From: a virus
IMG/VR virus record: IMGVR_UViG_3300021062_000026
Location: 1 to 45,184 of that record
DNA: 45,184 bases
Reading direction: 5' to 3' (one strand)
Shown piece by piece: positions 1-45,184 of this stretch; positions within the stretch are counted from its first letter, which is position 1, and every line of letters starts with the position of its first letter. A program made the translations under genes and the position numbers. Below the pieces are notes generated by a model. That model saw nothing but the letters and a program-made list of their open reading frames with translations, made no database searches and had not been told where the DNA came from.

Positions 1-109
1 GACCTTGGGTCATCTCTCGATCGCGAACCTCGTGGTCGGGGTCTCTTTCGACATCCTGAGCTCGGACGTGGCGGACACGAGCACGGTGGCTTTTCTGCTG
101 ATCGGCTAG
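1..109 (+). CDS. 3' end of an unidentified virion gene (partial)
   Basis: Reading from base 2, 35 codons run to a TAG at 107-109 and give a peptide that looks like real protein (ending in VAFLLIG). The start lies outside the window. It stands 7 nt before the first internal virion protein gene, so it is probably the end of a tail or virion structural gene. Gene order would make it the end of the nozzle-like gene cut at 45184, but the frames do not join directly. The fragment is too short to assign a family. Confidence 0.6.
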   Translation, partial: TLGHLSIANLVVGVSFDILSSDVADTSTVAFLLIG

Positions 110-116
110 GTGACAG

Positions 117-761
117 ATGGCGCAGATGAAGGACTTTGGCGCTCCGGGTGGGGAGCTTGGGCTCGCCAAGCTCAAGACGCCCAAGAAGAAGCCCAACCAC
201 GTCGCCGATCTCCTGAACAAGCTCTACGGCGCGCAGGCGACGGACTACGCGCTGGCGCTGCTCGCGCAGAAGCAGGCCGCCAAGACGATCGGAGGTCAGT
301 TCGACAAGGCGATCTCCAGCGCGGGCTCGGGCGCTACGGCGGCCAAGACCTCCGTGATGAACAACCAGGCGCAGGCGCTCGCCGGGCTTCAGACGGGCTT
401 GCAGCAGTCGGGCCTCGCGAACACGACCGTGAACGCGAACCTGCAAGGCGGGCTCTACTCGCAGGGCTCGCAGAACCTGGCGCAGGTGGACCAAGCGCTT
501 GCTCAGGCGGTCGCGGGGCTCCAGGCGCAGAAGGGCATGGCGCTCGGCGGGGCGCAGTCGGGGCTTGCGGGGCTCTACCAGGACAAGTTCGGGGCGCTGA
601 TGGGAGTCGGAGGACTGCACTTCAACTACCTGAACAAGCCCAAGCAGAAGAAAAAGAGCGGTCTGGGCTCGCTCCTCGGCGGCGTCGCGGGCTCGTTCCT
701 CGGGCCCCTGGGCGGCGCTGCCGGAGCCGCGGCGGGCGACGCGCTGTTCGGAGACGACTGA
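117..761 (+). CDS. Small internal virion protein candidate
   Basis: This 214-residue protein is rich in Ala, Gly and Gln. A lysine-rich N-terminal part (KTPKKKPN, about residues 20-27) is followed by a long Gln/Ala-rich region of probable helices (about 35-165), a basic patch (KPKQKKK) and a C-terminal glycine-zipper-like hydrophobic stretch (GLGSLLGGVAGSFLGPLGG, about 182-200). That stretch could insert in a membrane. In T7-like phages the genes after the tail tube encode internal core proteins ejected into the cell, and this gene opens such a block: it is followed 1 nt later by a coiled-coil protein and then a giant polyvalent protein. The role is inferred from position and composition; no family is recognised. 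Confidence 0.7.
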   Translation: MAQMKDFGAPGGELGLAKLKTPKKKPNHVADLLNKLYGAQATDYALALLAQKQAAKTIGGQFDKAISSAGSGATAAKTSVMNNQAQALAGLQTGLQQSGLANTTVNANLQGGLYSQGSQNLAQVDQALAQAVAGLQAQKGMALGGAQSGLAGLYQDKFGALMGVGGLHFNYLNKPKQKKKSGLGSLLGGVAGSFLGPLGGAAGAAAGDALFGDD

Positions 762-762
762 A

Positions 763-1953
763 ATGCCGGCCGTGATCGGAGACGACTTCTGGGAAGCAGC
801 GGGGGCGGCCTACCAGAACAGCGTCGGTGCAGGGTTCCACCGCTACCACCAGCGCAAGCGGGAGAAGGTGGCGGATCAGAGGTACGAACAGGAGCGCGCG
901 GACGCTCTGCGGGCGACCGAGTACCAGATGTCGCGCCAGCGCCGGCAGGACGAGGCGACGAACCGCCGGCTCGATCTCCAGGAGCAGCGCTACGCGCAGA
1001 TCGACGAGCGGCAAGCCGCAATCGACAGTCGCTTCCTGCGCTCCGAGCAGAACGAGGCGTCGGACGTGGCGACGTACTCGCGCGGGCTCCAGATGCTCGC
1101 GCAGCCGGTCGCGCCCGATCAGGACCCCGAGCGGGCGTTCGAGGCCCGTCTCTCCCAGGTCGCGTCGGGCTTCAAGGACCCAGAGTTCGCGGCGCGCTTC
1201 ACGAAGGAGGAGCGGGAGCGCTTCCAGGGCCGGCAGAAAGAGGCGCAGCGCCTCGAAGCCGACACGGCCCTGAAGGAGATGATGGCCAATCCCGCCATCG
1301 CCGGAGATCCCGTGCTCGCTCCGCGCGTGCAGGGTGCGGCCGAGACGTTCGCCCTCGGCGGCGATCACAAGTCGCTGCTCGCGGCGCTCTCGGGGATCCG
1401 CAAGGAGGCGGGCGCTCGGCAGGCGCAGCAGCAGATGGTCGGAGAATACCGATCGAAGCTGGACACCCTGGCGAACAGCCTGCGCGCCCGGATCGACGCG
1501 GCCGAGGCGAACGGCGACTACGGCGAGGCGGACGAGCTGTCGTCGCGGCTGGAGCGCGCGCTCGCGACGGCGGCGCAGATGGAGATCGAGCCTGCGAAAG
1601 CCGGACAGGCGTACCAGCAGGCGATCGGGCATCTGCAACCGGGACGCGCCCGCTCGCGGCAGGCCGACACCAAGGACAAGGACGCCGAGCGAGAGTTCAA
1701 GCTGCAATCGACGGCGATCGAGCTCGCGCAGAAGGACGAGCGGTGGCTGGATCCGAAGACCGACCGGCGCGCGCTCGTGAGCGAGTACCGGGGGCTGTAC
1801 GAGGCCCCGGCGCAGCAGGCGCCCGCTCCGGACCTCCAAGCGGCGATCGAAGCTGCGGGCGCGACCGAGGACCAGGTCCGCATGGTGGCGCGCATGAAGG
1901 CCAACGGAGACCCGCCGGAGAAGATCAAGGCGGCGCTGCGAGGTGGGAAGTAG
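763..1953 (+). CDS. Coiled-coil internal virion protein candidate
   Basis: This 396-residue, highly charged protein has long Arg/Glu/Gln-rich stretches predicted to be helical (roughly residues 25-110 and 225-330, for example SRQRRQDEATNRRLDLQEQR). There is no signal peptide or membrane segment. The start ATG lies 1 nt after the stop of the preceding gene and the stop lies 3 nt before the next start, so the three genes form one tight unit. The position between a small Ala/Gly-rich protein and the polyvalent protein matches the middle internal core protein of podoviruses (compare T7 gp15), but no sequence family is recognised. It could also be a structural chaperone. Confidence 0.7.
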   Translation: MPAVIGDDFWEAAGAAYQNSVGAGFHRYHQRKREKVADQRYEQERADALRATEYQMSRQRRQDEATNRRLDLQEQRYAQIDERQAAIDSRFLRSEQNEASDVATYSRGLQMLAQPVAPDQDPERAFEARLSQVASGFKDPEFAARFTKEERERFQGRQKEAQRLEADTALKEMMANPAIAGDPVLAPRVQGAAETFALGGDHKSLLAALSGIRKEAGARQAQQQMVGEYRSKLDTLANSLRARIDAAEANGDYGEADELSSRLERALATAAQMEIEPAKAGQAYQQAIGHLQPGRARSRQADTKDKDAEREFKLQSTAIELAQKDERWLDPKTDRRALVSEYRGLYEAPAQQAPAPDLQAAIEAAGATEDQVRMVARMKANGDPPEKIKAALRGGK

Positions 1954-1956
1954 GCG

Positions 1957-4900
1957 ATGCCCCAGCTCGGACAGTACGAGACGAAGCTCTCGCCTGCCGA
2001 GGAGGCCGCGTTCCGCCAGTGGAAGGCGAAGTACGCGCCGCAGGACTCAGGCGCGGACTACGACCTGCGCGGCGCCTTCAAGGCCGGGATCGAGCCCGAC
2101 CCAGCGACCGGGCACTGGCCGGACACGTTCAAGAAGCCTAATCACGAGACCTTTTCGGTCGAGTCGCAGTACGCGGTCGGCGCGAACCGGGCCAAGGCCG
2201 GTAGCTGGCAGGGTGAAGTCTTCACGCCCGCGGGCAAGGCCGACCCCCTGGACGCGCTCATCGCAGCGGTCCCGCCCGAGCCGGACCCGCTGGACGCGCT
2301 CATCGCTGCCGTGCCGGCGGAGGGCGCGAGCGTCGGAGACTACGCGCAGCAGGCGATCGGGAGCTTCGCGCGGGGCGGTGCGCGCTTCGCGGCCTCGGGG
2401 CTGACGGGCCTCTTCCGGATCGCGGACTCGATCCTGCCGGGAGACCAGCCCGACCCGGCGCAGGACCCGCTCGTCCAGGGGATCCGCAGCTTCGGCCAAG
2501 GGCTTGCCCCGCCCGTTCCCGGCTTGGAGGACTCGTTCCTCGCCTCGGACGTGCCGGCGGGCCTGGGAAGCGCGGCAGCGATGGTCCCTGCGGCCCTACT
2601 CGGGGGTCCTGGGATGGCTGCGGCAGGAGCCCTTGCGGGCGGCAACGAGGGCTTCGAGTCGGCTCAGGCTGCGGGGGCCACGCCGGGCGAGACCGCGGTC
2701 GCCACGACCGTCGAGGGCCTCCTGGGGGCCGGCGAGGTCTTTGGTGTCGGCGGAGCGCTCGGGCGGCTCGGCAAGGCCGGCGGCGGGCTCGTGCGCCGCG
2801 TGGGCGTCGAGAGCCTGGGCGAATCGGTCCAGGAGGGCTTCCAGGACCTCGGCACGCAGGCCGTGCGCAAGGCGACCTACCAGCCCGAGGCGGAGATCAA
2901 CCTCGGCCAGACCGGCCGCGCGATGGGCGTGGGAGCCGTGGTCGGCGGCGGGACCTCGATAGCGGTCTCAGGGGTGAACACCTCGCTGGCGTCCGACGAG
3001 GCGCTCGACGCGCTGATCGAGGCCGTACCGCCGGCCACGCCCGAGGAAACGACGGCGCCGGCCGCAGCCGCCGAGGAAACCGCGATTTCCGAGCGGGCCG
3101 CGCCGACAGCCAACCCATTGGATCAGGGGGGGCGCACCGAGCCCGTCAACTACGCGGTCTCCGAGTCGGGCACCGAGGCCGCCCCCCGGGGCAAGACCGT
3201 CTACCACGGCTCGCCGCACGAGTTCGATCGCTTCTCTACGCAGAAGATCGGGACCGGCGAGGGCGCGCAGACGTTCGGGCACGGGCTCTACTTCACTGAC
3301 ACGAAGGAGATCGGAGACCACTATCGCGAGGCCCTGTCGAGCAGCGTGACCTTCAAGGGCGCGCAGGTCTCGAGACAGGGTGTGCCGACGGAGGAGGCCC
3401 GAGCGCTCCCGCCCGAGGCGCGGGACGCGATCGACGAGGTTGAGAAGGCCCGCTCCGTCGAGGCCGCGCTCCGGGCGATGCGCGAGCGCGCCGAGGCCCT
3501 CAAGGACTCGGAATACGCCTCTGGCCGCGCACGCCTGGCGAAGTCAATCGGGTGGCTGGAGACGAACCAGCAGGATCTCCAGCGCACGCAGGGACGCACC
3601 TACGAGGCCAACCTCGTCCCCGCCGACGACGAGTTCCTGCTGTGGGACAGGCCCCTCAGCGAGCAGTCCCCGCGCGTGCGCGCCGCGCTCGGCGTCAAGG
3701 TGCGGGATTTCGCGGCCGAGGAAGCCCTGGCCGCGCGCGCGCAGGAGCAGGGCATCCCGCTCTCGGAGATGCCCGAGTACGACGCCTTGACCAAGGCGAT
3801 GGACGAGGCGCACCCGTTCGCGCGCGAAACAGGCGAGCAGTATTACCGCCGCCTGACCGGAGGCGCGGCCGGCGACGCGGCGGCAGCGAGCCGCGAGCTG
3901 CGCGGCCTGGGTATCCGCGGGATCAAGTACCTCGACGAGAACAGCCGAGCGCAGGGCGACGGCACGTACAACTACGTCGTCTTCGACGACTCGGACGTGC
4001 TCATCACCAAGACGCACGCCCCCACCCCCCCTCCAGCCCCGGCCGACACCACCTCTCAGACGGCCCTACCCGCGGCCGAGGTCGATGCCGGGGCTCCCTC
4101 CCAAGCCGATGTGACTCCCGAGGGCACAAGTGTGACCCCGGAGGTCACGCCTCCCTCGGAGCCCGACCTCTCCGACCCGCGCGTGCGCGAGCACCTCGGC
4201 CGCCTCGCGATGGAGGTCGGCGGCAAGTCCGGCGGGCAGCAGATCCGCAACGCCGAGGGCACGGTCATCGGGCGCACGCGCCCCGAGCCCAACTCCTCCT
4301 GGTGGCTCTCTCGCCCCGGGAACATGAGCGCGACGGAGGTCTCGCGCCTGATCGAGCGGGCGACCTCGGAGAAGCCCGGCAAGTTCACGGCTCGCCAGCA
4401 GGAGATGCTCGACTTCCTGCTCCACACCCAGCCCGACAGCGCGTCGCGCGCCGAGCCGGAGGTCGTGGACGAAGTCCCGTTCGACATCCCGGAGGACGAG
4501 GCCGGCCTGCCGCCCGTCACGGCGGATGCCTGGGGCTTCGGTCTCCTCGGCGGCTCCGACTTCCGCCCCCGCGCCCCGGACACCTCGCGCGCCGGCGCCA
4601 CGCCGGACTCGCTCGCCCTGCCCCCGGAGACCCCGCTCCAACTGATCGAGCGCAAGGTCCGGGACCGGCTCAACCGCTTCCGCGTGGCGCAGAAGGTCGT
4701 CGCCGAGAAGGGCGGCGCCGTCCCCGAGGAGGCGGACGTGGACCTCGCGGCCTCGCTCATGCCTGGACGAGCCGCGGAGCGCGTCGCGCGCATCGAGCGC
4801 GGGCCCGAGAAGCAGGTCGGCCAGATCCTCCAGCGCGCGCAGATCAGCCCGGAAGAGGCCGGCGAGTTCCTGGCTGCGCGCCACGCCGAGGACCGCCGCC

Positions 4901-7056
4901 GAGTCATCCTGGAGCGCAACCCGAAGCTCGGGCCCGAAGAGACTGGCGCCGGGATGACGCGCGCCGAGGCCGCTGCGGTGCTCTCCAGGGTCGCACAGGA
5001 CCCGCGCCGGCCGCACTTCGAGCGCCTCGCCCGGATCGTCGAGCGCGTGAACCGCGAGCGCCTGGACGCCTTGGAAGAGGGCGGGCTGCTCTCCTCCGAG
5101 GGCCGCGCCGCGTGGGAGAAGTTCGGCTCGACCTACGTCCCCCTGCGCACGGCCACGGACCCCGAGCAGGGCGTCGGCGGCGGCCGCTCGCTCAACGTCA
5201 AGGGCAAGGAAGCCAAGCGCGCCGAGGGCCGCCAGTCCAAGGCCGACAACCCGCTCGTCTGGACCTTCGTCCAGGCGAAGGAAGCGGTGCTCCGCGCCGA
5301 GAAGAACCGCGTCGGGACCGCCGTCGCGAAGCTCGTCGAGGCGAACCCCGACCCGCTCTGGGAAGTGACGGACAAGCCCAAGCCCGAGGACGCGGCGAAA
5401 GGCTACGTCCTGGCCTTCAAGGAGAACGGCAGGGAGCGCTACCTCGTCGTCCGGGACGAGCGCTACGCGGCGGCCTTCAAGGGCGTCGGCGTCGAGGACG
5501 CGCCGAAGTTCCTGCGCCCGGTCGCGTTCGTCATGCGCCAGTACGGGCAACTGCTCACGGCGCGCAACCCGGAGTTCTGGGCGACCAACTTCGTCCGCGA
5601 CCTCTCGACGGCCGGGATCCACATCTCGGCCGAGCAGGGCAAGGCGTTCTCCTCGGCGTTCCGCAGCCCGAAGAAGGTCGGCCAAGCGCTGCGCACGCTC
5701 TGGACCCTCGCCAGGGATCCCGACGCGAAGGGGGCGCAGTACGATCGCGCGCGCGAGTTCGCCGAGGAGGGCGGCAAGGCGGGCTGGGGCACGATCGAGT
5801 CGTTCGAGACGCAGCTACGCAAGATCGAGAAGGCGACGGCGGTAGAGGCGCCGGGCCCGAAGAAGGCGATCAAGGCGGCCGACCAGTTCATCCGCGACCT
5901 CAACGAGGCCGTCGAGAACGCGATGCGCTTCCACGCCTACAGCGTGGCGCGCGAGATGGGGATCTCGAAGAAGCGCGCGGCGAAGATCGCTCGCGAGCTC
6001 ACGGTCGACTTCAACCGCAAGGGCGAGTGGGGCCCGGTCCTCAACAGCCTGTATCTCTTCGCGAACGCGAACGTCCAGGGCTCGGCGCGCGTGCTCACGG
6101 GCGTCGTCAAGAACCGCCAGATCCAGAAGATGACGCTGGGCCTCGCGGCTGCGGGCTACGTCCTCTCCTGGCTCAACCGCGTCGGAGGCGGGGAGGACGA
6201 CGACGGCGTCCCCTACTGGGAGAAGCGTTCGACCTGGGACAAGTCGAAGAACCTGACGTTCCTGATCCCCGGCACCGAAGGGAAGGGCGTCAAGGTTCCG
6301 CTCCCCTGGGGGTATGGACTCTTCTACTACATGGGCTCGCTGGCGGAGGAGGTTGTCTCCGGCGCGCTGAGCCCGACCGAAGCCGGCCTTGAGGTGCTCG
6401 TCGCTGCGCGGCAGAACTTCGATCCGCTCGGGGGTTCGACCCCGCTCCAGGCGGTAGCGCCGACCGCGCTGCGCCCGTTCATCGAGGTCGAGGAGAACAA
6501 GAACCATGCTGGCAAGCCGATCATGCCGGCGGAAAACCCGTTCGACCGCACGCCTCCGCCGGACTCCGAGCGGCACTTCGACAGCGTCTCCCCGAACGCC
6601 AAGGCGTTCACGGACTGGCTCAACCGGGCGACGGGCGGAGACGACCAGCGCGAAGGCGCGATCTCGATCTCGCCGGAGACGATCGAGCACTTCTCGGACT
6701 TCCTCTCCGGCGGCGTCGGGCAGTTCGCCCGGCGGATGGTCGAGCTCCCCCAGCGGGTCCAGTCCGGGGAGTGGACGCTCAAGGACGTGCCGCTCGTGCG
6801 CCGCTTCGCGTCCGAGCCGGACGAGAGCTACGAGATCCGGGAGTTCTACGACGTGCTCGCAAAGATCGAGCGGGCCGTCGAGCGACGGAAGGCGGGCAAG
6901 GATCTGTCGCCCGAGGAAGCGGCCTACGCCAACCTCGCCGCCCGCGCGCAGGTGGTCGAGCGCCGCGTGAAGGCAGCCAAGAAGTCCGACAACGGCGCGG
7001 CTGCGGACGCTGCCATCGCGCAGCTCCTTCGGGCCGTCCGGGAGAACGTGCCGTGA
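1957..7056 (+). CDS. Giant polyvalent internal virion protein with ADP-ribosyltransferase-like and LPD38-like regions
   Basis: This 1,699-residue protein is probably packaged in the virion and ejected with the DNA. Residues 1-95 resemble a common small phage domain (YAPQDSGADYDLRGAFKAG, GHWPDTFKKPNHETFS). A 14-residue tandem repeat (DPLDALIAAVPPEP) follows at about 96-120. A Gly/Ala-rich hydrophobic region at about 200-340 may interact with membrane, and a third repeat copy (LDALIEAVPP) lies near 350. Residues about 413-685 have ADP-ribosyltransferase features of polyvalent proteins (VYHGSPHEFDRF, GHGLYFTD, ending NYVVFDDSDVL). A linker domain follows, and about 890-1600 resembles large polyvalent-protein domain 38 (NPEFWATNFVRDLSTAG, VDFNRKGEWGP, FIEVEENKNHAGKPI). 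Domain names are from memory of these families. Catalytic competence is inferred from the H and Y motifs only; the acidic third residue was not identified. Confidence 0.88.
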   Translation: MPQLGQYETKLSPAEEAAFRQWKAKYAPQDSGADYDLRGAFKAGIEPDPATGHWPDTFKKPNHETFSVESQYAVGANRAKAGSWQGEVFTPAGKADPLDALIAAVPPEPDPLDALIAAVPAEGASVGDYAQQAIGSFARGGARFAASGLTGLFRIADSILPGDQPDPAQDPLVQGIRSFGQGLAPPVPGLEDSFLASDVPAGLGSAAAMVPAALLGGPGMAAAGALAGGNEGFESAQAAGATPGETAVATTVEGLLGAGEVFGVGGALGRLGKAGGGLVRRVGVESLGESVQEGFQDLGTQAVRKATYQPEAEINLGQTGRAMGVGAVVGGGTSIAVSGVNTSLASDEALDALIEAVPPATPEETTAPAAAAEETAISERAAPTANPLDQGGRTEPVNYAVSESGTEAAPRGKTVYHGSPHEFDRFSTQKIGTGEGAQTFGHGLYFTDTKEIGDHYREALSSSVTFKGAQVSRQGVPTEEARALPPEARDAIDEVEKARSVEAALRAMRERAEALKDSEYASGRARLAKSIGWLETNQQDLQRTQGRTYEANLVPADDEFLLWDRPLSEQSPRVRAALGVKVRDFAAEEALAARAQEQGIPLSEMPEYDALTKAMDEAHPFARETGEQYYRRLTGGAAGDAAAASRELRGLGIRGIKYLDENSRAQGDGTYNYVVFDDSDVLITKTHAPTPPPAPADTTSQTALPAAEVDAGAPSQADVTPEGTSVTPEVTPPSEPDLSDPRVREHLGRLAMEVGGKSGGQQIRNAEGTVIGRTRPEPNSSWWLSRPGNMSATEVSRLIERATSEKPGKFTARQQEMLDFLLHTQPDSASRAEPEVVDEVPFDIPEDEAGLPPVTADAWGFGLLGGSDFRPRAPDTSRAGATPDSLALPPETPLQLIERKVRDRLNRFRVAQKVVAEKGGAVPEEADVDLAASLMPGRAAERVARIERGPEKQVGQILQRAQISPEEAGEFLAARHAEDRRRVILERNPKLGPEETGAGMTRAEAAAVLSRVAQDPRRPHFERLARIVERVNRERLDALEEGGLLSSEGRAAWEKFGSTYVPLRTATDPEQGVGGGRSLNVKGKEAKRAEGRQSKADNPLVWTFVQAKEAVLRAEKNRVGTAVAKLVEANPDPLWEVTDKPKPEDAAKGYVLAFKENGRERYLVVRDERYAAAFKGVGVEDAPKFLRPVAFVMRQYGQLLTARNPEFWATNFVRDLSTAGIHISAEQGKAFSSAFRSPKKVGQALRTLWTLARDPDAKGAQYDRAREFAEEGGKAGWGTIESFETQLRKIEKATAVEAPGPKKAIKAADQFIRDLNEAVENAMRFHAYSVAREMGISKKRAAKIARELTVDFNRKGEWGPVLNSLYLFANANVQGSARVLTGVVKNRQIQKMTLGLAAAGYVLSWLNRVGGGEDDDGVPYWEKRSTWDKSKNLTFLIPGTEGKGVKVPLPWGYGLFYYMGSLAEEVVSGALSPTEAGLEVLVAARQNFDPLGGSTPLQAVAPTALRPFIEVEENKNHAGKPIMPAENPFDRTPPPDSERHFDSVSPNAKAFTDWLNRATGGDDQREGAISISPETIEHFSDFLSGGVGQFARRMVELPQRVQSGEWTLKDVPLVRRFASEPDESYEIREFYDVLAKIERAVERRKAGKDLSPEEAAYANLAARAQVVERRVKAAKKSDNGAAADAAIAQLLRAVRENVP

Positions 7057-7061
7057 ACGCT

Positions 7062-7334
7062 CTACTCGTCGGAGGGCGGTACCGCCTCGATCAGGGCGGA
7101 CAGATCGCGGTCCAGCTTCTCGGCTCGCAAACGTGCGTCGAAGGTCTGGAGCGACTCCGGCGAGAGCGGCGTCAGATAGCCGCCGTTCCCGAACCAGGAT
7201 TGCGACCGCCAGGTGTCCGTGAGGATGTACGTGGTGTTGCCGAGCCGGCGCGTCTGGAAACGCGCTGTAATCGCGTACCAGCCGGCGAAGGCTATCAGGC
7301 CGAGGATCAGGCCCGTCTTGGTGATCTTGCTCAT
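7062..7334 (-). CDS. Small membrane protein ending in the polyvalent-protein repeat motif
   Basis: This 90-residue protein starts with MSKITK and has one hydrophobic segment (GLILGLIAFAGWYAI, about residues 8-22), so it is probably an N-terminally anchored membrane protein. The C-terminus reads LSALIEAVPPSDE, almost identical to the repeat found three times in the adjacent 1,699-residue protein, whose gene converges on this one with a 5-nt gap. An upstream in-frame ATG at 7364 is possible, but it would place ten charged residues before the membrane segment and has no better ribosome site. Function is unknown; the shared motif suggests a common binding partner. Confidence 0.72.
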   Translation of the reverse strand: MSKITKTGLILGLIAFAGWYAITARFQTRRLGNTTYILTDTWRSQSWFGNGGYLTPLSPESLQTFDARLRAEKLDRDLSALIEAVPPSDE

Positions 7335-7418
7335 GGTGGGGCTTCCGTGGGGCTCGGCCCGCATGGGACCAGCCCCACCCCCAGCCTATCCCATCCCTGG
7401 GACGGCGCCAGCCCCCCG

Positions 7419-7625
7419 CTACTCTTCCCGCTCCAAGGCCCCCATGTCGGGCCCGGTGAGCAGGAAGGTCTCCCCTGTCCGCGTGTTCGTCACGCGCAGG
7501 GTGTCCGCGCTCAGGCGCTCGTAGTCGAAGCGCGTCGCCTGCTCCCAGAAGGCCCAGGCGAGGGCAGAGAGCAGGGTCAGCGCGAGCAGAAGCGGGCGGG
7601 CTCGGCGCCACGGGAATTGGGCCAT
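7419..7625 (-). CDS. Small single-pass membrane protein
   Basis: This 68-residue protein has a basic N-terminus (MAQFPWRRARP) and one hydrophobic segment (LLLALTLLSALAWAFW, about residues 12-27), followed by a short polar domain (DTLRVTNTRTGETFLLTGPD). The arrangement predicts an inner-membrane anchor with a small soluble tail. The ATG lies 8 nt from a TAGGAT -10-like hexamer, so its message would have almost no leader. It is upstream of, and parallel to, the other small membrane gene. No family is recognised; holin accessory or superinfection exclusion are possible roles, but nothing seen decides between them. Confidence 0.65.
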   Translation of the reverse strand: MAQFPWRRARPLLLALTLLSALAWAFWEQATRFDYERLSADTLRVTNTRTGETFLLTGPDMGALEREE

Positions 7626-7632
7626 GCCCCCG

Positions 7633-7662
7633 ATCCTATTCGGATCCCATGCGTCTGGGCAA
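7633..7662 (-). promoter_or_regulatory. Leftward promoter candidate for the 68-residue membrane protein
   Basis: On the minus strand TTGCCC (7662-7657) and TAGGAT (7638-7633) are separated by 18 nt. The expected transcription start is at about 7626, one base from the ATG at 7625, so the mRNA would be leaderless. Confidence 0.45.
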
Positions 7663-7715
7663 CAGGCCGCCTCTAGTTTCCCAGTTCCGACCCTCCCCCA
7701 GCCCCATCCCGAGCC

Positions 7716-8021
7716 ATGCCCCCCGTCATCAACCGCGACACCCTCGTCCCCATCGGCATGGCCGTCGCCGTGGGAAGTTGCGTCCTCTGGGGCGTGCTCT
7801 CCGTCAAGGACGGGTACTCCGCCCTGGACAAGCGCATCGACGTCGAGATGAGCGGGCTGCGCGAGCAGCTCGTCGATCTCAACAACCGCCTGGAACGCTC
7901 GGACCGCGCCGCGCACGACGCCTGGACCGCGCAGGACATGGAGATTTTCGCTCTCCGCCTGCGGATCGCCAACGCCTCTCTCGCCGTACCGGAAGTCCGC
8001 GAGATCCACCCCCGCAAATGA
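7716..8021 (+). CDS. Membrane-anchored coiled-coil protein, possible inner spanin or holin-like
   Basis: This 101-residue protein has one N-terminal hydrophobic segment (VPIGMAVAVGSCVLWGVLSV, about residues 11-30) followed by a charged heptad-like helix (LREQLVDLNNRLERSD, about 48-63). An N-terminal anchor with a periplasmic coiled coil is the layout of inner spanins (Rz type). The stop overlaps the start of a lipoprotein gene by ATGA, as in Rz/Rz1 pairs. A TAGTTT hexamer at 7674-7679 may be its -10. A holin or another lysis accessory is also possible. Assignment rests on topology and overlap, not on recognised sequence. Confidence 0.65.
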   Translation: MPPVINRDTLVPIGMAVAVGSCVLWGVLSVKDGYSALDKRIDVEMSGLREQLVDLNNRLERSDRAAHDAWTAQDMEIFALRLRIANASLAVPEVREIHPRK

Positions 8022-8371
8022 TCCTCATGAAACGAGCGCATTGCCTTCCCGCCCTAGCGGCCTTCCTGCTTCTCGCCGCGTGTGCCGTGTCCCCTACCGT
8101 GGGGGAGCGCCTGACCGCCACCTGGAACGCAGCGGTGGCCGATGGAGTGATCTCCCCGGAGGAAGCGGAGTCGATCCGAGCCCTGCTGACCGAGCAGGGG
8201 GAGTCGATCGACTGGCCCCAGACGATCGGGACCGGGATCGCGACCCTGGTGACGAGCTTCCTCGGGGTGAACTTCTACCGGAACAACCGGGAGAAGAAGG
8301 TCTGGGGCCTGCCGAACCAGCCCCAGCCGGCGAGCCCCCCGAGCCCCGTCGCGACGACTACGTCTGCCTAG
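8018..8371 (+). CDS. Lipoprotein with C-terminal hydrophobic segment, possible outer spanin
   Basis: This 117-residue protein has a signal peptide with a lipobox (FLLLAAC, Cys near residue 22), so signal peptidase II processing and lipid anchoring are expected. The mature part is acidic (DGVISPEEAESIRALL), then has a second hydrophobic stretch (IGTGIATLVTSFLGVNFY, about 74-91), a basic patch (RNNREKK) and a proline-rich end. ATG at 8018 overlaps the upstream stop; ATG at 8027 (MKRAHC) is an equally good start. The overlap with a coiled-coil membrane gene supports a spanin pair, but the second membrane-like segment is not typical of outer spanins. Confidence 0.65.
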   Translation: MILMKRAHCLPALAAFLLLAACAVSPTVGERLTATWNAAVADGVISPEEAESIRALLTEQGESIDWPQTIGTGIATLVTSFLGVNFYRNNREKKVWGLPNQPQPASPPSPVATTTSA

Positions 8372-8443
8372 CCGTCCTCGGCCTCCTGATCCTCGCCCCA
8401 GTCCTCGTCCTGTGGCGCTCCATCCGCGCTCTCCGTAGGGCGC

Positions 8444-8472
8444 TTGTCTGATCCGTCTACCTTTCCTAGTTG
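8444..8472 (+). promoter_or_regulatory. Class 2 promoter giving a leaderless mRNA (accessory operon)
   Basis: TTGTCT (8444-8449) is followed by a 17-nt spacer ending CTTTCC and by TAGTTG (8467-8472). The spacer end and the TAG of the -10 match the sites at 31808 and 39507. The expected start at about 8479 falls on the GTG start codon at 8478, and no Shine-Dalgarno sequence can lie upstream within such a transcript. Confidence 0.65.
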
Positions 8473-8477
8473 CAACG

Positions 8478-8792
8478 GTGGCGACATACCCCATCGGTAG
8501 TGTAGGCTCCCCGTCCGTGGGCGACGCCGCCACGCAGCCAGGCTCGGGGCACGACCCCGTGAGCCGCCCCTCGCACTACACGCGAGGGAAGATCGAGGTC
8601 CTGGACTTCATCGAGGACCAGAAGCTCGCCTACCACCTCGGCAACGTCATCAAGTACGTCTGCCGCGCCTCCTACAAAGGACGGGAGATTGAGGACCTCA
8701 GGAAGGCGCGCTTCTACCTCGACCGGCACATCGCGCTCCGGGAAGCCGAGAGCGCCGAGCGCGAAAGCATCGAAGGCCCCTCCGGGCTTTGA
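8478..8792 (+). CDS. DUF3310 family protein (T7 gp1.7 nucleotide kinase-related)
   Basis: This 104-residue protein contains the DUF3310 signature: SRPSHYTRGKIEVLDFIEDQ, then LAYHLGNVIKYVCRASYKG and a helical, charged end (EIEDLRKARFYLDRHI). The family includes T7 gp1.7, described as a nucleotide kinase, and many uncharacterised phage proteins, so a role in nucleotide metabolism is possible. It is the first gene of a rightward four-gene operon. The GTG start lies directly on the expected transcription start of the upstream promoter, predicting leaderless translation. Confidence 0.82.
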   Translation: MATYPIGSVGSPSVGDAATQPGSGHDPVSRPSHYTRGKIEVLDFIEDQKLAYHLGNVIKYVCRASYKGREIEDLRKARFYLDRHIALREAESAERESIEGPSGL

Positions 8793-8793
8793 C

Positions 8794-9027
8794 GTGGCCT
8801 CGTGGGCGCGGGGATTCGAGCCCGCGCGACCCACGAAATGCGAGACCTGTCGCCTTCCCGAGGCGGCCGAGGGCATCCGGATCGCCCTGGAGATGCGCGC
8901 CCGGGGCGAGTTCAAGGGCAAGGTGCGCTCGATCTACCGGATGGCGTGCGAGCAGTTGGGCTACCCCTACAAGTACACGGCCTTCCACTCGCACGTCCAC
9001 AACTGCCTCGGCGGGCTGGGCACTTGA
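8794..9027 (+). CDS. Small Cys/His zinc-binding, DNA-binding-like protein
   Basis: This 77-residue protein begins at GTG 8794, 1 nt after the previous stop; no other usual start codon lies in frame near it. It has KCETCRLPEAAEGI (about residues 15-28) and a C-terminal HSHVHNC, so two Cys and two or three His could hold a zinc ion. The middle helices resemble the small phage proteins with CxxCxLP and a helix-turn-helix that often accompany phosphoesterases. Its stop overlaps the TTG start of the next gene by TTGA. The exact function is unknown; a DNA-binding regulator is the best guess. Confidence 0.7.
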   Translation: MASWARGFEPARPTKCETCRLPEAAEGIRIALEMRARGEFKGKVRSIYRMACEQLGYPYKYTAFHSHVHNCLGGLGT

Positions 9028-10103
9028 AGAAGCCCCGCTTCGACGTTGCGAAGTGGGCCCGCGAGGAGGGGAACACCGAAGCCCTCGACATTCTCCACGC
9101 CCGGCTCAAGCGCGGCGGCCGCATCCCCTTGGCGGAGGTCGCGGCCGAGATCGGTTGCTCGCGGGGCGCCGTGATCGACCTCTGCGACGCGCTCGTCGAG
9201 CAGTCGCTCAACGTCAAGGTCCACGGGGACGTGATCGTCCTCGTGCGCAAGCCGGCCCCGCGCACGCTCGAAAACCTCAAGTTCATCTCGGACAAGAACG
9301 GCCGGCACCGATTCGGGATCATCTCGGACACCCACTACGGGTCGAAGTGCGCGCGCGAGGACGTAGCGACCGACCTCTACGACTGGTTCGCCTCGGAGGG
9401 GATCGAGAACGTCCTGCTCGCCGGGAACTGGATCGACGGCGAGGGCCACGACAACGACCACGAGCTCTTGCCCGACTGCCACGGGCTCCAGCCGCAGGTC
9501 GACTATTTCGTCGAGAACTTCCCCGAGAAGAAGGGCATCACGACGTGGTTCGTCTCCGGCGACGACCACGAGGGCTGGTACGCCAAGCGCGAAGGGATCG
9601 ACGTCGGGCGGCTGCTCGTCAGCTCCGCGCGCGAGTACGGGCGCCACGACCTGCGCGACTGCGGCTACAAGGAGGCCTTCTTCTCGCTGGAGCACGCGAA
9701 GACGGGCGCCTCGTCCAAGCTCTGGCTGGACCACCCCGGCGGCGGCAGCGCGCACGCGACGAGCTGGACGATGCAGAAGATCGTCCGCTCGCTCCAGCCC
9801 GGCGAGAAGCCCGCGATCATGTGCAGCGGGCATCTCCACAAGCTCATCTACTTCATCGAGCGCGGGGTCCACGTGATCGGCGCCGGCTGCACCAAGGACC
9901 AAGACACCTGGGGCCGCAAGAAGGGGCTCCAGTACGACGTGGGCGGCTGGATCATCGAGCCGCGACAGGACGAGCGGGGCGCGGTCGTCGAGGTCAAGAC
10001 GGCCCTGCGGCAGTGGTTCGACCGGGGCTACTACAACGGCGCCTTCAACATGGCCGGGCCGATCCGGAAGGTGCGCGCGCCGGGCGGGAGAGCGAAGCGG
10101 TGA
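9024..10103 (+). CDS. HTH-calcineurin-like metallophosphoesterase
   Basis: This 359-residue protein combines an N-terminal winged-helix-like segment (IPLAEVAAEIGCSRGAVIDL, residues 34-53) with a calcineurin-like phosphoesterase domain. The metal motifs appear in order: D-T-H (102-104), GNWIDG (134-139, with Asn replacing the first Asp of the usual GDxxD), GDDHE (179-183) and GHLHK (269-273). Such enzymes hydrolyse phosphodiesters or nucleotides using two metal ions. TTG at 9024 is taken as start because it overlaps the previous stop (TTGA) and the protein then opens KKPRFDVAKW, similar to the reading just before its neighbour. The HTH suggests action on DNA, but the substrate is unknown. Confidence 0.87.
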   Translation: MKKPRFDVAKWAREEGNTEALDILHARLKRGGRIPLAEVAAEIGCSRGAVIDLCDALVEQSLNVKVHGDVIVLVRKPAPRTLENLKFISDKNGRHRFGIISDTHYGSKCAREDVATDLYDWFASEGIENVLLAGNWIDGEGHDNDHELLPDCHGLQPQVDYFVENFPEKKGITTWFVSGDDHEGWYAKREGIDVGRLLVSSAREYGRHDLRDCGYKEAFFSLEHAKTGASSKLWLDHPGGGSAHATSWTMQKIVRSLQPGEKPAIMCSGHLHKLIYFIERGVHVIGAGCTKDQDTWGRKKGLQYDVGGWIIEPRQDERGAVVEVKTALRQWFDRGYYNGAFNMAGPIRKVRAPGGRAKR

Positions 10104-10408
10104 AGCGCGCCGCGCTCCGTCGCGACCTCGCGGTCCTGCGCAAGCGCGTCCCGCCCATGTGGCCCGTGGTCGTACGGCGCCGGGCCCTCAAGAAGCGCTG
10201 GGGCTCCTGCTCTTTCCACAGAGAGTCCACGCCGCACTTCGCGATCTCGCTCGATCCGACGCTGGAGGGCGACTTTCTGCGCTGGACGTTACTTCACGAG
10301 TGGAGTCACGCCTTGAGTTGGACCAGCGAGCACCCGAGCGTAGCCGATCACGGCCCGGAGTTCGGGCTCGCCTACGCGCGGGTCTACTCGGCGCTGATCG
10401 AGCCCTAG
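10100..10408 (+). CDS. Minimal SprT/YgjP-type zinc metallopeptidase
   Basis: This 102-residue protein carries the HExxH zinc motif (HEWSH, residues 66-70) and a third likely ligand in HGPEF (His 84). A preceding RWGSCS (33-38) is characteristic of the SprT-like/YgjP (DUF45) group. It is shorter than cellular members, close to the catalytic core alone. The GTG start overlaps the phosphoesterase stop (GTGA), so the two are translationally coupled. Cellular SprT-type enzymes process DNA-protein crosslinks; by analogy this one could strip proteins from phage or host DNA, which is inference. Its TAG overlaps the stop of the convergent gene within one CTAG. Confidence 0.8.
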   Translation: MKRAALRRDLAVLRKRVPPMWPVVVRRRALKKRWGSCSFHRESTPHFAISLDPTLEGDFLRWTLLHEWSHALSWTSEHPSVADHGPEFGLAYARVYSALIEP

Positions 10409-10680
10409 GGCTTCTCCTCGGGCGTGGGCGCGGCGTCGTCGGTGTCTCTGCCGATCGACTGTAGCGCGAAGGACAGGTACTCCTTCTCCACGGCGCCGAG
10501 CTTGTCCAGCAGCTCCAGCACCGCGCGCGCGAGGGCGGGCTCGCGGTGGGCTGCGGCGATGACCCACGGTGCGACTGTGACCTCTCCATGCTCGTTCAGC
10601 GCAGCGACCGCTCGCGCATGCACGGAGTGGTCATCCGCGAGCGCCGCCTCGGCGAGCTTCCGGATCTCGGCTCGGTCCAT
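10405..10680 (-). CDS. Small helical hypothetical protein (last gene of leftward operon)
   Basis: This 91-residue, mostly helical acidic protein begins MDRAEIRKLAEAALADDHSV and ends TDDAAPTPEEKP. The ATG overlaps the stop of the upstream secreted-protein gene by one base (TGATG). Its stop shares the CTAG with the convergent metallopeptidase gene. The repeated helix pattern (AVAALNEHGEVTVAPWVIAAA, AVLELLDKLGAVEKEY) could be HEAT-like, but no family is recognised and no catalytic motif is visible. Confidence 0.65.
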   Translation of the reverse strand: MDRAEIRKLAEAALADDHSVHARAVAALNEHGEVTVAPWVIAAAHREPALARAVLELLDKLGAVEKEYLSFALQSIGRDTDDAAPTPEEKP

Positions 10681-11222
10681 CACTGGAAGGATACCGTCCC
10701 GTTCACCGTCACCAAGCACCCGTGCTGCGTCGCGAGCGCGCCCGTGGTCCCGGAGATGCCCGTGGGGCTGTCCGTGGCGCGGATCCAGAGCACGACGCGG
10801 CGTCCCGCCCAAGGAGCCGCCGGGCCGCCGCTGGAGGCGCTGTAGAGTCCCGAGAGCAGCGCCGAGCCCGAGCTCGGACCCGCGAAGTCGATCGTCCCGT
10901 CCCAGACGGAGAGGCCAGCGAACGAGGTCGCAGGCGCGCCCACGCTCGCGGAGACGAGCGCCGAGGCCCCGATCCCGACCTCGACCTTGGCCGTCGCGGG
11001 AGCGAACGTCGCGGTGCCTCCGGTCAAGAGCGAGAGGTTCTCGACGGCGCGCCAGCGGTCGGCCTGGCCGTCGATCGAGATCAGCGCGCTCGTGGCTCCG
11101 GGGTTCGGCCCGGCGATCGTCACCGTGGCGGTCTCGCCGACGTTGAGCGTGGCGGAGAAGGTGCGGGTCTGCGCGGGGGCGAGCGGGGCGAGCAGGAACA
11201 GGGCGAGAAGCAGTCGGGTCAT
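10680..11222 (-). CDS. Secreted beta-rich hypothetical protein
   Basis: This 180-residue protein has a clear signal peptide (MTRLLLALFLLAPLAPAQ, cleavage likely near residue 17) and a mature part rich in Gly, Ala, Ser and Thr with alternating hydrophobic residues. That suggests an exported beta-sandwich protein. No cysteine pair or enzyme motif is apparent. It sits inside an early-type leftward operon of small proteins, an unusual place for a secreted phage product. It may change the host envelope or act as a lysogenic conversion (moron) protein; this is inference from the signal peptide and location only. Confidence 0.7.
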   Translation of the reverse strand: MTRLLLALFLLAPLAPAQTRTFSATLNVGETATVTIAGPNPGATSALISIDGQADRWRAVENLSLLTGGTATFAPATAKVEVGIGASALVSASVGAPATSFAGLSVWDGTIDFAGPSSGSALLSGLYSASSGGPAAPWAGRRVVLWIRATDSPTGISGTTGALATQHGCLVTVNGTVSFQ

Positions 11223-11265
11223 GGTCTCTCTCAGGGAACAGGGTTAGGGGAAGCCACGGTGTCTC

Positions 11266-11445
11266 TCAGGGGGTGTGCGGGGGTGGGGCCTCGTGGGGCT
11301 CCAGCTTCTTGCGATGCCGGTGCATGCGGTTGTTCCGGCAGTAGCCGCACGAGCCGTTGCTTCGGCATGAAGAGTCGGCGGCCCGCGAACCGCGGTACGG
11401 CTTGCGCGCGCGGTGCTTCCGGCGAACGTTCTTGCCGGCGCTCAC
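11266..11445 (-). CDS. Small basic Cys-rich protein
   Basis: This 59-residue, Arg/Lys/His-rich protein starts at GTG 11445, overlapping the HNH gene stop by GTGA. The centre has three cysteines (SSCRSNGSCGYCRNNRMHRHR) that could bind zinc with the histidines. The strong positive charge suggests nucleic acid binding. No family is recognised. The coupling to an HNH nuclease gene may mean a shared role. Confidence 0.62.
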   Translation of the reverse strand: MSAGKNVRRKHRARKPYRGSRAADSSCRSNGSCGYCRNNRMHRHRKKLEPHEAPPPHTP

Positions 11446-11798
11446 GCTCGTTCCTCCTCTCCGAGGGCGCGGCGCGCTCTGGTCCGGGCCGCGTTCGCTT
11501 GGTGGTGGTCCTTGTCGTAGAGCAGGTGGCAGCGCTGGCACATCGCCTTGAGGTTCGTGTCGGCGACGTTCTCCGGCGTGTGGTCGAGGTGGGCGACGGT
11601 CAGCACGACTTTGCCCTTGGCGAAGGTCGCGGATTGGCCGTGAACCTCGACGCAGCGGCGCGGCCCCGGCGTCGTCCGATGCAGGCCGCACTCGCCTTCG
11701 CACTCGCAGCGTCCGGCGGCGCGCTGGAAGCGGATGCGGTCGGAGATCGCGCGCCAGTTGCCGGGATAGCGGGCGCGGTTCTCAGGACGGATCGGCAT
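11442..11798 (-). CDS. HNH endonuclease-like protein
   Basis: This 118-residue protein has the HNH layout: cysteines at the N-terminal side (CECEGECG), then VAHLDHTPENVADTNLKAMC and CQRCHLLYDKDHH. His-Leu-Asp-His, the central Asn and the C-terminal His match the beta-beta-alpha metal fold, with structural zinc cysteines around it. Small phage HNH proteins act as nicking or packaging-associated nucleases or as homing remnants. This one sits in an early-type operon away from the terminase. The start ATG 11798 gives MPIRPENRARYPGNW; a longer reading upstream overlaps the next gene and looks noncoding. Confidence 0.78.
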   Translation of the reverse strand: MPIRPENRARYPGNWRAISDRIRFQRAAGRCECEGECGLHRTTPGPRRCVEVHGQSATFAKGKVVLTVAHLDHTPENVADTNLKAMCQRCHLLYDKDHHQANAARTRARRALGEEERA

Positions 11799-12141
11799 GT
11801 CGTTCTTCTCCGAGGGCGCGGCGCAGCGCGGAGCGAGAGGCGGCGTCGAGGACGGGGACGCCCTGCCTGTCATCACATAGGTACTGACGCGAGTGCGGCC
11901 CGCCGAAGAACTCCCAACGGCCGCCGCCTGACCGCGCAATGAGCACCAGTCCCTTGGCACGCCAGAGCAAGCGTGCATCGTCCCTCTCGGCTCTAGCCTC
12001 TTCGAGCTCCTGGCGGAGGGCGGAGAGCTCGGAGCGGGCGCGGCACGCCACGCAGTCGTCTGCCGGGTTCTTGTGGCCGGCTCGGGCCAGCACGGCGGCG
12101 ATCGCGCTCGTCTCCGGCGTGCTCGGCTCAGGGGCGCTCAC
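11782..12141 (-). CDS. Hypothetical protein with CxxC and coiled-coil segment
   Basis: This 119-residue protein has a CVAC motif near residue 31, a helical charged stretch (ELSALRQELEEARAERDDAR, about 37-56) and a compact Trp/Phe/Gly-containing end (GGRWEFFGGPHSRQYLC). The GTG start at 12141 overlaps the preceding stop. The 17-nt overlap with the downstream HNH gene is longer than usual here. Function unknown. Confidence 0.58.
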   Translation of the reverse strand: MSAPEPSTPETSAIAAVLARAGHKNPADDCVACRARSELSALRQELEEARAERDDARLLWRAKGLVLIARSGGGRWEFFGGPHSRQYLCDDRQGVPVLDAASRSALRRALGEERHADPS

Positions 12142-12323
12142 GGGCGCGCCTCGTCGGAGTGGATCCACTGGCCGCAGTCGAGGCACTTCCACTCGAACAG
12201 GCTGGTCTCCTCGTCGATCCAGCGCTTCTCGGGGAACGGATCCATGTGCCCGCCCGCATCGTGCTTGATGAGCGCGCAGCGCAAACGAGCAAGAAGCCGC
12301 CGCAGGGTGCTCGGCTCAGGCAT
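12138..12323 (-). CDS. Small zinc-ribbon prophage protein (DUF1660-like)
   Basis: This 61-residue protein begins MPEPSTLRRLLARLRCALI and contains HDAGGH, then WKCLDCGQWIHSDEARP. His and CxxC pairs around aromatic residues are typical of very small prophage zinc-ribbon proteins such as DUF1660. It overlaps both neighbours by a few bases in a tightly packed operon. Function unknown; the family call is by resemblance of the CxxCGxW-type ending. Confidence 0.66.
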   Translation of the reverse strand: MPEPSTLRRLLARLRCALIKHDAGGHMDPFPEKRWIDEETSLFEWKCLDCGQWIHSDEARP

Positions 12324-12603
12324 GGGGAGCCTCGGGGGCCTGAGCGGCCACTTCGTTCCATGCTTCCTGGATCGCACAGAGCACAAGGTGTCGGGCATCG
12401 TCAATCGCGACCTGCATCGGATCGTCGTCGCGGTCGTCGAATTGGCAGAGCATCTCGTCGACCGCATCTGCGAGCTGCTTGGCGGCCTGCGCCAGAACAC
12501 GGAACCGCTCGTCGGAGACCGTCGCCATGTCCGGCCACTTGCCGGCTTTTCCGCGCTGATAACCGCGCATATAGGCGCGTTGCTCGTCCCGCGTCATGCT
12601 CAT
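12316..12603 (-). CDS. Hypothetical acidic helical protein
   Basis: This 95-residue protein begins MSMTRDEQRAYMRGYQRGKAG and continues as a mainly helical acidic protein (LADAVDEMLCQFDDRDDDP). The first ATG (12603) overlaps the upstream stop; a second ATG 6 nt inside is also usable. The opening resembles short phage proteins with a YxRGYxxG motif of unknown role. Confidence 0.6.
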   Translation of the reverse strand: MSMTRDEQRAYMRGYQRGKAGKWPDMATVSDERFRVLAQAAKQLADAVDEMLCQFDDRDDDPMQVAIDDARHLVLCAIQEAWNEVAAQAPEAPHA

Positions 12604-13838
12604 CGGGGAGCCTCGATGGAAAGGGCGCGGACGAGACGATCTTCAAGCAGGCGCTCCTCCAGCGCGTAGCGCCGCTGCGTTTGATCGTGGTCGATGGCCC
12701 GCACGTCAGCCGCGAACCGAACCGAGGCGATGGCCGCACTCAGGTCCGTTCTCGGCACCAGGACGCTCGGCGCCGGCTCCACGGGGGACGGGGAGGGCGG
12801 AGAAGAGGCGTTCGGAGCCATGGGGCTGCCGCCCCCTGGAAACCCCGCTCGGAGCGTCTCGATTTCTCTGCGCAGCCTGCGGCAGCCGCAGATGGTGAGT
12901 CCGTCGCCCTCACGACGGCTCCACTGGCAGCCGACGATGCGGCTCTCCGGGGAATGGAGATCGGTGGCGTGGCCGCACGCTGGGCATGTCGGTTCGGGCA
13001 GGGGGTCCGGGGGCGGCACGCCCCTGGCCCGCTGCGTCTCCTGCTGCGCCTCCACGCGCTCTCTCAGCCCGGCGACCTCCCGGCGAAGGGCGGCGAGGTC
13101 CTCGCGAACGGGCTTCGCGTGCCGCTCCTCGACGTGCGCGCACATGCGGTCCCAGAGCGCGTCAATCTGACGGTCGCGCGGCGTGTCCATGTCGAGGCGC
13201 CCGTGGATCTCGCCGATGCGCGTGTCCAAGGCGCCGAGCACGGGGTTGATGACGTCCTCGGCGATCTCTCGGACCCGCTCCTCGCTGACAGTGGCCGGCG
13301 CGTAGTGGTAGCCATTCGAGCAGAACTGGCTTCCCGGCTCGCCGTCCCGCTTGCCGCAGGTCGAGCACTTCTCCTCGCTCACCGCCTGCGGCTCTGCGGG
13401 GACGGGAGCGGGCGCGACGTGGTAGGATGCGCGCGCGGCCCCTGGCTGCGCCGAACGATCAAGCCCCGCTTGGTCTTCTGACGTAGGCGCAACGGGGGCC
13501 GGTTTACTTCCACCCGGCTCCCCCGCGCTCTCTCTCTGGCTGGGGGTGGCGCGGGCGCGGATCCGCAGACATGCCCAACGGAGCGCGCCGCCCCAATCGC
13601 CGACATCGTGCTCGTCGGGCTCGATCTCGCGCGCGCACGCCTCCCGCTCCTCCCTTGCGCCCCTCTCTCGGCCTTGCGCCTCGGCGGAGCGGAGATCGTC
13701 GAGGTATTCGCTGCGATACAGGGCAAGGGATCCGCTGTAGCCGTCTCGGCACTCCGGAAAGGACCGCTTCACGCGGCGGATCCATCTCTGCTCCGGCGTC
13801 ATCTCGCCCTCGGCGGGCGGCGCGGGGGTGTCGGTCAT
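12600..13838 (-). CDS. Large multi-segment zinc-ribbon hypothetical protein
   Basis: This 412-residue protein is the largest of the leftward operon. It has three visible parts: an N-terminal charged helical region (about residues 1-95, EEREACAREIEPDEHDVGDW), a middle section with CSTCGKRDGEPGSQFCSNGY (zinc ribbon) and a coiled coil (DLAALRREVAGLRERVEAQQ), and a second cysteine cluster (CPACGHATDLHS, GLTICGCRRL). Pro/Ser-rich linkers join the parts. The modular look suggests several small phage domains fused together. No catalytic motif was recognised; a nucleic-acid-binding scaffold is possible. Confidence 0.6.
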   Translation of the reverse strand: MTDTPAPPAEGEMTPEQRWIRRVKRSFPECRDGYSGSLALYRSEYLDDLRSAEAQGRERGAREEREACAREIEPDEHDVGDWGGALRWACLRIRARATPSQRESAGEPGGSKPAPVAPTSEDQAGLDRSAQPGAARASYHVAPAPVPAEPQAVSEEKCSTCGKRDGEPGSQFCSNGYHYAPATVSEERVREIAEDVINPVLGALDTRIGEIHGRLDMDTPRDRQIDALWDRMCAHVEERHAKPVREDLAALRREVAGLRERVEAQQETQRARGVPPPDPLPEPTCPACGHATDLHSPESRIVGCQWSRREGDGLTICGCRRLRREIETLRAGFPGGGSPMAPNASSPPSPSPVEPAPSVLVPRTDLSAAIASVRFAADVRAIDHDQTQRRYALEERLLEDRLVRALSIEAPR

Positions 13839-14353
13839 CGGGTCCTCCAGGCCGCGAGCGCGGCGCGTCCGCTCTCGATGGCTTGTACGAACGTGCGACA
13901 CGAGTGCAGCCCGTCTCGCGTGCCGCCGCAGTCGCATCCGAGATGGTGCCCACGAACCCCTACGCGCGCGTCGTAGTTCTCGATGATCTGCTCCAGGGCG
14001 CCCCGCAGCGCCGCGTGCTCGGCGCGGGCGGCGGCGAGCGTCTGGAAGTCCTCCGCCTCCTCCCACTCGTGCTCGCAGAATCGGAAGCAGCGCTCGACCG
14101 CTCCCGCCTGCGCGCCCGCTCGGGACTCGGGGGCGGGGGGCGGATCGGCTGCGCCGTGCGAGCCGCCGGCCTCTGCCGGATGCTCTGCTTGGAACGCGCA
14201 CCAGGAATCCACTGCGCTCGCAGAGGGGGCGGGGCGCTTGCCGAGCGCTGCGACCTCCATCTGGCATACGTGGCAGAGCCCAGGGCCTCCGCAGCGAGCC
14301 CGCACGCCGTCAGGTCGAGGCACGACGTGTCCGTGTCCGGTGCTCTTCGTCAC
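13835..14353 (-). CDS. Cys/His-rich hypothetical protein
   Basis: This 172-residue protein starts at GTG 14353 (overlap GTGA with the upstream gene). The N-terminal part has CGGPGLCHVCQMEVAALGK (possible metal site), the middle is helical (CEHEWEEAEDFQTLAAARAE) and the end has CDCGGTRDGLHSC. Many small phage proteins in such operons are zinc-containing patchworks of unknown function, and this appears to be one. Confidence 0.6.
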   Translation of the reverse strand: MTKSTGHGHVVPRPDGVRARCGGPGLCHVCQMEVAALGKRPAPSASAVDSWCAFQAEHPAEAGGSHGAADPPPAPESRAGAQAGAVERCFRFCEHEWEEAEDFQTLAAARAEHAALRGALEQIIENYDARVGVRGHHLGCDCGGTRDGLHSCRTFVQAIESGRAALAAWRTR

Positions 14354-14973
14354 CGTCCCTCCTCCCGCGCGCGATGGGCGCGCAGAGCGTCCCAAGCCAC
14401 GAGAATCGCTCGCGCCTGTGCCATCGAGATCAAGCCATCCACGAGCCACGATCGGCGATGCTCCAACTCAGGGCCGGGCGACAGTTGTTCGAGAACATCC
14501 ATCGTCCCCAACCGCGCGATGACGGGCTCGCAGGCTTCCGCAAAGGCGCGATGGGCGCGCAGCTCGGCCAGCAGGGCGGGGAGCGCGTTGCGGGCCGCGA
14601 TGAGCAGGTCCATGTCCGCCTCGCGGCAATCGAGGTCGGAATGCCCGTCCCACGGGTGCCGCGTCGGCGTCAGGACACTCGTCGTCTGGTCCGTGCGTCC
14701 GATGCGGCGCCACGAACAGCTATCCCAAAGCATCCACGGCGCGGGCGTCGCCGCCTTCTCCAGCCGCTCCAGTTCCTCCAGGTCCCCGCGCTCTCCGGGC
14801 TCGGGAGAGGGGGCCGAGAGAGCGGCGCGGAGGGCTTCCATCCTCTCTTCGCGCTCTTGCGAGGCAAAGAACTCGGCTTCGGAGATCGGCCGCCCTTTGA
14901 GCAGCTTGGATAGCGCGTCGTCAGCTTCCAGGACGTCCCGCGCCGCTTCGCGGAGAGAGGGGCGCTCGCTCAC
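14350..14973 (-). CDS. Ead/Ea22-like phage protein
   Basis: This 207-residue protein contains the pattern seen in Ead/Ea22-like phage proteins: LERLEKAATPAPWMLWDS, then a variable loop, then ADMDLLIAARNALPALLAEL and a helical end. In relatives the motif is usually ATPGPW followed by an AARxALPALLxEL helix. Such proteins are common in early, dispensable regions of temperate phages, and their molecular function is not established. The GTG start 14973 overlaps the upstream stop, continuing the coupled series. Confidence 0.7.
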   Translation of the reverse strand: MSERPSLREAARDVLEADDALSKLLKGRPISEAEFFASQEREERMEALRAALSAPSPEPGERGDLEELERLEKAATPAPWMLWDSCSWRRIGRTDQTTSVLTPTRHPWDGHSDLDCREADMDLLIAARNALPALLAELRAHRAFAEACEPVIARLGTMDVLEQLSPGPELEHRRSWLVDGLISMAQARAILVAWDALRAHRAREEGR

Positions 14974-15224
14974 GGGCGGACCTCCGCGTTGCGACGGGCG
15001 CACTCGGCGCGCGCGGCCTCGTAGGCGGGCGCCGGATCGTGCGTCCGGCCCTTGATCCGCCTGACGACCTTGCCCTTCTTGAGGTGGGCTCCGTCCTTCG
15101 TCGGTACCCACTGGAAGACGCCGAGCGTGAACGTCTCCCAGCCCACGAACACCGGGCTCTGTCCGTCTTCGCCGGGCGCGCAGGCTCCGTCGAAGTCCCA
15201 AAGGTAGGCGCGCTTCTCGCTCAC
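14970..15224 (-). CDS. Hypothetical protein
   Basis: This 84-residue protein starts at GTG 15224, overlapping the previous stop by GTGA. It contains KRAYLWDFDGACAPGEDGQS at the N-terminus, an aromatic-rich beta-like middle (VFVGWETFTLGVFQWVPT) and a basic helix near the end (KKGKVVRRIKGRTHD). The WDFDG could suggest a HAD-like start, but the rest is far too short for that fold. Function unknown. Confidence 0.6.
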   Translation of the reverse strand: MSEKRAYLWDFDGACAPGEDGQSPVFVGWETFTLGVFQWVPTKDGAHLKKGKVVRRIKGRTHDPAPAYEAARAECARRNAEVRP

Positions 15225-15655
15225 GGCGTCACGCTCCCTTGGATCTCCGCAGCGGGGGCGGGCAGGGGGACGTAGTGCTTCTCTCGCAGCTTGTGGAACG
15301 CCTCAAGAAGCTCCAGCCGTTCGGAGGATGGGATCGCCAGCGAGGCCGCACACCAGAGCCGGTCGCGCGCTATGTCGGCCTCGGACTCGCGCACTCGGAC
15401 TGTCTTCCCTTGCGGCCCCTCGCTCGCAGGGGAGGCGGCGGCGCGAGTCGTCTCGACCATGCGATCCATCTCGGCGTCGGTGCGCTTGCGATGGCCGCCG
15501 TGGATACCGTCCCACTCGTGCGGGTCCTCCGCCTTCGGCTCCTCTCCCTCGGTGTAGGGAGCGAGGGCGGCGCGCACGGCGGCCGGCTCCAGATGGATCC
15601 GCTGCTCCAAGTAGTCGCAGACGGCGTTGACCTCGGCTCTCGTCAGCCTTCCCAC
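15221..15655 (-). CDS. Hypothetical helical protein
   Basis: This 144-residue protein starts at GTG 15655 (VGRLTRAEVNAVCDYLEQRI), just after the upstream gene. The sequence is mostly charged and helical with a Pro-rich end (HYVPLPAPAAEIQGSVTP). No motif was recognised. The GTG start is preferred because codons further upstream read through the neighbouring gene and lose protein-like character. Confidence 0.58.
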   Translation of the reverse strand: MGRLTRAEVNAVCDYLEQRIHLEPAAVRAALAPYTEGEEPKAEDPHEWDGIHGGHRKRTDAEMDRMVETTRAAASPASEGPQGKTVRVRESEADIARDRLWCAASLAIPSSERLELLEAFHKLREKHYVPLPAPAAEIQGSVTP

Positions 15656-15656
15656 G

Positions 15657-15941
15657 TCAGGACGCTCCTTCCCCGCGGGCCTGGGAGAGCGACTCGGGCA
15701 CGGCTCCGGTTCGACGCACGAGGCAGTCGAGCACGTCAACGAGCCCCAGCTCGTCCCGCCGCACGACCACGTAGCTATCCCCGCTTCGGCGTCCGGCGTA
15801 GCTCTGTGCAGGATCTTGACGGAGTTCGCCCAGCATCTCGGCAACCCACTTGTCCCGCTCGTCCTGACTGATCGGAAAGGCGCCGTCGCGCTCGTCCCAC
15901 TCGACGGCCCACGCCTCTCCCGTCCCCGTCCTCTCGTCCAT
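15657..15941 (-). CDS. First gene of the leftward operon, hypothetical
   Basis: This 94-residue protein (MDERTGTGEAWAVEWDERDG) is followed directly by the next gene. The start ATG 15941 has a perfect AGGAGG 8 nt upstream (15950-15955) and a class 1 promoter upstream of that, so it opens the transcription unit running to 10405. The sequence is acidic with a helical end (ELGLVDVLDCLVRRTGAV). It resembles no family known to me. As the first early gene it may be highly expressed after induction. Confidence 0.7.
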   Translation of the reverse strand: MDERTGTGEAWAVEWDERDGAFPISQDERDKWVAEMLGELRQDPAQSYAGRRSGDSYVVVRRDELGLVDVLDCLVRRTGAVPESLSQARGEGAS

Positions 15942-15964
15942 CGCTCGTGCCTCCTGTGCGCTCT

Positions 15965-15993
15965 ACTCTATCGGCGCGCCCGATGCGTTGCAC
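15965..15993 (-). promoter_or_regulatory. Class 1 early promoter/operator, leftward operon
   Basis: On the minus strand GTGCAA (15993-15988), a 17-nt spacer and TAGAGT (15970-15965) are followed by AGGAGG and ATG 15941. TTGATT lies further upstream (16005-16000) and includes the stop codon of the 39-residue gene. The block closely matches the one before 24317: the CGCATCGG and GCGCCGATA stretches and the ribosome site are conserved at the same spacing. A common repressor is likely. Confidence 0.65.
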
Positions 15994-16001
15994 CAGGAAA
16001 A

Positions 16002-16121
16002 TCAAGTTTTCGGGACACTAGGAACCGGAGTCGGGACGGGCGCGGGCTGCTCCGGCGGGGGCTCGTCTTTGAACAGCTCGCCGGGGTCCTGGTACTCCTC
16101 GGGCCCTTTGCGCGGGCTCAC
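16002..16121 (-). CDS. 39-residue acidic proline-rich peptide
   Basis: A GTG at 16121 overlaps the stop of the upstream 25-residue frame (GTGA) and opens a 39-codon frame beginning VSPRKGPEEYQDPGELFKDE and ending in a Pro/Val-rich tail. The coupling pattern matches the neighbouring genes, which supports real translation. Its stop lies inside the TTGATT element of the next promoter. Function unknown. Confidence 0.5.
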   Translation of the reverse strand: MSPRKGPEEYQDPGELFKDEPPPEQPAPVPTPVPSVPKT

Positions 16122-16195
16122 GCGCACCTCCTCGTCGCTCTCCCGATGCGCCCCAGGACGTAGCCCACGGCGGCGGCCAGGATGTAGGCGGTCAC
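16118..16195 (-). CDS. 25-residue membrane micropeptide candidate
   Basis: A GTG at 16195 overlaps the helicase-loader-like stop (GTGA). The 25 codons encode VTAYILAAAVGYVLGR, a compact hydrophobic helix, followed by a basic end (IGRATRRCA). The following gene again overlaps by GTGA. The double overlap and the clean membrane-plus-basic composition are the reasons to call it; length alone would not support it. Confidence 0.42.
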   Translation of the reverse strand: MTAYILAAAVGYVLGRIGRATRRCA

Positions 16196-16548
16196 AGCGG
16201 CCCGCCTTCGCCGAGCAGCTCCCCCGGGTCGATCCGGCTCACGCCGTTCAGCCTCGGCGCCTTCTTCTCCCAGCCGTGGTAGTCCCGCCACTCGGGCGAG
16301 CCCGCGATCAGGTACGCGCCGTTCACGCCGGCCGAGGAGCGCGCGGGCTTCGCGAGCTTCCGGATGGCCGCGACGGTCGGCGCGTACTCGCTCGTCGCGA
16401 TGAGCTTCTTGACCGCCTCCGCGACGGGCCGGTCCTCCAGGTCGGCGAGCGAGGCCTTGTAGACGGCCTGGGTGTCCGCCCCGAAGGGGAACGAGGGCCA
16501 CGCGGCCGAGATGATCTTCGAGATGGCGTCGAATCCAGCGGGGGTCAT
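16192..16548 (-). CDS. Replicative helicase loader/inhibitor-like protein
   Basis: This 118-residue protein has an N-terminal helical domain similar to the phage helicase loader group (G39P/G40P loader type): AAWPSFPFGADTQAVYKASL, then LEDRPVAEAVKKLIATSEYA, then PTVAAIRKL. The pattern of a WP, a Tyr helix, an Asp-rich turn and PTxxxIR is typical of proteins that deliver the replicative helicase to an initiator at the origin. The gene lies directly downstream of a DUF1376-like initiator gene, with overlap, which fits. No phage-encoded helicase was recognised, so the host DnaB would be the target. Family assignment is by motif resemblance. Confidence 0.68.
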   Translation of the reverse strand: MTPAGFDAISKIISAAWPSFPFGADTQAVYKASLADLEDRPVAEAVKKLIATSEYAPTVAAIRKLAKPARSSAGVNGAYLIAGSPEWRDYHGWEKKAPRLNGVSRIDPGELLGEGGPL

Positions 16549-17495
16549 GGGTCTTTTCCGGTCAGGAGTTTCAAGCCAGCCTGCAACGCGGGGTCGACCC
16601 CGCCCGGGGAGTCGCGCGCCTGTCGTTCCCGGATCCCGGCGTAGCCCTTGGGCTCGGACTTCACGCGCGCGGCCGCTCGGAGGTTCGGCCACTTGTTCCA
16701 GTCGCCCTCGAGCAGCGAGATCGTCGCGTTGGCGACGTGGAACGGGTCGGCGGAGCCGAGCATCTGCCGCGCGCGCTTCGCGATCTCCGTGGGCGGGTGC
16801 TTGTTGAGCATCCTGATCGCGGCCTTGTAGTCCTTCTCGGCCGGGACGTAGGGCTCGGCTCGCCCGCTCTTGAGCCACTCGCTCTGGAACCACGCCACGA
16901 ACTGGCCGTGCTTGTTCTTCTCCTCCGGAGCCGGATCCTCGACGGGCGGAGGCTCCGCCGCGTGCGGCGGACGCTCCGAAGGAGCGAAGGTACTGGTACT
17001 GGTACAGTCAGGAGTTGAACGCGCGTTGAGCGCCCGTTCATCGGCCGCTGTAGCGACCCTACTAGGGGGGCTACTAGGGTTGCTTGAGCCACCCTTCGGC
17101 AGGCCCCGCTCTGTGCGCGCCGCCTCCTTGAGCTCGTCGAGCCGATCGTTCTTTGCTCGGCGTGCCGCCGCACCTCGCCGCCCGGCATCAGCCGCGCGCT
17201 CGACAGCTTCGAGCGCCAGCGTCCGCTCGGCTTCCAGTCGCGGGTTGACGAGCAGCCCGTCCTTCTCGACGAACATGGGTCGCACCTGCGCCCAGGTGTC
17301 GTCGAAGTCGCGCGCCTTGCTCCCGCAGAGCCGGCGCCAGTATGTCTCCTCGGCGGGCAGCGGCCCGTCGAGCCACTCCAGGTCCAGCATCTGCCGATAC
17401 AGGCCTGCGGCTTCGAGCGTCATCACCTGCACGTAACGGTCGAGCAGGAACGCCTTGGGGTACCAAGGGTAGTAGTCGAGCGGCGCGGAGCTCAC
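16545..17495 (-). CDS. DUF1376-like replication initiator/replisome organiser
   Basis: This 316-residue protein opens LDYYPWYPKAFLLDRYVQVM, followed by LEAAGLYRQMLDLEWLDGPL, the DUF1376 (YdaU-like) signature found at the N-terminus of phage replication proteins with a winged-helix fold. A low-complexity Ser/Thr/Pro linker (about 140-190) joins a C-terminal domain with YVPAEKDYKAAIRMLNKHPP and WNKWPNL. Such proteins are thought to bind the phage origin and recruit the helicase loader, which here is the next gene. GTG 17495 is the start because it overlaps the upstream stop. The origin may lie inside this gene, as in lambda, but no repeat cluster was confirmed. Confidence 0.75.
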   Translation of the reverse strand: MSSAPLDYYPWYPKAFLLDRYVQVMTLEAAGLYRQMLDLEWLDGPLPAEETYWRRLCGSKARDFDDTWAQVRPMFVEKDGLLVNPRLEAERTLALEAVERAADAGRRGAAARRAKNDRLDELKEAARTERGLPKGGSSNPSSPPSRVATAADERALNARSTPDCTSTSTFAPSERPPHAAEPPPVEDPAPEEKNKHGQFVAWFQSEWLKSGRAEPYVPAEKDYKAAIRMLNKHPPTEIAKRARQMLGSADPFHVANATISLLEGDWNKWPNLRAAARVKSEPKGYAGIRERQARDSPGGVDPALQAGLKLLTGKDP

Positions 17496-17707
17496 TCTGC
17501 CTCTCCCCTCTCCGCGCTCCTGAGCAGAGCGCGCCCCTCTTCCAGCTTCACTTTGAGTCGTTCCATCTGGCCCAGGAGCGCGTCGTGCTCCCGGATGGCG
17601 ATGTCCAAGGCCGTCAGGATCGCGAGCCACGTCTCCCCGTCCGCTCGCTCCTCGTCCTCGCCGGCGTACTCGTTCAGGGCGTCGTAGAGCGTCTGGAGGG
17701 CGCTCAT
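17492..17707 (-). CDS. Small coiled-coil hypothetical protein
   Basis: This 71-residue protein is acidic at the N-terminus (NEYAGEDEERADGETWLAI) and has a C-terminal heptad-like helix (LLGQMERLKVKLEEGRALLR). It overlaps the methyltransferase gene upstream and the initiator gene downstream by four bases each. The position between a DNA-modifying enzyme and a replication protein is suggestive, but no function can be assigned. Confidence 0.62.
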   Translation of the reverse strand: MSALQTLYDALNEYAGEDEERADGETWLAILTALDIAIREHDALLGQMERLKVKLEEGRALLRSAERGEAE

Positions 17708-18405
17708 GCGGCACCTCCGGAGAAGTCGAGCACCCCTTGGGCGAGGCGCTTGGCTGCGATCTCGCAGTAGCGTTCTTCGATCTCGATCCCGATGGCGCGA
17801 CGGCCCTCCAGCTTCGCGGCGAGCAAGGTGCTGAGAGAGCCGGCGAACGGGTCGAGTACTACTTGCTCCGGCGCCGTGCTCTTGCGGATGTAGAACCGCA
17901 GGAGGTCGACGGGCTTCTCGGTTGGATGCACTCGGTGCACGCCCGGGACCATCGGCGTTGATCGGATCGAGAGGTCTCGCCCGTGCCCGAGGAGCTTTCG
18001 CCCGCCGACGTGGGCAAAGAGGACCATCTCGTAGTCGTGGGCGTAGTCGCCTTCGCAGTCGCCGGGACCGTAGCTGCGCTTGTCCCAGATCAGCGCATTC
18101 TTCGTGTCCCAGTACGACGCGAGCGCGTCGTAGAAGTCCGGCATCGACTCCCAGTGGCAGAACACGTAGGCATGCGCCGGCTTGCGCATGACCCGGTCCA
18201 GGTCGAGCAGGATGGACCGCCACAGGCGGATGCCCTGCCGCTGGGCGTCGCCGCGGAGGCCCTTCTTGGCCTCGTTGGTGTACGTCATCCCGTACGGCGG
18301 ATCGGTTAGCAGAAGATCCGCGCAGCCGGCCGCCATCTCGGGCAGCACCTCCCGGCAGTCCCCGTGGTAGATCGTGATCCCGCCGTTCTCGTAGTAGGGT
18401 TTCAC
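17704..18405 (-). CDS. DNA adenine/cytosine-N4 methyltransferase
   Basis: This 233-residue protein transfers a methyl group from S-adenosylmethionine to an exocyclic amino group of DNA. It has the catalytic TDPPYG (residues 34-39) before the SAM-binding DPFAGS (about 198-203), followed by AIGIEIEERYC. This order is typical of the beta class of amino-methyltransferases. No partner restriction gene is seen, so it is an orphan phage enzyme. It could protect phage DNA from host restriction or mark it for replication or packaging. The recognition site cannot be read from the sequence. Confidence 0.9.
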   Translation of the reverse strand: MKPYYENGGITIYHGDCREVLPEMAAGCADLLLTDPPYGMTYTNEAKKGLRGDAQRQGIRLWRSILLDLDRVMRKPAHAYVFCHWESMPDFYDALASYWDTKNALIWDKRSYGPGDCEGDYAHDYEMVLFAHVGGRKLLGHGRDLSIRSTPMVPGVHRVHPTEKPVDLLRFYIRKSTAPEQVVLDPFAGSLSTLLAAKLEGRRAIGIEIEERYCEIAAKRLAQGVLDFSGGAA

Positions 18406-18800
18406 GCCGCCCTCCAGCGCTCCATCCCCAGCGCCACGCGCGCCCAGGGAGCGACCTTGTTCTCTTTGTTCGAGATCCAGGCCCGCCAGTCGGGCGCTTG
18501 GTGGCGGTGGACGCGGATGTGGCAGCCGTCGGGCCCGCCGCAGAGCGCGACGCCGTTCGCCGGGTCGTCGGGGCCGTCCCGCCCGGTCGGCAGGAAGTGG
18601 TGCGCCTCGACCTTGTAGACGCTGCCGCAGCGCTCGCAGCGCTCTCCGGCCCGCTCGCGGACGAGCCGCTTGAACCGCTCGCGCGCGCTCCGAGAGCGCT
18701 TGGCTCGCGTGCCGACTGGTCGCAGCCCCCGGCCTCGTTCCAGGCTCCGGGCTCCGCGGGCGAGGGGCGTGTGGCGGGGGGGCGCGCCCGAGCGTTTCAT
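18402..18800 (-). CDS. HNH nuclease-like protein
   Basis: This 132-residue protein has a basic N-terminus (RGLRPVGTRAKRSRSARERF) and an HNH-type core: CERCGSVYKVEAHHFLPTGR, then DPANGVALCGGPDGCHIRVH. The CxxC pairs would hold structural zinc, while AHH, Asn and the final His form the beta-beta-alpha metal site. It resembles the recombination-associated HNH proteins of lambdoid phages, but a homing-type nuclease cannot be excluded. ATG 18800 overlaps the upstream gene and the stop overlaps the methyltransferase start. Confidence 0.8.
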   Translation of the reverse strand: MKRSGAPPRHTPLARGARSLERGRGLRPVGTRAKRSRSARERFKRLVRERAGERCERCGSVYKVEAHHFLPTGRDGPDDPANGVALCGGPDGCHIRVHRHQAPDWRAWISNKENKVAPWARVALGMERWRAA

Positions 18801-19435
18801 CGGCCGTACTCGCCCGGCTTGCAGGGATTGCCGTGTCCGGTCGGCCTCTCCGGGCCGCAGGCGTCGAACAAGGGCCAGACCTCCGGCGCGTCCTTCGGGT
18901 AGCACGCTCCCTGCGGCCGCATGCCCCGGACGCGCGCGCAGAACAGCCAGTCCACGCACGACATGATCGAGATGCGGCGCGTGCCCCTCGCGAGCCATGC
19001 CTCGCGCACCGGCCCGTCAGTCTGGTTCTCCGCCGTACGTGGCTCGGCGGGCAGGAGCGCGTCGAGGTCGGAGTACGCCTGCTCCCACATGCCGATGCTC
19101 TCGGGCGTCAGGCGCTCGCAGTCCGCCGAGGCCCACCAGAACAGGTCGTTGCAGTTGACGAAGATCGTGACGGGCGCGTACTCGCCGTCGGTGCGCCACC
19201 AGATCTCGGGATGGTTGTCGAAGCCGCCGAGCCGGAACACGCGGTGGAGGAAGTCCCGCGCGCCCTCCGCGTCCTGCGCTCGGCGCTTGAGCCTTTCGTT
19301 CTCGACCACCAGCGCGGCGAGCGCGTCGCGGGCGGAGTCCCAGTAGGCGGGCTCGGGCTCCACGAAGGCGTGACTGTCGAGGCTTTCGCCCTTGTCCAGC
19401 GCCGCCGCGACGAGGTTCGCGAGGGAGGCGCTCAT
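18797..19435 (-). CDS. Hypothetical protein with N-terminal helix and Trp/Cys-rich core
   Basis: This 212-residue protein has a helical N-terminus (SLANLVAAALDKGESLDSHA; later ALVVENERLKRRAQDAEGAR) and an aromatic core (HPEIWWRTDGEYAPVTIF, NDLFWWASADCERLTPE). The C-terminal Cys/Pro-rich part reads SIMSCVDWLFCARVRGMRPQ and GNPCKPGEYGR. No family is recognised. Codon use and overlaps with both neighbours support it as a real gene of the leftward operon. Confidence 0.65.
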   Translation of the reverse strand: MSASLANLVAAALDKGESLDSHAFVEPEPAYWDSARDALAALVVENERLKRRAQDAEGARDFLHRVFRLGGFDNHPEIWWRTDGEYAPVTIFVNCNDLFWWASADCERLTPESIGMWEQAYSDLDALLPAEPRTAENQTDGPVREAWLARGTRRISIMSCVDWLFCARVRGMRPQGACYPKDAPEVWPLFDACGPERPTGHGNPCKPGEYGR

Positions 19436-19659
19436 CGGGGAGCCTCGGGGCTCTCAGCCGCAGCCCCACGCGAGTTGAGGTCGACCTCCTCGTCAGACCA
19501 CGCGAGCAGACCTGCGCGGTGTTGCTCGATGGCGGCCCATGCCAAGCAGCGAAGGATGTAGACGTGGTATTGTTTTTCGTCGTCCCAGTCGGCCGGAGGA
19601 GCGGGGAACGGCGGACCTCCGGGGGGCGGAGTCCAGTTCGGCGTGCGGCCCTCGCTCAC
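19432..19659 (-). CDS. Small hypothetical protein
   Basis: This 75-residue protein starts at GTG 19659 (GTGA overlap). It has a Pro/Gly-rich N-terminus (NWTPPPGGPPFPAPPADWDD) and a helical middle (HVYILRCLAWAAIEQHRAGL), ending in an acidic tail. It resembles nothing known to me. Confidence 0.58.
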   Translation of the reverse strand: MSEGRTPNWTPPPGGPPFPAPPADWDDEKQYHVYILRCLAWAAIEQHRAGLLAWSDEEVDLNSRGAAAESPEAPR

Positions 19660-19937
19660 GCCTTCCTCCCGCCCGCGAGGTGGGACCACTTCGCGTAGAC
19701 GGTCCCCATCTCCGGGGTGAACTCCCCCCGGCTCTGGAACGCGCGGTCGATCCGCCGGCAGACCTCGGCCACGTCCCCGCCGGCTTCCGCGAGCAGGAGG
19801 CACGCGACGTGCGACGCACGGGGCCCGGCCTCCGCGCTCCAGTCCTCGAACCGCTGGATGACGGCGGCGATCTCCTTCGCCCCGAACCGCAGACGGAACC
19901 CTTCCCCCTGACCCTTTCGGACCTTCACGTCGCGCAT
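19656..19937 (-). CDS. First gene of the replication/modification operon, hypothetical
   Basis: This 93-residue protein begins MRDVKVRKGQGEGFRLRFGA and is mixed helix and strand (DWSAEAGPRASHVACLLLAE). The ATG is preceded by a GAGAGGG-like ribosome site. It is the most upstream gene of the overlapping series that runs to 16002. No recognisable promoter with an AT-rich -10 was found in the 196 bases upstream, so expression may depend on transcription from the integrase side. Function unknown. Confidence 0.65.
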   Translation of the reverse strand: MRDVKVRKGQGEGFRLRFGAKEIAAVIQRFEDWSAEAGPRASHVACLLLAEAGGDVAEVCRRIDRAFQSRGEFTPEMGTVYAKWSHLAGGRKA

Positions 19938-20133
19938 GACGACCCTCTCGCTGGAGGGCCCCGGCGCGCGCCACCTTGACGGCGCTCGGGTTGCCCCCGG
20001 TTGCGTCCCTCTGCGCGCTCCTGCGCGGCCCCGCACACCACTGTCAGGGCCCGACTTACACGCCGTTGCGCGCCCCTGCGCGCCCCTGCCCGTTCCTGCC
20101 TACGGGTCAAGCACCACGAGCGTGCTGTGATGC
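19938..20133. repeat. Repeat-rich region beside the integrase 3' end (attP candidate)
   Basis: This gene-free stretch holds three adjacent 10-bp units (20071-20080 CGCCCCTGCG, 20081-20090 CGCCCCTGCC, 20091-20100 CGTTCCTGCC). A related pair lies upstream (20011-20030, CTGCGCGCTC and CTGCGCGGCC). A nested inverted repeat follows (ACGGGT at 20102-20107 with ACCCGT at 20136-20141; AGCAC at 20110-20114 with GTGCT at 20122-20126). Integrase arm sites and phage attachment sites commonly lie next to int, so this is the best attP candidate. The inverted repeat could instead be the integrase terminator. Confidence 0.45.
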
Positions 20134-21351
20134 CTACCCGTCGCCAGTTCGTACAGAGAGCGCAGGTGCCGGGGGACGAGACTCGCCCTCGGCTGGTACG
20201 CTTGGCAGGTTGCCGCCACCCGGTAGCGCCGGCAAGCAAGCGACGGCGGTTTTCAGGACCGTAAACTCGTCGTCGATGTAACCCGTTGTCGTGCGCGCGT
20301 CTGCGTGTCCCAAAATCCGCTGGATCGCGAGCGGGTTCGCGCCCGCTCGGTAGAGCCGCGTCGCCGCGGTGCGTCTCAGAGCGTGGCAATGGACCCGCCG
20401 CCCGGTCGCGTCGATCTTCTCGATGCCGGCAATCTCGAGCAGCCCGTGTAGCTCGTACAGGTAACGCTTGGTGTTCGCGGGCCAGGGCTCGCCCGAGCGT
20501 TGCAGGAAGATCGGCGTCGAGGGGCGGGGTCCGACGCCGTGGATCGCGCGGTAGGCGGCAGGCAGGGCGAGGATCGCCTCGAAGGTCGCGGCGTCCAAGG
20601 CGACGAGGCGCTGCTTGCGCGACTTCGTAGTTTCGGCCCGCAACCGCAGGCTTCCCCGCTCCGGATCGAGGTCTCCCCACGTCGCTCGTGTGAGCTCTCC
20701 GTAGCGCGCTCCGCCGACGATCTGCGCCCGCAGCATCGGGTCGAAGGGGTAGCCGCCGCGCTCCCGGTCCCGCTCCCCGGCGGCCTGGACGAGCTTGTGC
20801 GCCTCCCACTCCGTCAGGGCGCGCGCGATCCGCCGCCGGTGCGGGGCCGCCGTCGAGAGCTTCGCCAGGCCCTGGATCGGGTTGACGGCCAAGATCCCGT
20901 GCTGGATCGCGTGGCGCAGGGCGGCTTGCAGGTAGTCGATCCCGGCGTTGATGGTCGAGTTCGAGAGCCCCTCCTTCGACTTCTGCTGGCGCCAGCGCAG
21001 GAGCACGGGGCGCGAGATGTCCCGGACGATCTTGAGGCGCAGGTCCTCCTGCAAGCGCCGGAAGTGGATCTCGGCGTTTTTGATCGAGCGGGGCGCGGCC
21101 CGCATCGCCAGCTCGGCCAAGTAGGACTCGATCAGCTCGGCGACGGGCATCTCCGGGCCGCGCTCGGAGAGCATCCCGGAGAGCTCGAGGTCGCGGTCCC
21201 GGATGCGCTTGGCGAGGGCGTACTCCGCCTCGGCCTTGGTCGCTCCGAGGATGATGCGTTTGCGCCTTCCCTGGGCGTCCTTCCAGTCCCCATACCAGGC
21301 GTCGGCGGTCCCGTGGCGCTTGACGCGCCCCCTCCCGTATCCGGATCCCAT
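20134..21351 (-). CDS. int: Tyrosine recombinase integrase
   Basis: This 405-residue protein carries out site-specific integration and excision of the phage genome by forming a covalent tyrosine-DNA intermediate. The C-terminal catalytic domain has Arg 216 (GGARYGELTR), a lysine-containing turn (TTKSRKQR), HALRRT (His 323 and Arg 326), His 349 (LGHADARTT) and the nucleophile Tyr 358. The N-terminal part (about 20-60) and a core-binding SAM-like domain (about 70-165) precede it. The start ATG gives MGSGYGRGRVKRHG, in line with family starts. An excisionase-like gene lies just upstream on the same strand. Length and residues are complete, so it is probably active. Confidence 0.95.
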   Translation of the reverse strand: MGSGYGRGRVKRHGTADAWYGDWKDAQGRRKRIILGATKAEAEYALAKRIRDRDLELSGMLSERGPEMPVAELIESYLAELAMRAAPRSIKNAEIHFRRLQEDLRLKIVRDISRPVLLRWRQQKSKEGLSNSTINAGIDYLQAALRHAIQHGILAVNPIQGLAKLSTAAPHRRRIARALTEWEAHKLVQAAGERDRERGGYPFDPMLRAQIVGGARYGELTRATWGDLDPERGSLRLRAETTKSRKQRLVALDAATFEAILALPAAYRAIHGVGPRPSTPIFLQRSGEPWPANTKRYLYELHGLLEIAGIEKIDATGRRVHCHALRRTAATRLYRAGANPLAIQRILGHADARTTTGYIDDEFTVLKTAVACLPALPGGGNLPSVPAEGESRPPAPALSVRTGDG

Positions 21352-21389
21352 AGGCGGAATTGTTACGGAAAGTCAGAACTAAGGAGTCA

Positions 21390-21635
21390 TCATTTCCCGG
21401 TAGCGCCGTATCCGTCGGTACTGGAACGGTTTAGCGAAGTAATCACCTTCGATAGCTGCCAGCGGACGGTGCGTGCGATGCGGATGGGTGCGGGTAGGAG
21501 TCCGCGCGCTTCCCATCGCCGCAAGGTCGAGCCGTCCACGCCGAGCAGGCGCGCCAATTCCTCCGTGGAGACGAAAGCGTCTCCCTCCCCGAGCCGGTCC
21601 GCCTTCGCGTCCGGCTGAGGTTTCTCCCGAGCCAT
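21390..21635 (-). CDS. Excisionase-like MerR-type HTH protein
   Basis: This 81-residue protein contains a MerR/excisionase-type winged helix-turn-helix: STEELARLLGVDGSTLRRWE, then ARGLLPAPIRI. Small proteins of this type next to integrase usually bind attP arm sites and direct excision, and they may also regulate int. ATG 21635 is chosen (MAREKPQPDAKADRL); an upstream start at 21686 would add 17 residues. The stop lies 38 nt before int. Two palindromes further upstream (21774-21806) may be its operators or those of another regulator. Confidence 0.78.
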   Translation of the reverse strand: MAREKPQPDAKADRLGEGDAFVSTEELARLLGVDGSTLRRWEARGLLPAPIRIARTVRWQLSKVITSLNRSSTDGYGATGK

Positions 21636-21773
21636 GTAGAAGTCTCTCTTCCCGCTACCCGCGCGCGAGCGTTCCGCGAGGCCCATCTCGGGAGCCGGCG
21701 CGCGCGGTCAACACACCACTGGCGCCCACTCTGCCAAGTCGGCGGTGTGCATGCCCCCGGAATGCATGGGAAG

Positions 21774-21806
21774 CGGAATATTCCCGCACCGGACGCGGGA
21801 TTCCCG
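21774..21806. promoter_or_regulatory. Pair of palindromic operator candidates
   Basis: Two palindromes lie about two helical turns apart: GGAATATTCC at 21775-21784 within CGGAATATTCCCG, and CGGGATTCCCG at 21796-21806 (5-bp arms around one base). Their centres are about 21.5 bp apart. They lie upstream of the excisionase-like gene in a 240-bp stretch without other genes. The similarity and spacing suggest cooperative binding of one dimeric regulator. Confidence 0.5.
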
Positions 21807-21875
21807 ATACTAGGCCGTTAGAGGGGGCCGGCTTCCTACCGTGTCGCGATTGGCGGACTATGCCTTCGGCGGCCC

Positions 21876-22094
21876 CTACTGCGCGAAGCGCTGGCACTCG
21901 TGCCTGTACGTACCGTTGGGCTCTAGCTCGATACGCCAGCCGCAGTCGTCACAGTGCGGGACGAAGCCGGGCCCGTCAGGCGAGCGCCAGCCCCAGACGG
22001 CAGTGGGCTTGAGCGACAGGGGGTCGAGCAGGAGCCGGATCGCGACAAGCTCGCCGTGCTCGTCCACGATGCGGGTGCGCTTCTCGGGTTCCAT
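21876..22094 (-). CDS. Small zinc-ribbon hypothetical protein
   Basis: This 72-residue protein begins MEPEKRTRIVDEHGELVAIR and has a C-terminal zinc-ribbon pattern (HCDDCGWRIELEPNGTYRHE then Cys). It has its own promoter candidate (22116-22144) and a GAAGGGG ribosome site about six bases before the ATG. Function unknown; such small ribbon proteins are common beside phage lysogeny genes. Confidence 0.68.
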   Translation of the reverse strand: MEPEKRTRIVDEHGELVAIRLLLDPLSLKPTAVWGWRSPDGPGFVPHCDDCGWRIELEPNGTYRHECQRFAQ

Positions 22095-22115
22095 GCTCTA
22101 CCCCTTCGGGCGGGA

Positions 22116-22144
22116 CTATCAACTTGACGCACGCGACAGCGCAA
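22116..22144 (-). promoter_or_regulatory. Leftward promoter candidate
   Basis: On the minus strand TTGCGC (22144-22139), a 17-nt spacer and TGATAG (22121-22116) precede the zinc-ribbon gene. Transcription could continue into the excisionase-like and integrase genes. Confidence 0.42.
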
Positions 22145-22415
22145 GATCCGATCGCTTCAAGGCTTGCGACGGGTGAAAACGATGGACGCGACGCGCGCGA
22201 GGAGTACGCTTTTCGGGGCTGTTGCGAGCGGCCCGCTCTCTACCAAGCCCGCGTCATCCCTGGTTCGGCATGACCGAAACGAGATGCCGGAAAACGCACT
22301 ACTTCAAATGCAAGAGCGCGCTATCATGATCGCGCTATTGCGATCGATAAATAAACGGCGACGGCGCCCGGCTCTCTGAAAAGACCACCCCGCGTCGCTA
22401 GCGCGGGGAAAGAGG
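22145..22415. other. Intergenic region without a confident gene
   Basis: About 270 bases separate the leftward zinc-ribbon promoter from the tRNA-like gene. A plus-strand frame ending at 22379 exists, but it lacks a clear ribosome site and convincing composition. The notable element is an 8-bp direct repeat CGCGCTAT at 22317-22324 and 22331-22338, split by CATGAT, in a locally less GC-rich stretch. It may be a regulator site. Confidence 0.4.
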
Positions 22416-22483
22416 TGGAGGCGAGGGGATTTGCACCCCCGGCTCAATGACTCCCAAAGACACGGCCGCACTACGCCGCCCCC
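22416..22483 (-). tRNA. Degenerate tRNA-Pro(UGG)-like gene
   Basis: A 7-bp acceptor stem (GGGGGCG at 22483-22477 with CGCCTCC at 22423-22417, one G-U pair) and a 5-bp T stem around TGCAAAT are present. An anticodon loop TTTGGGA, identical to that of proline tRNAs, lies between them. The D arm is too short (13 nt between acceptor and anticodon stem), the anticodon stem has a mismatch, T55 is G, and CCA is not encoded. It is probably a decayed or minimal phage tRNA, or a tRNA fragment captured by recombination. Confidence 0.45.
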
Positions 22484-22561
22484 ACCCGATTCCGAGGCCA
22501 CGGTAGCGTCTGACTCGCTGTCGTGGCCTCGCCCTTTTACCCGAAGTCGGCTCGCGCTACC

Positions 22562-22738
22562 ATGCCTCACATCGCCTCCAAAGCCGACAAGCCGAAGCGC
22601 GGTCCGAAGCCCGAAACCCTCAAGCTGGAGGGTTCGTGGGAGGACGCCATCGGGCGAGCGATTCGCAAGCCGCGCCCGGCAGGCGGTTGGCCAGCCAAGA
22701 CCAAGCCCGCCAAGGCCCCGAAGGGCAAGAAGTCCTAG
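22562..22738 (+). CDS. Basic protein, paralogue of the gene on the other side of the transposase
   Basis: This 58-residue protein contains KRGPKPETLKLEGSW and RKPRPAGGWPAKTKP and ends KGKKS. It is clearly related to the minus-strand protein at 23319-23534 (KRGPKPATLKLTGDW, RKAKPAGGWPPATK). The short basic RGPKP looks like an AT-hook-type DNA contact. The stop shares a CTAG with the stop of the convergent transposase. The two paralogues point towards the transposase from both sides. No function is known to me. Confidence 0.66.
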   Translation: MPHIASKADKPKRGPKPETLKLEGSWEDAIGRAIRKPRPAGGWPAKTKPAKAPKGKKS

Positions 22739-23370
22739 GCCGGCTTCTTCCGGACCGACGCCCGGTAGATCAGGCGCTTGCCCTGCGCCTTGCGAATCGC
22801 GAGTGCGGTCCGTGCGCCGTCGTCCATCTTCCGGTTCGTATAGCGGAAGGCGAATTCCGAGGCGTAGCGGTGCAGGTGGTGGCGGCTGACGCTGTGGTAC
22901 ACGCCGGTCAGACCGCGCTTGAAGATCGCGAAGAAGGACTCGGCCGTGTTCGAGTGAACGTCACCCCGGACGTATTCGCCTTGGCTGTGATTGACGCTGT
23001 GATGCCCGCCCGCGAATTGAACTCCGACGCCTGGGTACCCCTTGTAGCTGTCGGTCATAATCCGCGCAGACGGGGCGACGTTCTGCCGGATCGCCTGCTG
23101 GAGATTGAAGCTCGTAACGCGGTCGATCGGGAAGGCGCGAGCCGCGCCGCCGCGCTCAACCAGGACCATAACCGGGGCCTTTTGGAACGGGCCGATCTTG
23201 CCGCGCCCGTGCTTATTCCGTGGCTTTCCACCAACAAAAGTCTCATCAACTTCAACGGTCCCGGTGAGCTTCGGTGGGGTCGCGGGGTCCTCCGCCATCG
23301 CGAGGCGGATGCGGTGCATCATGAAAAGGGCCGACTGGTAGGAGAGGCCCGTCTGCCGCTTGATCTCCAT
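22735..23370 (-). pseudogene. IS1595/ISXO2-type transposase lacking its N-terminal domain
   Basis: This 211-residue frame contains the DDE catalytic core of the ISXO2 group: VEVDETFVGGK (Asp 42), IMTDSYKGYP (Asp 107) and VHSNTAESFFAIFKRGL (Glu 144). The family markers HHSVNHSQGEYVRGD and SRHHLHRYASEFAFRYTNR are also present. Full-length members are about 300 residues and begin with a zinc-ribbon domain. Here the frame begins at the helix before the core (MEIKRQTGLSYQSALFMMHR), so roughly 85 residues are missing and the upstream bases belong to a small basic gene. No terminal inverted repeats were confirmed. It is probably an inactive remnant, unless a frameshift supplies another N-terminus. 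Confidence 0.8.
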
Positions 23371-23534
23371 AGCAGCGGCGCCCCCTTCGGGGGCTTGTGC
23401 TTTGTCGCGGGTGGCCAGCCCCCTGCCGGCTTGGCCTTGCGGGTCGCCTTGCGCGCAGCGATCTGCCAGTCGCCGGTGAGCTTGAGCGTCGCGGGCTTCG
23501 GGCCACGCTTACGGGCTTTGCGCTTGCTGGCCAT
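23319..23534 (-). CDS. Basic AT-hook-like protein, paralogue of 22562-22738, end replaced by transposase sequence
   Basis: This 71-residue frame begins MASKRKARKRGPKPATLKL and matches its paralogue through AKPAGGWPPATKHKPPKG. After that point its codons run into the 5' part of the transposase in another frame and lose similarity. The transposase ATG (23370) lies inside this frame, 52 bases before its stop. A strong hairpin (23380-23394) sits at the junction. The simplest reading is a deletion that fused this gene to a shortened transposase; a programmed frameshift making a fusion protein is a weaker alternative. Confidence 0.62.
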   Translation of the reverse strand: MASKRKARKRGPKPATLKLTGDWQIAARKATRKAKPAGGWPPATKHKPPKGAPLLWRSSGRRASPTSRPFS

Positions 23535-23735
23535 GCCTGGATAGGAAGAGACCGGGCGCGGCAGTGAGATGCCGCGCCCGGCAAACCCCCAGAGCCGGCC
23601 AAATCGGCAAAGGAGGAAACATGAGCGTGTTCGTGCTCATGTGGACGGCGGGTTACCGGGTCGGTCTGGCCCGGGGCCTGCCTGAAGCAGGGTCCGCTCG
23701 GGTACCGGTCAAGGATCCCGGGCGGACCTCTCCAT
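23535..23735. other. Intergenic region with an orphan ribosome binding site
   Basis: An AAAGGAGG at 23609-23616 stands 4 nt before ATG 23621 (MSVFVLMWTAGYRVGLARGL). The frame has no stop before it enters the tRNA gene at 23736 and continues far beyond. A hairpin (CCTGC and GCAGG at about 23677-23691) lies within. The start looks genuine but the gene appears to have lost its 3' end. Confidence 0.4.
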
Positions 23736-23820
23736 GCCCCGGTGGCGTAATCGGTAGACGCGGCGGACCTGGAATCCGCTGGCCTTTACGGCCGTGCCCG
23801 TTCGAGTCGGGCCCGGGGCT
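23736..23820 (+). tRNA. Type II (long variable arm) tRNA, leucine-like body with unusual anticodon loop
   Basis: The 85-nt gene has a perfect 7-bp acceptor (GCCCCGG with CCGGGGC), a leucine-like D arm (TGGCGTAATCGGTAGACGC), a perfect 5-bp anticodon stem (GCGGA with TCCGC), a long variable arm (GGCC-TTTAC-GGCC) and a perfect T arm (GCCCG, loop TTCGAGT, CGGGC). The 7-base loop is CCTGGAA, so strict numbering gives anticodon TGG with C instead of T at position 33. Sliding by one base gives GGA (Ser) after T33. U73 follows and CCA is not encoded. Structure is certain, identity is not. Confidence 0.85.
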
Positions 23821-23899
23821 CCTACCCTCTCGCGAAGGCAGGTGGACTTGTCAGAGAGCGGCGTCAAGTATGCGGCCGCGCCCGCGGCTGCGCAAGCCC

Positions 23900-24184
23900 C
23901 TACCCCTTCGGCGGCCTGGGGTCGTCCGTAAGCCCACCGAGGTAGTCGGTCGAGGTCTGGAAGACGACCGCCATCTTCTTGACGATGGCGAAGCCCGGGT
24001 CGGGGACGGCGTTGTGTATGTAGCGCGAGAGCGCGGCCTCGTTGATGTCGAGGTGGTAGGCGGCCTCGCGGCGCTTCCAGGCCCGGGCCTCGATCCGTTC
24101 GAGGACGCGGGCGCCGATCAGGACCGAACCTTCGGCGGCGGGGGGGCGTCCGCGGGGGCGCTTGGTTGTCTTTCTCGTTGCCAT
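23900..24184 (-). CDS. HTH repressor candidate (CI-like lysogeny regulator)
   Basis: This 94-residue DNA-binding protein has an N-terminal AT-hook-like tract (KTTKRPRGRPPAAEG) and a helix-turn-helix of the Cro/C1 type (AAYHLDINEAALSRYIHNAV, about residues 42-61), followed by VPDPGFAIVKKMAVVF. It is transcribed away from the rightward early operon, the standard position of a temperate phage repressor. The class 1 operator-like block lies upstream of the divergent gene. Its own promoter puts the transcription start about four bases before the ATG, recalling the leaderless lambda cI message. There is no obvious cleavage domain, so induction may not depend on RecA. Confidence 0.75.
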   Translation of the reverse strand: MATRKTTKRPRGRPPAAEGSVLIGARVLERIEARAWKRREAAYHLDINEAALSRYIHNAVPDPGFAIVKKMAVVFQTSTDYLGGLTDDPRPPKG

Positions 24185-24194
24185 CGGGACGCCA

Positions 24195-24223
24195 CAACTA
24201 ACCGAGCGGCGCGGGGATAGCAA
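24195..24223 (-). promoter_or_regulatory. Repressor promoter giving a near-leaderless mRNA
   Basis: On the minus strand TTGCTA (24223-24218), a 17-nt spacer and TAGTTG (24200-24195) are seen. The expected start at about 24188 is four bases before the ATG at 24184, with no room for a ribosome site. The -10 is the same as that before 8478. Confidence 0.55.
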
Positions 24224-24265
24224 GCGGAGCGGGGCGGCGGCCTGCCCGAATCCTTGATTTCTCCG

Positions 24266-24294
24266 TTGCACCGCATCGGTTGCGCCGATACAGT
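24266..24294 (+). promoter_or_regulatory. Class 1 early promoter/operator, rightward operon
   Basis: TTGCAC (24266-24271), a 17-nt spacer and TACAGT (24289-24294) are followed by AAGGAGG (24302-24308) and ATG 24317. TTGATTT lies upstream at 24254-24260. An imperfect inverted repeat (GCACCG, CAT, CGGTTGC) covers the -35 and spacer. The block matches the one at 15965 and partly the one at 27792, suggesting common repression by the divergent HTH protein. Confidence 0.65.
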
Positions 24295-24316
24295 AGGGCG
24301 CAAGGAGGCAACGCCG

Positions 24317-24592
24317 ATGACGACCGACCTAGACCTGCGCGGGATGCTCGCGACCAACCACTACGACCCGCCCGAGGCCACGATCCGCTCGGGCGGGTGC
24401 GAGGTCACGGTGACGATGGTGCTCACCCTGGACGTGGACCAGGACGGCGACCTGCGCCCGGTCGAGTGCAACAGCCTGCCGGTGCGGGGCACGGCGGGGG
24501 CAACGATCCTGCGCTACCTGGACCTCAAGGAGCTGAAGTCGCTCGCGCAAGCCGAGCTCGCACGGCTGGAAGGTGAGGTCCGCGGTGCGTGA
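24317..24592 (+). CDS. First rightward early gene, hypothetical
   Basis: This 91-residue protein begins MTTDLDLRGMLATNHYDPPE. It has a beta-rich middle (RSGGCEVTVTMVLTLDVDQD) and a helical end (DLKELKSLAQAELARLEGEV). The start is fixed by AAGGAGG 8 nt upstream and by a class 1 promoter. It overlaps the following gene by eight bases. As the first gene after the divergent repressor it occupies the cro/early-regulator position, but no HTH is visible. Function unknown. Confidence 0.68.
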   Translation: MTTDLDLRGMLATNHYDPPEATIRSGGCEVTVTMVLTLDVDQDGDLRPVECNSLPVRGTAGATILRYLDLKELKSLAQAELARLEGEVRGA

Positions 24593-24881
24593 CAAGGGCA
24601 TGGCGTATCCGATCCAGACGTTCCCGCCCATCAAGGAGATGGACATGCGGGACTGGTTCGCCGGCCTCGCGCTACAGGCGCAGGTGTCGTGCGTCTCATA
24701 CACGACGTGCCCTGCGGTGGAGGAGGACGATTCGGCGAACTGCGTGCAGTGCGGCACCGTCCACGAGATCCGCCACTCAAACGGCGGAGGTCCCGCAGAC
24801 GACCCGTCGGTGATGGCCGCGATGGCGTACGAGTACGCCGACGCGATGCTCGCCGCCCGCAAGGAGGACCCCCGTGGTTAG
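24585..24881 (+). CDS. Conserved phage early protein (RDWFAGLALQ ... AYEYADAMLAARK)
   Basis: This 98-residue protein has a pattern I recognise from many temperate phages: MRDWFAGLALQAQVS, a variable part with several Cys (CVSYTTCP, NCVQCGTVHE) and a final helix AMAYEYADAMLAARKED. The function of that group is not known. The GTG at 24585 is preceded by AAGGTGAGG and overlaps the previous gene; ATG 24600 is an alternative. The Cys/His cluster in the middle may bind zinc and is an addition to the usual short form. Confidence 0.7.
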   Translation: MRDKGMAYPIQTFPPIKEMDMRDWFAGLALQAQVSCVSYTTCPAVEEDDSANCVQCGTVHEIRHSNGGGPADDPSVMAAMAYEYADAMLAARKEDPRG

Positions 24882-24942
24882 CTACCTCTGGAAGCTCCTC
24901 AAGGACACATGGTTCTCGTTCGAGCGGGTGATGGGGTCATGA
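24874..24942 (+). CDS. 22-residue aromatic micropeptide candidate
   Basis: A GTG at 24874 lies 6 nt after a perfect AAGGAGG (24861-24867) and overlaps the preceding stop. The 22 codons (VVSYLWKLLKDTWFSFERVM plus two) end in a TGA overlapping the next ATG (ATGA). The ribosome site and the double coupling support translation. The peptide is amphipathic, rich in Trp, Phe and Leu. Confidence 0.5.
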   Translation: MVSYLWKLLKDTWFSFERVMGS

Positions 24943-25166
24943 GCCAGCCTGTGATCGCGGAACTGGAGCGCGCGCTCGAAGAGCTGCGCGCCGAGATGCC
25001 GGGCCGCTTCCGCGCGCTCGACGACAAGACGCTGCTGATCGACGAGGTCGTCGGCTTCTGCGAGGAGCGCGGCGGCTCGCTCTCGGGCGAGGCGCGCTCG
25101 CGGCTGGAAGAGCTTTGCCTCCAGCTCTACGGCCTCGGGCTGATGCGCGGAGGCGCGAAGAGCTAA
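24939..25166 (+). CDS. Small acidic helical protein
   Basis: This 75-residue protein begins MSQPVIAELERALEELRAEM and is almost wholly charged helix (LLIDEVVGFCEERGGSLSGE, LEELCLQLYGLGLMRGG). The ATG overlaps the micropeptide stop. It precedes the recombination ATPase gene by 74 bases. No family is recognised. Confidence 0.65.
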   Translation: MSQPVIAELERALEELRAEMPGRFRALDDKTLLIDEVVGFCEERGGSLSGEARSRLEELCLQLYGLGLMRGGAKS

Positions 25167-25240
25167 CCCCGAACCCCCTCCGCCGAGACCCGCACGCATT
25201 CGGCACGGGCAGGAGCGGAGGGAGAACAGGAAGTGACTAG

Positions 25241-26152
25241 ATGGCTACGAAGCTGAAAGCGCGCGATCCCAAGATCGTGCAGCCGGGGCACTGCAAGGGG
25301 CTGATCTTCGGCCCCTCGGGCGCCGGCAAGACGTGGTTCGCTCTCTCGTTCCCACGTCCCTACTACATCGACACCGAAGGCGGCGCGGACCTGCGCCACT
25401 ACCAGGCCCGGCTCCAGGAGGCCGGAGGCGCCTACATGGGGCAGGAGGACGGGTCGCTCAACTTCGACACCGTGCTCGACCAGGTGCGGGCGCTCGCGAC
25501 GGAGAAGCATCCCTACCAGACGCTGATCCTCGACAGCGCGACGAAGCTCTACCAGACGACGATCGCGAACGAGGCCGACCGGCTGGGCTCAAAGGACGCC
25601 TTCGGGGCCTCCAAGAAGCCGGCCATCGCCTACATGCGCCGGCTCGTCGCCTCGATCCAGCGGCTCCACATGAACGTGTGGTTCATCGCGCACGAGGTCG
25701 CGGAGTGGGGCATGGTCGGGGAGCAGCGCCAGGAGGTCGGGCGGGCCCCGGACGTCTGGGACAAGCTCGTGTACGAGCTCGACCTCACGCTCCAGGTGAA
25801 GAAGCTCGGCAAGGGCCAGCGCGAGGCGGTGGTCTACAAGTCGCGCCTCGTGGGCTTCCCGGAGTTCGACCGCTTCTACCTCCAGCGCAACGGGGAGGAG
25901 TGCGGGTACGACGAGTTCTCGTCGCGCTACGGCAAGGACTACATCGAGGCCGAGTCCGAGCCGATCGAGCTGGCGACGGCGGAGCAGGTGGCGGAGATCA
26001 AGCGCCTGCTGGAGGTCGTGCGGGTGCCCGAGACGGCGATCGAGAAGACGCTCTCGGCGGCGCGCGCGGAGACGTGGGAGGACCTGACCCGTGAGCAGGC
26101 CGAGAAGACGATCAACTGGCTCTTGAGCAAGGTGCAGAAGGAGAGTGCGTGA
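25241..26152 (+). CDS. RecA-like phage ATPase (AAA_24/Sak4-like recombination protein)
   Basis: This 303-residue protein has a Walker A motif GPSGAGKT (residues 24-31), then PRPYYIDTEGGADLRHYQ. A Walker B-like LILDSATKLYQ follows near residue 90 and an FIAHE sensor-like motif near 150. The layout matches the phage RecA-like core group that includes Sak4 single-strand annealing proteins. A C-terminal helical domain (ATAEQVAEIKRLLEVVRVPE) resembles the tail seen in several such proteins. It would use ATP to act on single-stranded DNA during recombination-dependent replication or repair. The next gene encodes an SSB-like protein, its usual partner. Confidence 0.83.
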   Translation: MATKLKARDPKIVQPGHCKGLIFGPSGAGKTWFALSFPRPYYIDTEGGADLRHYQARLQEAGGAYMGQEDGSLNFDTVLDQVRALATEKHPYQTLILDSATKLYQTTIANEADRLGSKDAFGASKKPAIAYMRRLVASIQRLHMNVWFIAHEVAEWGMVGEQRQEVGRAPDVWDKLVYELDLTLQVKKLGKGQREAVVYKSRLVGFPEFDRFYLQRNGEECGYDEFSSRYGKDYIEAESEPIELATAEQVAEIKRLLEVVRVPETAIEKTLSAARAETWEDLTREQAEKTINWLLSKVQKESA

Positions 26153-26607
26153 TGGGCGGCTTGGTTGACTGGAGCCCGGAGCCTTCCGGGGAGTTCGGGC
26201 CGGGGATCCACCTCGGGCGCGTCGCGAAGTGCGAGCTGAAGAGGTCCGAGAAGACGGGCTCGCGGTACTTCAACGTCCAATTTGTGGCGGACGACCCGCT
26301 CGGTGGGGAGGAGTCCACGCTCTGCTTCGACGTCATCATGCTCGAAGGGCGCGGGCGCTCGATCGGGCAGGGCAAGCTCAAGGCGCTCGGCTTCGAGGAG
26401 GGCGAGGCGATCGAGTCCTCGCAGGACTTGATCGGCCGGCGCGCGTGGCTCGCCTGCGCGCGGGAGACCTACAACGGCAAGGAGCGGTTGAAGGTGGACA
26501 TCTCGGCCGAGGGCTCGCTCTGCGGCTACTGGTACGAGAACAGCCCGCCGCCGGAGGCCGCGACGAGCGGCGTCGCTCCGGTGGACAGCATCGACGTCCC
26601 GTTCTGA
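26152..26607 (+). CDS. SSB-like single-stranded DNA binding protein (DUF669-like)
   Basis: This 151-residue protein has an OB-fold-like pattern of strands (HLGRVAKCELKRSEKTGSRY, FNVQFVADDPLGG, LCFDVIML) and ends VDSIDVPF, which copies the acidic hydrophobic tip of bacterial SSB that recruits repair proteins. Phage DUF669 proteins next to Sak4-like ATPases are of this kind. ATG 26152 is 8 nt after AAGGAG; GTG 26149, overlapping the preceding stop, is an alternative. It probably coats single strands for the adjacent ATPase. Confidence 0.75.
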   Translation: MGGLVDWSPEPSGEFGPGIHLGRVAKCELKRSEKTGSRYFNVQFVADDPLGGEESTLCFDVIMLEGRGRSIGQGKLKALGFEEGEAIESSQDLIGRRAWLACARETYNGKERLKVDISAEGSLCGYWYENSPPPEAATSGVAPVDSIDVPF

Positions 26608-26706
26608 TCTGTAAACCGCCGGGGCCTTTCGTCCCGAGCGGCCTTTCCGCAACCGGCGCACAAACCAAAACGAACGCGCCGAAGACCACGAAAGAACCTT
26701 TCCGAC

Positions 26707-27549
26707 ATGATGAAACCGAACGTCGAAACCGTGACGCCCGCTCTGGCCGCGAAGTGGCTGGAGTCGAACATCGGGAACCGGCCCGTGCGCCACGCTTGGG
26801 TCCAGGTCCTGGCGCAGATGATGCGCGCGGGAGAGTGGACGGTCACGCACCAGGGGATCGCCTTCGATCGCACGGGGAGACTGGTGGACGGCCAGCACCG
26901 CCTCCTCGCCGTGATCGAGGCGGATCGCTCCGTCAGCATGCTGGTCACTCGCGGCCTCGCCCCGGAGGTCTACCGTCACCTGGACGGCGGGCGCTCGCGG
27001 TCGATCTCGGACCGGATCTCGCTGCTGGACGACTTCAAGGAAAACACGCTCGTCACGGCGCTCGTCCGGGCCTACCTCGCGTGCGCGATGGGCGGGCACA
27101 CCGGGGTCTCGATCAACGCCGTCGAGGAGCAATTCCTCAAGATGCCGGGGCCCTTCACGGCCGTCGCCAAGGCCTTCAACAAGGCCAACTCGCGCGGTCT
27201 GACCCGGGCCCCGGTCGGCGCGGCCATCGCGTCCTACATGCACGCGCACGAGCCCGAAGCCCGAGACTTCCTCGCGGCCTTCACGTCGGGCGAGGGCCTC
27301 TCGGCCGGCTCCCCGATTCTCACGCTGCGGGACGCGCTCCTGCTGCGCCCCCAATTCATGCGGACGGCGCACGAGGTCTACTGGAAGGCGACGACGGCGT
27401 GCCGTGCCGCGTACGAGGGCCGCACCATGGCCCGCCTCTGGCCGGACACCACCGACTGGCAAGACAACCGCTACGAGCGTCTCGTCCAGGAGCGCAGCGC
27501 GAAGGCCAAGCGGGCCGCGCACACGCGCTGGAGCCGCGTCGCCGTCTAG
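26707..27549 (+). CDS. ParB/sulfiredoxin-fold phage protein
   Basis: This 280-residue protein contains the motif of a common phage family related to the ParB nuclease/sulfiredoxin fold: VTPALAAKWLESNIGNRPVR, AGEWTVTHQGIAFDRTGRLV, then DGQHRLLAVIEADRSV. The DGQHRL box is the family equivalent of the ParB catalytic or nucleotide-binding GxxR region. The rest is helical with a basic end (AKAKRAAHTRWSRVAV) able to contact nucleic acid. In ParB relatives the fold binds CTP or ATP. Here the role is unknown, possibly DNA binding or nicking during replication. Confidence 0.78.
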   Translation: MMKPNVETVTPALAAKWLESNIGNRPVRHAWVQVLAQMMRAGEWTVTHQGIAFDRTGRLVDGQHRLLAVIEADRSVSMLVTRGLAPEVYRHLDGGRSRSISDRISLLDDFKENTLVTALVRAYLACAMGGHTGVSINAVEEQFLKMPGPFTAVAKAFNKANSRGLTRAPVGAAIASYMHAHEPEARDFLAAFTSGEGLSAGSPILTLRDALLLRPQFMRTAHEVYWKATTACRAAYEGRTMARLWPDTTDWQDNRYERLVQERSAKAKRAAHTRWSRVAV

Positions 27550-27552
27550 CCG

Positions 27553-27795
27553 ATGCCCCTCTCTCGTTCCGTCCTGGGCGCGAACGTCCGCCGGCTGCGC
27601 GTCGAGCGCGGGCTTTCCCAGCGCGAGCTCGGTGAGGCCGTCGGCCGGGGTCAGTCCTGGGCCTCGGACCTGGAGCGGGGAGTCCACGAGAGCTTGAAGG
27701 TGGATCTTCTGAACGGGATCGCGAAGGCCCTCGGTGTCCGGGTCGAGCGGCTCCTGAAGAAGACCCGAGCCCCTTCTGTTTCGGACCGTGCTTGA
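27553..27795 (+). CDS. Cro/C1-type HTH regulator
   Basis: This 80-residue protein is essentially one Cro/C1 helix-turn-helix domain: LGANVRRLRVERGLSQRELG, then EAVGRGQSWASDLERG and LLNGIAKALGVRVERLLKK. The pattern is complete, with SQRELG as the first helix and GQSWASDLERG as recognition helix and turn. It lies in the middle of the rightward operon, 3 nt after the ParB-like gene, and its stop codon forms part of the TTGATT of the next class 1 element. It may act as a Cro-like or late switch regulator. Confidence 0.85.
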   Translation: MPLSRSVLGANVRRLRVERGLSQRELGEAVGRGQSWASDLERGVHESLKVDLLNGIAKALGVRVERLLKKTRAPSVSDRA

Positions 27796-27833
27796 TTTTT
27801 GCGGTGCGCTTGCAAGGTTGCACCGGATACGTT
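27792..27833 (+). promoter_or_regulatory. Class 1-like promoter/operator before the resolvase gene
   Basis: TTGATT (27792-27797) and TACGTT (27828-27833) are 30 nt apart, one more than in the other two class 1 blocks. GGTTGCACCGGATAC and TTAGG between and after them match the block before 24317. A clear -35 at 17 nt is lacking, so this is the weakest of the three and may be mainly an operator. Confidence 0.45.
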
Positions 27834-27866
27834 AGGCTCTCCCCCGGTCCGTGCAGGACTCTCGCG

Positions 27867-27907
27867 GCGGGGGCCGGTCTCGACTGGCCGGTCCCCCGCA
27901 TTTCTCT
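27867..27907 (+). terminator. Attenuator-like hairpin between promoter and resolvase gene
   Basis: GCGGGGG and CCGG (27867-27877) pair with CCGG and CCCCCGC (27888-27899, one bulged T) around a 10-nt loop. ATTTCTCT follows at 27900-27907. This looks like an intrinsic terminator or a structured leader, placed only 11 nt before the resolvase ATG, which has no ribosome site of its own. Confidence 0.5.
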
Positions 27908-27910
27908 CCG

Positions 27911-28261
27911 ATGGCGACGCCCGTCTCGTTGACGCTGCCTTGGCCCCCCTCGGCGAACCGCTACTGGCGCTCGCTGACGATCGGGGGGCGTGCGCGCGTC
28001 GTGCTCTCGAAGGAGGCACGCGACTACAAGCGAGCGACGGCCGCGCTCGCCGTCCCGGCTCCGATCGACGGGCCTGTGAAGCTGACGCTGCGGATGTTCC
28101 GTCCTGCGCGTCGCGGTGATCTGGACAACGCGATCAAGGTGGCCGTCGACTCGATCCAGGGCGTCGTGTTCGCGAACGACTCCCAGGTCGTCGAGCTGCA
28201 CGCCTACCTCGGGGACGACAAGCACAACCCGCGGGTCGAAGTGACTGCGGAGGCGGCGTGA
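27911..28261 (+). CDS. rusA: RusA-like Holliday junction resolvase
   Basis: This 116-residue endonuclease would cut four-way DNA junctions during recombination and before packaging. It has the family layout: LTLPWPPSANRYWR near the N-terminus, then RRGDLDNAIKVAVDSIQGV (about residues 71-89) with the acidic residues that bind metal, then VFANDSQVVELHAYLGDD (about 90-107) with further Asp residues. ATG 27911 is chosen because family proteins begin a few residues before LPWPPS; GTG 27851 would place the hairpin inside the coding region. No ribosome site precedes the ATG, so translation may depend on the leader structure. Confidence 0.88.
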   Translation: MATPVSLTLPWPPSANRYWRSLTIGGRARVVLSKEARDYKRATAALAVPAPIDGPVKLTLRMFRPARRGDLDNAIKVAVDSIQGVVFANDSQVVELHAYLGDDKHNPRVEVTAEAA

Positions 28262-28758
28262 CCGGCCCCGCGCTGCACCCCTACGCCGAGCGCCGCTGCC
28301 GCTTCGATGCGTGCTCCAAGCCGCTCGCCCGGGCGCCCGGCGAGAGCGACCACAAGTTCTTGATGCGGCGCAGTTGCAGCCCGCCTTGTCTGGGGCGGAA
28401 GAAGCGCGAGGTCCGGCCGCACCAATTCGAGGCCTCGTGCGACCGCGTGGCGATCATCGCGAGGACGGTCGACCCGGACGCCGACACGGAGAGCCCGCGC
28501 TGGATCCGCATTCGGCTGCTTGCCGGCCGCCAGCTCAAGATCAAGGAGCTCTTCGCTGCGGGGGAAATGAACGCCTGGGTGAGCAAGCGTGCGCTGCGGG
28601 AGGTGCGCGCCGAGGTGCGCCGGCTGGGTGCGCACGTCGCGTTTCGCTCGGCGGTCAATGAGATGCTCGCGATGGCGCAGATCGAGTCCTCGGCGGAGCG
28701 GAACCTTCGGATGACCCGGGAGCGCGCGCGGGCGCGGAGAATCGAGCGGCGCGCATGA
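28258..28758 (+). CDS. Basic zinc-finger-like hypothetical protein
   Basis: This 166-residue protein starts at GTG 28258 (GTGA overlap with rusA). It has an N-terminal Cys cluster (RRCRFDACSKPLARAPGE, then RRSCSPPCLGRKKRE) that could hold zinc, a mixed middle and a strongly basic helical end (RMTRERARARRIERRA). The composition suggests nucleic acid binding, and coupling to the resolvase gene suggests a shared recombination or replication role. No family is recognised. Confidence 0.68.
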   Translation: MTGPALHPYAERRCRFDACSKPLARAPGESDHKFLMRRSCSPPCLGRKKREVRPHQFEASCDRVAIIARTVDPDADTESPRWIRIRLLAGRQLKIKELFAAGEMNAWVSKRALREVRAEVRRLGAHVAFRSAVNEMLAMAQIESSAERNLRMTRERARARRIERRA

Positions 28759-30560
28759 ACATCACCGGCCTGATCGTCTTCCCCGACGGGCTCTCGCTCG
28801 CCTGTTCCCCGAAGGTGGAGCCGCGCAACAAGGGCTTCACCTGGGGCCGCTTTGGCTCGACGCTCGGTGTCCACGTCTACGCGAAGGGCGTCGGCTCGGA
28901 CCTGATCGTCGGCGTGCTCCGCGTCAACAACGGCGTGGTCAAGCGGGACGGGACGGGCTTCTGCGGGGAGGTCTACTACAACTCGATCCAGTTCGCGGCT
29001 CCTGCGGGCTGGGAGTGGGTGACGCTGCCGCAGGCCGGGGAGCAGAGCTTCTCGGGGACGTGGATCTGGGCGGGCAAGCCGGCGGAGGGGAGCCACTGGT
29101 TCCCGGCCCGGGCGATCCTGGAGCGTCCCTTCGCGCTCGTGCGGGCGGGCAAGAGCAAGGCGAAGGCGCAGGGCCTCTTGCGCTACGCGGGGGCGCGCAT
29201 CCCGGATCCGGTCAAAGGCTACGGCCCGGGCGCGTGCCGGCAGCCGAAGGTCGATCGCGCCATGTACGCGAGCGTCTGCGCCGAGCGGGCGACGAAGCTC
29301 TTGGGCGCTCAGTTCGGCGGCGCGCCGCTCAACCTCGGCTACGCGGCCGACATCCAAGGCCCCGCGATGGGCCCCTTCTGGCTCGACGGCGCTCCGCCCG
29401 CCTGGATGCACGGGGGCTTTGGGATCGACCCCAGCCACGGCTACGAGCAGGTGCCCGAGGCGCTTCTCTGCCACGCGATCCTGGCTCGCGCGAACATGGC
29501 TCGTCAGTTCTGCGCGGCCTACGACGCGGACACGGGCAGGCCGATCTCGCTCTACGACTGGACGGTGCGGCCCGACCGGCAACTGATGAAGGGCGAGCCG
29601 GGCCGGCAAGGCGAGACCGAGCTCGTCTGCTTCATGCAGGGCGGGTACGACGACTACCGCTACAAGCGGTTCAACTCGGGGACCTGCGCCTACGAGTCGA
29701 AGCTGCGCGAGTACCGGGGCCACGACGTGGCGCACGGCATCCGGCTGATGCGGCATCTGATCCCGCTCTGCCACACGGGCGAACAGTGGGCGATCGACGA
29801 CCTCGCGATGGCCTGCGAGGACTGGCGCTACCAGACCTGGAGCGACCGGCCGGACGAGAAGGCGGTCGAGAGCTACCCGGGCGAGTGGCTGCCGACGACG
29901 CTCGCGAAGTCGATGCACCTTGTCTCGAAGAACCCGCACAAGGGCGGCTGGCTCGACCGCAACTACGCCTGGATGTGCTACGGGGGTGCGGCCTGCCACA
30001 CCTACGGCGTCCCGGGCTGGCTGGAGTGGGGCAAGAAGATGCTCGCGCTCGGCCTGCTCGCGGCGGACAAGTGGGGCTTCACGATGCGCGAGAAGCGCGA
30101 CGAGCTGCCCTCCAACTGCACGGGGATCATCACCTTCCACGAGGGGCTGAACGCCGTGGGGATGTACGCGCTCGAACGAGCCTGCTACGGGCGGGCGCGG
30201 CCGGAGATGGGTGCGCTGCTGGAGCTCAAGGTTCGCTCGCTCTACGGGTACCTGCCTGCAAAGCCCTATCAGCCGGGCAACCCGGACACCGGCTGGGGGC
30301 CCCCGCACTGGATCGCGACGACGCGCGACGGCAAGGAGCTTGCCGAGTTGGAGGGCTACGGCCCGGGCGATCCGACGCACGTTCTCGCCGCGTGCTCGGC
30401 GGCGCACCGCGCCAATCCGAACGACGAGTTCCTCAGTCTCGCCCTCGAACACTGGAAGCCGCACGACACGCTCGAAGCGCGTCGCGCTTGGCTCGAAGAG
30501 AAAGAGGACCTCGCGTGGTGCGGGGACTACCTCCGCGACATTCAGGCGCTCCTTGGCTGA
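28755..30560 (+). CDS. 601-residue Trp/Tyr/His-rich protein of unknown function
   Basis: This large soluble protein has no signal peptide or membrane helix. The N-terminal part (about 1-200) looks beta-rich (GFTWGRFGSTLGVHVYAKGV, WIWAGKPAEGSHWFPARAIL). The remainder is helical with many aromatic and His residues (GPFWLDGAPPAWMHGGFGID, NYAWMCYGGAACHTYGVPGW, GIITFHEGLNAVGMY). That mix resembles alpha/alpha-toroid carbohydrate-active enzymes such as polysaccharide lyases, but no catalytic motif is certain and I do not recognise the family. It is the last gene of the rightward early operon, coupled by ATGA overlap to a zinc-finger-like gene and followed by a terminator. Confidence 0.8.
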   Translation: MNITGLIVFPDGLSLACSPKVEPRNKGFTWGRFGSTLGVHVYAKGVGSDLIVGVLRVNNGVVKRDGTGFCGEVYYNSIQFAAPAGWEWVTLPQAGEQSFSGTWIWAGKPAEGSHWFPARAILERPFALVRAGKSKAKAQGLLRYAGARIPDPVKGYGPGACRQPKVDRAMYASVCAERATKLLGAQFGGAPLNLGYAADIQGPAMGPFWLDGAPPAWMHGGFGIDPSHGYEQVPEALLCHAILARANMARQFCAAYDADTGRPISLYDWTVRPDRQLMKGEPGRQGETELVCFMQGGYDDYRYKRFNSGTCAYESKLREYRGHDVAHGIRLMRHLIPLCHTGEQWAIDDLAMACEDWRYQTWSDRPDEKAVESYPGEWLPTTLAKSMHLVSKNPHKGGWLDRNYAWMCYGGAACHTYGVPGWLEWGKKMLALGLLAADKWGFTMREKRDELPSNCTGIITFHEGLNAVGMYALERACYGRARPEMGALLELKVRSLYGYLPAKPYQPGNPDTGWGPPHWIATTRDGKELAELEGYGPGDPTHVLAACSAAHRANPNDEFLSLALEHWKPHDTLEARRAWLEEKEDLAWCGDYLRDIQALLG

Positions 30561-30618
30561 ACCCGAATCGGACGTGGCGTTACTCCTGAACGCTTAGTCC
30601 GTCGCGCGCGGCATGGTG

Positions 30619-30644
30619 CCCGGGGAGAGCCCGGGACGCCTTTT
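30619..30644 (+). terminator. Rho-independent terminator of the rightward early operon
   Basis: CCCGGG (30619-30624) and CCCGGG (30630-30635) pair around GAGAG. TTTT follows after five bases (30641-30644). It lies about 60 bases after the 601-residue gene. Confidence 0.6.
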
Positions 30645-30696
30645 CGAGATAGCTAGGCCATGAAACACCGCGCGCTTCTCTCACCCTGGAAACGAA

Positions 30697-30720
30697 GCGG
30701 GGCCCCTCTCGGAGCCCCGC
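30697..30720 (-). terminator. Terminator of the leftward tail-fibre-like gene
   Basis: GCGGGGC (30697-30703) pairs with GCCCCGC (30714-30720), a 7-bp perfect stem with a 10-nt loop. On the minus strand it is followed by TTCGTTTCC. It lies 20 bases after the fibre stop. Confidence 0.6.
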
Positions 30721-30739
30721 CCGCAGCGCCCGCTAGGGA

Positions 30740-31687
30740 CTAGAAGCCGGTCGACCAGACGCGGTAGGCGACCTTGACACGCAGGAGGCTGTCGCCGGTG
30801 ACGATCTCGCCCGCGCCGACGTTGTGCAGGACGAGCGCCTGGTTCTCGCAGCCGGTCTTCGCCACGATCGCCGTCGCCGCCCCGCCGTCCGGCACCGCGA
30901 ACGTCACGTAGTCCGCGTTCTGGGTGATGTAGCCGGTCATCTCGATGTCCTCGGACACCTTGACGCCGGAGCCGTCGGTGTAGCGGATGCCGAGGTTCGA
31001 GCCCCCGCCGTCCTCGGCGAATTGCGTGGTGCCGTAGTCGAGGAGGAGCACGGCGCCCTGGAACTCCAGCACCTTGCCGGCGCCCGGGGCGGCCACGAGC
31101 GTCTTGGGCGTCGCCCGCAGCGCCTTCACCTCGGCGGCGGTCAGCGCGACTTGCACGAACCGCGTAACGCCGTCGCTGGCGATCTGGACCGTCCCCGTGC
31201 CCTTGGGGGCGATGTTGAGGTCGATGTTGGTGTCGTCGCCCGTGGCCGAGAGCGTCGGCCCGTTGCCCGCTGCCGCGTTCGCGAGCGTGACCTCGTTGAC
31301 CGCCGACGCCGTCGCCGTGAGCTTCGCGAGCTCCAGGCCGTTGGTGTCGAGGATCGCCGTGCCGATCCGGGGCGAGGTCAGCGTCTTGTTCGTCAGCGTG
31401 TCGGTCGTCGCCTTGCCGACCAGGGTGTCCGTGGCGTCCGGCAGGGTCAGCGTGCGGTCCGCGGTCGGCTCGCACGAGATCGTCAGCTCGCTCGCGTCGT
31501 CCGTGGTGCCCTCCAGGACGATCGAGCCAGTGATCGTCGGGGAGGCGACGGTGACGGTCCCGCCCAGGGTGTAGGTGCCGGTGACGGTGCCCGACAGCAC
31601 CGGCGTGGTTAGGACGGGGCTGGTGAGGGCCCCGTGCGCGGACGCAGAGGCGTTGTGGTCGCGGATCAGGAAGGCTGCGAGAGCCAT
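30740..31687 (-). CDS. Tail/head fibre-like protein
   Basis: This 315-residue protein is rich in Thr, Gly, Ala and Val with a repetitive beta pattern: TSPVLTTPVLSGTVTGTYTL, then ATDTLVGKATTDTLTNKTLT, then DDTNIDLNIAPKGTGTVQI. The TLTNKTL and LNIAPKGTG phrases are typical of phage fibre or receptor-binding shafts. A more globular C-terminal part (about 190-315) may be the head or knob. It lies alone on the minus strand between the early and late rightward operons, with its own terminator and a leftward extended -10 near 31780. The role in adsorption or capsid decoration is inferred. Confidence 0.8.
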   Translation of the reverse strand: MALAAFLIRDHNASASAHGALTSPVLTTPVLSGTVTGTYTLGGTVTVASPTITGSIVLEGTTDDASELTISCEPTADRTLTLPDATDTLVGKATTDTLTNKTLTSPRIGTAILDTNGLELAKLTATASAVNEVTLANAAAGNGPTLSATGDDTNIDLNIAPKGTGTVQIASDGVTRFVQVALTAAEVKALRATPKTLVAAPGAGKVLEFQGAVLLLDYGTTQFAEDGGGSNLGIRYTDGSGVKVSEDIEMTGYITQNADYVTFAVPDGGAATAIVAKTGCENQALVLHNVGAGEIVTGDSLLRVKVAYRVWSTGF

Positions 31688-31779
31688 GAGGGAGAGCCTT
31701 TCGGGGGTTCTGCCGGCGCCTCCTGGCCGCTCGCTCGTGCTCGGCTACGACCCACGAGGGCTTGGGGCCCGGCGCGCTC

Positions 31780-31836
31780 ATCCTACCACATATGGGGCGC
31801 TAACGGGTTGACAACGGGACCCTAACTTCCTAGCTT
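31780..31836. promoter_or_regulatory. Divergent late control element 1
   Basis: Rightward: TTGACA (31808-31813), a 17-nt spacer ending CTTCC, and TAGCTT (31831-31836), with the expected start at about 31843, next to GTG 31844. Leftward: TGG then TAGGAT (31785-31780), an extended -10 towards the fibre gene. ACCACAT lies between them. The same parts in the same order occur at 39480-39535. Confidence 0.65.
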
Positions 31837-31843
31837 CTACAGC

Positions 31844-32098
31844 GTGACCGACGCCACCCCCTCGGCCGTCGAGCGCCCGCTCGCGACCGTGTCGGAGATC
31901 GCTGCCGCCGAGCGGCTCATCTCCCAGGACCAACCCCTCCCGGTCGATCTCTCGCGCGCGCTCCTGAAGGAGCTGCACCGGCTCAAGCGAGCCGCAGGCG
32001 AGGGAGGGAGCCTCTCGGGCCGGCTCTACCAGGAGGACGCCTCGGGCCCGTCCTGGACCCGGAACCTGGACGCCGAGGCGGAGAGTTACCCGAGGTGA
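31844..32098 (+). CDS. First late gene, small helical protein
   Basis: This 84-residue protein begins (GTG) TDATPSAVERPLATVSEIAA and is helical with a basic middle (SRALLKELHRLKRAAGEGGS). Its position before the terminase genes and the predicted DNA- or partner-binding helix fit a packaging accessory, but no family is recognised. The GTG is on the expected transcription start. The stop overlaps the next GTG. Confidence 0.65.
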   Translation: MTDATPSAVERPLATVSEIAAAERLISQDQPLPVDLSRALLKELHRLKRAAGEGGSLSGRLYQEDASGPSWTRNLDAEAESYPR

Positions 32099-32466
32099 CC
32101 GAGCCTCAAGAACAGGCCAGCGGACGCCCGCTCCCGCCTGTCGAGACGCGCTTCAAGCCGGGTCAGTCGGGCAACCCCGGCGGTCGCCCGCGCGGCGCCT
32201 CGGTCCTCGCCCCGCTGCTGCGCAAGCTCGCCGCCAATCCCAACGAGCACGGCGAGGGCGCCGAGGCCAATGCCGCCGCCGAGACCATCCTGGCTCTCCT
32301 GCGCCAAGGCAACGGCAAGGAGCTCACGGGCCTGTTGAAGATCCTGGACCGCACGGACGGCCCGGTGCCCAAGGACGTGAACCACGGCGTGCAGGAGGGC
32401 TGCACGGTCGAGATCCACGGGGTCAAGGTCACCAAGCCCCCGCCGATGCCGGAGGACGCGGGGTGA
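32095..32466 (+). CDS. Small terminase-like protein (DUF5681-type N-terminus)
   Basis: This 123-residue protein contains ETRFKPGQSGNPGGRPRGAS, the basic DUF5681 signature found at the start of many phage small-terminase-like and packaging proteins. A helical middle (HGEGAEANAAAETILALLRQ, LTGLLKILDRTDG) and a basic tail follow. It lies two genes before the large terminase, with overlapping starts and stops, and may recognise phage DNA and pass it to the large subunit. Assignment as the small subunit is from motif and position. Confidence 0.72.
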   Translation: MTEPQEQASGRPLPPVETRFKPGQSGNPGGRPRGASVLAPLLRKLAANPNEHGEGAEANAAAETILALLRQGNGKELTGLLKILDRTDGPVPKDVNHGVQEGCTVEIHGVKVTKPPPMPEDAG

Positions 32467-32699
32467 GCCGCCGCTGCGACTACTGCGGGGCGGTCAGCAC
32501 GGCGGGCCGGGACAAGTGCCCCAACTGCGGGGCGGCCTATCTCTGCGAGCCGACCCAGGCCCCCGCCGGGCCAATCAGCACCTACCTGGACTTCCTCGCG
32601 GCCACCGGCCCGGTGCAGTTCAGCGACACGTACAACGAGCTGGTCCGTCGCTCTCGCTCGCTCGCCGGGATCGTCTTCCCCGTCGGGGAGTCCGCGTGA
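32463..32699 (+). CDS. Zinc-ribbon protein between terminase genes
   Basis: This 78-residue protein opens RRCDYCGAVSTAGRDKCPNC, two CxxC pairs forming a zinc ribbon, and continues with a helical part (GPISTYLDFLAATGPVQFSD). It is coupled to both neighbours by GTGA overlaps. A packaging or regulatory partner role is likely but unproven. Confidence 0.7.
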   Translation: MSRRCDYCGAVSTAGRDKCPNCGAAYLCEPTQAPAGPISTYLDFLAATGPVQFSDTYNELVRRSRSLAGIVFPVGESA

Positions 32700-34201
32700 T
32701 CTCCGCCCCCGAGCGCCCGCGCCTGCGGGTCGAGCTGCGCGGCGCCCCGCTCCAGCTCATGGAGGCCCTCGCCGGCTACGAGGGGCCGCCCAAGATCCTC
32801 GAGTACCTGCTCGACGGCCCAGGCGGGACCGGCAAGTCCCGAGGCGTCGCGCACGTCCTCTTCTGGCTCGGCTACCAGTACCCGGGCATCCGCATCATCG
32901 TCGTGCGCAAGACGCGCGCGTCGCTCACGGAGAGCTTCTGCAAGACCTGGGAGCAGGACGTGGTCCCCGCCGGCCACGCGATGCTGAACGGGCCCCGCCG
33001 GCTCAACCGCCACAGCTACGACTTCGGCAACGGCTCCGAGCTGATCCTGGCAGGGCTGGACACCGACACCCGGCTCTACAGCACCGACTACGACGTCTGG
33101 TACGTCCAAGAGCTGATCGAGATCAGCCTGGACGAGCACGAGAAGGCCCGTCGAGCGCTGCGCAACTGGAACGGCGAGCGTCGTGGCACGCCCGGCGCGA
33201 TCCCCTTCCAGCTCCTCGTCGCGGACACCAACCCGCACGTCCCCTGGCACTGGGTCAACAAGCGCTACGCCCCGAACGGGCCCTACCCCCGCCTGGAGTC
33301 GAGGCACTGGGACAACCCGGCGCTCTACGACGCGGCGCGGGAGCGCTGGACCCCGGAGGGCGCGGCGTACATCGAGTCCCTCTCGAAGCTCACCGGCCCC
33401 CGCCGCGAGCGTCTCTACAAGGGCAAGTGGCACCAGGCCGAGGGCTTGGTGTGGTCGAGCTACGACCCGGCCGTCCACCTCGTGACCCGCTCCGAGGTCC
33501 CGGAGATCGGCTGGCACTTCGCCTCGCAGGACTGGGGCTTCACGGCTCCGGGCGTGCTCCAGATTTGGGGCGTCGCGAAGGGGACCGGTCACCTCTACCG
33601 CCTGCACGAGGTCTACCGCCGGGGCGAGAACGTCAACTGGTGGGCGGCGCGCGTGGGCGAGTACCACAAGCGCTACGACCTGCGCCGGGTGATCTGTGAC
33701 CCCGAGGACGCGGACGCGATCTCGATCTTCAACGAGCACCTGGGGACGCCTGCGGGCAACCACGAGCCGATGGCGCGCATCGCCCAGCCGGCGAACAACA
33801 AGCGCGCGAGCTCGGGCGTCGGGGACATCGGGGGCCTGGACCTCGTGCGGCAGTACCTCGCCGAGCGACGTCTCTTCCTGGTGCGCGACGCGAACGAGCA
33901 CGTCGATTTAGGCCGCCCCAGCGAGGGCATCCGCGGCCTCTCGGACCTCGGCCTGCCCGACCGCACCGAGCAGGAGGTCGAGGGCTACGTCTTCAAGAAG
34001 CGCTCATACGGCCAGCTCGCGGCGAAGTCGGGCGAGCGGGAGATCGACCTCACGGACGACTCCGTGCCCGACCACGGCTGCGACGCGCTGCGCTACGCGG
34101 TGATGTTCGCTCACAACCGCGACCTCTCCGACCCTCCCCCGCCCAAGCGGTTCCCCCCGAACTCCCGGGGCGCGCTGTACGGGCACGATCTCTCCGACTG
34201 A
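32696..34201 (+). CDS. terL: Terminase large subunit
   Basis: This 501-residue protein is the packaging motor: an ATPase that drives DNA into the prohead and a nuclease that cuts it. The N-terminal ATPase has Walker A GPGGTGKS (residues 41-48) and a Walker B-like stretch DYDVWYVQELIE (about 137-148). The C-terminal RNase H-like nuclease has an acidic residue in ASQDWGFT (about 278-285), CDPEDADAISIF in the middle and the final acid in DHGCDALRYAVM (about 458-469). The GTG at 32696 overlaps the zinc-ribbon stop. Domain order and length are normal for phage TerL. Confidence 0.93.
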   Translation: MISAPERPRLRVELRGAPLQLMEALAGYEGPPKILEYLLDGPGGTGKSRGVAHVLFWLGYQYPGIRIIVVRKTRASLTESFCKTWEQDVVPAGHAMLNGPRRLNRHSYDFGNGSELILAGLDTDTRLYSTDYDVWYVQELIEISLDEHEKARRALRNWNGERRGTPGAIPFQLLVADTNPHVPWHWVNKRYAPNGPYPRLESRHWDNPALYDAARERWTPEGAAYIESLSKLTGPRRERLYKGKWHQAEGLVWSSYDPAVHLVTRSEVPEIGWHFASQDWGFTAPGVLQIWGVAKGTGHLYRLHEVYRRGENVNWWAARVGEYHKRYDLRRVICDPEDADAISIFNEHLGTPAGNHEPMARIAQPANNKRASSGVGDIGGLDLVRQYLAERRLFLVRDANEHVDLGRPSEGIRGLSDLGLPDRTEQEVEGYVFKKRSYGQLAAKSGEREIDLTDDSVPDHGCDALRYAVMFAHNRDLSDPPPPKRFPPNSRGALYGHDLSD

Positions 34202-34209
34202 GGCGAACC

Positions 34210-34278
34210 ATGAAGAAGTGCAAAGGCAAGGGCTCGAAGCCGACGAAGCCGCGCGGGACCAAGGGCAGCGGGTATTGA
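34210..34278 (+). CDS. 22-residue basic micropeptide candidate
   Basis: ATG 34210 stands 8 nt after the terminase stop and opens MKKCKGKGSKPTKPRGTKGS plus two residues. The peptide is Lys/Gly-rich and could bind nucleic acid. A weak GAGGCG precedes it. Support is position and composition only. Confidence 0.4.
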   Translation: MKKCKGKGSKPTKPRGTKGSGY

Positions 34279-34282
34279 GTCC

Positions 34283-34492
34283 GTGGCCGTCCGCTCGCGC
34301 ACGGCGGTCCGCAAGGGCTGGAAGTGGCCGCGCGACTTCAAGTACGCGCACTACTTCGTGGGGACGCACGCGCTCTGCGGGCAGGCCACGATCCCCGACT
34401 CGAACTCGAAGCGGATCGAGACGGACGTGGTGCGCGCGGGCGACGACTGCCCCCGGTGTGCGCGGATCGTGACGAGGAAGGCCAAGCGATGA
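34283..34492 (+). CDS. Small Cys-containing basic protein
   Basis: This 69-residue protein starts at GTG 34283 (VAVRSRTAVRKGWKWPRDFK). It has HALCGQA and CPRCARIVTRKAKR, so a zinc site of Cys and His residues is possible. The end overlaps the next ATG by four bases. It resembles small phage proteins with an RxTxHxLC core and a CxxC end. Function unknown. Confidence 0.65.
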   Translation: MAVRSRTAVRKGWKWPRDFKYAHYFVGTHALCGQATIPDSNSKRIETDVVRAGDDCPRCARIVTRKAKR

Positions 34493-34836
34493 CCAAGCGC
34501 AAAGAGATCAGCTACGTCACGAGCGAGATCGGCTTCCCGCTCCCGGACGTCGGGGGCTTCCCGGCGCCGATCCTGTGCAGCACGCGACTCCCCGAGGATC
34601 ATCTGATGCTGCTCGGGTTCGATGGGAAGATCCAGCGCCTAGAAGGCCGGCCGCTGAAGCCGATTCCCTACCGCGTCGAGGTCTTCTCGGGGCGCAAGGG
34701 CCACTTCTGGCGCGTGCGCTACGGCAACGGCCAGAAGGCGATCACGAGCGAGAGCTACACGCGCAAGGCGGACGCCCGCAAGGTCGCCAAGCGCTTCGCC
34801 CAAGCGTGCGGGCTGCCGCTCAAGGAGATTGGGTGA
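34489..34836 (+). CDS. DUF1508/YegP-like protein
   Basis: This 115-residue protein has a C-terminal half matching the YegP/DUF1508 pattern: YRVEVFSGRKGHFWRVRYGN, then GQKAITSESYTRKADARKVA. A strand, a Trp-Arg strand, a NGQ turn, SExY and a basic helix are the family features. The N-terminal half (ISYVTSEIGFPLPDVGGFPA) is not recognised. The family is small and of unknown molecular role. It sits between terminase and portal. Confidence 0.68.
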   Translation: MTKRKEISYVTSEIGFPLPDVGGFPAPILCSTRLPEDHLMLLGFDGKIQRLEGRPLKPIPYRVEVFSGRKGHFWRVRYGNGQKAITSESYTRKADARKVAKRFAQACGLPLKEIG

Positions 34837-35093
34837 TCCAGCTTCAGTGCCCCTACTGCTTCTCCGTGCAGCAGAACGTGCTCGGCGTCCCGGCGCGCGA
34901 CGCAGCCGGCGCGAAAGCGTTCGCGGAGACGCCCCCGTTCTCGGCCGTCTTCCGGTACGCGGACTGGAAGTGCGAGGCGCACGACTGTGCCAAGCCGTTC
35001 GGGGCGCTCGTGACGCTACCCGAAGGCGCGACGTCCATGTGGACGTTCGACGAGCGCCGGCTCCCATTCGCACCCCTTCAGGAGATCGCGTGA
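34833..35093 (+). CDS. Small zinc-binding protein
   Basis: This 86-residue protein starts at GTG 34833 (GTGA overlap). It opens IQLQCPYCFSVQQNVLGVPA and later has WKCEAHDCAKPFGALVTLPE, giving two CxxC or CxxxxC pairs for one zinc. The remainder is short strands. Its role in the late region is unknown. Confidence 0.65.
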   Translation: MIQLQCPYCFSVQQNVLGVPARDAAGAKAFAETPPFSAVFRYADWKCEAHDCAKPFGALVTLPEGATSMWTFDERRLPFAPLQEIA

Positions 35094-35341
35094 GCGAGCT
35101 GGACGGCTGGCGCGAGGTCGCCGAGCGTTTCAACGCCTCTCGGATCGCCCACGGGTGGATCGACCGTGCCGACCCGACGCGCGAGCACGTCTTCTACTGG
35201 GACTGCCCGGAGTGCGGAAGCCGCACCGAGTACCAGCCCGGAGACCTTTTCAGCACGGCCGACACCTGCTGCGAGCGCGCTATCCGGAACTGCGAAGGCT
35301 ACCGGCGCGCATGGTCTGGGTCCGAGAAGGAGCCCTCCTAG
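35090..35341 (+). CDS. Small zinc-binding protein before the portal
   Basis: This 83-residue protein starts at GTG 35090 and overlaps the previous gene. It contains FYWDCPECGSRTEYQPGDLF and DTCCERAIRNCEGYRR, cysteines that could hold a zinc ion. It ends directly before the portal ATG. It is one of four small Cys-rich proteins around the packaging genes, which is unusual in number. Confidence 0.65.
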   Translation: MSELDGWREVAERFNASRIAHGWIDRADPTREHVFYWDCPECGSRTEYQPGDLFSTADTCCERAIRNCEGYRRAWSGSEKEPS

Positions 35342-37336
35342 ATGCTCTCCACCGAGCTCAAGTCCCTCTGGCAAGAGGTCGAGGCCGCGATCCAGTTCCA
35401 GGACCGCCGCACCAAGAACGTCAAGGTGATGGTCGAGCGCTACACCTCGCCCTTCTACTGGGGCGACGAGCGCACCGGGGACTACGACCCCGTCAACCAC
35501 GCCTTCGAGTTCATCGGCCTCACCAAGGCCGAGAGCGTCTACGACAACCCGCGCTGGATGGCGAAAACCAAGCGCGGCTCGGACTACGCCCTCATCGCCG
35601 AGGCGATCCAAGGCGGGCTCAACCGCTGGACGAAGGACGTTTCGCTCGACGAGCTGCTCGGCAAGTTCTACGACGACCAGTGCTTCTTCTACCCGGTCGC
35701 GTGCATCGTCCAGCGTCCGGTCCCGGGCTTCGACCAGGGCAAGCAGACGAGCGTCCGCCATAAGCCGGCGATCCAGCGCGTCTCGTTCCGGCGCTACTTC
35801 CGCGACCCGCTCGCGATCGACGAGGAGGAGTGCCGGTTCGAGGGGCACACGACGATCCGGGACAAGGAGGACCTGCTCCTCGAAGCCAAGCAGAACCCCG
35901 ACGCCGGCTGGAACGTCGAGGCGATCGAGGCCCTCGCGACGGGCGTGGGCTTGGACAAGCTCCGCAAGAAGGACGACTCGCTCAAGAGCCCCGACCGCAA
36001 GGAGATCGTCCTGCACCACGTCTGGATCCCCGAGTGGCATCCGCCCGTCGGGGACCCTCTGTGGAGCGAGGTCCCGGAAGAAGACTGGGACTGCTACCAC
36101 GGCGGCATCTTCACGATCGCCGAGGGCGGCAAGGAAGCCGGCGGGACGGCACCGATGGCCTTCGTGCGCGCGCCCCAATGGTTCTACGGGCACGAGTCCG
36201 GCCCCTATGCCACGGGCGGCGAGTTCAACGTCCCCGACGAGACGGTGCCGCTCTCGGGCTTCCTCGCGATCGAGGGGCAACTGCGCGAGGTCAACGCGCA
36301 GGAGAAGGCGCGGCTGCAAGCCGACCGCCGGCGCAAGACGCTCGGCTTCGTCAGCCACAAGAGCGACAAGCTCCAAAAGGCGGTCGCGGAGGCCGCGGAC
36401 GGCTCGATCGTCCCGATGGAGATCGACGACGTGCGCACGGGCATCGTGGCTGTCCCGCTCGGCGGCTCGTCGCCCGAGCAGCACGTCACCTGCGACGTCC
36501 TCGACCAGCGCCTGCGTCGCACGTCGGGCATCTCCGACACGGCGGCGGGCCAGCCGAACAGCGACGTCACCGCGACCGCCGAGGCCGTGGCCGACAAGGG
36601 TTCGACCGCGCGCGCCGCGTGGCGCAAGCGTCAGTTCGCCAAGTTCGTGAAGAAGATCGGCCTCAAGGTCGCCTACCTGCTCTACCACGACGACAAGGTC
36701 GTGATGGCCTCCGACGAGGAGGGGGGCACGTTCTACGGCGGCAGCCCGAACATGCACGAGCAGGCGATGGCCGCGGAGATGGCCCCGCAGGTCGTCCAGT
36801 TCCTGGAGTCGATCGGCGCGCCCCCGGAGCAGATCCCCGAGCTCGTCCCGCAGCTCATCGCGGCGTCCCTCCAGAAGCTCCAAGAGCTGCACGCCAACGC
36901 CTCGTTCTCCGACCTGGACCTCGACATCGAGCCGCAGAGCATGGAGCGCGTCTCCGAGGCGCAGGCGCAGCGCAAGGCGATGACGCTCGGTGGCATGGTG
37001 ATGCAGGTGGCGAGCGCGGCTCCGACGATGCCGCACTTCCGATCCAAGCTGTTCCTGGACGACTTCGGTCGCGCCTGGGACGAGCCCGAGCTCGGCAAGT
37101 ACCTCGACGAGGAGATGCTCGCCCTCCAGGGCGCCCTCGCGGCGGCGCAGCCGCAGCTCGCGACGGGGATGGGCTCAGGGCCAGGCCAGCAAGGCGGGAT
37201 GGCCCGGCCGCAGATGCAGAGCAACGTCGCCCCGGCGGCGCGTCCGCAGCTTCCCCAGCGCGCGGGCCCGTCGCGGCAAGGGGCCCCGGGTCAGAGCGCG
37301 GGCGCGAAGGCGGCGAAGTCGCAGATGGTGGCCTGA
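35342..37336 (+). CDS. Portal protein
   Basis: This 664-residue protein is probably the dodecameric ring at the capsid vertex through which DNA passes. It is recognised by position (after TerL, before scaffold and capsid), size and pattern: a helical N-terminus (LKSLWQEVEAAIQFQDRRTK), a conserved-looking QRVSFRRYFRDPLAIDEEEC near residue 140, a long helical stem (AIEGQLREVNAQEKARLQAD) and TSGISDTAAGQPNSDVTATA before another long helix. The C-terminal part (after about 590) is Gln/Pro/Ala-rich and disordered, as in many podovirus portals. No motif is diagnostic alone, so the call rests on context. Confidence 0.83.
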   Translation: MLSTELKSLWQEVEAAIQFQDRRTKNVKVMVERYTSPFYWGDERTGDYDPVNHAFEFIGLTKAESVYDNPRWMAKTKRGSDYALIAEAIQGGLNRWTKDVSLDELLGKFYDDQCFFYPVACIVQRPVPGFDQGKQTSVRHKPAIQRVSFRRYFRDPLAIDEEECRFEGHTTIRDKEDLLLEAKQNPDAGWNVEAIEALATGVGLDKLRKKDDSLKSPDRKEIVLHHVWIPEWHPPVGDPLWSEVPEEDWDCYHGGIFTIAEGGKEAGGTAPMAFVRAPQWFYGHESGPYATGGEFNVPDETVPLSGFLAIEGQLREVNAQEKARLQADRRRKTLGFVSHKSDKLQKAVAEAADGSIVPMEIDDVRTGIVAVPLGGSSPEQHVTCDVLDQRLRRTSGISDTAAGQPNSDVTATAEAVADKGSTARAAWRKRQFAKFVKKIGLKVAYLLYHDDKVVMASDEEGGTFYGGSPNMHEQAMAAEMAPQVVQFLESIGAPPEQIPELVPQLIAASLQKLQELHANASFSDLDLDIEPQSMERVSEAQAQRKAMTLGGMVMQVASAAPTMPHFRSKLFLDDFGRAWDEPELGKYLDEEMLALQGALAAAQPQLATGMGSGPGQQGGMARPQMQSNVAPAARPQLPQRAGPSRQGAPGQSAGAKAAKSQMVA

Positions 37337-37339
37337 TCC

Positions 37340-38068
37340 ATGACGAAGACCGGCGCTCCCAAGAAGTTCACCCGTCTCGGCTACCCCGACTCCAGCCAGG
37401 AGCAGGAAGACCTCTCGGCGATGGGGATCGAGAACGTCGGCGGCGCCTACGGGCCCTCCGACATCGTCCGGCCCCAGTTCGACCGCTTCTGGATGCTCAC
37501 GGGCGAGGAGCCCAGCGGGAACTACGAAACCGGCTTCACGATCACGACCGCGGACAACCCGACCGGGGTGATCCTGGGGGCCGCCGAGGTCTGGGATCCC
37601 TCGTTCGAGCGTGGCGGGTTCATCGAGGGCTCGTTCTTCGGCAAGTGGACGAACATCTCGGCCGGGGACGTCATCACGCTCAAGCTCCAAGTGAACGACA
37701 TCGCGACCTCGACGAACAAGATCCTCGACCACACGGCGAACGCCGGATCGGCGATCACCTTCGTGGACGTGTTCTCGGCCGCGACGGCCTCGATCGTGAA
37801 CCACGCGGACCCGGGCTACGTGGACCTGCGCTTTCGCTTCTACAGCGAGGGCAAGACGGCGCAGGGCTACGTGGTCGAGAGCCGGATCCTGCGCGGCGGG
37901 ACGTTCACCGGGCCGACGCTGATCGGCATGGGCGAGACGGCGATCAACCACGAGTTCGACTCGGGTTGCCGCCTCTACCGAGTCGTCGCCAGCGTGGCGC
38001 ACGCGAGCACGACGTGGCTCGTGCGGTCCTCCTGCGGGTTTCAGCACGGTATCCGATACGGCCACTAG
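37340..38068 (+). CDS. Beta-rich structural protein candidate
   Basis: This 242-residue protein follows the portal by 3 nt and is strongly beta-like (ETGFTITTADNPTGVILGAA, GYVDLRFRFYSEGKTAQGYV), consistent with a jelly-roll or fibre-type virion protein. The N-terminus (KKFTRLGYPDSSQEQEDLSA) may attach it to the capsid or portal. The function, perhaps decoration or adsorption, is inferred from composition and neighbours. No family is recognised. Confidence 0.68.
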   Translation: MTKTGAPKKFTRLGYPDSSQEQEDLSAMGIENVGGAYGPSDIVRPQFDRFWMLTGEEPSGNYETGFTITTADNPTGVILGAAEVWDPSFERGGFIEGSFFGKWTNISAGDVITLKLQVNDIATSTNKILDHTANAGSAITFVDVFSAATASIVNHADPGYVDLRFRFYSEGKTAQGYVVESRILRGGTFTGPTLIGMGETAINHEFDSGCRLYRVVASVAHASTTWLVRSSCGFQHGIRYGH

Positions 38069-38077
38069 TCCGCGCCC

Positions 38078-39160
38078 GTGTCGGCGCCGCCCCTCGCACC
38101 CGCCATGCCCAACGCCTTCACCGACGCCTACCAGCACCCGTCGAACCTGACGCACAAGTACATCCGCTACGCCAAGCACCCATCGACGGTCTGCACGGTC
38201 TACCGGCACCCGACGAACTGGGACGCGGTGGGCGGGAACCCGTGCCTCCTCGTCTTCCACGCGGGCTCGTGGGTCTCGGTCGGCTGGGACCAGGACCTCT
38301 TCAACTTCAACAGCCCGTTCACGCCCAACCGCGGGCACCACGTCGTCGCGGCCTCGCTGCTCGATCCGAAGTACGGCTACAGCTCGACGACGATCGACAA
38401 GACCAAGCCGGCCTTCACGCTCGTCTCCTGCGAGTATCCGCAGGCGGCGTCGCTGGCGGGGAAGCCGACCTACCCCGACTACGGCTACTGGGGCGATCAG
38501 GCGGCGATCGGGCGCGCGGTCCAGTACTTCAAGGACAACGGCTGGCGCTGGGGGATCAACAAGGACCTGATCTTCACCTGGGGGCAGTCGGCCGGCTCGT
38601 GCAACGGCATGGTCAATCTGCTTTCGCCGTCGCTGCCGTTCCTGCCGAACTACCGCGCGGGGTCGCGCTGGGATCGCTACTCCAGCTCGCGCGTGGCCGG
38701 GCACCTGAACTGGTACGGCGAGATCACCTGCGTGGGCGAGGAGTACAACTACACGTCGGGGGTCTACGCGAACCCGGCGGGCACGAACGCGGGTCTCTTC
38801 GGGGACATCCCGGCCTCGCAATCGGACTGGTCGGAGCACAACATCGTGCCGCTCTCGATCCAGAAGCGGTCGAGCCCGATGTACCTCTTGGGCCTCAAGC
38901 GCAAGGAGAACGTCGGGCTCTCGATCCTGAGCTTCTACGCCCAGAGCGAGGACAACAACAACTCCGGCCACGACCCCAAGCAGTTCCCCGTGCTGGCGGC
39001 GGCGTGCGCGGAGGCCGGGGTCAACCACCAAGGCCGGATCGTGGCCACGAACGGGGTCACGGACTTGGGGCAGACGATCGGGGAGACCTACGCCTGGCTG
39101 AAGGGTCTGGTCGAGCAGGCGGACGCCTACCGGGTCGGGCTGGCGCCGGCGGGGTTCTAG
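38078..39160 (+). CDS. Alpha/beta hydrolase (esterase-like) in the head module
   Basis: This 360-residue protein has features of the BD-FAE/carboxylesterase-type alpha/beta hydrolases: a strand and oxyanion region NPCLLVFHAGSWVSVGWDQD (about residues 55-74), DQAAIGRAVQYFKDNGWRWG, then the nucleophile elbow GQSAGS (Ser near 171). A likely acid and His follow in the C-terminal third (EDNNNSGHDPKQFP). It would remove acyl groups from a sugar or lipid, for instance deacetylating surface polysaccharide. There is no signal peptide. GTG 38078 or ATG 38105 can start it. Such a gene between portal and scaffold is unusual; it may be a virion-attached depolymerase. Confidence 0.78.
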   Translation: MSAPPLAPAMPNAFTDAYQHPSNLTHKYIRYAKHPSTVCTVYRHPTNWDAVGGNPCLLVFHAGSWVSVGWDQDLFNFNSPFTPNRGHHVVAASLLDPKYGYSSTTIDKTKPAFTLVSCEYPQAASLAGKPTYPDYGYWGDQAAIGRAVQYFKDNGWRWGINKDLIFTWGQSAGSCNGMVNLLSPSLPFLPNYRAGSRWDRYSSSRVAGHLNWYGEITCVGEEYNYTSGVYANPAGTNAGLFGDIPASQSDWSEHNIVPLSIQKRSSPMYLLGLKRKENVGLSILSFYAQSEDNNNSGHDPKQFPVLAAACAEAGVNHQGRIVATNGVTDLGQTIGETYAWLKGLVEQADAYRVGLAPAGF

Positions 39161-39161
39161 G

Positions 39162-39230
39162 GGTGGGCGCGGGATTCGAACCCGACCTACGGAGCCACAT
39201 TCCGACGCTCTACCGTTGAGCTACGCCCAC
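39162..39230 (-). tRNA. tRNA-His(GTG)-like gene
   Basis: The 69-nt gene has a 7-bp acceptor (GTGGGCG with CGCCCAC), a D arm (GCTC-AACGGTA-GAGC), an anticodon stem with one mismatch, loop ATGTGGC (anticodon GTG, His), a 4-bp T stem (CGGG-TTCGAAT-CCCG) and C73, the histidine discriminator. The extra G at position -1 needed for histidylation is T in the DNA, and the T stem is one pair short. It lies antisense, one base after the esterase-like gene. Confidence 0.75.
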
Positions 39231-39251
39231 AGTTCGGGCGCCATCTTACCG

Positions 39252-39470
39252 CTAAATGGCGGCCACGACCATCGCCTCGCGCGGCCCCACGGCCAGCCGG
39301 GAGCCCCCGCAGACGAGGCAGTCGTAGGCGATCTGGATGTCCCGCCCGGCCCCTAGGGCGCGGCCGTAGCGCATGTAGCCGTGGGCCTCGCAGGCCGGGC
39401 AGGGCCGCTCTCCGGGCTGGTACTCGCGGGGCGGGAACAGGGAGACGTAGGCACTAGGGGTAGGGGTCAT
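39252..39470 (-). CDS. Small double-CxxC zinc-finger protein
   Basis: This 72-residue protein has two zinc pairs in a DnaJ-like arrangement: RPCPACEAHGYMRYGRALGA and AYDCLVCGGSRLAVG. ATG 39470 lies ten bases from the leftward -10-like TATGGT, so the message is almost leaderless. It is the only protein gene on the minus strand within the head module. A regulatory role at the adjacent divergent promoter is an attractive but unproven idea. Confidence 0.68.
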   Translation of the reverse strand: MTPTPSAYVSLFPPREYQPGERPCPACEAHGYMRYGRALGAGRDIQIAYDCLVCGGSRLAVGPREAMVVAAI

Positions 39471-39479
39471 CGGCCGGCA

Positions 39480-39535
39480 ACCATACCACATCTTGTGGTC
39501 TCCGGGTTGACAACGGGGACCTATCTTCCTAGCAT
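39480..39535. promoter_or_regulatory. Divergent late control element 2
   Basis: Rightward: TTGACA (39507-39512), a 17-nt spacer ending CTTCC, and TAGCAT (39530-39535); the expected start coincides with GTG 39542. Leftward: TGG then TATGGT (39485-39480), an extended -10. A perfect inverted repeat ACCACA-TCT-TGTGGT (39486-39500) sits just upstream of the rightward -35 and may be an operator. Confidence 0.68.
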
Positions 39536-39541
39536 CTCCCC

Positions 39542-39862
39542 GTGCCCGGCACCTACGAGTTCGCGGACGCCCGCGGCAAGGTGGTCGAGCTGGTCCTGGA
39601 GCCCAGCGAGGCCCCCCGCATTGGGGACCCCCTCGTGGTTGACGGCCGGACCCTGACGCGGATCGCGTCCCTGCCCGAGGTGAAGAAGCCCAAGGACTTC
39701 TTCCACGTCGCGCACTCCCTCCACCGCTGGCACCCCGACGCGCCGAGGCACACGGCCGAAGGCAAGCCCGTCTTCTGCACCAAGCGGGAGATCGAGAACT
39801 TCCGGGCCAAGGACGAGGCCCGCACGCAAGGCAAGCGCCAGCTCGCCTTCGACCCCTCATGA
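39542..39862 (+). CDS. Small conserved-looking phage protein before the scaffold
   Basis: This 106-residue protein opens (GTG) PGTYEFADARGKVVELVLEP and continues RIGDPLVVDGRTLTRIASLP, a pattern like small FmdB/zinc-ribbon-type phage proteins whose cysteines have been lost. The C-terminal part (HRWHPDAPRHTAEGKPVFCT) has a helical, charged end. It is the first gene after promoter 2 and overlaps the scaffold gene by ATGA. Its start is on the expected transcription start. Confidence 0.7.
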   Translation: MPGTYEFADARGKVVELVLEPSEAPRIGDPLVVDGRTLTRIASLPEVKKPKDFFHVAHSLHRWHPDAPRHTAEGKPVFCTKREIENFRAKDEARTQGKRQLAFDPS

Positions 39863-40863
39863 GCGAAGCCGTCGTCGAGGCCCCGGTCGTCGAAGCCCCC
39901 GCCGTGGAGACGGCTCCGACCGCAGAAGCCTCGCTGCCTCCCCCTGAGCGCGCGCGCGACGACAAGGGGCGATTCGTCGCCGAGGGTCTCGCGCGCGGCG
40001 AAGCGCTCCTGAAGAAGCGCTTGGGCGAGGCGGATCTCGCTACGCCGGGACATCCCGGCCTCTCCTTGGAGGCGAAGGAGAAGATCAAGAACACCGACGC
40101 TGAGGAATCGGCGTCGGCTGAACCCCCGAAAGCGAAGGAAACAGACGCGGATCTCGAATCCGCGTTCCAGGCCCTTCGCCTGACGGGTCTCAAGTCGAAG
40201 CACCTGGAGAAGTTCTCGCGCGAGGAGGTCCTCGAGATCGCCGCGCACGAGAAGAAGCGCCAGGCAGAAAACGACGCCAAGGTTGCGCGCGCCAACGAAG
40301 TCATCAAGCAGCGTGAAGCAGCCAGCGCCCCGGAGACGCAGCCGAAAGGTCCAGCGTTCGACGTGGGCAAGCTGGTCCAGCCGTTGGGTGAAGAGTTCGG
40401 AGACGAAGCGGCCTCGAAGTTCGGAACCGTTCTTTCGGCCCTGAAAGGCCACTACGACGAGCAACTGGCGGAGCTCACGAGCGCCATCCAGACCCTCGCC
40501 GGTGGGTACTTCAGCGTGCAGGAGGAGCGTGCCCGGACGCGGCTTGCGGGACGGTTCCCGCAGGTCGAGGACCAGGCTGAATTCGGCAAGGTCAAGGCCA
40601 AGGCGGACAAGCTCTTTTCGAGCGGGACCTACGAGTCCCTCGACGAGGCGTATTCCGACGCGGCGGCGATCGTGCTGGGCAAAGCGGGTCCTGCGAAGTC
40701 CGACTCGAATCCCCGTACCCGGACCAACGGCCAGCCCTCGCTCGCGTCGCGCTCCTCGCCGCCCGTGCCCGTGAACAAGGACGACAAAGTCGTCGCGTTC
40801 CTCGCGGCTCGGTTGGCGCAGCGCTCTCCGGACGAAGCTCGCCGCATCGCTGGTCTCGGGTAA
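39859..40863 (+). CDS. Scaffolding protein
   Basis: This 334-residue, highly acidic and helical protein is directly upstream of the capsid gene. It has a Pro/Ala/Glu-rich disordered N-terminus (VVEAPVVEAPAVETAPTAEA), ERARDDKGRFVAE, a coiled-coil centre (EVLEIAAHEKKRQAENDAKV) and a second helical region (EEFGDEAASKFGTVLSALKG). A C-terminal helix-loop-like end (DDKVVAFLAARLAQRSPDEA) may bind capsid. These traits are typical of phage scaffolds, which guide prohead assembly and then leave. The function is inferred from composition and position. Confidence 0.8.
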   Translation: MSEAVVEAPVVEAPAVETAPTAEASLPPPERARDDKGRFVAEGLARGEALLKKRLGEADLATPGHPGLSLEAKEKIKNTDAEESASAEPPKAKETDADLESAFQALRLTGLKSKHLEKFSREEVLEIAAHEKKRQAENDAKVARANEVIKQREAASAPETQPKGPAFDVGKLVQPLGEEFGDEAASKFGTVLSALKGHYDEQLAELTSAIQTLAGGYFSVQEERARTRLAGRFPQVEDQAEFGKVKAKADKLFSSGTYESLDEAYSDAAAIVLGKAGPAKSDSNPRTRTNGQPSLASRSSPPVPVNKDDKVVAFLAARLAQRSPDEARRIAGLG

Positions 40864-40887
40864 CGACCACCCGAAAGACCCTCTCTC

Positions 40888-42072
40888 ATGGCCGGACAAG
40901 CTCTCAGCTTGTTCGCGGAGTTCGTCAATGAGACGGGACCCACGTTCCTCACTTCGCAGGAGGAACGGGTCAACGACGCTCAGAAGCGGAACTACCGCAC
41001 GCTCGGCTACCTCAGCCGAGGTCAAAAGATGTCGGAGATGCTGCAAGGCGGGCAGCAGATCAAGGACATCATCTACCTGTCCGCCACCCGCACCGGGACG
41101 ACCTACCTCCCGAACGCTCCGATCTCGCGGACCAACAAGCAGACCGGTACCGCGTGGACCGTGCCCTGGCGATTCTGGGAAAACCACATCGCCTACACGG
41201 ACCAGGAGATCGAGCTCAACGACGGGGCCAGCGCCGCGCAGCTCGCGCAGCAGTACAAGCGCATCTGGCACGCGAAGCAGCAAGAGCTCGCGACCGACCA
41301 GGCGAACTTCCAAGAGGAACTCCTCTGGGCGGTTCCCGACACCACGAAGATGGAATCGGCGACGGGCCAAGAGCCCTACTCGATCCCCTGCTTCGTCAAC
41401 GAGTTCGACAACGGCTTGCCCTCGGCCGCGCACCCCGGTGGTGTGTGGACTACGGTCCAGCAGATCAACCCGACGACCGTCGGGCAGACGAACTGGGTCC
41501 CGCAGCGGTTCGGCTACACGGCGTCGACCACGACCACGCAGGCCCTGACCGACGCCTTCGACAAGGCGTGGCTGAGCCTCGAATTCCAGTCGCCGCCCTA
41601 CGACAAGCAGTACTTCGAGTCCGACACGGCCGAGCCGATCAACATCGTCGCCACGTCGATGCAAGGTCGGATCAACCTCATGAAGGTCTACCGGGCGAAC
41701 AACGACCGGTGGGAAGACATGAAGGACCCGTGGTTCCAGCCGATGTACGCGGGGGCTCCCTGCGTCTACGTCGCGCAACTGGACTCGGCGGCGATCTTCC
41801 CGACGGGCGCGGCTGCCGCGCTCTCGACGGAGCTCGACACCGCGGGCACCACGAACGCGGGCCCGCGCTACTTCCTCCTCCAGCCCAAGTACCTGCGGAT
41901 GGTCTACAAGTCCGGCAGGTTCATGAAGAACCTCGGCGAGTTCACTCCCCCGGAGACGCCGACGTCGCACTTCATGCCGGTCGACACCTGGGGCAACCTC
42001 GTGTGTCGCTCGCGCATCCGTCACGGGATCATCTACCCGACGGCGGACATCGGAACGGCGGGGGTGCTGTAG
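40888..42072 (+). CDS. Major capsid protein
   Basis: This 394-residue protein follows the scaffold and has features of an HK97-fold capsid subunit in podoviruses with long tail genes downstream: a helical N-arm (LSLFAEFVNETGPTFLTSQE), an E-loop-like beta region (ATRTGTTYLPNAPISRTNKQ), a long spine helix (GASAAQLAQQYKRIWHAKQQ) and a P-domain/A-domain region (ADTAEPINIVATSMQ-like). It ends in beta strands (RSRIRHGIIYPTADIGTAGV). A ribosome site was not obvious before ATG 40888. Assignment is by order, size and overall resemblance rather than a unique motif. Confidence 0.85.
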   Translation: MAGQALSLFAEFVNETGPTFLTSQEERVNDAQKRNYRTLGYLSRGQKMSEMLQGGQQIKDIIYLSATRTGTTYLPNAPISRTNKQTGTAWTVPWRFWENHIAYTDQEIELNDGASAAQLAQQYKRIWHAKQQELATDQANFQEELLWAVPDTTKMESATGQEPYSIPCFVNEFDNGLPSAAHPGGVWTTVQQINPTTVGQTNWVPQRFGYTASTTTTQALTDAFDKAWLSLEFQSPPYDKQYFESDTAEPINIVATSMQGRINLMKVYRANNDRWEDMKDPWFQPMYAGAPCVYVAQLDSAAIFPTGAAAALSTELDTAGTTNAGPRYFLLQPKYLRMVYKSGRFMKNLGEFTPPETPTSHFMPVDTWGNLVCRSRIRHGIIYPTADIGTAGVL

Positions 42073-42074
42073 CC

Positions 42075-42653
42075 ATGAGCTTCACGAACCTCATCGCCAA
42101 TCCGGGCCGGGGCGTCGAACTCCTCAAGTACGAGGAGCGGATCTGCCTCAACAAGACGGGTGCTGCGACCGTGGTCGGGCAACTCGTCCAGTTCGACACG
42201 TTCCTGACGCAGGCGACCACCTTCACGGAGGGCTCGTCCTCGTCCGGCACGCCGAACTCGGCCTACAACGTCGTCGTCAACCCCGGGCTCTCCGGCGCGG
42301 CGAACGGCGCGGCCTGCACGTTCGGTCTGTTCGGGATCGCGATGGAAGCGGTCAACGACGGCAAGACGCTGCGGGTCTGCATCCGAGGCCACGTCAACGC
42401 CATCGTCCGCGCCGTGACCAGCGGCAAGACGGGCTACGGGGCCTGCGTCTACGCGACCAACAACGCCACCAACGTCAACCGCTACCTCGGCACCAACCCG
42501 AACACCAACAACTTGAAGTGCCTCGGCTGGGTCGAGGGCAACTACACGTTGGGCGGCGTCTCGGATGCGGCCGACACCGCGGAAGGCAGCTACACGGCGG
42601 GCGTTCTCGTCTCCTGGCCGGTGCTCTTCAACGGCATCGAAGGCATGGCCTGA
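42075..42653 (+). CDS. Capsid decoration/cement protein candidate
   Basis: This 192-residue, Gly/Thr/Asn-rich beta protein comes 2 nt after the capsid gene. It includes KYEERICLNKTGAATVVGQL, AACTFGLFGIAMEAVNDGKT and LRVCIRGHVNAIVRAVTSGK. The phrases about oscillating strands and a lone GHV turn resemble DUF2190-type capsid cement proteins that trimerise on the head surface. Position agrees. A hairpin follows the gene. Confidence 0.75.
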   Translation: MSFTNLIANPGRGVELLKYEERICLNKTGAATVVGQLVQFDTFLTQATTFTEGSSSSGTPNSAYNVVVNPGLSGAANGAACTFGLFGIAMEAVNDGKTLRVCIRGHVNAIVRAVTSGKTGYGACVYATNNATNVNRYLGTNPNTNNLKCLGWVEGNYTLGGVSDAADTAEGSYTAGVLVSWPVLFNGIEGMA

Positions 42654-42669
42654 TCCCCTGATTCCTTCG

Positions 42670-42709
42670 CCCGCCCTCGGCGTGATTCCTCCTGAGCGCC
42701 GGGGGCGGG
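42670..42709 (+). terminator. Strong hairpin after the capsid/cement genes
   Basis: A 13-bp stem (42670-42682 with 42697-42709, one G-T pair) has a 14-nt loop. No T-run follows, so it may reduce read-through or protect the 3' end of the abundant capsid mRNA rather than fully terminate. Confidence 0.5.
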
Positions 42710-42722
42710 CCCTCCCCTACCG

Positions 42723-43451
42723 ATGACGATCACCCGCGCCCAAGCCGTCACGCACATGCAGTACGCCACGGGCTCCACGCTCGCGGGTGCGACGGCCAAC
42801 GATCTCGTCAACGACGCGGGGACCTGGCTCTCCTCCGCCAACGGCTGGGGCTATCTCGCGCGGCAGACGACCCTCGCGAACCTCGTCCAGAATCAGGAGT
42901 ACGTCGCTCTGCCGGCGGACTTCCTGGAGCTCATCGCCGCTCACATGACGTCGGGATACCTCGCGGAGGTCGAGCAGGTTCCATTCGAGTACATCGTCTT
43001 CCTGCGGAACTCGAACATCAAGCCCTTCGCGACCCCGGGCTGGTGCGCGCCGGTGTGGACCACGGGCGCCCTCGTGGCGGCGTCCCTCGCGCGCCTCGAA
43101 CTGCATCCGGCGCCGTCTACGAACGTCACGAACGGCATCCGCATCCAATACCGCGCCGGCTGGACGCCGCTGACCGACGACGCGCACATCGCGAACATCC
43201 CCGAGTTCATGGTCCCCCTGTTCAAGGAGACCTGCGCGCTCTGGGCTCTTTCTCACCAGGAGCGTGACGTCGAGGCCCAGGCCGACCGCATCGCCGCCCT
43301 CAAGGCCGGTCCCACCTGGGAAGCCGCTGTGCGCACGGACGGCCAGAAGCAGGCGACGCTCGGGATCATGCGCGGAGGTGCCGCGCAGAAGCATCTCAAC
43401 CCGAGCGCCGTCCGGTTCGTCAACCCGCACGGGCCCATCTCGATCGTCTGA
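42723..43451 (+). CDS. Head-tail adaptor protein
   Basis: This 242-residue protein is in the position of the podovirus adaptor (T7 gp11/SU10-type): TRAQAVTHMQYATGSTLAGA, NDAGTWLSSANGWGYLARQT, a YVALPADFLELIAAHM motif (ALPxDF is usual in these adaptors), then a beta region and final helices. It would dock on the portal ring and carry the nozzle. The stop overlaps the start of the next gene by ATGA. Confidence 0.8.
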   Translation: MTITRAQAVTHMQYATGSTLAGATANDLVNDAGTWLSSANGWGYLARQTTLANLVQNQEYVALPADFLELIAAHMTSGYLAEVEQVPFEYIVFLRNSNIKPFATPGWCAPVWTTGALVAASLARLELHPAPSTNVTNGIRIQYRAGWTPLTDDAHIANIPEFMVPLFKETCALWALSHQERDVEAQADRIAALKAGPTWEAAVRTDGQKQATLGIMRGGAAQKHLNPSAVRFVNPHGPISIV

Positions 43452-45184
43452 TGCCGGCCGAGTTCCTGGAGCTTCCCTGGCCGATCCGGGGCCAGTCCGA
43501 GGGCGCCGCCTTCGGCAAGCAGCCCGCGCTGACCACGCGCCAAGCCCGCAACGTCCGCTCGATCGACCCCGTCACCGGCCGACGCCGCGGCTCCAAGCGC
43601 TCGGGCCGCACGAACTACGTCGCAGGACAGGCGAACGGCGCCACCAAGATCAAGCGCCTCCAGCCGCTCGTCTACGACAAGAAGGGCGTCACCTACGCCC
43701 TGATCGCGGCGGGCTCGGAGGAGCAAGCCTGGACCTCCTCGAACCCAACGACGACCGACTGCCTCGGCGTTCAGGCAGACAGCCAGTCGAACGTCTACGT
43801 CCTGGACGGGCCGTCCGGGGCCGCGAAGTACAACAGCGAGAACGCGCTGATCTTCAAGATCAGCTTCCCGGTCGCGGACCTCAAACACACGATCCGGGCG
43901 TTCTACGTGGACGACTTCACCGGCATCTACGCCGGCGTCTCCAGCGGCGGGGACCAGAAGACGGCCAAGCTCTGGAAGTACCGTCAGACGCAGGACAACA
44001 AGGCCGAGGTCGTCTGGACGCTCTCGCCCGGCGCCTACGTCGAGGCGGTCAAGCGCAAGGACTCGCTGCTCTACGCGCTGCTCAACTACGCCGACAAGGC
44101 GAAAGCGTACGTCGTCGTCTACGAGGGGATCGACTCGGACTCGCCTTCCGAGGTCATGCGCTGGGAGGTGCCCTACCCGGCGAACGACATGGATCTCGGG
44201 CCCAAGGACGGCTCGGTCTTCGTCGCCTCGGAGCCGAACTCGCGTCGGGGCCTGGACCCCGCCTCTCCCTTCACCACGGCGCGCTGGGTCGAGTGGACGC
44301 CGCTCAACCTCACCGATTGGCAGAAGCGGATCTGGTGCTGGCTCGACGCCTCGGACCTCGACACGCTCGCGGTCGTTCCCCCGACGAACACGGAGGAGAT
44401 CGAGGGCGGCGAGGTCAAAATCTGGTTCGACAAGTCGGGGAACAGCCGCAACCTCACCGCCCCTACGGCGAGCGGTACGGGCCCGAGCTACCGCTCGACC
44501 GGCTTCGGCGCGATGCCGTCCCTGCGCTTCAACGGGACGGACCAGTGGCTCACCTCGGCCACGCCGAGCTCGATCGACCGGGCGCTGCGGGACCAGCAGA
44601 AGACGCTGATCCCCACCTATCGCGAGGCCGCCTACTGCATCTGCATGGTGGTCCGGGTCCCGCTCGACACCACCGCGGACGCTCCGCGCTGGATCATGAC
44701 CCCGCACTCGACGGGGACGCGGGCCCTGATCGCGAATCGGGACAACTCGGACGCCGGGACGAACACGGTTCCCGGGGCCGTCTCGATCTTCGAGACCGAC
44801 GGCGTCCAGGGCGACAACGCGCAAGTCACCGTCGCCGTCACTTCGGCTCCCACCGGCGCGAACGGGCACCCGCTCGGCAACGCCCGCGGCCCCTACGGAC
44901 ACGCGCTCATTACCTGGGTCTGCGACGGCGGCGTGAACGATCTCGCCGGGGCCTCGACGCGCTCGCTCTTGCGGGTGAACGGCCAGCCCTGCGACCGCTG
45001 GAGCTCGGCCGCGTTCACCTCGACGGAGGCCACGCTGCTCGGGAGCGGCCCCGCGGCCCCCTACGGGTCGATCTCCAAGCTCAAGGGCGACATCTGCGAG
45101 ATCGTCGTCCTCTCCGACTACGACAACGCGGACGGCGTGCGGCAGTCCCTGCTCGCGGCCCCGAACTCGACGATCGCCTACCCG
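43451..45184 (+). CDS. Tail nozzle-like protein with LamG-like domain (3' end missing)
   Basis: The 578 codons seen run open to the end of the window. The N-terminal part (FLELPWPIRGQSEGAAFGKQ, LTTRQARNVRSIDPVTGRRR) has the style of podovirus nozzle proteins (compare T7 gp12): a short entry motif, then a beta-propeller-like series of strands (YVLDGPSG, FKISFP, FYVDDFTGIYAGVSSG). From about residue 295 a LamG/concanavalin-like insertion is visible: WCWLDASDLDTLAVVPPTNT, VKIWFDKSGNSRNLTAPTAS and MPSLRFNGTDQWL. Such domains bind sugars. The start ATG overlaps the adaptor stop. The gene is not broken; it is cut by the window edge. Confidence 0.82.
   Translation, partial: MPAEFLELPWPIRGQSEGAAFGKQPALTTRQARNVRSIDPVTGRRRGSKRSGRTNYVAGQANGATKIKRLQPLVYDKKGVTYALIAAGSEEQAWTSSNPTTTDCLGVQADSQSNVYVLDGPSGAAKYNSENALIFKISFPVADLKHTIRAFYVDDFTGIYAGVSSGGDQKTAKLWKYRQTQDNKAEVVWTLSPGAYVEAVKRKDSLLYALLNYADKAKAYVVVYEGIDSDSPSEVMRWEVPYPANDMDLGPKDGSVFVASEPNSRRGLDPASPFTTARWVEWTPLNLTDWQKRIWCWLDASDLDTLAVVPPTNTEEIEGGEVKIWFDKSGNSRNLTAPTASGTGPSYRSTGFGAMPSLRFNGTDQWLTSATPSSIDRALRDQQKTLIPTYREAAYCICMVVRVPLDTTADAPRWIMTPHSTGTRALIANRDNSDAGTNTVPGAVSIFETDGVQGDNAQVTVAVTSAPTGANGHPLGNARGPYGHALITWVCDGGVNDLAGASTRSLLRVNGQPCDRWSSAAFTSTEATLLGSGPAAPYGSISKLKGDICEIVVLSDYDNADGVRQSLLAAPNSTIAYP

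Follow-up and report, generated by a model that had tools for sequence, protein, structure and literature searches.

Leaderless genes, defined by a 5′-UTR of 0–5 nt (PMC5784534), account for ~19% of actinobacterial genes and for 39% of those in Deinococcus-Thermus, and in both groups a TANNNT motif lies ~12 bp upstream of the start (Zheng 2011, PMC3160421). In M. tuberculosis they make up a quarter of the genes with a primary start, they use GTG and ATG in much the same proportions as leadered genes do, and a purine is the first base of 85% of transcripts (Cortes 2013, PMC3898074); in C. diphtheriae the leaderless proportion is 20%, including 1/6 of the mapped prophage starts (PMC5784534). Among phages, the cI and cro mRNAs of Lambda and PY54 are leaderless (PMC4488713), and most middle and late mRNAs of the Thermus phage phiYS40 have been reported to be so, in connection with an increase of IF2 and a decrease of IF3 (as reviewed in PMC3594737).

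The phage genome studied here probably expresses two operons, one for packaging and one that is likely to encode the capsid, from leaderless mRNAs of this already known kind; for a third operon such a start is uncertain. As in the leaderless genes of Actinobacteria and Deinococcus-Thermus, the first T of TANNNT is placed 12–13 nt before the start codon (13 and 12 bp before the GTG at sites 31808 and 39507, respectively), both GTG and ATG are used, and no Shine-Dalgarno (SD) sequence precedes them (PMC3160421, PMC3898074, Zhong 2025 PMC12340547). In contrast with those host genes, the promoters here are phage-borne, head packaging and capsid operons, and possess a clear -35 TTGACA that many host promoters lack. 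The likeness to phiYS40, as far as the review describes it, consists in a leaderless class (predicted here) for virion and packaging genes next to other operons with SD leaders, although the phiYS40 leaderless mRNAs were measured and tied to IF2/IF3. Lambda and PY54 likewise offer phage transcripts that begin on the start codon, but the genes concerned there, in enterobacterial phages, encode regulators and start on AUG, in contrast to the packaging and capsid operons here, which start on GUG. Because leaderless mRNAs are a well-known habit of the likely host bacteria, we see here sound biology but no new mechanism. An earlier note on this DNA had suggested that such starts would give the phage a remarkable means of timing or protecting its translation, a view that we found unsupported, given that leaderless genes, those with GTG among them, are commonplace in Actinobacteria and Deinococcus-Thermus and that phiYS40 is a reported precedent.

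The window, that is, the whole stretch of DNA analysed, measures 45,184 bases with 69% GC and represents a virus record from a phage so far seen in metagenomes only. A near-identical contig, IMGVR_UViG_3300020202_000172 (the twin contig), joins its end to its start by 3,121 extra bases, and therefore the genome is most likely a circle or circularly permuted, with a size of ~48.3 kb. These bridging bases (L019 4924–8044) lie mostly inside a long ORF of ~1,430–1,470 aa (L019 3003/3190 to 7406/7473); they contain no copy of the promoter motif described below, and their single TANNNT falls within the long ORF. A megablast search with the window yielded no match among known phages. The large terminase is nearest to actinophage terminases and its best-covered known matches come from Thermobifida and Streptomyces phages, so that an actinobacterial host is likely, not proven, and Actinomycetota is the most likely host phylum. 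Unlike the terminase, the integrase and the giant protein encoded at 1957–7056 give no indication of an actinobacterial host. The C-terminal half of this 1,699-aa protein (plus strand) has relatives (~31%) among the large proteins of phages from Vibrio and Escherichia; its first ~110 residues recur, with 40–75% identity, in many other environmental phages. Near the integrase, the phage also contains an ISXO2/IS1595-type transposase gene (22735–23370, minus strand).

The promoters at 31808 and 39507 (promoters 2 and 3), the first gene behind each and the motif facing away from each are as follows:

31808..31836, plus strand: promoter 2, TTGACA (31808–31813), 17 nt, TAGCTT (31831–31836), followed by GTG 31844
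31844..32098, plus strand: packaging operon gene 1, GTG 7 nt past the -10; product of 84 aa without a family match
31780..31788, minus strand: opposed extended -10 TGGTAGGAT beside promoter 2, the reverse-strand reading of the shared TACCACAT
39507..39535, plus strand: promoter 3, TTGACA (39507–39512), 17 nt, TAGCAT (39530–39535), followed by GTG 39542
39542..39862, plus strand: probable capsid operon gene 1, GTG 6 nt after the -10; 106 aa, no family
39480..39488, minus strand: opposed extended -10 TGGTATGGT beside promoter 3, with a predicted in-frame ATG start at 39470, 9 nt on

Both promoters have exactly the sigma-70/sigmaA-type form (TTGACA, 16–18 nt, TANNNT), and they are identical at 31 of 35 bases, with the consensus TTGACA, 17 nt, TAGCWT and a GTG 6–7 nt further on; the window contains no further copy of this element. 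Of the three TTGACA strings in the window, two belong to these promoters, and TTGACA-N17-TANNNT is found twice against 0.0096 expected occurrences. The string TA.CTT.?CC occurs on both strands exactly three times, at sites 8444, 31808 and 39507, with TAG directly after each, and ~0.012 occurrences of TANCTT(N)CCTAG are expected. Outside the 35-bp core, promoters 2 and 3 agree mainly in TACCACAT, 23–24 nt upstream. GTTGACAAC constitutes a dyad spanning the -35, and the two promoters share much more of the sequence separating their hexamers than a sigma-70-type promoter requires. Since TGGTAGGAT and TGGTATGGT occupy the same relative place at the two promoters, the shared element is possibly bidirectional. 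A scan for the element motif in IMG/VR and 85,000 species genomes retrieved the twin contig and, apart from it, nothing but unrelated accidental matches. A tRNA-His gene (39160–39230, minus strand, Rfam 56.7 bits) runs against the direction of the late genes and follows a short Cys-rich ORF (39252–39470).

The gene starts come from a calling procedure that used only codon statistics and start-codon type, was seeded with the longest plausible ORFs and ignored promoters. The hexamers, their spacing, the absence of an SD and the choice of start can all be read directly in the letters. The coordinates and letters that the earlier note gave for sites 8444, 31808 and 39507 were all correct when re-read in the sequence, as were the distances: counted from the final base of each -10, the first base of the GTG at 8478, 31844 and 39542 comes 6, 8 and 7 nt later, with 5, 7 and 6 nt in between. 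In-frame stops are present at 8436, 31823 and 39530, and the stretches from these stops to the GTGs contain no start codon; at promoters 2 and 3 earlier starts are impossible because the stop lies inside the promoter itself (TAA at 31823; at 39530, the TAG that opens the -10). Coding statistics are positive or rising from the first codons after GTG 31844 and GTG 39542. No SD-like string was detected 4–18 nt before 31844, 39542 and 8517, nor was an SD visible by eye before 8478; SD-like strings precede 25 of 39 inner genes versus 8 of 31 operon-head genes. TANNNT is found 6–8 nt upstream of four called starts (7625 on the minus strand, 8517, 31844 and 39542), all of them operon heads, and of none of the inner genes. 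When starts were randomly shifted upstream, a mean of 0.23 had TANNNT at 6–8 nt and four were never reached in 2,000 trials (p ≤ 0.0005). Likewise, the TTGACA (≤2 mismatches)-TANNNT pairs on both strands number nine, four of which have a called gene start 6–8 nt downstream. One leaderless-type start, the fourth, was absent from the earlier note:

7623..7662, minus strand: TTGCCC, 18 nt, TAGGAT, 7 nt, ATG 7625 (gene 7419–7625)

Neither this start nor the one at 8517 belongs to a virion gene. The latter competes with GTG 8478 at site 8444, where two registers can be drawn:

8444..8480, plus strand: site 1 in the register of the earlier note, TTGTCT (8444–8449), 17 nt, TAGTTG (8467–8472), 5 nt, GTG 8478
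8503..8519, plus strand: rival to site 1, -10 TAGGCT (8503–8508), 8 nt, in-frame GTG 8517 (DUF3310 gene 8517–8792)

The kinship of three promoters proposed in the earlier note thus holds well for 31808 and 39507 but weakly for 8444. In an ungapped comparison with the core of the other two, site 8444 agrees at 14 of 29 positions, and unrelated sequence reaches 17–18; it has CTACCTTTCCTAG in common with them only if one inserted T (CTTTCC) is allowed. It carries two -35 mismatches, its -10 TAGTTG is devoid of the conserved final T, and TAGGCT offers a better -10. The first T of the -10 lies 11 bp before GTG 8478 (no T at the sixth base) and 14 bp before the rival GTG 8517. Coding statistics favour GTG 8517, and in the longer form beginning at 8478 the DUF3310 domain begins only at residue 28. 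As a leaderless promoter, site 8444 is the weaker candidate and may be mis-registered. It heads the DUF3310 (nucleotide-kinase-like) gene, followed by those of a 77-aa protein and a metallophosphoesterase-like protein, none of them structural.

After its first gene, the packaging operon continues with the overlapping genes 32095–32466 (DUF5681), 32463–32699 (78 aa) and 32696–34201, the large terminase (phrog_2, E 1.9e-20). In the other operon, the second gene (39859–40863, 334 aa) has no matches, and the protein encoded at 40888–42072 (394 aa) is the probable major capsid protein. This role relies on gene order and on a weak match (E 0.017) between its homologue in L069 (30% identity) and a family of major head proteins, because the structure predicted for the candidate was uninformative (pLDDT 30.5). 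Most downstream genes in both operons either share a 4-nt overlap with the gene before them or have ordinary SD sites.

A contrasting promoter class is represented by a pair of twins:

24266..24319, plus strand: TTGCAC, 17 nt, TACAGT, 22-nt stretch with AAGGAGG, ATG 24317
15939..15993, minus strand: GTGCAA, 17 nt, TAGAGT, 23-nt stretch with AGGAGG, ATG 15941

From these letters, the operons at 24317 (plus) and 15941 (minus) look leadered. The former contains a Sak4-like gene (25241–26152). The two operon heads, in opposite orientations, have ~60 nt in common, with a partial GCGCC..GGCGC dyad over the -10. The twin promoters (24230–24319, plus, and 15939–16030, minus) are candidate operators of the HTH protein encoded at 23900–24184.

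The best explanation, in which we have considerable confidence, is that promoters 31808 and 39507 give rise to leaderless mRNAs starting at the GTG. The main RNA polymerase of the host would recognise both as copies of a single promoter, TTGACA-17-TAGCWT corresponding to the actinobacterial/deinococcal TANNNT type. The polymerase would start ~7 nt after the -10, on the G of the GTG or at most two bases away, so that the packaging and probable capsid mRNAs would have no leader, and host ribosomes adapted to such mRNAs would load directly on the 5′-terminal GUG. At promoter 3 the gap between -10 and GTG is purely pyrimidine (CTCCCC), which we counted as support beside the purine-start preference of M. 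tuberculosis transcripts. What we infer from the DNA is that the promoters are active, at which base the RNA starts, that translation is leaderless, that expression is late and to which phylum the host belongs.

The same conservation could instead be due to a phage late activator or repressor, if the 35-bp element mainly served to bind this protein and transcription started elsewhere, with leaders. A spacer conserved beyond promoter needs, the GTTGACAAC dyad across the -35 and the extra TACCACAT upstream would suit such a protein, and two late operons under co-regulation would require a site of this sort. However, the core retains consensus hexamers and exact 17-nt spacing, TACCACAT takes the form of an extended -10 when the opposite strand is read, and the in-frame stops within the element, together with the lack of an SD, leave no space for a normal leader at the called starts. 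We consider this alternative unlikely, although a protein-binding site and a leaderless promoter are compatible and both can be true. Starts further downstream are much less probable still: the next in-frame GTGs, 45 nt on (31889) and 39 nt on (39581), would imply a 40–45-nt leader, but neither is preceded by an SD and coding statistics are positive from the first codons of the longer forms. A purely accidental likeness in promoterless high-GC sequence fits site 8444 only (14/29 ungapped, -10 without final T), and deserves hardly any credence for the others, since ~0.01 occurrences are expected versus two or three observed, all directly before gene starts.

Beyond the preferred leaderless reading of promoters 2 and 3, one may speculate, with little confidence, that promoters divide the operons into two translation classes, the SD-leadered twins on the replication side versus leaderless GTG operons for packaging and capsid that share a conserved, regulated, bidirectional 35-bp element, and that a shift in host translation initiation during infection could favour virion proteins. 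For uncultured high-GC phages, start-codon prediction and promoter finding can be done jointly: TANNNT 6–8 nt before GTG marks operon heads and yields transcription start, start codon and promoter together. If measured, leaderless late expression would extend from Thermus phages to another phage lineage.

Among related IMG/VR phages, the motif pattern was found only in the near-identical twin contig, and searches for relatives of the capsid candidate, the 35342–37336 protein and the G001 portal and terminase retrieved only self or twin copies. The earlier note had anticipated that the spacing between -10 and GTG would be kept in relatives, which proved to be the case in G001 (IMGVR_UViG_3300048597_000294; 61.9 kb, 68% GC, 78 called genes) but not in G002 (IMGVR_UViG_3300033067_000484), the one with homologous head genes. 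G001 shares the integrase (39%) and the 26707–27549 protein (47%); the terminase is not shared and the head module is unrelated. TANNNT occurs within 60 nt upstream of a G001 start only five times, four of these at 6–7 nt, namely before the terminase (TAGGAT-6-GTG), the portal (TAGGCT-6-GTG) and two ATG genes, versus 0.28 expected in the same random-shift test. G002 shares the terminase, the 35342–37336 protein (a probable portal) and the capsid candidate at 25–33% identity; none of its gene starts has the TANNNT-start signature, and its capsid candidate has an SD-like GGAG. Since G002 has homologous terminase and capsid genes and is devoid of the signature, the architecture does not travel with head genes; judging from these genomes, the signature is one that tracks lineage or host. 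Other high-GC phage loci had only a slight enrichment (4 vs 2.1), the general leaderless signal being weak. With the G001 parallel added to position, in-frame stops and absence of SD, the leaderless operon starts claimed in the earlier note stand up for the terminase and the probable capsid, and stay uncertain for the non-structural operon at 8444. In G003, a phage with a related terminase (L155/L156), we observed a repeated extended -10 of the form TGGTATGAT GGCCGTAGGCCA on the minus strand, at 14646, 15205, 17001 and 22868.
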